Below, in pieces: positions 1 to 64,000 of a DNA stretch of 64,000 bases. The stretch is from Mytilus galloprovincialis. Lineage: Eukaryota; Mollusca; Bivalvia; Mytilida; Mytilidae. The position numbers and the translations under genes were made by a program. The DNA lies in assembly GCF_965363235.1 (NCBI RefSeq), contig NC_134845.1:65067261-65131260 (forward strand). Reading direction: 5' to 3'. The notes beneath the pieces are model-generated. The model worked only from the letters and a program-made list of their open reading frames with translations. It had not been told where the DNA came from and did no database searches. Within the stretch, counting starts at the first letter, position 1. Every line of letters starts with the position of its first letter.

Positions 1-1560
1 GGATAGAATTAGAATAAAATCCAAGATTAGGTTTGTAAAACTGATATAACATTTATCAATAACAATGAAAATTACAATACTGATTAATATCAAATTGTGG
101 TAGTAATTAGATGAATAATTGTATTATCTAGCTATGTCGGCGTTTCTTCTAAAATAAACTATAAACCAAATATATCGTATAAATTTAGTTGACCAAAACA
201 AAAATCTAATAAATGAACTGGGTGATTAATTATAATTACCATAACACACGAATACAACAGAAAAAATAAGATTTACAACTACAAACGATAAGACATTTGA
301 CAAAATCCGATGAGAATAACAAATATAACATCAAATCTAAATATATAAATTTTGGATAGAAAAGTACCGTGACACGTCTTATAGCAATGTGAATTTACAC
401 TCAACAAAACAGTCACAATCGGGAATAAGTCACGGTCGGTAATTAAAAGAGATAACAGTAGTATAACGGTATTCAATAGTCATAAATCGATTAGAGAAAA
501 ACAAATCAGGGTAACCAACCAAAACCCGAGGGAAACACATCAATTATAAGAGGAAAACAACAGATCGAACAACAGAAACACTGAACTGCAACAACATGAA
601 CGAAAACAAACGCCAACATACATGTGACCCTTCATGACATTTTTAGGCTCATGCAAGTTATGGCGGTAAACTTCATATTGAGAAAACACCTCTCAACCGT
701 CGTCGTAAAGTCACATAACGTAATCGGGGCACCTGTAATAAAATGTCCAATTGTATCATGCAGTTCAATATTTTCTTTTCTTGGTTTATTTGGATCTTAC
801 ATTAAGATATACAAGACAAGGTGATATTTTACGTAAATTTAGTAAATAACGTAAAAATCGTGTAAGGCAAACTAAAAATTGTGTCTTGGTATTCACTTTC
901 TTAGTATTAATGTAAATTTCTTTAAGACAAAGTAAAATATTAATAAAATCCAAAGTAACAAAAAAACACATAATTCTGTTATTTTGCAGAATCTATCGAA
1001 ATAACTTCTCCGGGTGTTTTGCAATTGAATCAATGGACCCTTCATAAAACTGCAAAAAACTCATGTTTACCCTCTTCACACATAGAAACGGACTTTTTGA
1101 TAACTTTAGCCAAATCTCTCACTTATATGGCAATGTTAGAAATACCGCTAAAATGACAACATTATGCGACAGGAATACAGTACTAATAAATGCCAGAACA
1201 CTCAGGACAGAGATGTACATAAATAAATAATCAAATCAAATTAAGACAGATTGCAATTATACACACGTTCATTCATCATCACAAGTGTGCATTGTTACAG
1301 ATCATCGCATGTATTTTAGTTATATTTCTTCAAAACTCACTATATTTTATGCTTACTTAACGTGCTTAAAGTACAAAAAAGACTATACATTAAGGTATAT
1401 ATTAGAAAACGGGTATTGCGTCAAGCAAACGGGAAATCCCATGGCCAAAAAAAACCGGAATATTATTCACAGAGGGACAATAGAAAACAAAACACAAAAT
1501 AGAAAACTAAAATAGAAAACAGAAAACTTAATTATACGAATCCCATCAAAGAATGGGAAA
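1..1560. other. AT-rich stretch, no gene seen
   Basis: No open frame here shows a recognisable domain, plausible splice context or repeat structure. The short open frames are what AT-rich sequence gives by chance. Confidence 0.6.
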
Positions 1561-1564
1561 AGTT

Positions 1565-1980
1565 CCGTCAGACTAATTGACCCTTGTAAGAATATACAAC
1601 GACACTTTTTTCTGGTATTTTGATCTGAAAATCTGAGAACGTATTGTCCATGACATGTACCATATCACGAATGTGACCTACCGAATTAGACTAATTACCG
1701 GATTTGTAATAACATTAGCAACATGACGGGTGCCACAATGGGAGCAGTATCTGCTTACCCTTCGGTAAAACATGATATCATCCTCAGTTTTTTGGTGGGA
1801 TTCGTGTTGCTTAGTCTCTAGTTTTTCTATGGTGTGTCTTCTAAACTATTATTTGTCTGTTTGTCTTTTTATTTTAGCCATGGCTTTGTCAGTTTATTTT
1901 CAATCTATGGGTTTGACTGTTTTTGTTTACAATACTATAAAGACCTTCTACTTTGTATTAATTTGAAAAATGTGATTTGA
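1565..1980 (+). repeat. dispersed bivalve repeat, family X, copy 1
   Basis: It shares an ordered series of motifs with copies near 20.0-20.5 kb and, inverted, 55.9-56.2 kb: 'gtgacctaccgaattagac', 'atgacgggtgccac', 'ggtgggattcgtgttgc', 'agccatggctttgtcag'. From memory this is an abundant Mytilus repeat. No intact protein is visible. The open frame around 1772-1966 is only a reading of the repeat. Confidence 0.6.
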
Positions 1981-2382
1981 TTCATTGCTTTAAATTTAAA
2001 GTTCATTAAAATTCATGTGATCCTCCCTTTTTTCATAGAATACACTCATATGAATAAGAACACTCTACGCAACAAAAGACAATTTATAACTCCTACTTTT
2101 AACAAAAACATTGTCTTATAATTAAAAAAAAATCATATCATCATTCCTTGTGTTACATAGCCGTGCTGAAAACCAATACTAATACAGTAAAACATTTCCC
2201 TGGGTAGAATACATTTGATACACACTAATGGTTATCTACATAAACTTTGAAATGCGAAATCCGTTTAAAGATATTGATCATTGTTAAAAGGTCAAATCAA
2301 CCGTCACTACATTAATATTTCCTTAAAGCTTAATGATATTTTCTATTTTTAGCTATTGTAATTTAAAAGTTATGTTCACACG

Positions 2383-4902
2383 ATGTTTTTGGTTTTGATT
2401 CCTGTTTTGTTATTCACAAGAGAAAGTTATGGTAAGTAATATATGCTACACCATCTTAAGAATGCACTTTGCCGTAAACCGTCTTAATCTTAATCTTACC
2501 ATGAACCGTCGTAGCACTAGTCATTACAAAAAATGATTTTTATTACACTATTAGTTTTTTCTTTTGTAACATCCATTATAACAATAACGTGATGCAAATC
2601 ATGTAAAACAAAGGGTCTCAAAAGTAAAGCCATTAATGTCTATTTTGATATGGGAAGTCGCAATATAAGTTTCAGAATAATTTCTTAATTCAAGGATTGG
2701 AAATTAAAACACTAACAGCTTCATGTAGATAAGGATGATATCTCTACTATGTATTGAACCGTAGCAGATGCTGAATAAATGATTGATAGTTTTCAAAATA
2801 TCGATGACGATTTCAGCATCACGAAAATTGTTCTCCGAAAGTTACAACTTTTACTTAATACTTTAAGCTTGCAAACCAAAATTTTTTATTCAGTATCTAT
2901 AATACTAAAATTGCGAGGTCCAATTTGTCAGCCGTCATCGGGTAAAAACGACAAATTAAAGAAATCAACTCTATATATAACTAATATAGGACAATGGTGT
3001 AGATTAAAAATTACACCACTCCAGACCCTTTTGTTTTCCACATAATTAATATTGCCAATAATTAACAAGTTCCGGGTCTAATCCGATACCGATACCAATA
3101 GTATATTCACCTGTTAGCTATTACCTTATCTGTACGTTCCGCATTTGACAGGCGCACCACCAAACGGTGTATTTAGGATTTTGCTATATACACGGGTCAT
3201 AATCAAAGGGCTGATACTACTAAATTCAATCATTGTCAAATTTTTCCCTATTGTAGCTTCATTCAGCAATCAACAAGACTTTCTAAGATAACTAATATAG
3301 GACCATGCTGTTGATTAAAAAATACCCTATTCCTGGACAGCCTGGACCTTTTTTTTCCAAATAATTAATATTTCCAATAATTGATAAGTTCCAGGTCGAC
3401 GGGTTCAAACAGAAAGATTTGAAAGCAGAGGAAACTGTGTATCTTATAATCGACATGACTTTATCAGATGACAATACCAATTACTAAAATAAGGCTTAGG
3501 CATAGTTATATACTTTAATTCAGTCAGGGGCCTTTTATAGCAAACTATGCGGTATGGGCTTTGATCATTGTTGAATGCTGTACAGTGACCCATAGTAGTT
3601 AATTTTTTGTCATTTGGTCTCATTTGCAATCGTACCACATCTCCTTTTTTTATATGTACACAAAAAACAACATACACAAAAAGCAAAGGAAAAGTGCTTG
3701 TATTGCTGTTCTTCATCTCAAAGTCACAGTGATATATTCCACACGGAGCAAAAAACACTCTCACCTCACTACAAGTTTAAGACAGCCCCTAGCAACAGGC
3801 AAGGATGCTGAATTTAAACGATCAATATGAAATAGTTATTCAATTTCAACAATTTTAAAATATGATGTAACTGTTTTTTAAATAATTTGGACGATTGTTT
3901 GTCCTTAATGAGTGGAGTAACGTTTGAACAACTTGATTTAACGTGTATAGTAATGTAATGACCAAAAGTTTAGTAACGTGTGCTGTGTATGTTAATACAA
4001 TCTGTAAATTTTCCACAGGAATAGAGTGTGTCAAATGTACAGACGCTTGTTTGAAGGGATCGTCTACCCCTTTTGTACTACAGCATTTTGATTCAACACA
4101 CAGACATCCAGAATGTGACAAAGCACTAATAGATAAACCGGATTCAGGGGTAACATTGCAAAACTGTATGGATGCTCCAGGTCACGATCAAGTAAATAAG
4201 TGTGGAAGATTGATAGGAACAGTGAATGTGTCCATACAGACCCAATTTGTCGATGTAAAAGGTACTGGTTGAACGTTAATGAAATAATTTCTCTTTTAAA
4301 AATCCCCATACATTCCCGAAACATGATAAGCTTGACACTCTTATCATTATCTTTTACGTTTTATTCAATTTTAATCTCGCACAAAGTCCAGTATTTGTTT
4401 TTGGTTTATTTGAACTAGAATGTCATGAAAAGTTAATTTTCTATATAAACTATAGACTAAATAATGAAGTAAATTATCTCTATTCAAATGCATATTTAAT
4501 TTGTGATAAACATTTTCTTTCTTCTTTTTAAACAAATGTCTAGCGAAACTCACGATTATATTTTGTATTATAGATTTTCCTATACATTTTCTGATCAGAG
4601 GATGTTTCATCGTAGAAAAGACATTAAGAGGAGGATGCTATCAAGACAAACAGATTATTGATCAACAGAGAGGTGTTTTGTCTAATTTCTTCAAAGAAAT
4701 AATGTCTTTGCAATTTGGAGAAGTTGATGCAAAATTGTGTGTAAATCAAGCCAACAACTCAAGAACATGGGGCACTAATGTCTCAAATTCCAACAACTTA
4801 AGCACATGGGGCACTAATGCGTCTAAAGATTACTTATTGCAGGATTTCCTCATATGCTTGTGTCTTAGTTTTATTTTCTTTATAAATAAAATTATTACAT
4901 GA
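2383..4902 (+). CDS. Ly6/uPAR-like secreted or GPI-anchored cysteine-rich protein, three exons
   Basis: Exons are 2383-2431, 4019-4261 and 4601-4902. Both introns are phase 1, with donors GGTAAGT and GGTACTG and acceptors TTTTCCACAG and GATCAGAG. Together they give 594 nt, 197 residues plus stop. Exon 1 is a signal peptide (MFLVLIPVLLFTRESYG). The mature part starts IECVKCTDAC and has cysteines at 20, 23, 27, 49, 66, 78, 99, 110 and 144. A short NN(S/L)..TWGTN repeat is duplicated at about 148-171, with several N-x-S sites. The last 20 or so residues are hydrophobic, as in a GPI-anchor signal or membrane tail. Spacing, phase-1 introns and hydrophobic C-terminus fit Ly6/uPAR (three-finger) proteins, but an odd count of nine cysteines is unusual, so the family call is inference. 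A pyrimidine tract ending in AG just before the ATG is conserved in the paralogues at 5.8 and 63.5 kb and may be the acceptor of a 5' UTR exon. Four related pieces lie in the window. Confidence 0.62.
2955..3410 (+). repeat. intronic direct repeat, two copies
   Basis: Two diverged copies (about 2955-3090 and 3275-3410) share 'ataactaatataggac', 'ataattaatatt', 'ccaataatt' and 'aagttcc.ggtc'. They lie in intron 1 of the Ly6-like gene, in a part absent from the shorter intron of the 5843-6930 paralogue. Confidence 0.6.
3515..3655 (-). repeat. dispersed repeat family A, inverted copy
   Basis: Read on the minus strand it matches the series seen at 21.86 and 51.92 kb (accaaatgaca, ttaactactatgggtcac, cccataccgcat, ctataaaaggcccc). 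The 106-residue open frame over it (3444-3764) is a reading of the repeat, not a gene. Confidence 0.6.
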
Positions 4903-5084
4903 TTGCAAATCAGACAGACTAATCATTTGTAAATGCCTTCCACAATTTCAGTCATATTATTGGCTGTTCAAAACACTTCAAATGTCCAATCAATCAAATG
5001 AAAATTAACTTAAATTTTGTCAGAATATATTATCTTTTCTAATATTTAAAAAGAGGAAAATGTGGGATGATTCACAATAGACAA

Positions 5085-5170
5085 AATGACACAAAAAATA
5101 ACCACTTAAGGTCACCTTGTGACCTTTAACAATTAACGAAGCCCATACGGCATAACTAGTTATAAATAGC
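5085..5170 (+). repeat. dispersed repeat family A, partial copy
   Basis: Shares 'ggtcacc', 'aacaatta', 'aagcccatacggcata' and 'agttataaatagcc' with other family A copies. A related piece sits about 550 bp after the orphan third exon at 48739, so it may have been duplicated along with the gene. Confidence 0.5.
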
Positions 5171-5924
5171 CTCATAATATACATTAAACTTTTTTAAACT
5201 AAAAAACAATATACAGAATTGTATTTAAAAAGCTTAATACGTGTGGTAAAGAGTCCCTGGATGATGATGTGTTTAAATGTTTAAGATAAGTTTAATGAGT
5301 ACGTTGACAATATAAATACAAACAATCCATATACACTTCACTTTCTTTATGAATCATCTAATTGAAATAGACTACATGTACATTCACTTATATTGATTAA
5401 AAGGCTATTGATGCCTGGAGGTGTGCATCCTAATTAACGTATACGGTTAACTTACTTTGTGAACAATCAAATGGACTGTTTATGCTAGACGTTTTAGATA
5501 TATTTATATGGAAATGCATTTCTACAGGCCGTAGATATCTTTATCATGAACAATTGACGTGTTCACCATTGCCGATTTGATGAGTGTCATGATGTTTATA
5601 TGCGTTACATAGTCGTTCGGAAATTCGTATACTACTATTTTAAAAACCTTTCGCTGGGAAGAGTATACTTGATAAACACAAATGTACATTTGAATGAATT
5701 TAGAAATGCGACATATGTAATAATATGATGATAATCATTGTTAAGAGGTCAAATCAACCCACACTACATTAATATTTCCTTAAATTCACATTATCGTTTT
5801 CATTCTTAGGTATTGTAATTGGTTTGGTATGTTCATACTACGATGTTTTTTATTTTGATTACTATTTTGTTTTTCACAACAAAAGGTTATGGTAAATAAG
5901 ATGTGATTCACCATTCTACACTTT

Positions 5925-6075
5925 TGGGGCCATTTATAGCTTGCTGTTCTGTGTGAGCCAATAGTCCATGTTTAAGGGTATACTTTGACGTATAATTGTT
6001 AACTTTTTATACATTGTAACTTGGATAGAGAGTTAACTCATTGGCATTCATACCACATCTTCTTAATTATCATAT
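5925..6075 (-). repeat. dispersed repeat family A, degraded inverted copy
   Basis: Minus-strand reading gives 'aagatgtggtatgaatgccaatgag', matching the head of the copy at 63.8 kb. It lies in the intron of the broken Ly6-like copy. Confidence 0.5.
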
Positions 6076-6234
6076 ATATATATGTAGTACTTGAAAATTA
6101 AAACTGTTATTTAGTTTTTTATTTTTCTTATATAAAAAACTGCTTACTAGTTGGTTTAATGAATGGGTTAAACAGGTATAATGCAGATATTAGAAAATGC
6201 TTATTTTTACGGGGCTATCATAAGTACTGCATTG

Positions 6235-6420
6235 TTTTCCATATGCACAAAATTTGCCATAGATTCGGAAACAACAAAAAATCCGCCATAGATTAGGATA
6301 TTACAAGACTTGCCATAGATTAGGATTGTAAAACTCTGCCATAGATTTGGGATGGTAAACGTCATATTTTCCAAAGATTTGAAATCTGTCATAAATTTGG
6401 AACCTTCCATAGATATGAGT
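6235..6420. repeat. imperfect minisatellite, unit about TTGCCATAGATTNGGA
   Basis: At least six diverged copies of a core 'ccatagattaggat' at irregular 20-35 bp spacing. The minus-strand open frame 6410-6207, with its repeated ILIYG motif, is a translation of the repeat. Confidence 0.75.
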
Positions 6421-7159
6421 CCAACATTTATACATCAAATAAAGAGTACCGCTAAGTTACAATTTTACGTTAAGGAATGAGAAACCACCCCTAAAAATAT
6501 GATGTTAAATTTTTGTTTAATAAATGTTGACGGTTCGTTGTCATGACTGGAAATTTAAAAAAAAAAACAGACAGCTTCATGTATGCAAGAATGATGCCTA
6601 TACAAAATAATAACCTTCAGCAAACGCTGAATAACCGATTAACATTTTTAAAAACAACAACAGTTGATACTAAAACTTTGAAACTAAAATTTGAATTAGG
6701 TATAAATTGGACCACTGACTGATCTGTTCTTAAGGAATGGAGTTACGTTTGAACAACTTGATTTAAGGTGTGTAGTAATATAATGTCCAAAAATTTAGTA
6801 ACGTGATCTTTGTTCGTTAATACAATCTTTCAATTTTCCACAGGAATAGAGTGTATCAAATGTACAGACGCTTTATTAAAGGGATCGTCTGTCCCGTTTG
6901 TACTATAGCATTTTGATTCAACACACAGAAAATTGATATAACTAGCAACGCGATCAAGTTGTTCTTTGGTTTGTCTTACTAAAACACAATCAGCGGCCGT
7001 GAGTGCTTAGTTTTGTTAATTCATAAATTAATGATAGCAATGCTTCAATGTGGATAGCTGTAATGCTTTTCAGGACAAGCAAATCCAAGAATCATACCTC
7101 AATTAGCAATGAATTTATGCTGAAGATCAATATAGTTTTACAGATATGTTTTATAGCAT

Positions 7160-7290
7160 GACGTACTATCTATAGTATCAAAGGTACCAGGATTATAATT
7201 TAATACGCCAGACGCGCGTTTCGTCTACATAAGACTCATCAGTGACGCTCAGATCAAAATAGTTATAAAGCCAAACAAGTACAAAGTTAA
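7160..7290 (-). mobile_element. hammerhead-bearing repeat, copy 1
   Basis: A roughly 130-bp unit shared with 58.72-58.86 kb and, more distantly, with copies at 25.4, 60.1 and 63.1 kb. It runs (minus strand) from 'aactttgtacttgtttggc' through the hammerhead core to 'tcctggtacctttgata'. It splits a local tandem repeat: one copy of 'agcatgacgtactatctat' lies just left of it and the array lies just right. Confidence 0.7.
7204..7250 (-). ncRNA. type I hammerhead ribozyme motif, intact core
   Basis: Minus strand: core CTGATGA (7242-7236), stem II GTCT/AGAC with a 5-nt loop, core GAAA (7222-7219), stem III ACGC/GCGT around a 7-nt loop, cleavage triplet GTA (7206-7204). All invariant core positions of the hammerhead are present. 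Stem I pairing is weak, as is known for minimal type I forms in Penelope-like elements and animal retrozymes. Activity is inferred, not shown. Confidence 0.7.
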
Positions 7291-7433
7291 TAAATCACGT
7301 GTTAAAGCATGGCGTACTATCTATAAATCACGTGTTACAGCATGACGTACTATCTATAAATCACGTGTTACAGCATGACGTACTATCTATAAATTACGTG
7401 TTAAAGCATGACGTACTATCTATAAATCACGTG
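7291..7433 (+). repeat. 33-bp tandem repeat, about 4.3 copies
   Basis: Units start at 7291, 7324, 7357, 7390 and 7423 (partial), consensus 'taaatcacgtgtta' + 'cagcatgacgtactatcta', each differing by 0-3 bases. The palindrome CACGTG recurs in every unit but one. Confidence 0.9.
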
Positions 7434-7439
7434 GGCATA

Positions 7440-8210
7440 TACCCGTTACCAAACGGTTAGTTTATCATGGGAAGGCTATTTCGGAAAAAGCGTAGTCCAT
7501 CTTTTTGTGTTTTGTTTATTTAATGATAAATCTTCTTTCCAGGAAAAATATCTTTTTTTTTTTCCTTTTCCGGTTTGTTTTTTCTTGGGGAGGGGTGGTC
7601 TATCAAAGCATGGAAGTATTATATTGTACTTTTCTATTACCAGTGCTTGACTAATCATCCAACTCGATGAGATTTTAACCGTCAAAACGTAAAATCAATT
7701 CGGAAATGGTGCTTAATTTTTTCCTAATCAGTGTTGAATTGTCTTAATTTGTCAAGCCAGTATCCAGTCAGTTCTAAAGGGGTCATACAAGTTACAACTA
7801 AGAATGTGTAATAGTGAATATCCATATCAATAGATAATGTCAAAAAACAATTTAATTAAATCTTTATTGTTCTCAAAGAAGGTTAACAACGCCCAACCCA
7901 TCTCACGAGCCCCTCCTGCTTACTTTTTTAACTGAAATAAACGTACAATGCTTTCAGAATGAATTCATATAAGTTTATAAACAAGAAGAAAAACAAGCTT
8001 TTGCTAGTGTTGCTACTACCATATCTAGATTAGTGTTTCGGTGTACAAAATTGTCTACATGGCCTTTCTTCACAGTTTATGCGTCGTAAAAGTAAAACAA
8101 AAATTGCACAGTGAATAAAAAATCAGATGTCTAGAACTTTAAATGATAGAAGGCATCTGGTGAATAAATTGTTACAAAACTGGGAGGCTAGCTAAATAAG
8201 GCAGTCATAA
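7440..8210. other. unassigned intergenic stretch
   Basis: Nothing recognisable. It lies downstream of the 3' end of the minus-strand WSC/PAN gene and should hold its 3' UTR, but I see no clear AATAAA on that strand close to the stop. Confidence 0.4.
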
Positions 8211-8214
8211 CTGT

Positions 8215-11200
8215 TCATAAAAGCAGATGGATTGAAGTGTTAGGGTCCATTATATTGGCTTCACAAAGATTTATAGTGTTCTCAAACAGGCTGCAGAGTT
8301 TACTCTGTGAGGAAAAAGAAAACAATTTACAGTCAATGGTTTCTCCACACACCCTCGCACAGTAAACTTTAGCTTTTATGCCAGTTGTGTAAATAACTTG
8401 GGATTTGGTTGGCTGACTTGAAATGTTTTTTCCATAGAATGCAGTACCGTACTGTTGAAAAGTTGGAGTACTAAGGACTTCCCCTACAATTTAAATACAA
8501 TATTTTGTATTAGTTATAATCACATTCAACAATGGACTTCTTGAACCAAGCTTGTGTTTGTTTTGCATGACATCCATAGGATTTTTTTAATTGTATTTTA
8601 CATTCTTTGTTATACACAATGTATGCCTGGTCAGTTGTAAATCTTATTACAGATATAATTTCTAACACTATATGTCCATTCTTTTGATTCAAAAGATTAT
8701 GGGTTTAAGAACAATAAGAACAAGTTTACTGACATACGTTTTTTTTTTCATTTTTGATGATCGTACAGTACAGTACAGTGACATGCACGTCCTTTGATCT
8801 CTTGTAGATACTTGTCTCATTGACCACATTGCCAAGGAAAGATAGGTAGTTACTTCATTAGGTTAATCCAGATCATGATTGCGTCTGAATTTTTTTCGAA
8901 GATGGCTTCAACGGTTACTTATAAAACAAGGATTTCCTAAAGTTGCCGTTAAAGTCATCTTTGAAAATTTTTCAGACGCAATCATGATTTGGATGACTAT
9001 AATGAAATGACTATCACAGATATGATAAATTCCTATCATCCTTTCATCATCCATGACTGGTCAGGAAATGAGACAGCCCAAATTCTTTTTATTAGTCACA
9101 TGCAACACAACAGATTTCACTAACGGAGCTTTAACTACCTATCCTTTCGGAGCATCTCAGTTACCCGCCAGTTTTCGATGTGATCTTCAATCTTACGTGT
9201 ATTTTTGTTATACGTGATTGTCTTTTTCATTCTTTATCTATTGTTCATGGTGTTGACAGGGATTTTTCGACTTCTTATTTTTAAATGCCTCTTTGGTGTC
9301 TCCTTACTTTTTAGTTTCTCTTTCTTTTCTTTTGTTCACGTCCTTGTATTGTTTTGGAGTGGAGTGTAGAAAACGACACTTCGGAAAATTGTCTTATAGA
9401 AAAGAACCAGACAAAACGGTTTAATGTATAGTGAACAGTAAAACATATATCTAAAGTATGATGCAACATTTTGAAATCAAATATCCCGCAAATACATACA
9501 AATATGACAAACCCAAATAAAGAATATAACTAAACTACAAGATAAAAAAGATGAAAGACAAAAAAAAAACACAGTCAGCAAAAGAAACTACTTATTTGAT
9601 GTTGTTCCAGGAATAAATATGAACCACTTCAAACGTGAAACGTTTAGAGAGAATTCCACGCTATATCAGATAATTGACCCTTAACTAAAATCTGTGCCAC
9701 AATAAATAATAAATGAAGTGAAAAGGGTATAAGCTACAATAATTTTACATATGCAAGTAAGTGAATGACAGATCTTTGTTAGTCTCAATCTGTTATATTT
9801 TTCACATGTTTTTGTCTCATGTTGCGATGAAAGAAACCTTATGTCTATTGTTGAAGGCCGTGTGCTAGCCTTAAGATGTCTCTTTGTTTTTGTTGTGTCG
9901 TACGGTTGCTGTCTTTATGCGTATTGCATAAGTCTCTTATAAATTAAAGTTATACATTAATAATTTAATTTTGGATGTAACGCGTCTTCTGATTGGCTGA
10001 CGTTATTTTGTTATCAGCCCATAGACATAATTCAGTCATGTGACCATGACGTCATCAACTTTTTCATGGTTTTCTACGATTTAAAATGGAATTTAGAATT
10101 ACATTATAAGAAATGACTGTAATATTTTTTCTGTCTATTTGAAATAACATAAAAAATGTGGTGCACACTGTTAAATAACCCGCCCCGCGCGTTATTCAGT
10201 GTGCACCAAATTTTTTATGTTATTTCTTCATAGACAGAAAAAATATTACAGTCATTCCTTAAATAACTAAATGACATACAGTTACATAACAATAACTAAT
10301 GTTTAACACAATTATTCTGTAAATGTGCAATATAATGTAGGCCTAAAATATAAAAACAAAGCAACCGTACTGATACGATATATAGAAAGTCTCCACTCCC
10401 CACCACACATCTGTGACCAGTTTCCATAGCACGGTGTACTACATTCTGAATCGCTGACATTTGGGTGGATTGCAAGATCTGAGTATGGATCATTACCACA
10501 ATGACACCATTGCCGAGACTGAAAAGAATAACTGCGAGATTTCAAAAAAGAATAAGAGATTTAAAACATTTCTTGTTGAGGTGTTTAAATGTCTTAATTG
10601 TTATCTATATTTAGTTGCCACATTTTCTCATATTAATGCTTCACAAGACCTCTTTTATGGAAATGATTTCTAATGTTTCATAAATTGCGCCTGGAATTCT
10701 TTGGCTATTTAGTTCATATACCTTTTCTGTTTTATGCCAGAAAGTTTGTTTGTATGTCCAAAAATAAATGTGTGAATTGTTTTTGATTTGGCGTTCAAAG
10801 AATGAAAATAGCAAGCACAGCAGTCAAACTGACATTGAATGCGTGTAAACTTTTTTCTAAGCAAAAAAAATAAACCATTGATTCTTTTAATTAAACTTCA
10901 ATGTTAAAAGCAGAAAAAGAAGTTTAAAAAATAAGCGTTCCATTATTTATGATTTAAATATTCACACTATAAAACACCAGTTGATTGTTTTCTGCCAATC
11001 AAAATTGTGAAATTATTACGAAACATGAATAGAATGTGAAAATGTATAACAATTACCTGCATTCCTGCATACTTGAAACCATCATCTGCACATCCAAGAA
11101 TGCAGAAGTCAATAGTCAGGCTTACAAAATGTATGCCTCCATATACATAGGGAAACTTTCTGATAGGATCAGAATCTACAAAACAGCCTATGTAATCTGC

Positions 11201-12588
11201 ATGTCCTGAAAAGGTCATTTTCATTACAGTTTAATCATTTGCCTTTTGATTTTATTCTTTCATAGCCCATATATAAAGAAAAGTAAACATTTCCCCTATT
11301 GCACCGAGACCCCTACACAACATATCCTCTTTTTACAAGTGACAGTCCAAATTGCCGCCCATCTCAAGTTCATCCTGGTCAACCCATTTTTTATTTATGT
11401 ACATGTATAACCATGGAAGTATTATATTGACGTGAAAGGTTAGATCATAAACATGTTTTACCCCGTCACATTTGTTTATGTACTTTTCCAAAGTCAGGAG
11501 CTTGTAATCCTAAATATGATTTTCGTTGTTTGCTATGTGCAATCATAATTCGCCGTTTCAGAATCTAATGCATCCTGGGTAATATTTTCAAAAGTGTAAA
11601 CCAAAACGTCGTGATTGGTTAAAAATGTCATAAACAATGGAAATTTAACCAATGACGTGACGTTATTTTCATTTTGGGGTACGAACAATGAAATTACCCA
11701 TGATTCTTTAGATTCTGAAAAGGCCAATTGTTTTTTTTTTTTTTGTTTATTTCATGCCTGAGCTTATATTTCTTACTATACGGAAGCGATTTTCATCAAT
11801 GTCAAGACCGTATGATGACCTATCACTGTTTACATTCGCGTCCTTTGGTTCTGGTTGAAAATTTTCCCATTTCTGATCATAGCATACGTCTTTGTTATAC
11901 CAATAGATTTACTGTTTATGTGTTCACGTTCTCAATATACATAAATAGTCGCCACTGGTTGTTAAGCAATTAACACATTGACATCAACATATCTTATTGA
12001 CAAAAACATATATGATAAAATACAACCACTAATGAGGTCACTACAACATGCATTATTAAAACATGTGGCGGAGCTACACTACTATATTTTTAGATTTAGA
12101 TGTTCTATCATTTAACTTGATTGATCTTTTGATTAATTGGTTGTTGATGTTTAACGCCACAGACATCACTATTGGCTATTTCATGGCGGTCAGTATTTAA
12201 TTTGTAGAGAAGGCGGAGTGTCCGGTGTGAACCACCGACTTTCAGCAGGAAAGGTGACAGTCCTAGTTAATTGAAATTGGAGTCAAATACACCTGCCGCA
12301 CTGGCTCAGTGTTGACAGGCTAGTTATAACGTAGATGGACGTTATAATAGACCACTCGGCCACCGAGGCCTCTTGATTATTCGAATAACAAAACGTGGAT
12401 AAAAGAATGTATAATCAAATCCAGTTACCACTTACATATTAGAAAGCATTATTTGTATTTGTTCAATCAAGAGAGGTAAATATAACGACATCAATGTGTA
12501 TGATTTACTTACCTAGAGCTGAGTATGAACACTGAAACATATAGACAAAGAAGATTATAAATGTAGTATTAACCGTGTCGTTCGTCAT
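8215..12588 (-). CDS. secreted WSC plus PAN/apple-like domain protein, four exons
   Basis: Minus-strand exons: 12588-12513, 11205-11057, 10518-10371, 8483-8215. Donors are GTAAGT, GTAATT and GTACGG; acceptors CTTTTCAG, TTCTTTTCAG and AAATTGTAG. Intron phases 1, 0, 1 agree throughout and give 642 nt, 213 residues plus stop. Exon 1 holds a signal peptide (MTNDTVNTTFIIFFVYMFQC...). Residues about 29-124 are a complete WSC domain (DYIGCFVDS, FKYAGMQ, WCHCGNDPY, CSTPC, SQMCGGEWRLSIYRI) with its eight cysteines. Residues about 126-200 look like a PAN/apple domain: C166, C170, C176 and C188 in YCARVC, DCKLFSF and KLC, plus C198. No membrane segment follows, so the product is probably secreted. WSC and PAN modules bind glycans or proteins in known families; the ligand here is unknown. 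Exon 4 has no in-frame ATG and is easily missed. If the donor at 10371 is not used, translation would run on to a stop at 10312. A MITE sits in the last intron. Confidence 0.78.
8871..8990. repeat. hairpin-forming inverted repeat (MITE-like)
   Basis: Arms 'atcatgattgcgtctgaa' (8873-8890) and its exact reverse complement (8971-8988), with further weaker pairing inside (cgaagatg/catctttg). It lies in the upstream part of intron 3 of the WSC/PAN gene. Confidence 0.75.
9110..9245 (+). repeat. family X repeat, degraded
   Basis: Keeps the order 'atgcaacacaacagatt', 'acctatcctttcggagca', 'cgccagttttcgatgtg', 'tgtctttttcattctt' seen in family X, at low similarity. Intronic. Confidence 0.4.
9953..10262 (+). 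mobile_element. MITE with internal long hairpin, copy 1
   Basis: About 160 bp of single-copy-like sequence ('aatttaattttggatgtaac'...) is followed by a near-perfect hairpin: arm 10112-10178 ('aatgactgtaatattttttc'...) pairs with 10191-10256 around a GC-rich loop. A full copy in the opposite orientation lies at 20896-21195 and a fragment at 40330-40430. It is inserted in intron 3 of the WSC/PAN gene. Confidence 0.8.
12130..12372 (-). mobile_element. tRNA-derived SINE-like element
   Basis: Minus strand begins CCTCGGTGGCCGAGTGGTC, a good box A of a Leu/Ser-type tRNA head. A box-B-like GGTTCACACC lies about 120 bp on, and the element ends with GGCGTTAAACATCAACAACC. The tail 'cgttaaac' is shared with the SINE at 40.6-40.9 kb. 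The A-B spacing is long for an active tRNA promoter. Confidence 0.6.
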
Positions 12589-12734
12589 TGTACATTTATA
12601 TATATTAAATGGTTTGTTCACTTAAATATAAACAATTTCACCACCACATGGACAACATGTTTCGAACTGTATGTGCCATCCATGAATGAATTATGAAAGA
12701 ATTTTAAAATTTTAAAACAGTGGATAGTCATAAG

Positions 12735-12845
12735 AATTCTCGCTACATTGAAGACCCATTGGTTGCCTTCGGCTGTTGTTTGCTCTATGGTCGGGTGGTT
12801 GTCGCTTTGACATATTCACCATTTCCTTTCTCAATTTTATAAGAA
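12735..12845 (+). repeat. family B repeat, 3' end
   Basis: Shares 'gaagacccattg', 'cttcggctgt', 'tgctct.tggtcgg', 'tttgacatattc' and 'tctcaattttat' with the long copy at 37.9-38.6 kb and a short one at 41.3 kb. Confidence 0.65.
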
Positions 12846-13519
12846 CAAGAAATTACCGATATCAAAACTTTTCCGCAAACCTGAGCAAGATGAAATGATA
12901 TATTTTATTACGAAACTTTATAATAAAAGTGGCACAGTTTTAGCCGTAAAAGAAGTTCCTTTCGGAAATTGCATTGTTTTTATTTACAGAAGTGCAACCT
13001 ACAATATTTCATCAGTGCAATGAACAGCAATGTTTCATTCTGAAAAAGATATTTATCAGTCCTTTCTATTTTAGGAAATTTTAAATCTCGATTTGAGTTC
13101 TTTTGTTTTGATTAGATTTGCTTTACTTTTTGTTTTTGTGTTTACTCAATGTTTCTTAGTGTTGAGAGAAGATATAAAATGTTGTTCTGTAACGTTGTTA
13201 AAAAGGGAACCCCTCTTTTAACTCGGAGTTGAGAATATTTTTTTTATTTTTTTTTCTAAACAAAACAAAAATATTCGGATTCCCGACTTTGAAGTAAAAA
13301 ATCATTATATCAGCGAGAAGAAAAACAACATTCTTATTGAGACATTTCAATCAATTTAATAGTCACTTCTTTAAAAAAATAAACAGTGTTATGATTTCGT
13401 GGTACGAACACTATATTTAGAATGAAAGAAAAACATACTACCAACCACCCTGTCCCTCGGCTGATAAGCACGTAGTACGTTACGTTACAAACTAGTAGAT
13501 TCCTGTTTATTTGACCTAC

Positions 13520-13579
13520 CTGACATTCAACTTGTACAAATTGAAATATCAAAATCACTAGTTCAATTAGTCTATGCAT
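13520..13579 (-). CDS. possible signal-peptide exon of an unidentified gene
   Basis: An ATG at 13579 opens MHRLIELVILIFQFVQVECQ, a typical signal peptide, ending exactly at a strong donor CAG|GTAGGT (phase 0). A good acceptor (CTTTTTTTCAG) lies about 14 nt before the ATG. Phase 0 does not match exon 2 of the WSC/PAN gene, so it is not simply an alternative first exon. A possible phase-0 partner starting after TTTTTCAG near 13050 reads only about 17 codons. Unidentified. Confidence 0.4.
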
Positions 13580-13685
13580 GACACCTTCAAATCTGAAAAA
13601 AAGCAACTATAAAACAGAAATAGTTTATGATTGTGTATAATTTTTAATAATCTCGAATTGAATACCAGCTGATTTCTAGAATGTA

Positions 13686-14202
13686 GGACAGAAAGTCACA
13701 GGACAAAAAGTCACAGACAAAAAGTCACGGACAAAAAGTCACAGGACAAAAAGTCACAATTCATTTTTTCTGATTATTTTCTTTAAAGAAAAACAGCTTA
13801 TTTCTACAAAAATATTTTTGTATTTTTCTTTAACTATTGTATATATACCAACTTTGTAAACAAATAAAATAAAATTTATCAAAAATATATAAAAGATAAT
13901 CAAATAATTGTTAAAAAAACAAAATGTCAAAGTGGCTTGGCACTTAAATGGCTTCATTGTGCCAAGAAATATATCTTTTGCATGATTAAAATTAAATAAT
14001 TCTTGATTTTTCAAGTATAATGACACATTTCCTAAACTTTAATTTGAATATATGTATTAAAAAGTAAATATTTCAAGATATTTCTCTTATAAATTCAAAC
14101 AATTGTCAACAAATTATTTGTGACTTTTTGTCCTGTGACTTTTTGTCCTACCAAATTTGTGACTTTATGTCCTGTGACTTTTTGTCCTGTGACTTTCTGT
14201 CC
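13686..14202. mobile_element. foldback element with GGACAAAAAGTCACA subterminal repeats
   Basis: The left end carries five tandem copies of a 15-bp unit GGAC(A)AAAAGTCACA (13686-13757). The right end carries five inverted copies (14116-14202). The roughly 350-bp middle is very AT-rich and has no recognisable protein. The ends start GGACAGAAAGTCACAGG on both sides. No clear target duplication seen. Confidence 0.75.
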
Positions 14203-14569
14203 GTTTACCAATTTCGACACCTGTCTTTTTTTTTTTAAATGAACGATGCCCTCTAGATGTATCACTTTGTTTATTTGCTGTTGTTAGGTTGCTGTCTCGA
14301 TCATTTATGCATCTATCCTCTTTTATTCATATGTATTATAGTTGGCAACTAGCACCAGTTGCTCTATGGTCTAGTCTGACTAGTAAGTTATAAACCATAG
14401 TCTCATTTTATATCTTGATTATTTGGAGGGCATGCAAAAGAATGTCTTATATTGAGTTTGAAACAACAAAAAAGAACATTTTAGAGCCTTTTATCCGTCA
14501 ACTTATCAATATAGTCAGGTTCAACGAGTTCATATTGTTTGCAAATGATTCAGTATTAGATACAGAACA

Positions 14570-14725
14570 AAGGTAACAAAAACAGGCTGGTAACAACCGT
14601 CACCGTATAGTTTTTCTGCATGAGTAGTCAAGTCAAGTTCGATGCGATAGACGAGGACCTTGGCCTGACTACAAGTACAGACAAAACTATACAGCTGGTT
14701 GTTACCATTCCGTTTCTTTTGTTAC
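14570..14725. repeat. imperfect inverted repeat
   Basis: 'ggtaacaaaaacaggctggt' ... 'ccgtatagttttt' on the left pairs with 'aaaactatacagctggttgt' ... 'cttttgttac' on the right. Probable small foldback element. Confidence 0.55.
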
Positions 14726-15064
14726 GTTTGTTTTGTTTTTGACTTATATGACGATTTAATTAGAAAACAATACATTTTGCATTTAAAAGACGATGGCTTA
14801 ATTAAAAAGATTGAACATAAATTTGCATACCGGTTTATGTACTACGATGTTTGTAGATATTTAATCTTAATAAATAAGGGGTTTTGCGATAACACTAGCA
14901 CTTCTCACGTCTATAAATTGTGTGCGAATAAAATTATTGCTTATTTCTTTGATACATATCAGTGAAGAGGAGTACATTGAAAAGTTGGGAGGGGGACTTC
15001 TTAAAGTGGCAAGTTAAAAAAAGACCTTTGATCTATATTTTCTACATAATAGTCTAATAATAGC

Positions 15065-15160
15065 CAGAGGCCCTAAGCCGGGAATGTCACAGTATATATA
15101 CCCTGTCTGAGACCTGAATTACACATATATTACGGATTATCCCTGTCGTAATGGTTTTTT
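15065..15160 (+). repeat. partial copy of the 22.2-kb repeat
   Basis: 'ccctaagccgggaatgtcac', 'accctgtctgagacctgaat' and 'ttacggatta' match 22258-22330 in the same order. Confidence 0.75.
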
Positions 15161-15414
15161 TTTCCAGTGCCAGGTATTTGTTAAACATTCAAAATGCACT
15201 GAGCATATATATTCATTACAAGTTTATTTTTTCTTAATATTTTGAGTATCCATTTAAGTGCCAGTCTTTGTAAGGATCAGGCAATTTAGAAAAAAATTCA
15301 AAACATGGCCGATAAAAACCCACCGACCTAACCATCCTATTTTGAAGTTACCCTCATCCTGAGTTAGAAGTGGTAGGTCTTTTGATTCTGCGTGTCTGGT
15401 AATTCGAGAAATCT

Positions 15415-15870
15415 CCAGTTAACTTTTTGTTAGAATGATAGCAAATTACGGAGTTACAGATGGATGCAGTCCTAACCTGTACAGCAAGTTAACTTGATAA
15501 CCAGTCATTTCGACTGGTCAAAGTTAACCTATGACCAAATTTAGGACTGCTCTGGCCAGTCCTAGGACCAAAATCTAGTTAACTTGAAAAGCGGACTTGG
15601 TCCTAGGACTGTTTTTATGTCTGCCAAAAAGTTAACTTCGAAACAGGTCCGCTATTGATATAAGTTAACTTCGAACCAGTCCTGTCGTAAAGTTAACATA
15701 AGTTAACTTCGAAACCAGTCCTGCCATAAAGTTAACATAAGTTAACTTCGAGACCAGTCCTGCCACAAAGTTAACTTTTGCTTTGACAAATCCGATCGAA
15801 ACCAGACCTGTTCCCAAGTTAACTTTTGACTGGTCTGCTCAACACTAAGTTAACTTGTAACCAGGACCGC
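15415..15870. repeat. array of AAGTTAACTT palindromes with GGTCCTAGGACT motifs
   Basis: More than a dozen irregularly spaced copies of the palindrome AAGTTAACTT alternate with 'ccagtcct' or 'ggtcctaggactg'. The layout mirrors the GTTCTAGAAC terminal region at 42.93-43.33 kb, and like it is followed by the same satellite array. It may be the left end of a TIR element whose right end I could not find. Confidence 0.75.
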
Positions 15871-16089
15871 TCTACATCGATTTTTTAAAAATATTTTTTA
15901 ATATCTTTGTTTCGTAGTATAAACATCGAAAACAGTAAAACTAATACTTCCGTTATATATAAACAGGATTTAATACAAATATTTGAAAATAAAGTTCGCA
16001 TAAAACGTTGCTTGAAACACAAATTTATCTGTGATCTGCCAATCTATAAATTAAAAAACGATCTTGGTTACAATGATAACGGGCACTGA

Positions 16090-17880
16090 ATATATATTCC
16101 AAATTCAACCATATTTGCACTTTATTTATATGTATATCTATGAAAGAGCGTATTTTAGAGGAATACATCATTTTAACACATGACTACAAATTTTTTTTCG
16201 CATAAATTTAGGGTGCCAGCATGTCCTCCTTTTATTCAAAATATTGATGCATAAAAAATTTAGTTACGTTTTGATACCTCATGCTGACTTGTACAACAAA
16301 ATTATTTGACCACGTTGACCAAAACTGACCATGTGAGCACTTTTATTCATAAATCTATATACCAGCATACTAAATCAGCAAATTTTTTCAAATTTTTGTT
16401 TGCATAAATTTAGGGTGCCTTCATGTCCTCCTTTTATTCAAAATTTTGATACGTAACAAAATTTCAGTAGTTTTGATACCTCTTGCTGACTTGTGCAACA
16501 AAATTATTTGACCGTGTTGACCAAAACTGACCATGTGTGCACTTTTTTTTATAAATCTATACACCCGCATAGTAAATCAGCCATATTTTTTCAAATTTTT
16601 GTTCGCATAAATTTAGGGTACCAGCATGTCCTCCTTTTATTCAAAATTTTGATACGTAACAAAATTTCAGTAGTTTTGATACCTCATACTGACTTGTACA
16701 ACAAAATTATTTGACTGCATCAACTAAAACTGACCATATGTGTACTTTAATTTGTAAATCTATATACCAGCATAGTAAATCAGCCATATTTGTTATGTCA
16801 GGATTCAATGTATATTACAATGGACAGCAATATTGCTATACAATAACAACAATTTTTTGTTCGCATAAATTTAGGGTGCCAGCATGTCCTCCTTTAATTC
16901 AAAATATTGATACCTAACAACATTTCAGTAGTTTTGATACCTCATGCTGACCATGCTGATTGTACAACAAAATTATTTGACCGCATCAACTAAAACTGAC
17001 CATATGTACACTTTGATTTGTAAAGTTATATACCTGTATAGTAAACCAGCCATATCTTTTGTGTTAGGATTCAATGTACAATACAATGGACAGCAATATT
17101 GTAATACAATAACAACAAATTTTTGTTCGCATAAATTAAGGGTGACAGCATGTCATCCTTTTATTCAAAATATTAATACGTAACACAATTACAGTAGTTT
17201 TGATACCTCATGCTGACTTGTCCGGCAAAATTATTTGACTGCATCTTTTTAAACTGACCATATGTGCACTTTAATTTGTAAATCTATATATATCCGCATA
17301 GTAAATCAGTCATATTTTTTATGTCAGGATTCAATGTATAATACAATGGACAGCAATATTGCAATACAATAACAACAAATTTGTGTTCGAATAAATTTAG
17401 GGTGCCAGCATGTCCTCCTTTTATTCAAAATATTGATACGTAACAAAATTTCAGTAGATATGATACCTCATGCTGACTTTTAACAACAAAATGATTTGAC
17501 TGCATTGACCAAAAACTGACCTGCATATGTGCACTTTAATTTAAAAATCTATATACCATGTATACCCGCATAGTAAATAAGCCATATTTTTTATGCCAGG
17601 ATTCAATGTATAATACAATGGACAGTAATATTGCAATATAATAACAACAAATTTTTGTTCGCATTAATTTTGGAATTCAGCATGTCCTCCTTTTATTCAA
17701 AATATTGATACGTAACAAAATTTCAGTAGATATGATACCTCATGCTGACTTATACAACAAAATTATTTGACTGCATCGACCAAAAACTGACCTGCATATG
17801 TGCACTTTAATTTAAAAATCTATATATATCCGCATAGTAAATCAGCCATATTTTTGATTCAATGTATAAAATAAATGACC
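16090..17880 (+). repeat. satellite array 1 (seven units, about 205-270 bp)
   Basis: Units marked by GCCAGCATGTCCTCC occur at about 16215, 16417, 16621, 16878, 17143, 17403 and 17677. Shared blocks in order: 'cataaatttagggtgcc', 'ttttattcaaaatattgat', 'cagtagttttgatacctca', 'tgctgacttgtacaac', 'accaaaactgaccat'. From 16.8 kb on, units gain about 60 bp ('tcaggattcaatgtataata' plus 'ggacagcaatattg'). The open frames across it are shadows of the repeat. Same family as 45.33-47.11 kb. Confidence 0.9.
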
Positions 17881-18260
17881 GCTGTTGGGATGGCGCCTAA
17901 TTATGTCTGCTCCTGGCACTCCTGTGAACATGTTAGTAGGGAGGCAAATGTAAGCAATAAGGAAAACAATTAATGCAATTTTTTTTCCGCATACATTGAG
18001 AATGTCAGCGTTTCATCTCTGTATTCATAATATTGAACAGTCACTAGGGTGTGTAAAACGAAACTATTAGGCCGCATCATCCAAGTACATGTACCAACAC
18101 TGACATGTCTGAATATTCATTTGTGACTTTTAATAAAAAATGTATTTGAGGTTCTCTTCTGAATAGTATACTGTTAATCTATTATGGCGGTTGATTGATT
18201 TTGTTTGTAGTTAAACGTCAAGTGACAACTGTTTCATTCATGTGCACAAATCTCTCGACA
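17880..18260 (+). repeat. right-hand tail of satellite array 1
   Basis: Diverged end unit followed by non-repetitive sequence that also follows array 2 ('gcatcatccaa', 'gaggttctcttct', 'actgttaat', 'gattttgtttgtag', 'gtttcattcatgt'; compare 47.28-47.60 kb). Array and tail therefore form one composite element in both places. Confidence 0.65.
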
Positions 18261-18776
18261 AATCTGACGAATATAGCTCCCCTTAATTTTTATTTTCTAG
18301 TGCATTTCAACCAAACGATAACTTGAATTACCAAAACAAGAAAAGGAAACGAATATTATATTCGTGCACCATTATACAATTTGAACATAAATTAATGCCA
18401 ACTTGAGTGGGTTCTGTTTGTCATGTTTTCACCACTGCCTGATGCACCTTTTTTATCTTGACAATTTTTTTTCCGTTAAGAAAATGTTTTCAATAAAGTG
18501 TTTATATTTCATGTTTTGTGTTTGTATGTGTGTGTGGCTTTTGTTTTTTTACAACACACATATAAGAAAATTATTAAAAGATAATAACGGTTTCAATGCA
18601 TCACTTTTTTACTAGTACTTTCACTGCTTCCGCAGATCTTCAGGTAATGTGACTTGTATATAATAATAAATAAAACAATTGATTGACGTTAACAATAGTA
18701 TGACGTTAACAAATACAAGGGAGACTACTAATGTCATTTTAAGACTTTAAAATGTTAGTACGTTAAAATTAGAATA

Positions 18777-19200
18777 TCATTTATCATTTAATCGCGGGTT
18801 GAGAATGTTTATGAATAATTCTTCTTTCTTCCTCCGGAGAAAATCATTTTGACGATTGACCATATACAATGGAAATAATTTAAATCGTCCATTAGAACAA
18901 CGATGGAAACGGTCGTTTGCCCTGATGAGTGTTAAATCTTCATGGTTGGTATGCTGTCTATGTAAAGTCATTCTAGTCCGCAGTTAATTTTTTGTCTCTC
19001 CAACATAGAATTCCTCACAATTTGAACATATGATAGAATAGATGACGTTTGAACTTTTACAAGACATATTTTGCTTAACAGTAAAATGTTTTCCATTTTT
19101 GAAATAAATTGAACTTCCTTCTATTAAATTTGGACAAGTCATACAACGTTTATCGGTACATTTTTTTACAATTGGCACAGTTTCATTAAAGTCAAATTTT
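18777..19200 (-). mobile_element. Penelope-like element fragment, GIY-YIG endonuclease part
   Basis: Minus-strand reading gives CTDKRCMTCPNLI, then SSNVIYSIICSNCEEFYVGET, then LRTRMTLHRQHTNHEDL and GRFKLFPLYMV. This is the zinc-binding, GIY-YIG and following order found C-terminal to the reverse transcriptase of Penelope-like elements. One in-frame stop (about 18981-18983) interrupts it and no reverse transcriptase is found nearby, so this is a dead 3' fragment. Confidence 0.7.
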
Positions 19201-19330
19201 GAAGATTTTGAAAAAAAGGCAGGATGAGACACTTTGCAAAAAAAAAGGCAGGATGACAATTTAGTTAAAATAAGTCAGGATAAACTAATAAAAAAAAGGC
19301 AGGACCGAATAGAGTGAAAAATAAAAAGGC
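19190..19330. repeat. short repeats AAAAAAGGCAGGA
   Basis: Five copies of 'aaaaaggcaggat/c' at irregular spacing, followed by a run of about 14 C bases (about 19369-19383). Confidence 0.65.
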
Positions 19331-19974
19331 AGGACAGAGATTACAACTAAAAAAAAATGCAGCCCCAAACCCCCCCCCCCCCCATAAAAATCAAATGGTA
19401 GCTCCCTAAATATGAAATCTTACACTGACACACCCAATCCGAGTGGGATAACTATTTTACATCCCAGCTCTTGGGATCTAACACCTGTTAATTTACTGTT
19501 TTACTGTCGTACAACAGTTGTTTTATTTTGACAAATTGCATGCATTAAGAATATCTACCAGTCAATTACGGTCGATAAAACGTCGTTCAGTGCTATACCG
19601 CAAGGTTAATGAGTCACTTTTAGTACATTTATATTAAATCGATCTTGAAATATGTATATAAAACTTTCCCGTGCAACTTTCAACTTTTTTAATTTGTGTA
19701 AAATTGTTGAAATTGTGTAAATTTCACTTTTTCGGCAATTTCAGTTCCTAGATTTTCTTGCCTGCTTAAGTGGCAACACTCATCCAAAATAGATATATTT
19801 TCACTTCCTAACTCCGTACTAGTGCGTTTTGTTTAAGGTAACCAGTAGACAAAAAATGAGAAACAAAACAATTGAGAAAATTGATTCTTTTATGATATTC
19901 ATTATCTCCAAAAATGAAGAGAATAATAATGGATTGAATACTAGTAGTCATACCAAAGTGGTAACGTTTTGATA

Positions 19975-20480
19975 CAACCCTGCGGAAGTGTTACGGTCGC
20001 CAACACGATCTGGTGAGCCGTTATGGAATATCTAAGTCACAGGTGACCTCGAAGATATTCCAAATGTCCTAACCACGATCCCTTCATCCTGCCCTCTTTT
20101 ACTGAATTGTGACATCACCGAATGAGACTCAACAACGAATGTGTCTTTATCATGAGAAACACGACGGGTAGTACTAGGGGAGCAGGAGCCGCTTTATAGC
20201 ACCGGAGATTCCTAGTCTTGGACTTTGATACAATATTCTCAATACCGTAAGCGAACTTCCGGTTCGAATATAGTTATATTTGAATTGAAGCTTGCAAAAT
20301 CGAAAATATTTCTTCAGGATTCCAGGTTACGGAGATCCCTCGAGTTTTGTATACGGTTCGTGTTGCACAGTCTTTAGTTTTCTCTCTAGTGTTTTGTGAA
20401 CTTGTTTGTTTTTCTTCGTCTTTCTTTTCTTTGCCATGCAGTGTTGAAGTTTCTTTCGACATCACTTGGTATCTTCAGCC
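19975..20480 (+). repeat. family X repeat, longest copy
   Basis: Ordered blocks 'gatctggtgagccgttatgg', 'ccaaatgtcctaaccac', 'gaaacacgacgggta', 'aggagccgc', 'tcgtgttgcacagtctttag' and 'ttgccatg'. It extends family X further 5' than the copy at 1.6 kb. No intact protein. Confidence 0.6.
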
Positions 20481-20754
20481 TCTCGGGTTGTTTTTGTTAA
20501 TTTGATACCGTAAGCTATCTATAAATACCATATTGCTAAGTCTTTTTGAACTATTGAAAATAGGATTGGAATGCCTATAGTTCTGTAAGTGTATGACGTA
20601 CGATATATTTGGTGACGTGGACTTAAGATCTTTACGGTGGCTAAGTTAATTCGTTGACGTTATTAATCGGTATCTTGTTTATCCTAACAGCATAATAATC
20701 AAAGTACTGAAGTACTGACATCGGGTGATCGCAAGTTCTTGTAGATGATCACAA

Positions 20755-21230
20755 GCAATTGTCTCAGAAAAAAAAATCACATCTCTATACCTGAAAGTGA
20801 GGTTAATGAACAAAGATATATATTTTTCTGAAACAAGTTCGTGCGTGGATGATGACTAAATAACAGGGAATTCGACCTCACCGTAATAACTATTTAAGGA
20901 ATGACTGTAATATTTTTTCTGTCTATGAAGAAATAACATAAAAAATTTGGTGCACACTGAATAACACGCGTAGCGAGTTATTTAACAGTGTACACCACAT
21001 TTTTTATGTTATTTTGAATAGACAGAACAAATCTTACAGTCATTTCTTATAATTTAATTCTAAATTCCATTTTAAACCGTAGAAAACCATGAAAAAACGT
21101 TGATGACGTCAAGGTCACATGACTAAAGTATGTCTATGGGCTGATAACAAAATAACGTCAGCCAATCAGAAGACGCTTAACATCCAAAATTAAATTATTA
21201 TATTGTAGTGATACAAATCAGTATACACCT
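20755..21230 (+). repeat. repeat interrupted by a MITE; empty copy at 51.35-51.52 kb
   Basis: 'tgtctcagaaaaaaa', 'atcacatctctatacctgaa', 'acagggaatt..acctca', then after the insertion 'ttatattgtagtgatacaa'. The same sequence runs uninterrupted at 51350-51520, identifying 20896-21195 as a later insertion. Confidence 0.75.
20896..21195 (-). mobile_element. MITE with internal long hairpin, copy 2
   Basis: Reverse-orientation full copy of the element at 9953-10262, including the hairpin and the 'aacgtcagccaatcagaaga' part. Comparison with the empty site puts its ends near TAAGGAATGACTG and CATCCAAAATTAAAT. Confidence 0.8.
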
Positions 21231-21597
21231 GCCGGGTATGTTGTTATATATCATGTATATTAATATTTGTATATAGCAGTAACATGTATATATAATTTTC
21301 AACCATTTGTATATCATTCTATTCTAATATTCTAATAATACTGCAGTGCAAGTGCATGGTGGACACTCATCTGTAATTATAACTCGATTTTTCTAATAGA
21401 TTGGATTTAAGTAGGCATTCATATTATCCCGCAAAACGTTCTTAATATATTCTTCCGCATGCGATAACACAATTTTTCTGTACGTGTGCATAGATATTAA
21501 TGATGTTTTACTTATATTTCTAACGACAAAACATTTTCATATTAATTAATTTATGTTCTAAAAAAATATTTTTATCCGTATTCATTGAAGAAATGAA

Positions 21598-21867
21598 TTG
21601 ATAACAAGCGATAAGGAATGTTATATTGCACTCGATGATGTCCGCATATTTATAGATCGGTTACCAGTCAAAAACGACAGTTACTTAAGTAGAAATCTCT
21701 CTGGCAACAATACATCGGAATGCCCTCACGGTCAACGCGATGTAAAAAGCACTTTTCTGCTAATTAGATTTCCTAGTTTTCAAAGATTGCATTACATTTA
21801 TCATATAAATATAAGAAGATGTGTAGGATTGACAATTAAAAACAACTCTCCAGAAGAGATTAAATGA
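21598..21867 (+). CDS. unrecognised open frame, possible exon
   Basis: Eighty-nine codons without stop, opened by a TTG at 21598 rather than an ATG. It contains CYIALDDVRIFIDRLPV, two NxS/T sites, SECPHGQRDV and FPSFQRLHYI. Base composition is less AT-biased than its surroundings. No clear splice sites and no family I can name. Its end overlaps the start of a family A repeat. Confidence 0.25.
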   Translation: MITSDKECYIALDDVRIFIDRLPVKNDSYLSRNLSGNNTSECPHGQRDVKSTFLLIRFPSFQRLHYIYHINIRRCVGLTIKNNSPEEIK

Positions 21868-22176
21868 CACAGAAATTAACAACTATCGATCGCTGTACGT
21901 CCTTCAACGGCCTTTATCGTGTTTATTTAAGAAAAACATTGAAGAATAAAACGTTAATTTACATTCAACATTGATAAGACTACGTAAGATGTAGCACTAT
22001 TTAATTCCTTTATGAATACAATAGTATTGATGTTATGGAGAAACATGATGCATTCATGAGTTAAATCTTCTTAAATTCTAATCAAATTAATGCATTTAAA
22101 ATGCATTTTGTGGATGCGTGTAATATTTAGTATAAATAGCTATTACGACATTCGTGTATCAATATTATATGTTATT

Positions 22177-22302
22177 CAGGTCTCAGACAGGGTATTTACT
22201 GTGACATTCCCGGCTTAGAGTTTATATCCCCTGAGCCGAAGGCGAAGGGTATATAAGCCCTAAGCCGGGACTGTCACAGTATATACCCTTTCTGAGACCT
22301 GA
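22177..22302. repeat. hairpin with 45-bp arms
   Basis: Left arm 'tcaggtctcagacagggtat'... (22177-22221) and right arm ...'taccctttctgagacctga' (22258-22302) are near-perfect inverted copies. Half of it recurs at 15.07 kb. Confidence 0.8.
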
Positions 22303-22308
22303 ATTAGA

Positions 22309-22757
22309 CATATTTACGGATTACCCCTGACTTAATGTTATTTTCCAGTGCAGGTATTTGTTGACAACACATATATACTGAAAAACCCAACCTGATATGT
22401 TCGGCATACGTGAAGCATTTTCTAATTTGCTGTGAACATAATTTTATCGTGTATGTAATAATTTATAATAACACTTTTAACATCAAATTAAAGTATTAAA
22501 AGTGTTAATTGCGTAATTTGGTATCAACAATGTATTATTGACTGAAGCACGTCATTATTTTCCCTCTGTGAACCTCTGACAGTCTGATAGCTTATGACTA
22601 CGTCACATAGTAACCGGTGTTATGATGACGTTTTTGAGGTTCCAATTGGGGATAAAAACGTCGTATATACCCCGGCAGTTTCCTGAATATATACTGACAT
22701 CTCTGTGTTGTTATCCAATCAGAAACCTCGACACATTTGTAATCCGTAATATATCTA
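22309..22757. mobile_element. short TIR element, about 450 bp
   Basis: Ends ATATTTACGGATTAC (left) and GTAATCCGTAATATAT (right) are inverted copies. The interior has 'ccagtgcaggtatttgttg' and 'taccccggcagtttcct', and no protein. Confidence 0.5.
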
Positions 22758-22759
22758 TA

Positions 22760-23860
22760 TATGCAAACTATTTTATAATACCGTATGTAACTCTGAAAAA
22801 AAATACATATTACCTTTCTTCAAATGTATGTATAAAAAGATTCATTATATATTTGTCCCCATGAAATCGAAAAACTGTAACATTTCTAAATCCTTCGAGA
22901 ACTCTATATCAATTTTATATATATATTGAATAGTTTGATTTTGTCTGATTAATGTACGTAGTAAACCTTGAGCCATGTTATCCCCTGAAAAATAGACAGT
23001 TTCAGTTTTTATATATTTTTTGGATTATTGAAAAATAATAACGCAATTAGCACCAACGATTTTTAAATTTTGACAATAGAGAGATTCGTAAATGAATGTA
23101 CCACGAAGGCTTCTATATATATAGTTTACGTCTATGGATTTTAACTTCAATTTTAATACAATTCTTTCATTGTTAGATAGTCATATAAATATCAAGATGT
23201 CAACACTTACGCAGAAGGTCTTTGTATATTTTATTAATTAAATTTCTGAAAATAACAGATATTTTTTTCTTTTTTTTTTTTTTATTAAAATGAAAGTTTA
23301 ACAAAAAAAACTGACAGATATTGGAAACATACAATAACAATTTTGATGTATCACAGTTATTTTCAAACAATTTATTTAAAAAATTATTCAATTAAGCGAT
23401 TTAATTATATTAGGCTAAAACTAATACACTTTTTTTTTAATTAAAACTGTTCGTAACAAGAGCTAAATAAAATCGGTCAAATAAAACTTAAAAAATAAAA
23501 CAACGAATAAATCTTTAACCTCCGTAAACAGAATTCGTTACGGTTCTAACGAGAAATCTCGTGGTTTAGGCTTCACTGTGAACTGAAAAGCTAATGGCGA
23601 AAAGAGAACTGGAAGACAATAATTCAATAGAAGTATATTTCGGAAGATTTTGATTGGATAAAGGATTATCTTTTACAAGATCGTCCATTTACACTTGTTT
23701 ATAGCTAACCAAGAACAGAAAATATAGTCAACTTGTTTTTTTTTCTAAATTTGAAGTTTTATATAATGTTTATCGATTTTACCTTATTTAAACTTAATAC
23801 ATAATTATATTCATAATCAGTGATATGAATCATCAAAACTTTCGCAAGATTTCTTATCCA
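22760..23860. other. AT-rich stretch, no gene seen
   Basis: Homopolymer-rich sequence with no domain, splice or repeat structure that I recognise. Confidence 0.5.
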
Positions 23861-23864
23861 GCCA

Positions 23865-24000
23865 CTTTAAAAAGGGGGCGGGGGTTCCGACCCCCGGAAC
23901 ACCATGAAACTTTCACATATTTTATAAAAAAGAAATCGAAAAACGGGGTTCCGATCCCGTAACCCACCCCTCCAATTGGTTCCGCCAATGAAGGAGGAAC
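23865..24000. repeat. GC-rich repeat with 'ggggttccgaccccc'
   Basis: 'ccagccactttaaaaaggggg' to 'ggttccgccaatgaaggag' resembles, in order, the small element at 45512-45646 (ccagccatttaaaaaagg ... ccaatg). Probably a diverged relative. Confidence 0.5.
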
Positions 24001-24299
24001 TAGTGTATGACTGGTTTTTAAAAGAAACGTTTAATGAAAAAATTCAACAATGACCCTTGGTTCGAACGCGTGAGTTTATTTTTTCACATATATAGATTAC
24101 TTCTACTAGCCTATTGTGCATACCATTACACTAAAACATTTTTATATTAACACCATAGAAAAAGGGGGCGACAAGACAACGTTTGGAATGGGACTTGTAA
24201 ATAGTTTATGCGTTAACCATATATGTAGCTTTGTAAAGAAGGCCCGTTGTCCCAAGCTGCCTCTCCATTTCTGAAACCACCTCTGGTACCATTTAATTG

Positions 24300-24625
24300 A
24301 ACGTACATAATATATAGAAATGAAGATGTGGCATGGGTGCAAGTGAGACAACTCTCCATCCCAGTCACAATGTGTTAAACGTAAAAAAATATATGTCAAA
24401 GTACGGCCTTCAGCACGGAGCCTTGGCTCACACCGAACAGCAAGCTACATAGAGCCCCAAAATCGACGGTCTAATCTATATAAAAACGAGAAACGAGAAA
24501 CTAGAAACACTTATGAAGCACATCAACAAACGACAACCACTAAACAACATACTCCTGACTTAGGACAGACCTAAACGAATGCAGCGGGTTTTAAAGTTTT
24601 AATAGGCAACAACTTTAACCATAAC
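24300..24625 (+). repeat. dispersed repeat family A, long copy
   Basis: 'gtgagacaactctccatccc', 'caaagtacggccttcagcac', 'gctcacaccgaacagcaagc', 'gacggtctaatctatat', 'caacaaacgacaacca', 'ctcctgacttaggacag'. From memory this is one of the commonest Mytilus repeats. Confidence 0.75.
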
Positions 24626-25384
24626 CTGAAAGAGTAGTGTAACATTACATCATAGAAAGACACACTATAAAATATCAATTGAAATGACTTATTTCGATCA
24701 AAAGGACATATTATCAAAAACAAGTAAACATACACTGAACAAATAAATTTGATCTATGACACAACATAAATACAATAATAAAAAGTAAGGCCTTTTTACT
24801 TTTTATCTTCATCTTATATTCATTTTTTTTTTTTTTATTTTGCCATTATGTGGAACGCCTTTAATTTGAACTTTACATTTTGATACTCCGATATGCCTTT
24901 TAGTTTGGTAAAATACTGACCTTGCGAGAGCCTCGTGGGTAGCCAAGGTCACCAAACACCCACTAGCAGTAGTTATTTGATAATCGATGCAGCAGATAAT
25001 CGATGCATATGTTACGATTATCGTTGATGCATTCATGTCTCTCCACTTCTTACCTGAATAATACTTTATACCTTTAAAGAACTTGCTCTTTAGAATTTTA
25101 TGTCTTTTTTACAGTTCACAGAGAAAAAGACCATGAAATTATAATTTGACTTTATTATGTAATCCCATTATCGGAAGTCTTAATTCTTCTTTTTTAACAT
25201 AAAAGAACTGAGTGCATTCAATAAAATCAAAGATGAACTAGATCTTATATTCATGATATTATGTAGAATTCTATTCATTTTGTGGGTTTAAGAATAGAAT
25301 CAGCCGGTACATTCCGAAAATAGTTCCTGAATATAATTATTCTGTAGGATTGAATATTGATCAATATCGTTATTCTGTTGTGAA

Positions 25385-25520
25385 TAAACTCATCATAGAT
25401 ACCAGAATTAAATTTTGCATTTACGCCAGACGCGCGTTTCGTCTACAAAAGACTCATCAGTGACGCTCGAATCCAAAAAAGTTTAAAAGGCCAAATAAAG
25501 TACGAAGTTGAAGAGCATTG
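25385..25520 (-). mobile_element. hammerhead-bearing repeat, copy 2
   Basis: Second subtype, shared with 60.1 kb: minus strand 'ggccttttaaacttttttgg', core, then 'aaaatttaattctggtatct' and 'atgatgagttt'. Confidence 0.7.
25422..25468 (-). ncRNA. type I hammerhead ribozyme motif, intact core
   Basis: Minus strand: CTGATGA (25460-25454), stem II GTCT/AGAC with loop TTTGT, GAAA (25440-25437), stem III ACGC/GCGT, cleavage triplet GTA (25424-25422). Confidence 0.7.
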
Positions 25521-25639
25521 AGGACCAAAATTCCTAAGAGTTTTGAAAAGGACAAGATAATATATATATTAGACGAACTATATACAACTCGTCTAAACAT
25601 CAACCCAACAATGTTAGATCTGTAAATTTGCTTTCGCAT

Positions 25640-26050
25640 ATATGTCGTGTACAAATTGCAATTTTGTACATTTCATTACATATGTAGAAATATTGTACAT
25701 TTTATAGCTTGCACAATGCAAAAATACAATTTATAACATGTACAAAAGTATCTCAGCATGGATAAAATAATGCATTTTCATTCTTTATAGAAACGAGTTT
25801 TGTTTACTTGTTGCTACAAGACAGAGACACGTGACACCTAGAGTTGTACATGTACAAAACTTGCATTCTTCTACATTTACAACTACCAGACTACCAGACT
25901 TACAGTTGCAATTCTTACATTGACAATGCACAAACCTTGCTCTCCACTCAATGATATCTGACGAACTATCTTTCTCACACGCATATCACTCATTGGGACT
26001 TCTGACGCATCTAAAGTACTGCTTCAGAAGGGCTCTTTCTTTGCAAGTTT
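25640..26050 (-). mobile_element. fossil mobile-element coding fragment (repeat R), uninterrupted copy
   Basis: Minus strand shows a short reading with SGEQGFVHCQCK and further cysteines, resembling the cysteine-rich tail after integrase-type cores such as KRBA2/Ginger-like proteins (family call is inference). It is broken and old. Beyond the coding part lies a non-coding tail with 'acatgttataa' palindromes. The same sequence, split by a LINE, is at 35345-35650 plus 37075-37205. Confidence 0.45.
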
Positions 26051-26168
26051 AGTTGCAATTTTTGCCTGCTCAACATTTCTATCCTCTCTTTATGAAGACA
26101 GGGTGGTCTATACAGAGGAATTCTTCCTCGACATATCAAGGATTTCATATATATATCATCGGTCTAAA

Positions 26169-26237
26169 ATGTTGATGCTAAAATATATTGTAGTATTTTG
26201 TTTTATTAGTTCACAGATATGTAGTTTTACTTTGAAG
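26169..26237 (+). CDS. possible signal-peptide exon, unidentified gene
   Basis: The ATG at 26169 opens MLMLKYIVVFCFISSQIC, a good signal peptide, ending at donor AAG|GTAAAT (phase 0). The last two thirds are duplicated at 30440-30487 on the far side of the 4.1-kb TIR element. I found no convincing downstream exon. It could be the start of a gene disrupted by that element, or chance. Confidence 0.4.
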
Positions 26238-26960
26238 GTAAATGTTAATATAACAAGGGGATCTCTAACGTTATTAAAACGGAGGTTTAAAATATTTATG
26301 CTATTACCCAGTCAACAGACTAACAGTGGGCCAACGTTGGCAAATTGTCGGCTCGTTGGTCGACCGTTGGTGTTTGCTGCACAACCTTGGCCCAACGTTG
26401 GCAAATTGTCGGTCCGTTGGTCGCAAGTTTATGTTGGCTGAACAACATTGGCCCAACGTTGGCAAATTGTCGGTACATTGGCCGCACGTTGGTGTTGGCT
26501 GCACAACATTGGCCCTACGTTGGTCTGTTGTTGTAAAGTGTTGTAAATCCATATTATTATCTCATGCTGGTTATAAAAAATCGGGAAAATGTTGGCATTA
26601 TGTTAGTCGCAACATAGGGCCGATATGAAATTTGGTTAATAAAAATTGATTATGAAATATTTTACGCTTTATTTCTCTTGGGAGGCGGATAATTTCGATT
26701 GTTAGCTGCATGCTCTAGAAAAGTTAATGTTACACCGAAAGTGTTTATCAACTGAAATTACATTTACATGTTTACAACTCTATGTTGGGCCAATGCTGGC
26801 CCAACGTTGATCATATATTATACCCTATATATAAGCCAGGTAAAATTTATCGACTGGAATATTATTATTGTAATAAAAAAAAATGTATATCGTTAACATA
26901 GATTGCCTGGTTAAAAGTTTAAATTTATTGCAATCATTATTTATAATAACTTTATTCATT

Positions 26961-27704
26961 AAGGTTTATGTACCCTTCTGTAGCCATTTTTGTACGAACT
27001 TTTCAAACTTCAATTGTATCAAAACTACAGATATAATGAATAATAGACATAGGCCATTTTGTACATATTCCAAGGGGAAACTTGATGCAAAGCATTATTT
27101 TTTACTGTTCCATTGCATTTAATAGAAAAAGAGGACTTTGTGGCAAATAAATTAAGATTTTTATAGAAAATCCACAGCCTTTATCCTTGTACTCTCATAT
27201 TTGGCAATTTGATGACTGATAGATATAGGATTATTGCATGCAGTGCTAGCATTGATTTCCTTAAAACAAGTTTATAAATGTAGTTATTGGTTAAGACAAG
27301 TATAAATATGGCCAAAATCAAGTACACCTTTTAGGGTGCGCTCGACTTTAGTGACTCAGCACGAGGTGTTTTGGAATTTACAGGTTACTTAGAACTTTTT
27401 GTAAAAAAATAAACACTAGCACATCATAGAAAATCAAGTGAGTAATTTATGTTTCAAATTTTATAACAAAAATCTCTGTATTAAAGGCTGTGGATTTTCT
27501 ATAAAAATCTTGATTTATTTGCCACAAAGTCCTCTTTTTCTATCAAATGCAATGAAACAGTAAAAAATAATGCTTTACATCAAGTTTTCCCTTGGAACAT
27601 GTACTAAATGGCCTATCTCTATTATTTATTATATCTTTAGTTTTGATACAATTGAGGTTTGAAAAATTCGTACAAAAATGGATACAGAAGGGTACATAAA
27701 CCTT
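26961..27704. repeat. long inverted repeat, two 223-bp arms
   Basis: Arm 26961-27183 is the near-perfect reverse complement of 27482-27704, with a 298-bp spacer. The arms also give the look-alike open frames YVPFC.HFCTNFSN on both strands. It lies wholly inside the 4.1-kb TIR element. Confidence 0.9.
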
Positions 27705-27999
27705 AAACTTTGTGAAACATAATAATTTAGCAATTATATGCAGAGTGATATTTGATACAGCCAGTCTGTTAATCAAGCACATTCTGATAAGGTTGACCAT
27801 ATGTTCGACAAATTTCAAAGATAGTTGCTATGGTAATTAAGTTTATAAGAAATCTGAATGTAATGGGATGGTCACTTTTGTGGTTATTTCCTGTTGTGTA
27901 TTTGTAAGAAAGCAGTAAAACGAAGAAAACAATAGAGAAAATCATATCATCTGAGGTTTAAAGAGAAAGAAAGTAACATATGTAAGTTGTAACTTTAAA

Positions 28000-30110
28000 A
28001 AATCTAAATACGATTAAGAATGACAAATACAATATTATTTTATAATCTGAGGGATGTTGTTAAAAATTAAAACATTGTATTAATTTCTATCATTTTATAA
28101 TGTTTATCTTGAAGTTTATACGTTTCGGGCGAAATATTTTCTAGATTTTAACTCATTTCAGTCCTATTAATCATAATGAAAATATTTCAAATATTTGCCA
28201 ATGAACATTAGTATCTTCAAACAAATTGTAAATTACCAATATTTTAATAGCTTTTTTTCTAAAATCTATAACGATAACATTTATGACCATTACTGAAGTT
28301 AATGGAAAAAATCTGTCTTAAGATGTACCTTATTCCGTATACATATAATGTTTCAGAAATGTGGTATAATGATTTCGACTTCATTGAAATATAAATGAAT
28401 TTGCATGTTTGTTAGTTTTATTGTATTTCTAAATCGCATGCAAACATATACGATATATTTGTGAAAACTGATCATAAATTATACACACTTGCATGTGTAA
28501 CAGTGTATTAGATATTAAATAGAGTATTTATTTCGTAATCTTATTTACAAATATTATCTAAATTCATTGCAAGAATATGTTGTTATTTGTATATATTTAT
28601 ACGGACTCGGCTGAATTTAGTTTTTTGTCCTAAAAGGGGGGGGGGGTGCGGTAAAAAAACTATACTGCACTGACGTATATTTATAAAAGAAAAAAGACTA
28701 TAAGTTAGTGTCTGAATTACTTGAAGTAGCTTTTCTTTTTAATATACAATTTTACATTTTAATATAAATTTATAGGTTAGGTCAGGTATTTCAGTACTAC
28801 AGAAGACAAAATAAATCGGAGTGCAAAAGGAAAAAAAGAGAACTAGGAATAATAAGAATTATTGACAACATCCTAGCTAGAAAATGCATGGGAATGGAGA
28901 TGGGAAAAAAACATTCTACTATTTGATAGCCCAGAATGAATAACTTTAACATGTTTAAGAAAGTAAGTTAACATAATAGCCATCCTTTATGCTACATCGG
29001 ATTCCAATTTCACAGATATATACACATAACATGTTTAATACTACCGTTAATGCTAGTGTATTAAGATTTGACTTTGTATTTTTTTTTCAACTAGTTTTAT
29101 TTATTTACCTAGAACATTTTTTGACAAAGTTTTCTGTAACCATTTCTACACTCAATTGTCCTGCTTAACCTACCTAGCTTGGTGAAGTCTAACCATTATG
29201 GTAAACAGCATGCAATATGATTTTTGCCTTGGCTTGTATAGGTTAGAGAAAATATTAAAAAAAGAGTATTTTTTCTAACTATTGTACAAAAATTTAATGT
29301 GCCATGACACCAGAAACAATGTATTTTTTTTGTTATTATTTTATTTTTTAGAAGGATTTAATATATTCAAAATATACATACATTGAGTACTCATTTATTC
29401 ATTACTTTATTACAGAGGCAGTGAAATAACTTACATTTGTATATGAAGATATGCTAAACTGGATAAAGGATTTAAAATAAGAGGGAGCCAAAAATAGTGA
29501 CAAAACAAAGTGTAGCAGAAAACAAAAGGAAAACTCTTGTGAATAAAAACCATGTTGGAATACAGAACTAGAAAAATAGCTGTATGAAATGAATTATTAA
29601 TGCCTTAATACAGAGCTTGGATATTTCTACATAAACTGTAATGATATTATGCAAACGGGATAAATGAATTATCATGAATAGACTTTATAATTTTCATTCT
29701 AGATCTGATTTAGCAACGTATAGATACAAAGATTTTTTTTAACTTTGCTGTTTGTCTAGCTAATAATAAATTATATTTAATCATACCTTTGTATTTACCT
29801 TATTTAAGAAAATTGGGTAACATGGATATGTTGATTGCATTCATTAAAATTTGTAAAATTCAGAAGTACAATTCCTGGAGAGACTGATTGGTTGTTGGTT
29901 ACTGAAACGTCCATTGGCAAATATTTCATGCATGTTCAGGAAGATGGAGAGAAAGTGGCAAAATACAAAATTTTCGGGTAGTATGTAAGACACAACATGG
30001 TATAGTGGATATGGAAAAGCAATAATTGCAACATTTAAAAAAGTAATAGTTTCGCCATTTTGAACCGATATAAGAACCAGGAGTTATTGCAGTTATTGCC
30101 TGGAAGGGAT
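28000..30110. other. interior of the 4.1-kb element, featureless
   Basis: AT-rich, with a poly-G run at about 28637 and a partial 'ttggcaaatatttcatgcatg' repeat near 29915-29990. No gene seen. Confidence 0.5.
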
Positions 30111-30439
30111 TTTAGTATCCTTCATTTGGATAAAAAGGTTTATAGATTGAACCAACAGAGTTCCAACGTTTGCTAACAGTTTGTATGCCTACGTTGGCCA
30201 ACGTTTGTTCAACATCAGCAAGTACATTTTGTATTATTCCATCATTGGACCAACGTTGGGCCAATGTATTGTATAAAACTTTACAACGTTGTGCCAACGT
30301 TTAGCCATCACGTTGAGCCAACATAGGGCCACTTTGCACTTATACATTGGGCCAACGTTTAAAAATAACGTTGGGCCAATGCATGTAGATACGTTGGGCC
30401 AAAGTTGTGCCAACGTACCAATGTTGTCTGGGAATATAC

Positions 30440-30487
30440 AAAACATTTTGTTTTATTATTTCACAGATATGCAGTTTTCGTTTGAAG
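30440..30487 (+). pseudogene. truncated duplicate of the 26169 signal-peptide exon
   Basis: 'attttgttttatt' through 'gtttgaaggtaaatg' matches 26195-26242, including the donor, and similarity continues about 40 bp into the following intron. The 5' part of the exon is missing; the element end lies directly in front. Confidence 0.6.
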
Positions 30488-31004
30488 GTAAATGCTACAC
30501 AACAATCCAGTGGGAAATCTAATGAAAACTAATAAAAGAAAATTACCTCTTCCTATGATAGAGTCGAAAAAATCAATAATAAATTATGCCGGTGACGACA
30601 CTGATCAAAAGTGATTTAAATTATAACAATTGTACATTTTAAAGAAATTATTTGTTAAAAATAACCTTGCAAATACACAATAATTTATGTTCAGTATTTA
30701 TCGAGATAATTGCATTAGAAGCTTGTGAAACTGGAATCTAAAAATGCCAATTTTTGCGGCATATTGATAAAACAAATGAAAAAAATCACGTACATACAAG
30801 GCCACACCAATTTAATTTCTTGTTCTACGGATTTTTGGACTCCAAAATTTGGGGCGAGCGATTTGAAAATTTTAATAAAAAAAAATAGTAGGTTTTGACA
30901 ATATTAAAGCTTGATTTATCACTTGTAGTTTGACATTTCTTTAATTTCTGAAGTATTTTTTCCCTGTTCACCACGAAATAATTAAATCTGGTCTATGTAT
31001 GTGT

Positions 31005-31065
31005 GACTGACAATGAGACAATTCTCCATCCAAGTCATAATCAGTTTGGGGACAACCCCTTAATG
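31005..31065 (+). repeat. family A repeat, short fragment
   Basis: 'gacaatgagacaattctccatccaag' head region only. Confidence 0.6.
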
Positions 31066-31160
31066 TTATAAATATCCCTTTTACATGTTTTATGAGGGAT
31101 CAATACAAGTTATAATATATTTGTTTGTACAAAAGGGCTCATATTTTCTCAAAGAACTAT

Positions 31161-31612
31161 AGAATGAAATTCAAAACAGTGTGGCTGTGGCCATTGATTG
31201 ACACATTAAATTCATCCATTGACTGGGACAATTTACGTGAACGTTTGTCTGTAACGACCACTGTTAAAGACGTTCCTACGATAGACATTTAAACTGTGGG
31301 GTCACCAAAGGTTTCTTAACGACTTTAATTATAAATAATTCGAAAAATTAATCAGGAATAACCTTTATGTTTTGATTTATATAATTGGTATAAATCAAAC
31401 ATCATGTTATTTCTGATTATTTTTTCGAATTACTTTATTAAGGTGTTGAGAACCTTTGGTGACCCCATAGTTTAAGTGTCTTTAAAAAAAAAGTACATAG
31501 TGAGCAGTGGTCGTTACATGTACATGCATACGTTCACCTAAATTGTCCCAGTCAATGGATGAATTTAATGTGTCAATCAATGGCCACAGCCACACTGTTT
31601 TGAATTTCATTC
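31161..31612. repeat. foldback element, about 210-bp arms
   Basis: Left arm from 'agaatgaaattcaaaacag' (31161-31366) pairs with right arm 31400-31612, with about 10-15 percent mismatch by eye and a spacer of about 35 bp. Probable old MITE. Confidence 0.85.
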
Positions 31613-31914
31613 TATATCTATCTGGTATTAAATGGTCAAAACATGTCCAAGAATTTTGTAATATTCCTGGACTTTAACCATGTTAACACATTTACTTTAA
31701 CAGTTTAATATTATTCATGTTATTCAAAATAAGTGGACCCCTCTTGTAGAAAAAGTTGTTTAAAATATGATGTAACTCTCCTCTTTTTGAGTACAAAATT
31801 CTAAGTTTTCAAAGGTTTTGTATAGAAGAACTATACAAATCCTTGGTATTTCTATTTTCTTTTCTACATCAGTAAAATGACCCCTTGTCTGAGGGAGGGT
31901 TGTTCTCAACCTGA

Positions 31915-32160
31915 TAATAACAAACACAGGTCAAAATACGGCCTTTTACACAGGGCTTTGATACAGACCAAACAGCAGGCTATAAAGGACCCCAAAATTA
32001 TTAGCGTACACAATTCGAACAGGAAAACCAACGATCTAATTTATATATCATGTATATCCAAACGGGAAAATACAAATGAACAACATCAACAAACGATAAC
32101 TGCTGAACGACAGGCACCTCAATCAATCAGGACAGGTGCATAAACATGCAGCGGCTATGG
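31915..32160 (+). repeat. family A repeat, body copy
   Basis: Matches the downstream body of the 24.3-kb copy (gtcaaaatacggcctt, aacagcaggctataaaggac, caacaaacgataactgc, aggacaggtgcataaac). With the head fragment at 31.0 kb, it may be one family A copy split by the foldback at 31161-31612. Confidence 0.65.
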
Positions 32161-33310
32161 ATAGTTTTGTTTTGCCAGCATACAATATAATTGCAGTTGA
32201 AGGCAAATCTTTCAGAAGTTCTTTGTACTTTATTCTAACACAACGAACATTTTTTTGATAGGGAATATAAGTAAGGGGGAAAGTAACCAATTTTTTGTTC
32301 TTTCCGGTATTCAGTCCGCCGTTATAAATTTATATCGGAGCACTCCCGCTTTGGATAAATAGGTTTCATGCTGAAACAAATTTTCTCACAGATATTTACA
32401 AAGTGTGGTGGGGTGCTTTTATGTTTAAAATCGTTATTTACAAGTTAGACTGTTGATTTTAAAAACAAATGTTGATATCTTTTTATAATATTTACAAAAA
32501 AAAAAACGGTGCGGGAAATGGACATGATTACATTTCCGGATGCGGGAAGCGGGAATATAAAAAAGATAAAAAATTCTGTTTTGAAAAAAATAGGTGCGGG
32601 CGGGTCCGTCGAACAAGGAATCAAATTGGTGTGGCCCAATATCTAAAGATCTTTTGGGTCAACAATTTTTGGAGTGTTCCACAAAGTCCTGAGCATGTTA
32701 CAATTTTCCAACATATACTTATTTTTCACATTCTAAGCTCGAGTAAGCCGGTCTTCTATTGTGACATGACATTTCAATATAGAAGAATTAGCTTTTCATG
32801 ACTATAACGATATAAAAGTCGGTACTGGTTAAAAAATTAAACAGACATATTCTTATAAAATAAGCAGTTTTTACTATATTTTATACAATTTTAAGAAAAG
32901 GGCGTCTCGATTTTTGTACATGTGTTTTCTTCTTGATCCGTTTGAATTTGCTTAGTAACTTAATTTCAAAAATGCCAATCTTTGCTGCCTACCAATCGAT
33001 TCCTTTGGATTTTTTCCACAATAGGAATGTTTCAGAGAGGTATACAGCCAGTAAAAAAAATGTTGGTACTCCAGGAGTTTATTCGCATAGCAACATTTTA
33101 AATCAATTTTAAAAACTCAGAAGACATTAATGACGTTACGCACGGTGTTCGGTTTAGTAATGGTAACGTTATTCGACAACGTTTTTTCTATTATTTCAAC
33201 CTACTTCTGTACAAAACGTCAAAGCTTTGCACCTTTTTTAAAAACAGCTGGCATTTTGATGTTTAACTATTTATAAAAAAGGACTATTACCACGACTGAT
33301 TATATTAGAT
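32160..33310. other. no gene seen
   Basis: The overlapping open frames around 32434-32800 lie on both strands over the same low-complexity sequence and carry no recognisable domain. Confidence 0.4.
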
Positions 33311-33317
33311 CATAATC

Positions 33318-33760
33318 TTAACTTATTGAAATTATATATTTCAAATATTTGTCACTGCCCAAGCATGTAAATTTTTCAAAACGCATATCCTCTATGGTGC
33401 TTAGGATTCCGGCGTCATCACATGTATCCAAATCTAGGCATATAAATCGCTTAGAAACAGCCATTACCAAAGCTGTTTTATGCTTCAAGCCGAGTATAAA
33501 TGTTATCAACCCGCCTTCAACTGTAGTTTTCCAACTGTTGCTTTCAAATTACGATTCGCGAATAATTTCAGGGTCTTTTTATCCGTACTATCAGCATCTC
33601 AAATATGTGTCTTTACAAGGAAAAATAATCCTCGTTCGCCGGGGCAATGACAACAACAGCTACTATATAACCTCTGTTTGCTTGATCTGTAATGTTAATT
33701 TCATCCTCAGATTTGGGAATGGAAACGGCAGTTTGGAATTATTGATTTTATTTTAAATTA
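33318..33760 (-). pseudogene. possible decayed exon, higher GC than surroundings
   Basis: The segment has a visibly more balanced base composition than its flanks. The minus strand reads, through one stop, TTVEGG then LGLKHKTALVMAVSKRFICL, DLDTCDDAG and RFEKFTCLGSD, which looks protein-like, and another minus frame reads VSIPKSEDEINITDQANRGY. The plus strand also has the longest open frame of the window (33349-33756, 135 codons), which may be a shadow. I do not recognise the family. Confidence 0.3.
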
Positions 33761-33867
33761 AAAAGTGATCTACATTCCTTGAAATATTTTTCACATGCGT
33801 CTGTTTGTCGGATGCGTGGAAATGACTATTAGTGTATATGTTCCGGACCATATCAGTATTTAGACCA

Positions 33868-34101
33868 TACGCGTAGGGTCAACACCATCTGCATGCAGTG
33901 GCGGATCCAGAAATTTTCATAAATGGGGGCCCACTGACTGACCTAAGAGGGGGCCCGCTCCAGTCACGCTTCAGTGATTCCCTATATAAGCAACCAATTT
34001 TTTTCCCAAAAAGGGGGGGCCGGGCCCCCTGGCCCCCCTAAATCCGCCTATGATCTGCATTTATACATGTACTCATATAGTCCGACCATACGCGTATGGT
34101 C
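33868..34101. repeat. repeated palindrome GACCATACGCGTATGGTC
   Basis: A perfect 18-bp palindrome near 34083-34100 and a one-mismatch copy near 33863-33880 flank the small element at 33895-34052. Confidence 0.7.
33895..34052. mobile_element. small TIR element with 8-bp target duplication
   Basis: Flanked by ATCTGCAT on both sides (33887-33894, 34053-34060). Ends GCAGTGGCGGATCCAG and CTAAATCCGCCTATG are imperfect inverted copies. An 8-bp duplication with a CAGTGGCGG-type end fits hAT-like non-autonomous elements. Confidence 0.8.
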
Positions 34102-34927
34102 TAGGTTATTACCACGATCAACATTGAAAATGTGTAACCAAAATTAAAAGTTTCTATCTAGGAAAATACTTCTATACAAATTAAGACATAAAATTCAAGT
34201 AGGTAGCCAGGATATATTCTACAATGAAATCCTTAATATGTCGAGAATAAATTCCTCTGCAAACTATAATCTGTTTTCAAAGGAGAGGTTATAAATTTTT
34301 AAAACGAGTGTTAATCAGTCAGAGGCGTAGCCTCCCATGAGGCAATGAATGAGGCAACTGCCTCCCTAAATATTTGACCAGTAAAAATATTAGAAAGCAT
34401 AAATGTACAATTTGTATTTCGTAGCATTATGGTTACAGATATTCGACTTCTCTAACTTTCATTCTAAACGTAAGACATCCTGAAAAACTAAGTTTAATTT
34501 TTTTTAATAAAAGAGTCAACGTCGGTACAAATATACTGTTAGCAAGGGCCATTTTCATAATAAATACCACCTTAACAAGAATTTCTTTAAAACTAAAGTC
34601 ATAAAGGTGCCGCTTTTCATTGAAACAAATGTGTAACGTTTGGTCGACAGGGTGTATAACACAGAAATCATACAGAGTCTTTTAAAAAATGCGATGAAAT
34701 TAGTTGTATTTTCCTTTAACCTCAATTTCCTCAATACAAACGGTTATCTTACTGAATAAATAAAGTGTGATGACTGTTGATCACATCTATCTCTTTGAAC
34801 TTGAAATGATTGATACCAAATATACAGTTAGGCCCGTGTTTTATTTGAAAAAGAAAAAGAAAAACAGTTTAGAACTGGTTTATGACTGAATATGAATGAG
34901 CATGTAGGATATTGAATTGAAACTTAA

Positions 34928-35326
34928 GGATGTACTTAGGTGAGGTTTTGGAATAACTGTCAAATATTCGGACTCCTTGATGTTTTTCCATACGATACAA
35001 GGTAAAATAGTTTGCCCCATAACACCTATTTATCTTTTAACATAAGATTTAATAGCTCATAAAAGGTCATTTGACAAAATTTAGGCAGATTCTTGATTTT
35101 CTTTCGTTTGATTTGAGACCCAAATATTACAAAGCAAATATAAGGTAAAAGTCCGAGTCAGCCTTTTCCCGCCATATTTTTTAAATGAAATATCTCAAAA
35201 AGGAGCTCCATGACCTATCAATATTTTTAGCTTATGTTGATCCTTAACTGCTACTCTTCAAGCTTAAAGTATCAATTTTGAATTTTTGATTTATTTTATT
35301 TTACCTTAGATCACCTAAGTACATCC
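34928..35326. mobile_element. TTAA-flanked MITE, 399 bp
   Basis: TTAA on both sides (34924-34927, 35327-35330). Perfect 16-bp ends GGATGTACTTAGGTGA and its inverse. TTAA duplication points to piggyBac- or Kolobok-like mobilisation. Confidence 0.85.
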
Positions 35327-35344
35327 TTAAGTTGGACAAGTAAA

Positions 35345-35650
35345 GGGATATTTGGGTAGAAAGCAGGTTCAATTTATTGCAAATGCAACGTTAGATGTGT
35401 CTGAAGTTTCAATGGGTGATATGAGTGTGATAGAAATAGTGCGTAAGATATCATTGAGCTGAGGGCAAGGTTTTGTGCATGGTCAATGTAAGAAAGGCAA
35501 TTATAAATCTTGTAGATGTAAATGTGGAAGAATAATTTCAACTCTTGGTGTCACACTTCTCTGTCTTGTAGCAACAAGTAAACATAACATGTTTCTATAA
35601 TGTATGAAAATGTAGTATTGTATGCACGCTGTAAATCATGTACCTATCGT
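35345..35650 (+). mobile_element. fossil repeat R, left half
   Basis: Aligns with the reverse complement of 25780-26040 (shared 'agatatcattgag', 'caaggttt.gtgcat', 'gtcttgtagcaacaagtaaa'). Broken, old. The right half lies at 37075-37205, beyond a LINE insertion. Confidence 0.5.
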
Positions 35651-35801
35651 TGCTTTTGATTATTACTCTTTAAAATAAATAAATAAATAAATAATCTTTA
35701 TTTCAAGAGGATGATCCCATTAGTTAAAACTAATCTTCCTGAGAGTCCTCAAAATAATAATAACATATTTATAAGTACATACAGTATTATAATGATATAT
35801 T

Positions 35802-35956
35802 TACGGAAGCCCTGGAGTGCCACGCAAAAAAAATAATTACATCTTGCGTGTGTTATGTAACTTGTGCGCACAAGATAGAAACTCGTGCGCACAAGTTAGT
35901 AACTTGTGCGCGCAAGTTGTAATTATTTTTTTGCGTGGCACTCCAGGGCTTCCGTA
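35802..35956. mobile_element. 155-bp MITE with TATATT target duplication
   Basis: TATATT at 35796-35801 and 35957-35962. The roughly 45-bp TIRs begin TACGGAAGCCCTGGAGTGCC. The centre holds three near-copies of the palindrome CTTGTGCGCACAAG. Confidence 0.9.
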
Positions 35957-36138
35957 TATATTATACACAATATACAATTGTATTTGAATAATAATGAAAA
36001 AGCAAATTAATTTGCACAATTGATGAAAAATTTGTAATATTTTGTTTTCAAAGATTCGAGTGTATTACTTATTTTTATTTCATTTGGTAAACTGTTCCAT
36101 ATTTGAGAACCTGAATAATTTTTATGTAAATGTTTTCT

Positions 36139-37010
36139 TTAACTAAAATTTGTTTTTGGTTTTGGAAGATTTAATACTTTTTCATCAGCTGAACGTAAGT
36201 TATAATTTTGATTATCAGTAAAATGAAAATTTTCTTTTAAATAGTTAGGAACCATATCATTTAATGATTTAAATACAAGTATTGTCTTTTGGTATTGAAT
36301 GCGTTTTTCCACATTAAACCAGTGTAAACTAATAAACAATAAACTGGATGATGTCATTATGTCAGCTTCTACTATAACCCTAGCAGATTTCTTTAATAAC
36401 TTATTAAGTTTATTTATTCCACTTTCATAACAACTTCCCCATATATTGCAACAATCAAACAATGGCAGAATATAAGCATTAAGGTGGTACCTAACACTAC
36501 AGGGAGATAACTCTGTAAAGTCAGGTAAACGTTTTAATTACCTTGTGTTGTAAAAGGAATATTAGGCTTCTTAATGATCAAAACTGGTGTTTGTCAAATT
36601 GATATATAACCAGTGTAATTTTTCTGACAAAACGGTTGGTTCAAAATTTTTTAAATTTTTCATATTTTTATTTAAGGCCCAAAGTAAATACTTTGACAAA
36701 ATTTTATGAAAATTAAACGAGCCAAATTAATTTTAGTGAAAGTGTTGGGTACCACCTTAAAATAGATAATACGTAAATGCATATTTTCTTATCTTTTGTA
36801 ATAAATTGATTCTATTTGAAATTGTACATGACATTTTATCTATTTGCTCATTCCAATATAGGTTTTTGTCAATATATAAACCAAGAAGTTTTTCACAATC
36901 TACATTTCTCTATTTGTTCATTTGCAATATTGATATCTAAACTGTTTCCAGTTGAACAAAGTTGTGATTCAGTAAATTTCAAATGTATGTTCTGCTTCAT
37001 TTATTTTCAA
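36139..37010 (-). mobile_element. LINE remnant, reverse-transcriptase C-terminal part
   Basis: Minus strand, 5' to 3': KLLGLYIDKNLYWNEQIDKM (about 36890-36820), RINLLQKIRKYAF, then after an inserted MITE AYILPLFDCCNIWGS, KLLKKSARVI, LLFISLHWFNVEKRIQYQKT and NLRSADEKVLNLPKPKT. This is the usual thumb/C-terminal order of Jockey/CR1-like LINEs. The upstream part is out of frame and the 5' end is missing. A TTAA MITE (36483-36756) splits it, and it itself splits repeat R. Confidence 0.8.
36483..36756. mobile_element. TTAA-flanked MITE inside the LINE
   Basis: TTAA at 36479-36482 and 36757-36760. Ends GGTGGTACCTAACAC and GTGTTGGGTACCACC are near-perfect inverted copies. From memory this is an abundant Mytilus MITE. 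Confidence 0.88.
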
Positions 37011-37074
37011 ATTTTGTACTAGACTTTAGTTACAACTATTTTTAAGCAATATTTTGTACATGTTATAACATATA

Positions 37075-37205
37075 CGATGTACTTTTGTACATGTTATACA
37101 TTTATTTTTGCATTGTGCAAGTTATAACATGTACAATATTTCTGCACATGTTACAACATATACAAAATCGCAACTTGTGGACGAAATATATATGTATATA
37201 GTTAA
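37075..37205 (+). mobile_element. fossil repeat R, right half
   Basis: 'tgtacatgttata', 'tttttgcattgtgcaag' and 'tgtacaatatttct' match the reverse complement of 25640-25760. Separated from 35345-35650 by the LINE and the 35.8-kb MITE. Confidence 0.6.
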
Positions 37206-37894
37206 TTTTTTTTTAAATATCCCGACGGTGTGACCGTGTCCTCGACCCATATAAAGAATCGAATATTTGTTTTCCATTTTCTCTTTTTAAATCAGCGCTC
37301 TAAACAGAATTTTAATGGGCTAGCTCAAACGGTAACAATCTACAGGAAGACGTGTCGCCCCATGTCATAAAATAATCTAACATCGAAACTTACAATTTAA
37401 AGGAGGACGTAACGCCCAACCACACCCTCCCCTTGGACATACAATCCCAACACCGAACACACCTTTCCTTGATATAGTCCAAAATGTAATTTGTTATTCG
37501 GAGAATATGAAGTGTTATGATTGACCAGGCAAGGGATCGAAATCGCATCTTTTTGCACCATAGCCTATCAGGTTACTGTGAGATCAATAAAACAACGGCG
37601 TAGATATGTTTCGAACTAGCAGCCATGTAGTAACTGATCCGATGTAACTAAATGTATTCATAGAAATAGAAAGTTGACAATTTGAAAGTTGAAACAATCT
37701 CTTTTATCGTAGAGTTTTGTTCTCAATCGCCCCTCATTGTAAGATACGAGGCAGACTTAACTGCATCTATTGTATCCTTTATATCAAGTTCAATTGAATA
37801 GATGCGTTCAACACAGTCACCTAACTTTGTATTATTTAGTGTGATTTAAAATCTGTTCCATAGTCGAATAGCTAAAATTGTACAAAGCAAAGTA

Positions 37895-38580
37895 ATTGAT
37901 TGATGGTCGTTCAATTTTCGTTTAGTGGCAAATATCTCATGCATGTTTAAGATGAAAACCAATGAAAAAATATATGAGTAGGCGATGTAACGTGGCCAGA
38001 TCTTCCGAAATTAAGGACGTGATGCGTAGACTGGAAAAATGTATCTTGGAAAAGGACAGAAACTTGACCTTGCAAATGTTCAACTACGGAGCAAACAACA
38101 AGTTGTTGCTAGAATTATTCAACGTGACGAAAGCGTGACACGCTTCCAACATGAGGCATCGGAGATGACTTTCCTATTCCGACCATACGTAGCTACCTAT
38201 AGAGTCTACTTATACGTAACTTACCGCACGACCGGACTGACGCCCCTCTTTATCATAGGTGCTACTATTTGATGGAATAGGACCAGCTGACCATATTTCT
38301 ATATCATGTTTGCGCCTGTCCCAAGTGAGGAGCCTCTGACCTTTGTTAGTCTTGTATGTTTTTTTTTTAATTTTAGTTCATTTATATGTTTTTGAGTTTA
38401 GTATGACGTCCATTTTCACTGAACTAGTACACATTTGTATTTAGGGGCCAGATGAAGCCCGCCTCCGGGTGCGGGATTTTCTCGTTGTGTTAAAGACCCA
38501 TTGTGGCCTTCGGCTGTTTCTGCTCTTTGGTCGGATTGTTGTCTCTTTGACATATTCCCCGTTTCCATTCTTAATTTTAT
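37895..38580 (+). repeat. family B dispersed repeat, long copy
   Basis: Runs from 'attgattgatggtcgttc' and 'ggcaaatatctcatgcatg' through 'catgaggcatcggagatgac' and 'cctgtcccaagtgaggagcc' to 'tttgacatattccccg'. The 77-codon open frame 38039-38272 lies inside it and is part of the repeat. Shorter 3' copies occur at 12.7 and 41.3 kb. Confidence 0.65.
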
Positions 38581-38999
38581 TATACTTAGTGCTAAGAGCT
38601 AAGAGTGAAAAGTCATCAAAATTAAACCAATCGAATATGCAAATCGTATTACTCCAGAAAAGTGCTTTGAATCCTTTGAATGGTATGTCTACCAGATTTC
38701 AACATAAATCATTCACAAGATAAACACATATGTCGCAAATACCCAGTTTTATTAAAACAGTAAGCAGAGAACGAGTTATAGTGATGGAATCTGTTTCTCT
38801 AATGATTTTTATCCTTCCTTTTCAAAGATTTGCAGAAAGTTGTGTTCTTTATATATGACGTCATCAGGCACGGTCGCCTTTTTCATGACGTGACAATAGA
38901 AATTTCAGAAGAAACCAAGAAAATTTGACGTCATAATTAAATTTCGACCAATCGTTTGCCGAGAACAGACATTTCATTAGTGAGGAGAAATATTTTTCT

Positions 39000-40330
39000 C
39001 ACACCGATCAAGAAATGTGAAAATGATAGTACAAAAATTAGAGAAAAATAAATATTCAACAATTTCTGAAATAAATAATCAAATTCTTAAATGGATAAAC
39101 AAACAAGTAAAAAATATTACCGACAATTATTGCAATAGCTTACCATTTAGAGATAGAAATAATACTTCCGAATTGATTTAAATAAACTCAATTAATGTCA
39201 ACGAAAATGATATATGATATCTTATTCCATGGTTCTTACATAAAAGCGTTGGTCTGCAGTAGAACTGTTTTGATAATGAACTTATATTCAATTGTAAGAC
39301 CTAGTCAATTTCAAAGTCGATGTTGTATAGGAAATGCTTACAGATCAATAACTGCCTATAAATTTGATACCTTCTTTATAACCAATCAAATTTGATTTTG
39401 ACATTAAATTTGTTCGAAAAATTATAAAAATAAGATAAAGATAAGGATAAAAAAAAATAATGTTATTAGAAGAAAATACATGTATAAACATGTTACCAAA
39501 AAAATGTTAATATAAGTATCAAAAACAATTAAAATTTTTGACTTGAATCAAACTTCTTACGCCCTTTACATATTTACTGAAATACTTTAGGATACATTTC
39601 ATTTAATTCTATACATATTGTTATAAATCAACAAATGTAGATTTTGTCTATATCATTATTTAAATAAACTTTTTACATGGAATACATTTGATAATAACCT
39701 AGTATTTACACTAGATAAAATTAAATGGAAATACCAACAAAAAATATGTTGGAAACGGATTTTTGGTGAGTTAATTAGTTTGGAAAACAACAAGGTACGT
39801 TCAGAAAGCACTTCTAAGGTACTTAAATTTAATTATTCTATTTTAAGTACTTCTATTTAAGCAATAGACTATAGCTTTGAACGTTTGCCTTATGTTTGAA
39901 GTTTGACTAGAATTATAGGATATTAAAAAGTCAATATAAAAAATGCATATATCATGTATATATACAGAGGGTCTGGATAGGGGATCATTGATTTTTTATT
40001 CTTTTTTTTTTCAGACCATTTTTCTGTATTTTTTATTCATTTTGCCCATTATTCTCTGTTCATATTTTACGCATATTTTACATATTTTTTATTGTTCTGC
40101 ATTTTTTGTCCATTATTCTTTATTATGTAAACCAAATCAAGACCATCATGCCAGTATTTATATTTATGTATTGTGCAATAAGTGTATTATTTGTGTAATA
40201 GGAGAAAGATTTGTAAAAGCAAATTAACTTGTTTCGGAATCCTTAATATTTATTTCAATTGTATCATATCGTTTTGTGATGATTTATCTGAATAAATATT
40301 GTTTAAACTCAAATGTGGTGAAGACTGAAG
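39000..40330. other. AT-rich stretch, no gene seen
   Basis: Low-complexity sequence, including a T-rich block near 39985-40120. No recognisable coding or repeat structure. Confidence 0.5.
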
Positions 40331-40430
40331 AACCCACCTGTCGAGTTATTTAAAAGTGTGCACTACATTTTTAGGTTATTTCGAATAGACAGAACAAATA
40401 TTACATTCATGCCTTATAATTCAATACTAA
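40330..40430 (-). mobile_element. fragment of the hairpin MITE seen at 10.0 and 21.0 kb
   Basis: 'gagttatttaaaagtgtgca', 'gaatagacagaacaaat' and 'ccttataattcaatac' match 20975-21065 in order; most of the element is missing. Confidence 0.65.
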
Positions 40431-40597
40431 ATTAGGAGCTTTTTTGTGGTTGTTGTTGGTAGCTGTTGGCCTTATTTGTTTTTCGTTTGTTGTGTAGCAA
40501 AAATCAGTTTTTCTTTTAAATGATTTTACAATTTTGTCTTAACGGAGAGCGAAAAATGGTTATATGTAAGTTATGTATTTGAGACACAAATACGAAT

Positions 40598-40890
40598 TGG
40601 TGATGATGATGATTGGTGTCTGTTTAACGTCCAGCGGCAAATTAAATGCAAATTCAGTACGATAGCATGTTAATGTAAAACGAATATTAACACTGCTTTT
40701 CACAAGGTAACAATTCACAAAAAGACACTATTCTGTATCCTGTCTTTGGTATTACTCCATAATGTCGCGTGCTAGCGGAGAAGTAGCAAATACCAATACT
40801 AAAGTCTTTGATTTAATCCGGTTGGGGTTCGAACCCACGACCTTCTAGCATCGAGGCGAACACCCTTCCACAAGACCAACGAGGCGATTG
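40598..40890 (-). mobile_element. tRNA-derived SINE
   Basis: Minus strand starts at about 40889 with CGCCTCGTTGGTCTTGTGG (box A) and has box B GGTTCGAACCCC about 50 nt on. The body ends GGACGTTAAACAGACACC with a short (ATC)n tail. tRNA head, RNA polymerase III boxes and simple tail define a SINE; V-SINE-type elements are known in molluscs, but the subfamily is not determined here. Confidence 0.8.
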
Positions 40891-41334
40891 TACATATGAC
40901 TTGGAGATGAACAACTAGCAGTGTTATGACTTTGAGATGAAGAATATCCATTCTTTTTTGTCAAATATTTGTACGGATTTGTCGTGACCTAATACATCAT
41001 ATCCCATCTTTGTCGTCACGTTATTATCTAACACACGCATGATTCTAGTGAACATGAAAATGTTGTTAAAACAAATGTCCTGCAACTACAATGTAAAGGG
41101 AGAGAAGCCATGCAAATAGGGAAAATCTGATGCCGTTTGATTTTTGTCTGTTGCATCCAACACTTGAATGAACGTGTGATTCAAAAATGGAAGATCCTCG
41201 GATTTTAAAAACGTGAACTTTGAATTTACTTAACAGCATCACTAAATTTGTAAAAGATTTTTCAAAAATCTGTTGCAAAATTTTCTATTGGTGTCAAACT
41301 GCCAATGATACCACTCATGTCAATTTAAAGCATA

Positions 41335-41425
41335 AATATACATATGGGCTGCTTTTTGCTCTTGTGTCGGGTTGCTGTCTCTTTGACACTTTCCCAGTTT
41401 CCATTCTCAATTTTATAAGGTGTAC
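41335..41425 (+). repeat. family B repeat, 3' end
   Basis: 'gggctgctttttgctcttg', 'cgggttgctgtctctttgac', 'ccagtttccattctcaattt'. Confidence 0.65.
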
Positions 41426-41908
41426 TTAAGGTGGAATAAAGTAAAGGATATCAATGAAGAAGGTATTTATAATTCACTAGAGAGAGTATATAGAAATATT
41501 TCGAAATAACGGTACCGCTTCCTTATCTAACCATGGAGATGTATTGCATATGTAAGGAGAGGGTCTTTGTATGGGTTGTAATATTAAACATGTCTTCTAC
41601 CCTACTGCTTGATTACTTTAATAAAATATTATTTATTATAACTAAATCATCTGTTTTCCTTAGCATGTATAAATGAAACGTAAAAATTATTCAGTCATGA
41701 TTTATTTAATTCGAAAAAAATTCATCACTTAGCCTAAAGGAAATAGAGAAACACTTACATAGACACAAAATTGTAGCAATATTTAACCTATAATTATCAA
41801 TAGTTATGTCTCATCCAAATACACTTAAGTGTATTCTTCCGTGTGTAACGTGAAAAGTTTATTGTACTTAATATCTTGACAAAAAGATTTATGTAGTTTA
41901 TATTAATA

Positions 41909-42580
41909 ATGCTTTTGATCGTGTTTACATTTTTGTTTTTGACTGGAGAATCGTACGGTTAGGGATAACATTTTATAAATAAGGGGTTTCCTCGTTATTG
42001 AAGGCCGTACGGTGTCCTAGAGTTGGTAACTTCTATGTCATTTGGTCTCACGTAGAGAGATGTCTCATTGCTAATCATACGACATCTTCTTATTTTTTTA
42101 TAAGAATAGAAAAATACACGTTATATATTTTTTTTAAATTGTATATATTGCTATATCAGAATTGTGTCCAATAGTGTTTGCGGTTTTATTATACATTTAC
42201 TTAAATCAAAATTAGATGTTTCTTTAATAATTATTTTTATGATTTGTATATCTACAAATAAATATTGTTATCAAATGAATGCACAAGCAATTTTTTCTTT
42301 TGTTCACTCTTTTGATAGACAATGTTGCCGGAATTCTTTCCTATCCGTATAATATGTAAACAGTGTCAATAGTCATGTCCTATCACATGAATGGAATCCA
42401 GGGCTCGGCTACAAAAAGACTTGTTCCGAAGGGATGGATTTTTCTTCATGTCCAACGATGAAATTAGTACTACGAATGGATGTCTTAATTTAAGTAGTTT
42501 TATCCATGTCAGCCCTGGTTTTCGAGTAAAGGGGATATTTGAAAAGAAAGAAAATATCAAACATAAGAATTGTAAGGATT
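41909..42580 (+). pseudogene. decayed Ly6-like paralogue
   Basis: Exon 1 at 41909-41957 reads MLLIVFTFLFLTGESYG, the same length and phase as the three other first exons, but its donor is GGTTAGG. Downstream, 42340-42500 shows a CKQCQ..SCP motif and, in another frame, TCSEGMDFSSCPTMKL, which may be the remains of exon 2. Stops and frame changes are present and no clean acceptor is visible. Exon 1 is convincing by its match to the paralogues; the rest is tentative. Confidence 0.5.
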
Positions 42581-42664
42581 AAACATATTTTTCTATAGGT
42601 TAAGGTTATTAAGGTCGCTGACATTCACACACCTTACATAAACATCCTTTTTTATTACATGCAT

Positions 42665-42895
42665 AATTCTTGAAATATTGTTTCTAAGTGGATTAATTGT
42701 ATAAAATCTACATTAGAAAACACAGCTTTGAGCTATGTGTGGAACAATCAATGTATTTTAAGAAATGTTGAAATAAAAATATATGTAAAGCAAATTTTAC
42801 ACGACCAGTTTACTCAAAAGTGGTTTAGTGATGCTGAAAACTCCTCAAGAGGTGATATTATTTACAGTTTAAACACAATGTTTGCTAAGAAATTA
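42665..42895 (+). mobile_element. LINE remnant (C-terminal part)
   Basis: Reads SKWINCIKSTLENTALSYVW then VKQILHDQFTQKWFSDAENS and RGDIIYSLN, a motif order common in molluscan LINE open reading frames near their C-terminus. It is cut at its 3' side by the 5.5-kb TIR element. A continuation (ENRIHITKLRRL) might lie at about 48445-48480, just right of that element, but that stretch also aligns with the Ly6-like exon 3. Confidence 0.55.
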
Positions 42896-43989
42896 CTTAC
42901 AGTGGAGATCAGTTCTAACCTCTCATAAATTCTGTCAGAATCTGTCAGGAGAACTGTTCTAGAACAGTATGTAGAACTGTCAGCCTGACACCTTTTAGTC
43001 AGTTCTAGGTTAGAACTGTTCTAGCTAGAACTGATTTGGTCAGTTCTACCTAGAACTGATTTGGACAGTTCTAGCTAGAACTGATCCTGACAGTTCTACC
43101 CTAGAACAGTTTTAGACAGTTCTAGCTAGAACTGACCAAATATTTGGTCAGTTCTACTTCTAGAACAGTTCTACGGTTAGAATTGATTTCAAATTCTACG
43201 GCTAGAATTGATTTATAAATTCTACAGCCAGAATTAATTTATAAATTCTACGGCTAAAATTGATTTATAAATTCTACGGCTAGAATTGATTTATAAATTC
43301 TACGGCTAGAATTGATTTATTAGTTGTAAGAAATATTTGTCTTAATATAAAGGCTTCGGCAAAATAGCGATTAATATTATCTAGAGTTTTGCTATTTTGC
43401 CGGTTTTATTTCAGATTTATAATCGGCAAGAGAACATGTTTAACCCCGCCATATTCTGCATGTATGTCAGTGCCTGTTCCAAGTCAGGAGCCCGTAATTC
43501 AGTGATTTTCTTTTGTTGATGTGTAGTATAAAATATTTGTTTTTCTTTCATTTTTTGTACATAAATTAGGCCGTTAATTAGTATTATGGAAGGGGGGGGG
43601 GTTATTATTTGAATTGTTTTACATTTTTTATTCTGGGAGTCAGGATGGCTCGTTATCACATAACAAAATTATCCTCATTAAGGCAGCAACCATTTGATAT
43701 TCTGGGGGGGGGGGGGGGGGCTATGGTTTTTTTTGGAAAAAAAAGTTTGTTTCCAGTTTTTGGAGAAAAAATAATTTGTTTATGATTCTGAGAAAAAAAA
43801 ATTGTTTGTTTCACCCTCAGCTGCCACTATATGTAATGCTAAAATTGAAAGAAAAAAATTGTTTTCGACTTGTCGCGAAAAAAATAGATTGTCCAGAAAA
43901 AAAACCCATAGCCCACCCTAGAAAATCAAATGGTTGCTGCCTAACCAAATGTAATATCTGTTTACGAGTAGTTTTCATACCTCGGACGG

Positions 43990-45312
43990 GATCTCCTGTA
44001 GTTGGTGATCGCAATACTGGTATACCAGTATTGTCCACAATACTGGTATAAAAATTTTGTACCAGTATTGTAACTTTTTTTTTAAGAAACAACAATACTG
44101 GTACATTACTGATATACCAGTATTGTAGTTGTATTGTTGACTATACTTTAAGGTGTATAATGAAAAGTGAATTTTAATCAAAATTAGACATTGAAGGTCC
44201 AAGGGAGATTAAATAAACTCAAAAAGATTATAGAGGATAATTGTGAAATCAGAGACATATAATACAATTGTATTATATGTCTCTGGTGAAATCAATTAAC
44301 ATCCAGTTAAAAATAATAACTATACTTGTACAAATAAACTAAAGATTATTTTAATTAACTCATATTATTCAAACAACTTTTAGTTATATAAATAATTGCT
44401 AGTAATTTTAACATATTTCTATCATGTCTATATTTTATTTACATGTATGCCATCGTATATTTTTTACAGATATATTTTTATACATGTATACATGCACTTA
44501 GATCATATGCATTTGTTGGTCTTTATTTTCTTATTAATCTTTCTCAATAAAAGATATCAATATCCATTTAACATAAAAAGTTGCTTCATAGGGAAACCTG
44601 ATTATAACCAAATCAACTAGTTTGTCTACATACATGTAAATGTTAAGGGTAGTTAAAGCAGGTGATTCAATACCATGGGCAATACAATTTGTAGCAGATA
44701 TATCTACTGGTACAAATACTAATACATGTACATGTATTAAACATGCACTCCTACAGTAGGAGAGCCGCACAGGTGCTATCTAAAGAAGCTTGTAATCTAG
44801 TAGGCGTAAGAGAAAGTCAACAGACTGAATACCTAAATATCAATATAGGAAGTGGGGGTTACAGAAATGCCATCTGAAGAAGAAATAAACAATACCAATG
44901 TTGTTGATACCGAAGCTATAACAGCATCAATGTCAATATAAAATTCACTAAAATATACTATTGAGTCTTAAGAGCTGGAAGAAAACATTAAGAAGAAAGT
45001 AAAGAGTTTGTTAAAATGCTGAGACAGTACAGTTCCCTTTTAAAAGAAAAAAACCATCAGAAGATTTAAAACTTTCTTTGATTACAATCACAGTGTACCA
45101 TCAATGGCATTATCAGTTAAACATACAATCATTCCATATAAAATTGTCATGTCATATGTTAATATCATTATGTATGTATATGTGACACCTTTGATAAAAG
45201 ATTAATTACCTATATGTATTGTTTATTTAAAAAAACACAATACTGGTACAAAATTTTAGTATTGTGGACAATACTGGTATACCAGTATTGCGATCACCAA
45301 CTACAGGAGATC
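43990..45312. mobile_element. Mutator-like non-autonomous element, 1323 bp, 10-bp target duplication
   Basis: CCTCGGACGG on both sides (43980-43989, 45313-45322). TIRs of about 95 bp start GATCTCCTGTAGTTGG and contain the palindrome CAATACTGGTATACCAGTAT. Long TIRs with a 9-11 bp duplication are typical of Mutator-like elements. The interior includes a 34-bp perfect palindrome (44251-44284) and a 43-codon frame from 44742 (ARRAAQ-like: SRRAAQVLSKEAC, then LNINIGSGGYRNA) that may be a captured gene fragment; I cannot identify it. Confidence 0.82.
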
Positions 45313-45329
45313 CCTCGGACGGACTGTTT

Positions 45330-47110
45330 AACAAAAATCTTTTGACCACATCAATCTAAACTGACATTATTTGCTCTTCAGTCTTTCTGCAAATCTATAT
45401 ATAGCTGCACAGTACTTCAGTTTTAATTTTAGGTCAAGAGGGACTGTACTATACAAGTTACAGCAATATTGGAAAACAATTTTGTTCGCATCAATTTATA
45501 GTGCCAGCATGCAGGGGCAGATCCAGCCATTTAAAAAAGGGGGGGGGGGGGTTTCCAACTATATGTTCAAATTCAAAAGCATTGATCGTCAAAAAATAAG
45601 GGGGTTCCAACTCCTGAACCCCCCCCCCCCCCTTGATCAGCCAATGAGCATGTCCTCTTTTTATTCAAAATATTGAATCATAAACAAATATCAGTAGTTT
45701 TCATACTTCAGACTGAGTCGTATAATAAAATCTGTTGACCGCATCAACCAAATCTTACCATATTTGCTTTTCTTTAAGTAAATCTAAATAGCTGCACAGT
45801 AATTCAGTTATAATTTTAGGTCAAGAGGGACTGTAGTATATAAATAACTACAATATTGGAATTGAGAGTGCCAGCATTTCCTATTTTTATTCAAAATATG
45901 GCATCAGAAACAAATATCAGTCATGTCAGTAGTTTTCATACCTCAGACTGACAGTAACATGTAATCATGTAACAAAATTATTTGTCTGCATCAATCAAAA
46001 CTAACAATATTTGAGAGCATCAACCAAAACTGACCATATTTGACCGCATCAACCAAAACTGACCATATTTGACCGCATCAACCAAAACTGACCATATTTG
46101 CTCTTTTTTTATGTAACTCTTATAGTCGCATAGTAAATCTGTAATATTTTTATGTAAGGATGAATTGTAAAATCATGAAAATACAAATGATAGAAATATG
46201 GGAACACAATGCTACCTAATTTCATTTGCATCAATTCAGAATGCCAGCATGTCCTCTTTTTATTCAAAATATTGCATCATAAACAAATATCAGTAGTTTT
46301 CATACCTCAGACTGACTGGTATAACAAAATAATTTGTCCGCATCAACCAAAACTGACCATATTTGCACTTTATAATGAACATGATGTGAATCTTAATAGC
46401 CGCAAAGTAAATCCTGTATATTTTTATATCAGGATGGATTGTTTAATAAAAATGAAAGCAATATTGGAAAATAAAATTATGCTTACATCAGTTTATAGTG
46501 CCAGCATGTCCTTTTTTTCATCAAAATTTTGAATCGTAAACTAATTTCAGTAGTTTTAATATCTCAGACTGACTCATGAATATAACAAAATTATTTGTCG
46601 CATCAACCAAAACTGACCATATTTGACAGCATCAACCATAACTGACCATATGTGACAGCATCAACCAAAACTGACCATAATTACACTTTGTTATGAAAAT
46701 CTTAATATATATATAGCCGCATACTAAATCACTTATAGTAATACATAAACCGGTAACGATGGATTGTATAATTCAAATGACAGCAATATCAATGAATATT
46801 GGAACACATGATTGGCTACAAAAAAAATTCCACATCAATTTAGAATATTAGCAAGTACTCTTTTTATTCAAAATATTGAATTGTAAACAAATTTCAGTGG
46901 TTTCGATATATCAGACTGAGTGAGAGTTGTTTTAACAAAATTATTTGACCGCATCAACCAAAACTGGACTTATTTACACTTTATCATGTAAATATACATG
47001 TATATGGCCTCATTGTAAACATGGTAAACCAATGTTATTTCTATGTGAGGACGGATCGTATGATAAAAATGACACCAACTTTGAAACACAATACACCTTA
47101 TTGCTAATCC
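45330..47110 (+). repeat. satellite array 2 (five units)
   Basis: Unit marker 'gccagcatgtcctc' at about 45504, 45868, 46242, 46498 and (diverged) 46851. Blocks are shared with array 1: 'ttttattcaaaatattg', 'cagtagttttcatacctca', 'gaccgcatcaaccaaaactg'. A 30-bp subunit ending 'accaaaactgaccatatttg' is itself repeated three times at 46010-46100 and again at 46590-46680. The unit at 45330 is the right part of the one split by the Mutator-like element. Confidence 0.9.
45512..45646. mobile_element. small TIR element, 135 bp, AGCATG target duplication
   Basis: AGCATG at 45506-45511 and 45647-45652; removing the element restores the satellite motif gccagcatgtcctc. Ends CAGGGGCAGATCCAGCC and TTGATCAGCCAATG resemble the 33.9-kb and 23.9-kb elements. 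It contains G and C runs of about 12 bases. Confidence 0.85.
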
Positions 47111-47129
47111 TGGCTGACCCGGCCTCTTG

Positions 47130-47600
47130 AACTTTTGAAGCATACAACAATGATCGACTTTTCCATTGTGGCGTCAGATATTTTGTTTTATGACGTCAAA
47201 ATTTTTACGGGAACCTGTGTGATATCCAGTAATGGCAGACAAATTGCGACAAGGTGTATTTATACCATATCTAAGAATTTAGCGCACCGTTATTTCCTCT
47301 CTGTATCCATAATAATGAACCGTCATTAAACATTCTAAAGTGACTTTTAAACATGTTTTTAAGTCAGATTAGTTTGTGATGGTTTTTTTTTTAAACAAAA
47401 CTATTTAATGGCATCATCCAACACTCACATGACTGATTCATATACTTTATTTTAAAAATAAAATAAAAAGTACATGTATGGGAAGTTCTCTTCTTGGAAT
47501 ATATATATACTGTTAATATAATTTGAAGATTAGAAGGCAAAGAAAAATGCATGATTTTGTTTGTAGCCGAACGTCCAGGGGCAAATGTTTCATTCATGTT
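47130..47600 (+). repeat. right-hand tail of satellite array 2
   Basis: Corresponds to 17880-18260 after array 1 (tgtatccataataatgaac, gcatcatcca, gttctcttctt, gattttgtttgtagc, gtttcattcatgttc). Confidence 0.6.
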
Positions 47601-48465
47601 CAGATCCAGTATATTTTTCTGAGTTCCAGACTCCCAGACATCATTTATTTATATTATCGTTATGGATAAGTTTGGCTATTAAGACGAGATGGTGCAAATG
47701 TATATAGTTTTTTTACGTTACACAACACTTTTTTCATTAATATCCCATAATTCATCCACTGTACAATTTTCGTTTGAACATTTGTCAAAACAGAATTATA
47801 AATGAATGTAAATCCAAGGCAAACAAGGTAAATTACGATTAAAATTCCATGAATTAAATGTAGTTTTATTTAGAAGAGACTGTTAAAAACGGGGAACGAT
47901 TCGAAGAAACGTAAACAATGATGTTTCCGTATGCAATCTTATAAAAATATCTCCGATGAGTTGGATAACCTTCTATTCACTTCGATATTTGTACATGTAA
48001 CGTAATAAAAGTCGTTTGATCAGTAAAAAATATAGAAAATCTGCTATTTAATATATATATAGCAAAGTAATTGGAAGTGATTTATTTCTTCTAAATTTTA
48101 AAGTGCCCTTACTGCAGTGACGTCATTTAGAACTGTTCTACAGTCCTGACTGATTAAGTCAGTTCTGCTGACAGTTCTACGGTTAGAAGTGATTTGGACA
48201 GTTCTACCTAGAACTGATCCTGACAGTTCTACCCTAGAACTGATCCTGACAGTTCTACCTAGAACTGATTTAGTCAGTTCTACCTAGAACTGATTCTGAC
48301 AGTTCTACTTAGAACAGTTCTAGGGTAGAACTGTTCTAGGTAGAACTGTTCTAGGACAGGTTAGAACAGTTCTATGACAGAATATTCTGACAGTTCTAAT
48401 GAGAGGTTAGAAGTGATCTCCACTGTAGTTAGATTGAAAAAAAAAGAAAATAGAATACATATAAC

Positions 48466-48739
48466 CAAACTTAGAAGGTTGCTACAGAGATAAGCGAATC
48501 ATTAATCAAAGAGAGGGGTCTTATCTAACGTATTGAAAGGAATATCTTTCTTGCAACTCGGAGAATTCAATGGTGTTCTCTGCATAAATGGACCAAACAA
48601 CTTGAATGCATGTGGAACTAATAAGACAATCAGACATGCTTATTCCTGGGCGACTTTATTTATTTGTGCTATTGTTTCAATGCTTGTCCTAAACAGAACA
48701 TTAAAGATAATGTATTTGTACATAAAATACCACTCATAA
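48466..48739 (+). pseudogene. orphan third exon of a Ly6-like paralogue
   Basis: Nucleotide alignment with exon 3 at 4630-4902 is clear: GCYRDKRIINQ, then after a one-base shift near 48505-48512 RGVLSNVLKGISFLQLGEFN, LCINGPNNLNACGTN and a hydrophobic tail. The match at GCY and the tail architecture make homology secure. The frame change and missing exons 1-2 (the 5.5-kb TIR element lies directly upstream) make it non-functional unless the shift is a sequencing error. Confidence 0.75.
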
Positions 48740-48834
48740 CAAGTGATTCTCATCTTTTGAAAAGTTTTGATTAGAAAATTACTACATTCCTCTCACTTGT
48801 GTTCTTCGATGGTTATGTACGACAATTTTTATGT

Positions 48835-49095
48835 CTAGTTCTAATACACCCGGGACGTATTATGGTATACCGTTGTCCGTCCGTTCACGTCGGACAACAA
48901 CTCAAAAAGACTCTAACTAACTTTTATGAAACTTTGGTGAATTGTTTATGTTAATGTTAGCTCCCTTTATGGGATTTAATTCATAAATAAGTTTTTTTCC
49001 CCAGTTTTCGAACAACAACTCTAAAATACTTTATTTTCGTTGAAAAGGCGACGGGTGTATCATGCACTCATAGCGGAGCTCTTTATTCTATATGC
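48835..49095 (+). repeat. dispersed bivalve repeat
   Basis: 'gggacgtattatggtatacc', 'gttgtccgtccgttc', 'tttatgaaactttggtgaat', 'ggcgacgggtgtatcatgc' form a module I recall as common in molluscan genomes. Not seen elsewhere in this window. Confidence 0.5.
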
Positions 49096-49254
49096 CTTTT
49101 TGTTTAATTTGTTGTTGTTATCTAAATATGTGATTGTGATTCTGTAGCTTTCTTGATTAATTAACAACTAAAAAATTACAAGCGCTGAGTAATTTTATAC
49201 ACAATTTACGTTTAATTACTATAGAATAAGGACATCTGATTATCAATGATACAA

Positions 49255-49385
49255 CTATAAAAAATAATACATCAGATTCCAAATGACATTGATGAAATTA
49301 GCAACTTTAGATAACTGTGTATTTTAACAATTAACACCCAACAAACCCATATCGTGAGCTATAAATACCCCGTCACAATTTGTTA
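49255..49385 (+). repeat. family A repeat, degraded
   Basis: 'ccaaatgacattgatgaaat', 'ttaacaattaacac', 'cccatatcgtgagctataaa' correspond to 5085-5170 downstream of the intact Ly6-like gene. Confidence 0.45.
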
Positions 49386-51349
49386 ACAGTGACATCTCTT
49401 TGTGGAAATTTAATGACAAGCAATGCATTTATTATATTCTAGTTTCAGCTATTATATTTTATTGATTATCACGGTGGGTAAGGTTGTCCTGCGAGAGAAC
49501 GTTCTGTGCTGGTGATTCGGTCCTGACGGGTGCTGGTGGGTTTGATTACATTGTATCAGAAAGACAATAAAACGACTGTTTTGTTGCTTAATTTTTCTCT
49601 GATACGTCATAAGTACCATGCAAAGTATATTACAACAATATTTTATTGCAAAAGTCGTGCAAGTTCGTTAAACGAAATTGTCCTGACGCTGTGCTGGTGA
49701 TAGAAAAAACGGTCCTGGTTCTCTGCTCCTATGTCCTGGTTCTGTGCCTTTATATTTAAGTCAAAAGTGGCAAATATTAAAGATCATTGATGCTTAACTG
49801 TAATTGACTAATTAGCTGTTATCTGTTTTCTTAAAATTGACATTATTGTGAATCTGTTTACTGCAATTATGAAAAAAGAACCCATAATTTTTGAATTGAC
49901 TGTTTTCTGTTTTTCTCATTTAAAATGATTTAAACAGCTATTATCGGTTATCGACATTTTAATGTACTGAAATTATAAATAAAACAGATATACAAGACTT
50001 ATAAATCCAAGAGTCGCTTGACTTGAATCCAAGAGTCGCCTGACTTGGACCGGGCGCTAAAATGCTTGGGGATTTAACATGTTTTGTACGAATCAAAAAC
50101 AAACAAAGTTGATCAAGGAAAACAATCAGACTAAGGTGAGCCTGAACACTTCTTAGATGAGTTTGGATAATGAATTCAGTCTAATCTAAACATCCTGAAT
50201 AGTGTTTCTTTGATAAATTTATATGATACTGTAGATACTTTTCTTTTTATTCAACCAAATGAAACTCAGCCTTGTTTCTGTGAGTTAGAATCATGTGTCT
50301 TCAGCAGCTACAATCAGATTTCTTTGTAAACAAGTTAGTGCTGACTAAAAGGATGACTAGTCTATTATAGTATTGTTTTTTTACGTTTTCTAATGGTTTG
50401 TTTTGGGGCGGGGGGGGGGGGGTAGTAAGAGGGAGGTCTGAATTTGTCAGAGAATGAAGACGATATAGCCTAGATAACACTAACAGAAATAAGATTTTTT
50501 AAGTTTTGCATTTTATAATTCCAAAAGAAAGTCTGTTGTCAAAGATTTTTGATAAAGAATTAAGGGGGGGGGGGGTGAATGATGTGTCCTACTTTTCTAT
50601 ATTTAAATATATTTCATGAATAAAAGTAAAAAAAAAAGCCTTAATTTTAATTTTAATTGAGTGAAAAACGAGTGAACGGAAAAAAATACCAGACTAGAAA
50701 TACTTATTTAAATATTGGTAATATCACGAGGCTTTTAAGTTTTGTGTTCCAAACACACCTTCTCTGTAGTAATGACTCGTTACTGAGGTATTTTACTTCA
50801 CGCATTTATTTCATTTTTTGATACAGTGAATTCTTAGTACTATAACATTAGCATGTAACCTTTGTATATATTTAATTTAAATCGAAACTAAAGCCAGATA
50901 TATCAAACATTTGTTTTTTATTTATGTGTTTTCAGGACAAAACAATCAACTCAAACACGCCTTGGAAGTAGAATGCGATAAAATGATTGCCCATTTTTAC
51001 TCCCCCCTCCACCTCCCCAAAAAGAGCTGTTGCTGGATGGGGAAGGAGGGTCAGATATGCAAATTAAAATCAATATTTTATCTTTTCGTGTACGTTTTTT
51101 TTTTCAATTGAATTTATACTTGTTTGCACCTACAGAAATTGGTTTTGTTAAATGTGCTTTTAATTTCAAAAATTAAAATATCTCGTAGCTTCATACTACC
51201 AATTGAGTGATAATTATAAAAGTATATAAGATGCAAAAAAAAACTAAATTATACACCTACATTTAACTTTTAAAAGCCATAACAGTTGAAAATCAAAGAA
51301 CTGATGTACTGAACATCGGATGACAGCCGTCTGATGGATATTATGATAA

Positions 51350-51520
51350 AGACTTGTCTCAGAAAAAAAATCACATCTCTATACCTGAAAGTAAGGTTTG
51401 TTTACAGATATAATTTCTTTTTCTGAGACAAATTCGTGCGTTGATGATAAATTAATGACAGGGAATTAAACCTCAACGTAATGACTATTATATTGTAGTG
51501 ATACAACTCAGTATACTCTG
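51350..51520 (+). repeat. repeat, empty-site copy
   Basis: Same sequence as 20755-21230 but without the 300-bp MITE. Confidence 0.75.
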
Positions 51521-51914
51521 GTTTATTGTTTTTTATTATATTCATACTCGTTTATTACAGCTAGGGGCGGTGTGGGCTACATGTATTGACTTGGCGTCCG
51601 TAATAAAAAAAAAAAAAAAGCCTATCTACCTTGCACTTTTCAGTAGTTTTGTTTTGCCTAAACAAATTGACACACACATAAGTATAGTATTGTTTATTTT
51701 TTTAACTTGTGTTCAATATATACACGGTTAACACCGGTTACTAGGATAATAATCCTGTCACGTATGAATTTGGTAAAATAAATCAGAAAAAAAGATGGAA
51801 ATATGAAAATTTACGTGCGATGTGTGCAACAGCATAACGACAATTAACATGGCTCACCAGGGTTGAAGCTTAAAAGTAAATCAAACTCCATAAACATTTT
51901 ATTTAAATATAAAA

Positions 51915-52010
51915 AAAAGTAGATGTGCTTATGATTGCCAATGAGATAACTCTCCGCAAGAGACCAAAATGACACAGAAATTAACAACTACATGTATAGG
52001 TCACCTTTGT
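51915..52010 (+). repeat. family A repeat, head copy
   Basis: 'gattgccaatgagataactc', 'gagaccaaaatgacacagaa', 'ttaacaactacatgtatagg'. Confidence 0.7.
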
Positions 52011-53173
52011 TCTGTTCGTTCCAACAAAGTTATTGAGATTTTGTTCAGAATTTAACAATTTACGACAATAAGAAGCTGTTTAGAGTTTAATGCAAAGAAT
52101 TTTTAAAGTCTTTCGCCAGAACATACTATATTTTTTTTCTTATCCTAGTTTAACTTCCATGCAATCTCTACCCCTTCATGATCATTAACTGTAAAATACT
52201 TCTCGATATCTTCTCAATTAAGATGTCTGATTTATACATAGTTATGAAATAACTGTTGTGAGCACAAGATTCACTGCACACTTTAAAAGTTCTGCTTTAT
52301 CAAACATTTAAACATGAACTTTATGATCGGTACGATTGAGATTTTTATCTAAGATAACTTGGTTTATCTACCGGTATTAGTTGAAAATGCGGCTTTGAAC
52401 TAGCTTTCACAGTAGCTGCGAGTATGCGTTGTTCAATAATTTGTGTCTTAATGTTATTGTTTTATGTGATAAATTGTTGTGTTGTTACACCACTGTACCA
52501 ATGAATGAGGAAAGGAGGAGGGGTTGGTTTGATGGAGTTGCGAGGGGTGTGTGGAACGCATATTTAACTGAATAAACCAGCCAAACCTTAATGTCAATAT
52601 AAGACCCCCTCTTATAAATGTCGTTTTACTTTAAGCACCTTTTAAAACTGTTTAAGTTAACATATTATGTAAAGAATCAGCAATTGAAGGGCATTTAATA
52701 TCTTGAATAAAACTATTCTAATTAGATACATTTTCATCTGATATTTGACGGAAGATGTTGCTCATTTATGTAATATGAGTTACTATTATTTGAAAACGCT
52801 TATAAAACAGCCAAATGGATGCACTAAAGTAAAAATAGGAGTCACAGATCCGATTGAATACAATTATCAGCCAAATTTTATTGATTTTGTAACATTTGTT
52901 TCAAATCAAATATAGCAAACTTTTTACCCAAAATCACCAGCACCGTATCAGGCCCCACCAGCACAATGACAGGACCCACCAGCACAGTATCAGGACATAA
53001 ATAAACTGAGAAAATGCAAAATTTTCTTAAATTGCACGGGTTTTTCACAAAATAATTTTGTCCTTTGGATTTGAGTATAGAAAGCGGACTTCATGAGCAT
53101 TTTTGTTTTATTTTTCCAGTTCTAGTTTTTCTGAAAATGAGCACTTTTGTGTTACGCTTACTGAAACAGTTTA

Positions 53174-53272
53174 GAGGGCACAGGCACTTGTCTCAGAAAA
53201 AAAATTCCTATAAACCTTAATACATGTATATTATATTAAGGTATATAGAAATGAGACAAGTACCTGTGTTAG
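53174..53272. repeat. hairpin, about 45-bp arms
   Basis: 'cacaggcacttgtctca' ... 'ccttaatac' pairs with 'attaaggtatat' ... 'tgagacaagtacctgtg'. Inside the right part of the 4.0-kb element. Confidence 0.75.
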
Positions 53273-53489
53273 AGGGTCAATTTTTTAATGGTTTGCTTAT
53301 GAACCCATAAGAAACAAAATTGAAAATCTCAACTGTTTCCTTCAATTTTTTATGAGAGAAAACGTCAAAAATCATCATTTTCGTCTTTGTTTACATTTTT
53401 TCAATGATCACCAGCACCAGTCAGGACCGAATCACCAGCACAGAACGTTTTCTCGCAGGACAACCTTACACACCGTGATTATTAACAAA

Positions 53490-54760
53490 AACAAATTGAA
53501 AGGAATATATCTATACACTCAATAAAATTTACACTCTTTAACCTGATCGTTCAGTCGTTTTACTCCTTTATATAAATAAACCCATGACACAAGGCAGATG
53601 TGGAATTTTTTTCAAGGTTTGATAATGTGGAGAACAATATTTGAAGTTCTAAGTCACCTTATATGGCGAATGTATTTAACAGAAGGATAAAGCATGTAGA
53701 TCTGTCATATAAGCAAAATGCTGCAAAATAACAAAAGCATTAACTTATGACATAAGGCAGTCAGTTTAGAGAATCATTAATATGTGAAGAAGTAAACTAT
53801 TATAGCTAATTTTAGAGATCACACATCTCCCTCTTGGCGTGGTTTCTTGACTTTGGACATGTGTTGGAAACTTTGACAGCGTTAAACTTGATTGCTTTTT
53901 GTTGTTCAAAGTACACACCACAATAACATTGGAGAATGCAATATAACATGGTCCCTGTTTTCATATTTTTACACTTGGTTTATGGTACCGATTCGATGTA
54001 GTGGTAAAATCTGTAAAATTCGAGAATTATTTTTGATCTTATTTAATATGTTGGTTTTAAATTTCGCTTACAGTTAAAATAATAAATCAGTATGAACAGG
54101 ACAATATTAGTTACTTTAAAAGCCTTTTTCGTAGAATTTTAAATACTTACTGCAACTTCTGATGCATTTTGCACATTATTTAACAGTATTATATATATAT
54201 GTTTTACCTTAAATGTCATGGTTTTTAAAAGAAGTGAAAACTTGTTAATTCAATTTATTTGATTTGAATAAATTCAGAATTCAATGGTAATTAGTCTAGT
54301 ATACATACACTAATATATCAACAAAAGACAACGTTTGACACATCTCAATATTGAGATCTAAACATAATAAATTTCAAAAGGGAATTATTAATAATATCTA
54401 TTATAACAATATCAAGAACAAGAAACAATGTTGGCTTCTCTCCCTTTTCCTATGAATGTACATTAATTTTATGAATATAATATTTATTTTTCCATTTGCC
54501 TTTCAGGACAAAGAGAGATAAATATTTAAATTCCTACATGCACAAATGAAGCCTAATATATTTATGGAGATAAGAAGTGTACTGTAGTATCTTAAGCCTC
54601 AAACAAAAGAAATCTCATAAAAGATAAAACATGTGTAAACGTGGAACTAGTACATGTAGTATGAATATTTTAAACTACATGTCAATAAAATGAAAACAGT
54701 GACATAACTTTTAACACATCAAAATATTCAACAAAAAGGTGAACTATTATTTTTATCTAT
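53490..54760. other. AT-rich stretch, no gene seen
   Basis: No recognisable feature. Confidence 0.5.
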
Positions 54761-54763
54761 AAA

Positions 54764-54874
54764 TTTATAATTGTATAAATAAACCAATTGTTCAAGACGT
54801 TTCGGCCATTGGCCTTCTTCAGTTGCCAATGGCCGAAACGTCTTGAAAAATTGGTTTATTTATACAATTATAAA
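54764..54874. repeat. long palindrome, 50-bp arms, degenerate hammerhead-like sequence
   Basis: Arms 54764-54813 and 54825-54874 pair with about one mismatch around an 11-nt loop. The minus strand reads CTGAAGAAGGCCAATGGCC then GAAACGTCTTG, which has the layout of a hammerhead (core, stem II GGCC/GGCC, GAAA) but with CTGAAGA in place of CTGATGA. Confidence 0.8.
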
Positions 54875-54879
54875 AGGTA

Positions 54880-55860
54880 TGTTCCCTATTGGAATTTTGA
54901 AAACAAGGATATAAATTTATAGTCATTGTAGTATTTTAAGCATCACATATAAAATCAAAATCAAAAGATAAAAATATGTAAAAATGAGACTTGTACATAA
55001 TTTGATCCCAAACTGTTGCTTGGAATAAAAATACGTTACTTAAATGAAATAATGAAATATTTCTTAATTTTGTACTATCTTTTTTTTTGGGGGGGGGGGG
55101 GTTGTATACAACGCATCCCCTTTTATAAATATATTATTTATATATCTGTGTTCAATGAGAAGCTAATTTGTCATTTAATGTTAGCTCATAATAAAATCAA
55201 CCTTTTTGAAGTTTTCGTTAACTAGTATAGTGTGAATTCTAATATTTGAGGTTAAAACTTATAAATGTACCTTCATAAATATAAGAGGATGAAAGTTGAA
55301 TGCTAAAAACACAGTTTAAACTACGCTACAACATATTTCAAATCCTTTTAAATTCCGGAATTTCGTCAGTAGTTATAATATTAAGTTATAATCTATTATG
55401 TTTCTCTTCCTTTTAAAGAATTGAATGTCCCATTCGTGATGAATATATTAATTATAAATATAATGAATTTATATATATTTTATTATAATATTCATTAGAG
55501 ATAAACATAACACTCTTGCTCAACGTCGCATATTACCCGCTTAAGATTTTTATTTTTTGTTTGTGATGTTGTGTTGTTGTCCCATTAGAGTAAACGCTAC
55601 TTCTGTTAATATTCATGTCAAGTTAATTATTGTAAATCACAGTGTACAAATTTCACAACAAATTTGACACTTATATTTCTCATCATTCAGCGGTATTCTG
55701 TCATGTTCCTGCAATTCTTTATGATCAAACAAGCAACTTGTTTTCAAAAAGATATTTCGACGTCATAGAGACGCGAAAGGTGCCAAAGGGACATTCTAGG
55801 TTGGTTCCCTCCGTAAAATATCCAGTATGCCTGAAGTCGGAATATACAAATATTGTCAAG
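54880..55860. other. no gene confirmed
   Basis: A run of about 14 G bases near 55090 and an 82-codon plus frame at 55642-55890 (DVIETRKVPKGHSRLVPSV) without recognisable domain or splice sites. The frame ends against a family X repeat. Confidence 0.35.
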
Positions 55861-56170
55861 AATTCCAATAACGGCCGGGTACCAGTCTAGGGACATTCAA
55901 ACTTAAGTAAAAAATAAACTGACAAAACCATGGCTAAAAAGAAAAGAAAAAAACAGACAAACAACAGTACATAAAAAATATTCGGAAAACTAAAGACTGA
56001 GTCACGAACCCCACCAAATACTAGGGTGATATCATTTGCTCCGGAAGGGTAAAGATCAAGCTCCACATGTGGTACCCGTTTTGTTCTTCCCATATTATAG
56101 TAGTTAACAATTCTCTTGTCACTGATGTACACCCTGTATAAGATGTACTATAGGCAGTTATCACCAGCGC
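55860..56170 (-). repeat. family X repeat, inverted copy
   Basis: Minus strand: 'gggtaccacatgtggagc', 'cccttccggagcaaatgata', 'ggtggggttcgtgactcag', 'ccatggttttgtcagt'. Confidence 0.65.
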
Positions 56171-56475
56171 GGGTAAAAATGTGTATCCATTTATATTTTG
56201 TATCAGTTTCACAGGACATATCTGGTTATTAGTTCGATGAAGTACTGCTGGCGGTGGGCGGCTGCCAACAATTTCCGTGCAATAACGTATTAAACGTTTA
56301 AACAATGCATTTCAATTTCAATATGTTGTCACTGATGACAATAATTAGGTAAAGTTTGATGATGGCGATTTTCACGTTCAGAAGATAAGGTTCTGGATAA
56401 ATTGTATAAAAGGCACTTTCTGCGCAATAACTTATGAACCGTTCAATTAATGCGTTTCAAATTCAATATGTTGCT

Positions 56476-57645
56476 ATCAGGCGCGTAGCTACATTTACGT
56501 CAAAACGCCCGGGCGTACACTTAAATTTTGACAAAAAAAATAATCGAAAGAAAAGAAAAAAGAACTTGTTATAGAAGCACACAAGCTCAGTTATAATTCT
56601 TCCTTCATTGGCTTGTAATTGCGGATCAAATTGACGAAATTTACTGTTCAGCAAATTAGTATCATATTATGATTATGATCATTTTCTGTCAAGCCTGTGA
56701 CATATTTTTGACGACAAAGAGAGACATATATAGCGTTTCTAAATTTTAGGTTCAGTATGTTGTTAAACTTTAAAAAAAAAAAACAAAAAACAAAAAAACA
56801 AGAACTTTGCCAAACCTTTACGAAATTTAACGAAGTTGAACAGAAACTGTATATGTTCAAAAGAGTAAACTGACTGAGAGCATAATACTGATGTTAATTT
56901 TCCCGTGTTTGACGAAAAAAATTAACAAATACTAATAGTAATAGTCATGGGTTAATATTTTGACACAACAATTTCTTTGTCGAAACTTTATCGAATTAAT
57001 TGAAATTTTCGCAGAATCCAAGCATTTTTTACAACTTTGAAAGTAAATTTGTTTATTCATTTTTCAGTATTATACTGACAAACCGTATGGCTTTTTTTAA
57101 ATTATAAATGCATAAACCTTGATAAATTGTTATGAAACTTGGGACGAAACTACAATTCCAGATCAATAAAAAATATCTAAAAATATCCGTTTGATTTTTA
57201 AAATCCAGTAGCGGACTGATAATGGATTCACTTTTTGCGGGGAAAATCTTAGACGAGAACCAGGGTTCAACAGAGCCCTTTACGATATCTAACATTGCAT
57301 CTGAACATCTCTGACGATTAATTAATACATGTTCATGTACGAAATTTAAAATTACTGGTTTTGACATTTTCTCTGAATCCAATGATAATTTCAAATAAAC
57401 AAAATGATTAATTAAATATACCAAATAAACCATTTAGATTCTAAACGATGTTGCTACTTATGAGTGTCTAATGACAGGAATGGTGTCCATTTTCGATAAC
57501 TCGTTAGCTTCCGGGTGCTTCGCCCCCTAGCTCTCAGCCAATTCCAGCAATTGTTTGTCATTGGCCCGTTTGGGGTCCTCAGACCCCTCGCCAAGGTTCG
57601 GGCGTACACGAAAAAATGACCTAGCTACGCCACTGGCTATTGATA
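56476..57645. mobile_element. TIR element, about 1.17 kb
   Basis: Left end GGCGCGTAGCTACATTTACG and, reversed, right end AGTGGCGTAGCTAGGTCATT; both arms share CGGGCGTACAC 35-45 bp inside. GCTAT precedes the left end and follows the right end, suggesting a short or decayed target duplication. A minus-strand 126-codon frame lies inside (57433-57053). Confidence 0.65.
57053..57433 (-). CDS. unrecognised 126-codon frame inside a TIR element
   Basis: Starts MVYLVYLINHFVYLKLSLDS and includes VHEHVLINRQRCSDAMLDIV and FPAKSESIISPLLDFK. It is the longest ATG-started minus-strand frame in the window and lies between the TIRs, so it could be a remnant of the element's own protein. No motif I can name. 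May be chance. Confidence 0.25.
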   Translation of the reverse strand: MVYLVYLINHFVYLKLSLDSEKMSKPVILNFVHEHVLINRQRCSDAMLDIVKGSVEPWFSSKIFPAKSESIISPLLDFKNQTDIFRYFLLIWNCSFVPSFITIYQGLCIYNLKKAIRFVSIILKNE

Positions 57646-58719
57646 ATGAATGAAGGTCAAGATCAGTATTAACGATTTTCACTTCAACCGTTATTATCGA
57701 CTCCTAGGAGTCGATATTAAGAATTGAACGATGGACAGTCAGTGCGTGAATTTTTCTTGCTACCTGATTGGAAGATATTACCAGACGTGAATAATCAAAG
57801 TTTATTGATTGGTTAGGACAATCCAAACCTAGTTAATGTCCTTCAATCCCGTAGAATATCGGATTTGTCCTCTCTATTTTAGCAATTAGATTTTGCCATG
57901 GTCATTGATAATGCATATTCATGATATTGGTACACAGGTAACTTTTATCTATAATAGTCGAATCTTCTGGAGTTTCGTAAACAACAACGTTAAACGATAT
58001 ATACTACTTCATAACGTGTGACCTCACGTGTGTGGTAAAATTTGTTGATTGATGCACGTGGCTATTCTAGTAAATGAATAAATCTACAAAGCGAGAGCAC
58101 TTTCCATTTTCATCAGCTAAGAGTCGACTTAGCCCTTTTTGAAAGGATAATGCTTGTAGAGTTATTGTTCTTGATACTCTTTCAAATTTGAAATTTATGT
58201 CATTTCCGTGTAATAAGCGATCAACCGTTCTTCCAATGCTTTTAAAATTCAACATGTTGTTACCGATGAAAAAATGAAGGTCAATTAAGATTAATTTCGA
58301 ATTGATAATATTCCCTTTTAGTGCTCATGAGTTATGGTTAACAGGCACATAAGTCGTAGGTCAAATAAGTGTGAATGTGCCTTCATAATACAGAAAACAC
58401 GGTTTGCTGTCAATTTGACAGCACTGTTCTTGTAACGGTTATGTCAAAATCATTAGAGATAGCGATCTGATGTGTCACGAGAAGAAAACATGTATAGCTG
58501 ACAATTAAGACTTAGATTTATAGCAGCAAATAAAATGTGTTATGCTGTGGAACCATATGTATTCACATATCAGCATTGTCTGGTTTAAAGAGGACGATAT
58601 CTTAATTTTGAGGGGTACAATGTTTACAAAACTTTGAATTTTTCGAAAAACTAAGGATTTTCTTATCCAAGGCATAGATTACCTTAGCCGTATTTGGCAC
58701 AACTTTTTGGAATTTTTTA

Positions 58720-58860
58720 TCCTAAATGCTCTTTAACTTTGTACTTGTTTGGCTTTATAAATATTTTGATATGAGCGTCACTGATGAGTCTTATGTAGAC
58801 GAAACGCGCGTCTGGCGTACTAAATTATAATCCTGGTACCTTGTTTGATAACAATTTAAT
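58720..58860 (+). mobile_element. hammerhead-bearing repeat, copy 3
   Basis: 'aactttgtacttgtttggc', 'ttttgatatgagcgtca', core, 'aaattataatcctggtacct'. Same subtype as copy 1. Confidence 0.75.
58773..58819 (+). ncRNA. type I hammerhead ribozyme motif, intact core
   Basis: CTGATGA 58781-58787, stem II GTCT/AGAC, GAAA 58801-58804, stem III ACGC/GCGT, cleavage triplet GTA 58817-58819. Confidence 0.72.
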
Positions 58861-60100
58861 ATTGGCTGTCTTACAAAATTAAACGACAAAGTTGAAGATT
58901 AAATGATATACATAAGGAAATTCTATCCAATAGAAAGGAAGCACTTACATATCGACACGAAATTTCCGCGATAGTTCGTTTTTTCCTGGTCCACAATCTT
59001 TAACACACACACGCAACGGTAACTGGTGACTTCCGAAATTAGCAATCTGAGGACCAAGGATATGCATAAAATACCCACTTATGGTATTGTCTCTTGACTC
59101 TTAGTTTCCGGAATAATAAGGACCATCATAAAAATGGGAAGTCGAATTTTTCAAAGGAAACAGTTGAAATCGATCCTGTATGTTAATTCGCATTTGATAA
59201 ACTCTCGTCATACGTAGATGTACAAAAAAATGTCACGTGATGTGACTTTTCCACCATCCATGTATTGTGGAACAAGCGTAATCCCAACAACGATATGGTT
59301 TCACCATTATTTAATATGGGTGTGTCGTTTGGCAATGTGGTTTTAACATTACTTGATGTGTATGTGACTTAATGTTATGTAGTTGTTTCATTAAATTATG
59401 TGGCTTTGTTATTTCATAATTAAGATTTGCCAACTCTGTATATGGCTTTATCATTACGTATTGATGTTTCAAAAGGAGTATGTCCAGTAAGACCCTTTTT
59501 TGGCGCAAAATATAGCAGTTTTACAAAATTGTTAAAATGTAAACGTTCAGTTATTAATTGGAAAGTAGAATGCTTCGGCTACATAAATACGGTCTGTTTT
59601 TGACAATACAATTCACATATATGGAGTACTAGCACCACAAAGTCATGCTAAACAACTGAAATCTTCTGAATTTAGCATTTGAGTTAAATTTTAGACGGTT
59701 TCCGTCTTCAATGAAAGTGGCCGTATTTGTGTCCATTCTTAATATTAAAATGTAAGTTGTATTTGATGATAATACACAACATATATAAAGGTTGAGGATG
59801 AACAGAGATGCGATCAGTTAAATTTTTGACGAAAACCATCTTAAATGTTACATTTTTTAGCATATTTGATAGATTTTTAATATTTAAGCTTGAATCGGAG
59901 CGTTTTAATGACTAAATCGGTTAAGATATTTCACATAAACTAATGGAAATATCTAAAATAGACACTTAAGTGTTTAAAAAGTGTCCAAAATCTACCGTCA
60001 GATGAACCTATAATTTGAGGCCAAAATCGGCCCTTATCGGACTATTTTACACTTCATAATGTCAGTTTTTGATGTGGTCCTTTCATTCTTTGATGTGGTT
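58860..60100. other. no gene; degenerate minisatellite at 59290-59475
   Basis: 59290-59475 and 60060-60115 hold irregular copies of a motif like 'tatgtggttttatcatta'. The minus open frame over 59311-59508 translates this repeat. The rest is featureless. Confidence 0.5.
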
Positions 60101-60140
60101 ATCTTCGCACTTTATTTGGCCCTTTTAACTTTTTGGATTT

Positions 60141-60187
60141 GAGCGTCACTGATGAGTCTTTTGTAGACGAAACGAGCGTCTGGCGTA
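60141..60187 (+). ncRNA. type I hammerhead ribozyme motif, near-intact
   Basis: CTGATGA 60149-60155, stem II GTCT/AGAC with loop TTTGT, GAAA 60169-60172, stem III ACGA/GCGT (last pair mismatched), cleavage triplet GTA 60185-60187. The host repeat copy 4 spans about 60110-60245 and matches copy 2. Confidence 0.65.
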
Positions 60188-60924
60188 TGTACAAAATTTA
60201 GTCCTGGTATCTATGATGAGTTTAATTATCACAATACGTGATGTAGCATATTTGTCTTCGCCATAATATGTTTCAAGTTGAACATTACAAAGTAACAGGA
60301 AAGTCGAATAAAAATCAAACTTTTTCTATATCCATTAAGAGAATATACTTTAATTTGTTTTTCATTATTGTTCGGATTTAGAGGATAATACAAGGTCAAG
60401 GTCATATTCTAATTTTTGAATTTTGCTTATATTCACTTATTTCTAAAAATCGTATAAGATATCGACAAATTATATTTACTAATATGTTAGTTGCGACCGT
60501 TGTCGTAACATGTAAATTTTGATTGCAAGGGTACATTGAATGTAAAAGGGAGTTTTCTCCCCTCTTGTATTTAAAAATACGCGTATGGTGATATAACTCA
60601 ATAACCAAATTTAATTAAGACCTATGGTCTTTTGATTTGAGGTCCTTGGTCTATGACCTTTAATTTCAAGGCCATAGCTTAATTTGACGTTCTAGATTTT
60701 GACCTCTGCTTTTACCTCATATGTATACATGATAAAGCCATAAAACTTTTGGCAATAGGCATACATGTTACAGAGTTGTCAAGCCACAACTGGAGATTTG
60801 GAAAATTTCAGCAGGAGTTTGGGCCTCATAACCTATTATAGGTATCACCATTTAAATTTGAAAAAAAAACAAGCGGAATAGACAATGTGAAAACCGGAAC
60901 TAGCTATTTTTGTAGTTTATTAAT

Positions 60925-61880
60925 ATAAAAGTATATAGAACCAGATAGGTTTGAAACCAGTGTCAAGTAAATATTCAAATATTATCGGAAGTGACATTTT
61001 TTCAAAACGAAACAAATTAACTCCCTTATTTAAAAATATTGTATAGAAACCATATATTTTGGGAATCAGCGTACAATAAGTTATCATTTGACGATTGAAA
61101 TGACATTTTTAACTTAATTTTACTACTTTCATATCAAAATACATTGTTTTGTGTGGAAAGACCTACAATTGTTCTGTAAACAATTGGTTTTTAATTATTA
61201 AAATGTTTTTTTCTGACACCAAATTTTGTTGTCGCGTAAAATTTTTGTTTCGCAATATGCCGCTAAGATATTTCTTATATAGTATCATACAGTTAATGCG
61301 CTTTTTAAATTATTTTTATCTATTCGAAGCCGAACAATTTTCTTTGTAAGAGTTATCTCCCTATTCACTGTTTATTAAGTGAGTTTATCTCCTTCGTAAC
61401 AAAAAAAAGATATTGACAAAATTACATCCTTAGGAATTTTTGGCTAATTTTTATTGAAGCGATTCGATGAAATTTTATGGGAGTTATCTACCTTCACAAA
61501 ATATTTGTCAGTATGCTTTTTTATCTCATAAATCTTTAACCGTATAACCCTAGAACCTTTTATTTGAGTTCGCTAGGTCCTAACTTAGAAAATGAGGTAA
61601 AGGTCAAAGGTCAAGGTCGGAATCAATATATTTTGTAATTCAGATACGTAAACTTATCACTTACGACTAGACGTGACTTTCGATAAACCGGAAGTAACCA
61701 ATTATCTCCTTGTTTACAGGCAAAAGTATATAGAAACTATTTATTTCTGGAATCAGTGTGCAAAAAGCTATCATATGAGACCAGAAGTGATCAAACTTCA
61801 CCGGAAGTAGCTTATTATCTTACTTATTTCACTCAAAAGTATATTGAAACCATTTATTCATTTCATCAGTATGAAGAAAT
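60925..61880 (+). repeat. diverged repeats in two 114-bp pairs
   Basis: 'aaaagtatatagaaaccat', 'ggaatcagtgt', 'ataagctatcatatga' and 'ccggaagtgac' recur at about 60926, 61040, 61724 and 61838; each pair is 114 bp apart. Confidence 0.6.
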
Positions 61881-62026
61881 TAGCTTCTTTTCAAAATTTC
61901 TTTGAAAGACCATAAATTGGTCTCTAAACAATTGGTTTTTAATTATTAATAGGACTTTTTCTTTGTATACATTTGAATACAATAGTGATTTGATTAATTG
62001 CGAAAATAGTTTTCAAAGGTACCAGG

Positions 62027-63069
62027 GGTGGTGTTCTCAAAGCTATCTTAGGACTAAGACGTGTCCTAAGTCCATTTTATGACAGGTATTTATCCTAAGT
62101 CGTGTTCTCGAAGCTCTCCTAATTTACGATATATCGCAGTTTTCTTCCTAACTTTAGGACACCTAATTAGGTGTCTTAAATTAGGTGTCTTAGGATCATC
62201 CTATCTTCATTCTAACATAATAAAGTTTGGATTTCGCTTTTTGTTCATTTTTTTACCTGAAAATTAACATGAAATAAAACGCACCATCGGTTTTGACTCG
62301 TATATAAAGAAATAATGCATGATTTTAAACTTTGAACTTTGTTTTTACGATTACACGGCTACCAATTTAAGTCTCATTTCAAAACAATTTTCAGTTTAAA
62401 TTACAATCCTTTTTGATATAATTTTAGTATTACATTTGAAATCATGGATTTCATTCTTTTCAATCTAATTAAAAACCGATCTCTCATGCAGCTCCCGCAT
62501 GGTCAAAAACGACCTGCGACCTCTGGGCTTTTTAGAGGCGACTTCCGACCTGAGAGCCTTCTAAAAACGACCTACGACCTGTAAAATTTAGAAAAAACGA
62601 CCTCCGACCGACACCCGTCCTCTGTGTTGGGAAAAAACGACCTGCGACCTGTACATTTCCCTTAAAAACGACCTCTCGACGAATTTAAAAGTGACTATGC
62701 GACCTGATGGGGTACCCTGTGGGAGCCTCTCTCATCGTTCCCGTTTTCTGATATGTCGCGTTGGAGCATCAGAAAACGGGAGCGATGAGAGATCGGTTTT
62801 TAATTAGATTGAATTCTTTAATTGTAATTATAAAATTCGTAAACAATTTTATTAATTGGTTTATTCATTAATAAATGTTTTATCAAAAAATCAATTTTAC
62901 GATTTAAAATTTCGACTTAGGATATGTTTATGACGTCCTAACATAAGATACGTCTGAGATAGCTTCGAGACACAACTTAAGAGTGTCCTAAATTGATCAT
63001 AAGCCCATCCTAAAATTGGTCTTATTTATGACTTAGGACGAATCTTATGATACTTTCGAAAACACCACC
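62027..63069. mobile_element. outer foldback element, 1043 bp with nested insertion
   Basis: Ends GGTGGTGTTCTC and GAAAACACCACC, flanked by CCAGG (62022-62026) and CCTGG (63070-63074), a likely 5-bp duplication with one change. Both arms are rich in 'cctaag'/'cttagg' repeats (cttaggactaagacgtgtcc). The flanks are the two halves of a hammerhead repeat (caaaggtacc before, 'gccagacgcgcg' after), so it inserted into that repeat. Confidence 0.8.
62460..62812. mobile_element. inner foldback element, 353 bp, ATTCTTT target duplication
   Basis: ATTCTTT at 62453-62459 and 62813-62819. TIR TCAATCTAATTAAAAACCGA plus TCTCTCAT. The interior carries seven diverged copies of 'aaaaacgacctgcgacct', and the right part has a second hairpin (cgttcccgttttctgat / atcagaaaacgggagcg). 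Confidence 0.9.
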
Positions 63070-63076
63070 CCTGGCT

Positions 63077-63170
63077 TTTAATTTTATTTGCCAGACGCGC
63101 GTTTCGTCTACATAATACTCATCACTGACGCTCAGATAAAAAAAAGGTAGAAAGCCAAACGAGTGTAAAT
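63077..63170 (-). mobile_element. hammerhead-bearing repeat, copy 5 (core damaged)
   Basis: Minus strand reads GTGATGA instead of CTGATGA (63125-63119), and stem II has one mismatch, while GAAACGCGCG is kept. Its other end lies at 62010-62026, beyond the nested foldback. Confidence 0.65.
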
Positions 63171-63564
63171 TTGAAATAAATTAATTGAAATTAATGTCTT
63201 CTCCTTTTTTGCAAAGAATACAATTATATGAATAAGAAAGCTCTACAATTGATAACTCCAGACCTACTTTTAACAAAAACACTTCTTACATTGTCTCATG
63301 TAAAATTTTAAAATTTCATCATGAATTATATTACATTATCATGCTGAAAATCATATATTAGTTTAATGAAACATTTCGGTGGGAAGATTATATTTGATAC
63401 ACACAAATGTTCATTTTGAAATGGGAAATTTGTTATAATAAAACAATAATCATAATTGAGAGGTCAAATCAACCCACACTACATTAATATTTCCTTAAAG
63501 CTAGATAATATTTGATCATATTTTCTATTCTTAGCTATTGTTATTTGAAAGTTATGTTCACACA

Positions 63565-63613
63565 ATGTTTTTGGTTTTGGTAACTGTTTTGTTATTCACA
63601 AGAAAATGTTACG
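63565..63613 (+). CDS. first exon of a third Ly6-like paralogue (continues beyond window)
   Basis: Reads MFLVLVTVLLFTRKCYG, 49 nt ending in a phase-1 donor GGTAAGT, as in the gene at 2383. About 630 bp around it (63175-63795) align with 1990-2640, including the upstream block 'cactacattaatatttcctt' and about 180 bp of intron. The intron is then interrupted by a family A repeat. Exons 2 and 3 would lie beyond base 64000, so intactness is unknown. Confidence 0.65.
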
Positions 63614-63794
63614 GTAAGTTAAATATTTTACATCACCAAAAGAATGCATTTAACTATAAACCGTCTTAGCATTTGTCATTAGAAACCATGCATGTAAGTT
63701 GATTTGCAATTACACTATTCGTTTTTCTTTTGTAACTACAATGATTCAAAGCATGAAAAAGAAAAGGTCTGAAAAGTAAAGCCATAAATGTCTA

Positions 63795-64000
63795 TAGATA
63801 TAGTAAGATGTGGTATGAGTGCCAATGAGACAACTCTCCATCCAGGTCACATTTTATAAAAGTAAACCATTATAGGTCAAAGTACGGTCTTCAACACTGA
63901 ATCATAACGAAAAGAAAACTATAAAGGGCCCCAAAATAATTACTAGTGTAAACCATTTAACGGTCTAATCTTTTAAAAAACCGAGCAACGCGAAAACACT
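63795..64000 (+). repeat. family A repeat, right edge
   Basis: 'gatgtggtatgagtgccaat', 'gagacaactctccatccagg', 'gtcaaagtacggtcttcaac', then the window ends inside it. Confidence 0.8.

What the first reader, a model, noticed from the sequence alone, without database searches (positions are those of the whole stretch)
7204..63133. Five dispersed hammerhead ribozyme motifs, four with intact catalytic core
Seen: CTGATGA, stem II GTCT/AGAC, GAAA, stem III and cleavage triplet GTA occur in the same register at 7204-7250 (-), 25422-25468 (-), 58773-58819 (+) and 60141-60187 (+), with a damaged one at 63090-63133 (-). Loop and flank differences define two subtypes (loop TATGT in copies 1 and 3, TTTGT in copies 2 and 4). 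Known: minimal type I hammerheads occur in Penelope-like elements and in small animal retrozymes. Inference: these are retrozyme-like copies that could give circular RNAs.
Basis: partly seen in the sequence, partly recalled or inferred. Interest (0 to 1): 0.75.

Follow-up and report, generated by a model that had tools for sequence, protein, structure and literature searches.

The report
Mussel retrozyme copies, truncated at insertion
The five hammerhead-ribozyme motifs are broken-off single copies of a mussel jumping element already known to form small circular RNAs, and the way its copies end across the genome suggests how it spreads: a reverse transcriptase seems to start at one fixed point on the circle and copy it round and round into DNA.

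Summary
The motifs are real (four intact CTGATGA..GAAA cores, one damaged), at the stated places, and not chance. All five score below Rfam's gathering score of 34 (33.0, 33.0, 32.5, 28.1, 19.1).

They match an element already in print, the mussel non-LTR retrozyme (Cervera & De la Pena 2020). Each window copy is single and shorter than one unit, so none should yield a circle by itself.

Not found in print in my searches: (1) copies end at one fixed point about 35-50 nt past the cut (94 of 112 chains) while 5' ends scatter and 30 of 91 exceed one unit; (2) family C arrays with constant periods; (3) an 84-nt covarying RNA domain just 3' of that point; (4) family C, whose ribozyme stems co-vary with A/B but which Rfam does not list; (5) fixed 3' ends near hammerhead-like cores in two GIY-YIG (Penelope-like) families of the same genome.

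Best reading: target-primed reverse transcription starting internally on the circle, plausibly by a Penelope-like enzyme. The enzyme is inferred; retrozymes lack the head-to-head pairs of one Penelope-like family.

The parts
7172..7290 (-). Family A retrozyme copy, 5'-truncated at unit phase ~275, 3' end at phase ~40 after the cut; hammerhead core 7205-7248, predicted cut between 7211 and 7210; inserted in a 33-bp minisatellite (7290-7433)
25377..25545 (-). Family B retrozyme copy, phase ~247 to ~50; hammerhead core 25423-25466, predicted cut between 25429 and 25428
58621..58858 (+). Family A retrozyme copy, phase 164 to ~43, the longest in the window; hammerhead core 58775-58818, predicted cut between 58812 and 58813
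60103..60228 (+). Family B retrozyme copy, phase ~285 to ~48; hammerhead core 60143-60186 with one stem III pair broken, predicted cut between 60180 and 60181
63088..63175 (-). Old, damaged family A-like copy (aligned 63094-63175, phase ~274 to 354); core C changed and stems I and II broken, no recognisable canonical 3' end

Best explanation
The motifs are single, 5'-truncated insertions of a mussel non-LTR retrozyme. Genomic tandem copies are transcribed, the hammerheads cut the RNA into units of about 350 nt, and the units are closed into circles (reported by others for M. galloprovincialis; not tested here). A reverse transcriptase recognises the 84-nt structured domain, starts at one fixed internal point a few nt 5' of it (about 35-50 nt past the hammerhead cut), uses nicked target DNA as primer and copies round the circle until it falls off. 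This gives a fixed 3' end, scattered 5' ends, and inserts from a fraction of a unit to many units of one length (inferred from the anatomy of copies). The enzyme is most plausibly Penelope-like (inferred). The five window copies are short products of this process with one hammerhead each, so they are dead on arrival as circle sources.
For: 3' ends at the canonical point in 31/42 Rfam-found, 29/33 A-probe, 30/32 B-probe and 4/5 window chains; 5' ends in that window in 3 of 112 and within 8 nt of the cut in 3 of 112. Match to the continuing template falls to background within 6 nt (A, n=50) and 8 nt (B, n=36) of the anchor. 30 of 91 inserts exceed one unit, 10 two, 5 three, so a linear monomer was not the template of those. 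Nine family C arrays: 99.7% of the variance in unit spacing lies between arrays, 0 of 20000 permutations. Structured domain: fold z -3.76 to -5.49 in 5 of 5; 64 sequences, 94.7% of cells paired, 53 double-change cells against 17.0 shuffled and 4-12 slid. Hammerhead stems co-vary. GIY-YIG families of the same genome: L094 family ends at +92 (27 rows) or +57 (15 rows, one more at +56) of 46; L095 family at about +56 in 22 of 23 non-self element rows. Internal start of a Penelope-like enzyme near its hammerhead is shown in vitro for Anolis (PMC11167929).
Against: No expression, cleavage or circle data of my own. Target duplications are weak (6 nt or more: 16 of 91 against 6.5 expected). Retrozymes show 0 head-to-head neighbours within 3 kb in 100 places, whereas the L094 Penelope-like family shows 13 such pairs within 6 kb in 46 rows. 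No convincing similarity between retrozyme units and two Penelope-like loci. Rfam lists no hammerhead in family C or L095, and only a sub-threshold type III match in L094 (18.5 bits, gathering 48.5). Array periods in family A are not significantly array-specific (3544 of 20000). Minimum-energy folds of the window cores are not the hammerhead and no better than shuffles.
Confidence: 0.7

Rival explanations
1. A LINE-type enzyme mobilises the retrozyme as it does SINEs: target-primed reverse transcription from the 3' end of a linear RNA that happens to end near the fixed point.
For: Fixed 3' end and variable 5' truncation are also the general LINE/SINE signature (recalled); short flanking repeats in slight excess.
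Against: 30 of 91 inserts exceed one unit and every canonical chain (60 nt or more) crosses the cut site, so the template was circular or an uncut multimer; the cut itself would leave 3' ends at phase 0, not near 41. I tested no LINE family of this genome for a shared 3' end.
Confidence: 0.2
2. Tandem arrays arise after insertion by unequal crossing-over or DNA rolling-circle amplification, not by repeated copying of an RNA circle.
For: Amplification from one unit would also give a constant period within an array.
Against: Arrays stop at the same fixed 3' point and begin with a partial unit (for example L004, L016, L046, L048, L060; L004, L046 and L048 share one flank and count once).
Confidence: 0.2
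3. The hammerheads are inactive relics and spread is of an ordinary SINE in which the motif hitch-hikes.
For: Scores just below Rfam's gathering score; weak single-strand folding of the cores.
Against: Stems kept by paired changes (7 pairs, 26 cells; shuffled 4.0 and 6.2); 11,841 exact A/B cores and 3,136 exact C cores; cleavage at about 0.1 per minute and circRNA reported for the mussel element (PMC7229834).
Confidence: 0.05

Closest known systems
Metazoan non-LTR retrozyme of Mytilus galloprovincialis (PMC7229834)
   Same: Type I hammerhead without the archetypal loop interactions, two similar ribozyme families, repeats of 350-390 bp, thousands of copies, single and tandem
   Different: I could not compare letters (supplement not open). 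Family C, the fixed 3' end and the covarying domain are not in the passages and sections that I read.
Penelope-like elements, including Anolis PAc (PMC11167929)
   Same: Hammerhead close to an internal start of reverse transcription, tandem or partial-tandem copies, tail of 30-40 bp in PAc and two ends 35 nt apart in the mussel L094 family
   Different: Retrozymes code for nothing, have one main start nearer the cut (about 35-50 against 57 and 92 nt) and were not seen in head-to-head pairs
SINEs
   Same: Short, non-coding, fixed 3' end, 5' truncation, need another element's enzyme
   Different: No tRNA, 5S or 7SL match listed in the Rfam scans of the window and of L035/L086; more than one unit per insertion

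Membership tests
Metazoan non-LTR retrozyme | Type I hammerhead | tested here: met
   Rfam Hammerhead_1 full-length alignments, E 0.00024 to 0.01 for four copies though below the gathering score; above it in 29 genome places; covariation
Metazoan non-LTR retrozyme | Short tandem repeats of 150-450 bp | tested here: met
   Family level: units of 349-364 bp in arrays. The five window copies themselves are single and partial
Metazoan non-LTR retrozyme | GC below 50% and no coding capacity | tested here: met
   Reference units A, B, C: GC 0.381, 0.375, 0.371; longest stop-free stretch 62, 53, 59 aa
Metazoan non-LTR retrozyme | No LTR, primer binding site or polypurine tract | not tested
   No dedicated scan was made
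Metazoan non-LTR retrozyme | Self-cleavage and abundant small circRNA | not testable with these tools
   Needs RNA; reported for M. galloprovincialis (PMC7229834)
Penelope-like element | Encodes a reverse transcriptase with GIY-YIG endonuclease | tested here: not met
   Units are about 350 nt without a frame above 62 aa
Penelope-like element | Copies end at fixed internal points shortly 3' of a hammerhead (works-like test) | tested here: met
   Retrozymes: 94 of 112 chains. Mussel L094 and L095 families: +92/+57 and about +56. L093 family inconclusive: query too short
SINE | Head derived from tRNA, 5S or 7SL RNA | tested here: not met
   None listed by Rfam up to E 10 in the window and E 1 in L035 and L086

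The most novel reading that the evidence does not exclude
Animal retrozymes are circular-RNA parasites of Penelope-like elements: a conserved RNA domain on the circle stands in for the enzyme's binding site and places internal, target-primed initiation a few nt upstream, so that rolling-circle reverse transcription writes ribozyme arrays into the genome. The hammerhead's role is then to make an endless template.
Probability: 0.4. Interest if true: 0.78.

Novelty: new member of a known kind. Interest (0 to 1): 0.5.

Why it matters
[quoted passage not shown] A fixed internal start, a structured domain beside it and similar fixed ends in GIY-YIG elements of the same genome make the question testable with one purified enzyme and one 350-nt circle. 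Family C, whose best 40 probe matches are 99-100% identical and partly in long arrays, is a likely young form for such tests.

Tried and rejected
Rejected: a coding gene as carrier (10 of the 11 stop-to-stop frames of 110 aa or more in the window scanned, 0 Pfam families at 0.01). Rejected as evidence: an ATT target motif, because the template itself reads ATT there.

Tried without result: similarity between retrozyme units and two Penelope-like loci (best 33 nt, 82%, E 9e-4); an Rfam match for the 84-nt domain; long target duplications; the 3' end of the L093 family (41 of 43 rows start at 1 and all end at the query end); RNAalifold on the whole domain alignment, which kept 4 pairs. After that I counted one structure read by eye and one taken from single-sequence folds.

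Rows dropped: one search had 121 chains of at least 60 nt; 112 remained without edge-cut and identical ones; 94 had the canonical end (windows 36-49 for A and 42-58 for B, set after seeing the data); 91 remained after collapsing shared flanks. One search gave 73 domain candidates; 9 were left out by eye as not homologous or chimeric and 64 aligned. Of 89 distinct cores 35 were aligned, chosen for variation, which favours seeing changes. In one search, 19 of 43 rows begin at 191-194, belong to another repeat and were not counted. In one search I used arrays with three or more listed places only.

Literature: searches were listings. Seen: PMC7229834 abstract, outline, passages, sections 14 and 17; PMC7761336 passages and section 9; PMC11167929 parts 1 and 2 of 4; PMC10886601 passages. 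'Not found in print' rests on these alone; supplements were not open to me.

Full report
OBSERVATION. A 20-nt segment with up to 3 mismatches hits the window 5 times and never in 100 shuffles. Rfam Hammerhead_1 aligns all five over the full model at 33.0, 33.0, 32.5, 28.1 and 19.1 bits; none reaches the gathering score of 34. In the whole assembly (1.385 Gb, 331 contigs) 37 matches are listed from 74 scored candidates, 29 above the cut-off. The exact 35-nt A/B core occurs 5827+6014 times; reversed control 0+0.

REGISTER. The Rfam alignment puts stem I at GCGUCA/UGGCGU, stem III at ACGC/GCGU without a loop, and the cut after GUC. Rfam register: 93.3% of cells paired, 7 pairs and 26 cells changed on both sides (shuffled 4.0 and 6.2), stem III 95.7%. 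Against easy activity as a monomer: the minimum-energy folds of the five window cores are not the hammerhead, with z from -0.31 to 1.22.

WHAT IT IS. DNA searches found two families: A (TATGT loop, unit about 354 bp) and B (TTTGT loop, about 363 bp). [quoted passage not shown] I could not compare letters with that paper, and the species of this assembly is not given to me. GC of the reference units is 37-38% and no frame exceeds 62 aa. The window copies cover about 119, 169, 238, 126 and 82 bp, each with one hammerhead.

A THIRD FAMILY. L018:554-1048 holds a diverged unit (348 nt) with core GCAUCA-CUGAAGA-GACA..UGUC-GAA-AUGC/GCAU-C^UGGUGC. It aligns with A over the hammerhead, and all three stems hold paired changes against A. 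Rfam does not list it, in a scan of seven loci or of this stretch alone, up to E 10, so its ribozyme identity rests on my comparison. Its core occurs 1469+1667 times exactly, reversed control 0+0; the best 40 matches of a 245-nt probe are 99-100% identical, many in arrays. Whether the published two families include it I cannot tell.

HOW COPIES END. I mapped held copies onto a genomic unit counted from the cut. 3' ends peak at 39-43 in A and 45-52 in B; 5' ends spread over the unit. By route of discovery the canonical 3' end is met by 31/42 (Rfam), 29/33 (A probe), 30/32 (B probe) and 4/5 (window); 5' ends fall in that window in 3 of 112 and within 8 nt of the cut in 3 of 112. The Rfam route has a mild 5' hot spot (9 of 42 in one 14-nt window), unexplained. 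Family C ends at 34, 35, 36, 37 and 42 in the five held copies. After an anchor in the tail, match to the continuing template drops from 0.92 to about background by position 6 in A (n=50) and by position 8 in B (n=36). Genome-wide the A tail 23-mer occurs 5489+5624 times and the adjacent downstream 23-mer 2345+2709 times, as expected if about half of the units are terminal; exact-match counts also depend on conservation. Inserts: median 0.74 unit, 30 of 91 above one, 10 above two, 5 above three. In the first 100 places there are 82 clusters: 68 single, 10 double, 4 triple.

TEMPLATE. Every canonical chain of 60 nt or more crosses the cut site, so the template was uncut or re-closed there. Nine family C arrays have nearly constant periods: 349 in all 8 spacings of one, 356 in all 5 of another, 350 or 351 in the others, with a few one-base departures; 99.7% of the variance is between arrays, 0 of 20000 permutations. 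Four family A arrays gave 62% and 3544 of 20000, not significant. One circle copied repeatedly explains this; unequal crossing-over could too.

DOMAIN. Directly 3' of the end point lies an 84-nt stretch shared by A, B and C. Folding z of five: -5.49, -5.43, -4.50, -3.76, -5.18. On 64 sequences 94.7% of cells pair (shuffled 92.0), with 53 double-change cells (shuffled 17.0, slid 4-12) and a covariation score of 0.116 (shuffled 0.067); the number of pair types is not unusual (94 of 500 shuffles). Related sequences inflate such tests, and RNAalifold kept only 4 pairs. The domain begins at phase 48, 54 and 40 in the A, B and C references: the gap from the end point is a few nt in each, while the distance from the cut differs. 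In circular folds of six units the domain stretch is 0.64-0.76 paired in the five that gave a value (rest of unit 0.51-0.56), the 10 nt before it 0.56-0.87 unpaired in those five, and hammerhead stem I is near 0 in five of six, 0.77 in B. The full domain fold is clear in A_L035 but not in B_L086. This predicts a ribozyme mostly silenced once the circle closes.

TARGETS. Exact flanking repeats of 6 nt or more: 16 of 91 against 6.5 expected; 7 or more: 8 against 2.3. Duplications, if real, are short and often absent.

THE CANDIDATE ENZYME. A GIY-YIG search gave 147 matches from 150 scored candidates. Two long frames tested have GIY-YIG and RT domains (L091, RT just below Pfam's cut-off; L092 above it). 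I call the L093-L096 elements Penelope-like only from the GIY-YIG hit beside them. Hammerhead-like cores lie 3' of it in L093, L094, L095 and, weaker, L092 and L096. Rfam listed none in the joint scan; alone, L094 gives a sub-threshold type III match (18.5 bits, E 0.11, gathering 48.5) and L095 none. In the L094 family 27 of 46 rows end at query 273 and 15 at 238, that is +92 and +57 past the predicted cut. In L095, 22 of 23 non-self element rows end at 189-200, +51 to +62, mostly +56. The Anolis enzyme starts internally 111-118 nt into an ORF whose hammerhead cut is at +26, and the 30-40 bp tail is the stretch between two starts (PMC11167929). The plan is alike; the retrozyme numbers are smaller, it has one main start, and it had 0 head-to-head neighbours within 3 kb in 100 places against 13 such pairs within 6 kb in the L094 family.

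VERDICT. Shown: sequences, ends, covariation, counts. Inferred: circular template, domain as binding site, Penelope-like enzyme. Recalled: the general LINE/SINE signature. On checking, the Rfam results led me to lower the novel case from 0.45 to 0.40 and the main reading to 0.70.

Noticed in passing
Own genome, L094-type GIY-YIG family (places): All 13 opposite-strand neighbours within 6 kb are head-to-head with 3' ends outward, and 11 of the 13 pair one arm ending at +92 with the other at +57 past the predicted hammerhead cut: as if the two target strands prime at different start points.
   Followed up: partly
L018:554-1048: Third retrozyme family (C), 348-nt unit, 3,136 exact cores, best 40 probe matches 99-100% identical, arrays of 9 listed units.
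   Followed up: partly
7290-7433: 33-bp minisatellite (4.4 copies) that abuts the 5' end of the retrozyme copy at 7172-7290; a further part of the repeat lies on its other side.
   Followed up: partly
25579-25641: Tail of another repeat (95-98% to L092:681-743 and 1099-1161, beside a tRNA-like stretch there), upstream of the family B copy; ARAGORN calls no tRNA.
   Followed up: partly
16187-17855 and 45606-46993: Related tandem repeats (203 and ~266 bp periods in the first; diverged copies with a 29-bp sub-repeat in the second), about 28 kb apart.
   Followed up: no
L001-L030: Mild hot spot of retrozyme 5' ends (9 of 42 chains in one 14-nt window, about phase 265-280 in family A); a pause of the reverse transcriptase is possible.
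   Followed up: no
26959-27183 and 27482-27706: 225-nt inverted repeat, 94% complementary, 298 nt apart; another of 96 nt at 31158-31253/31521-31616; possibly small DNA transposons.
   Followed up: no
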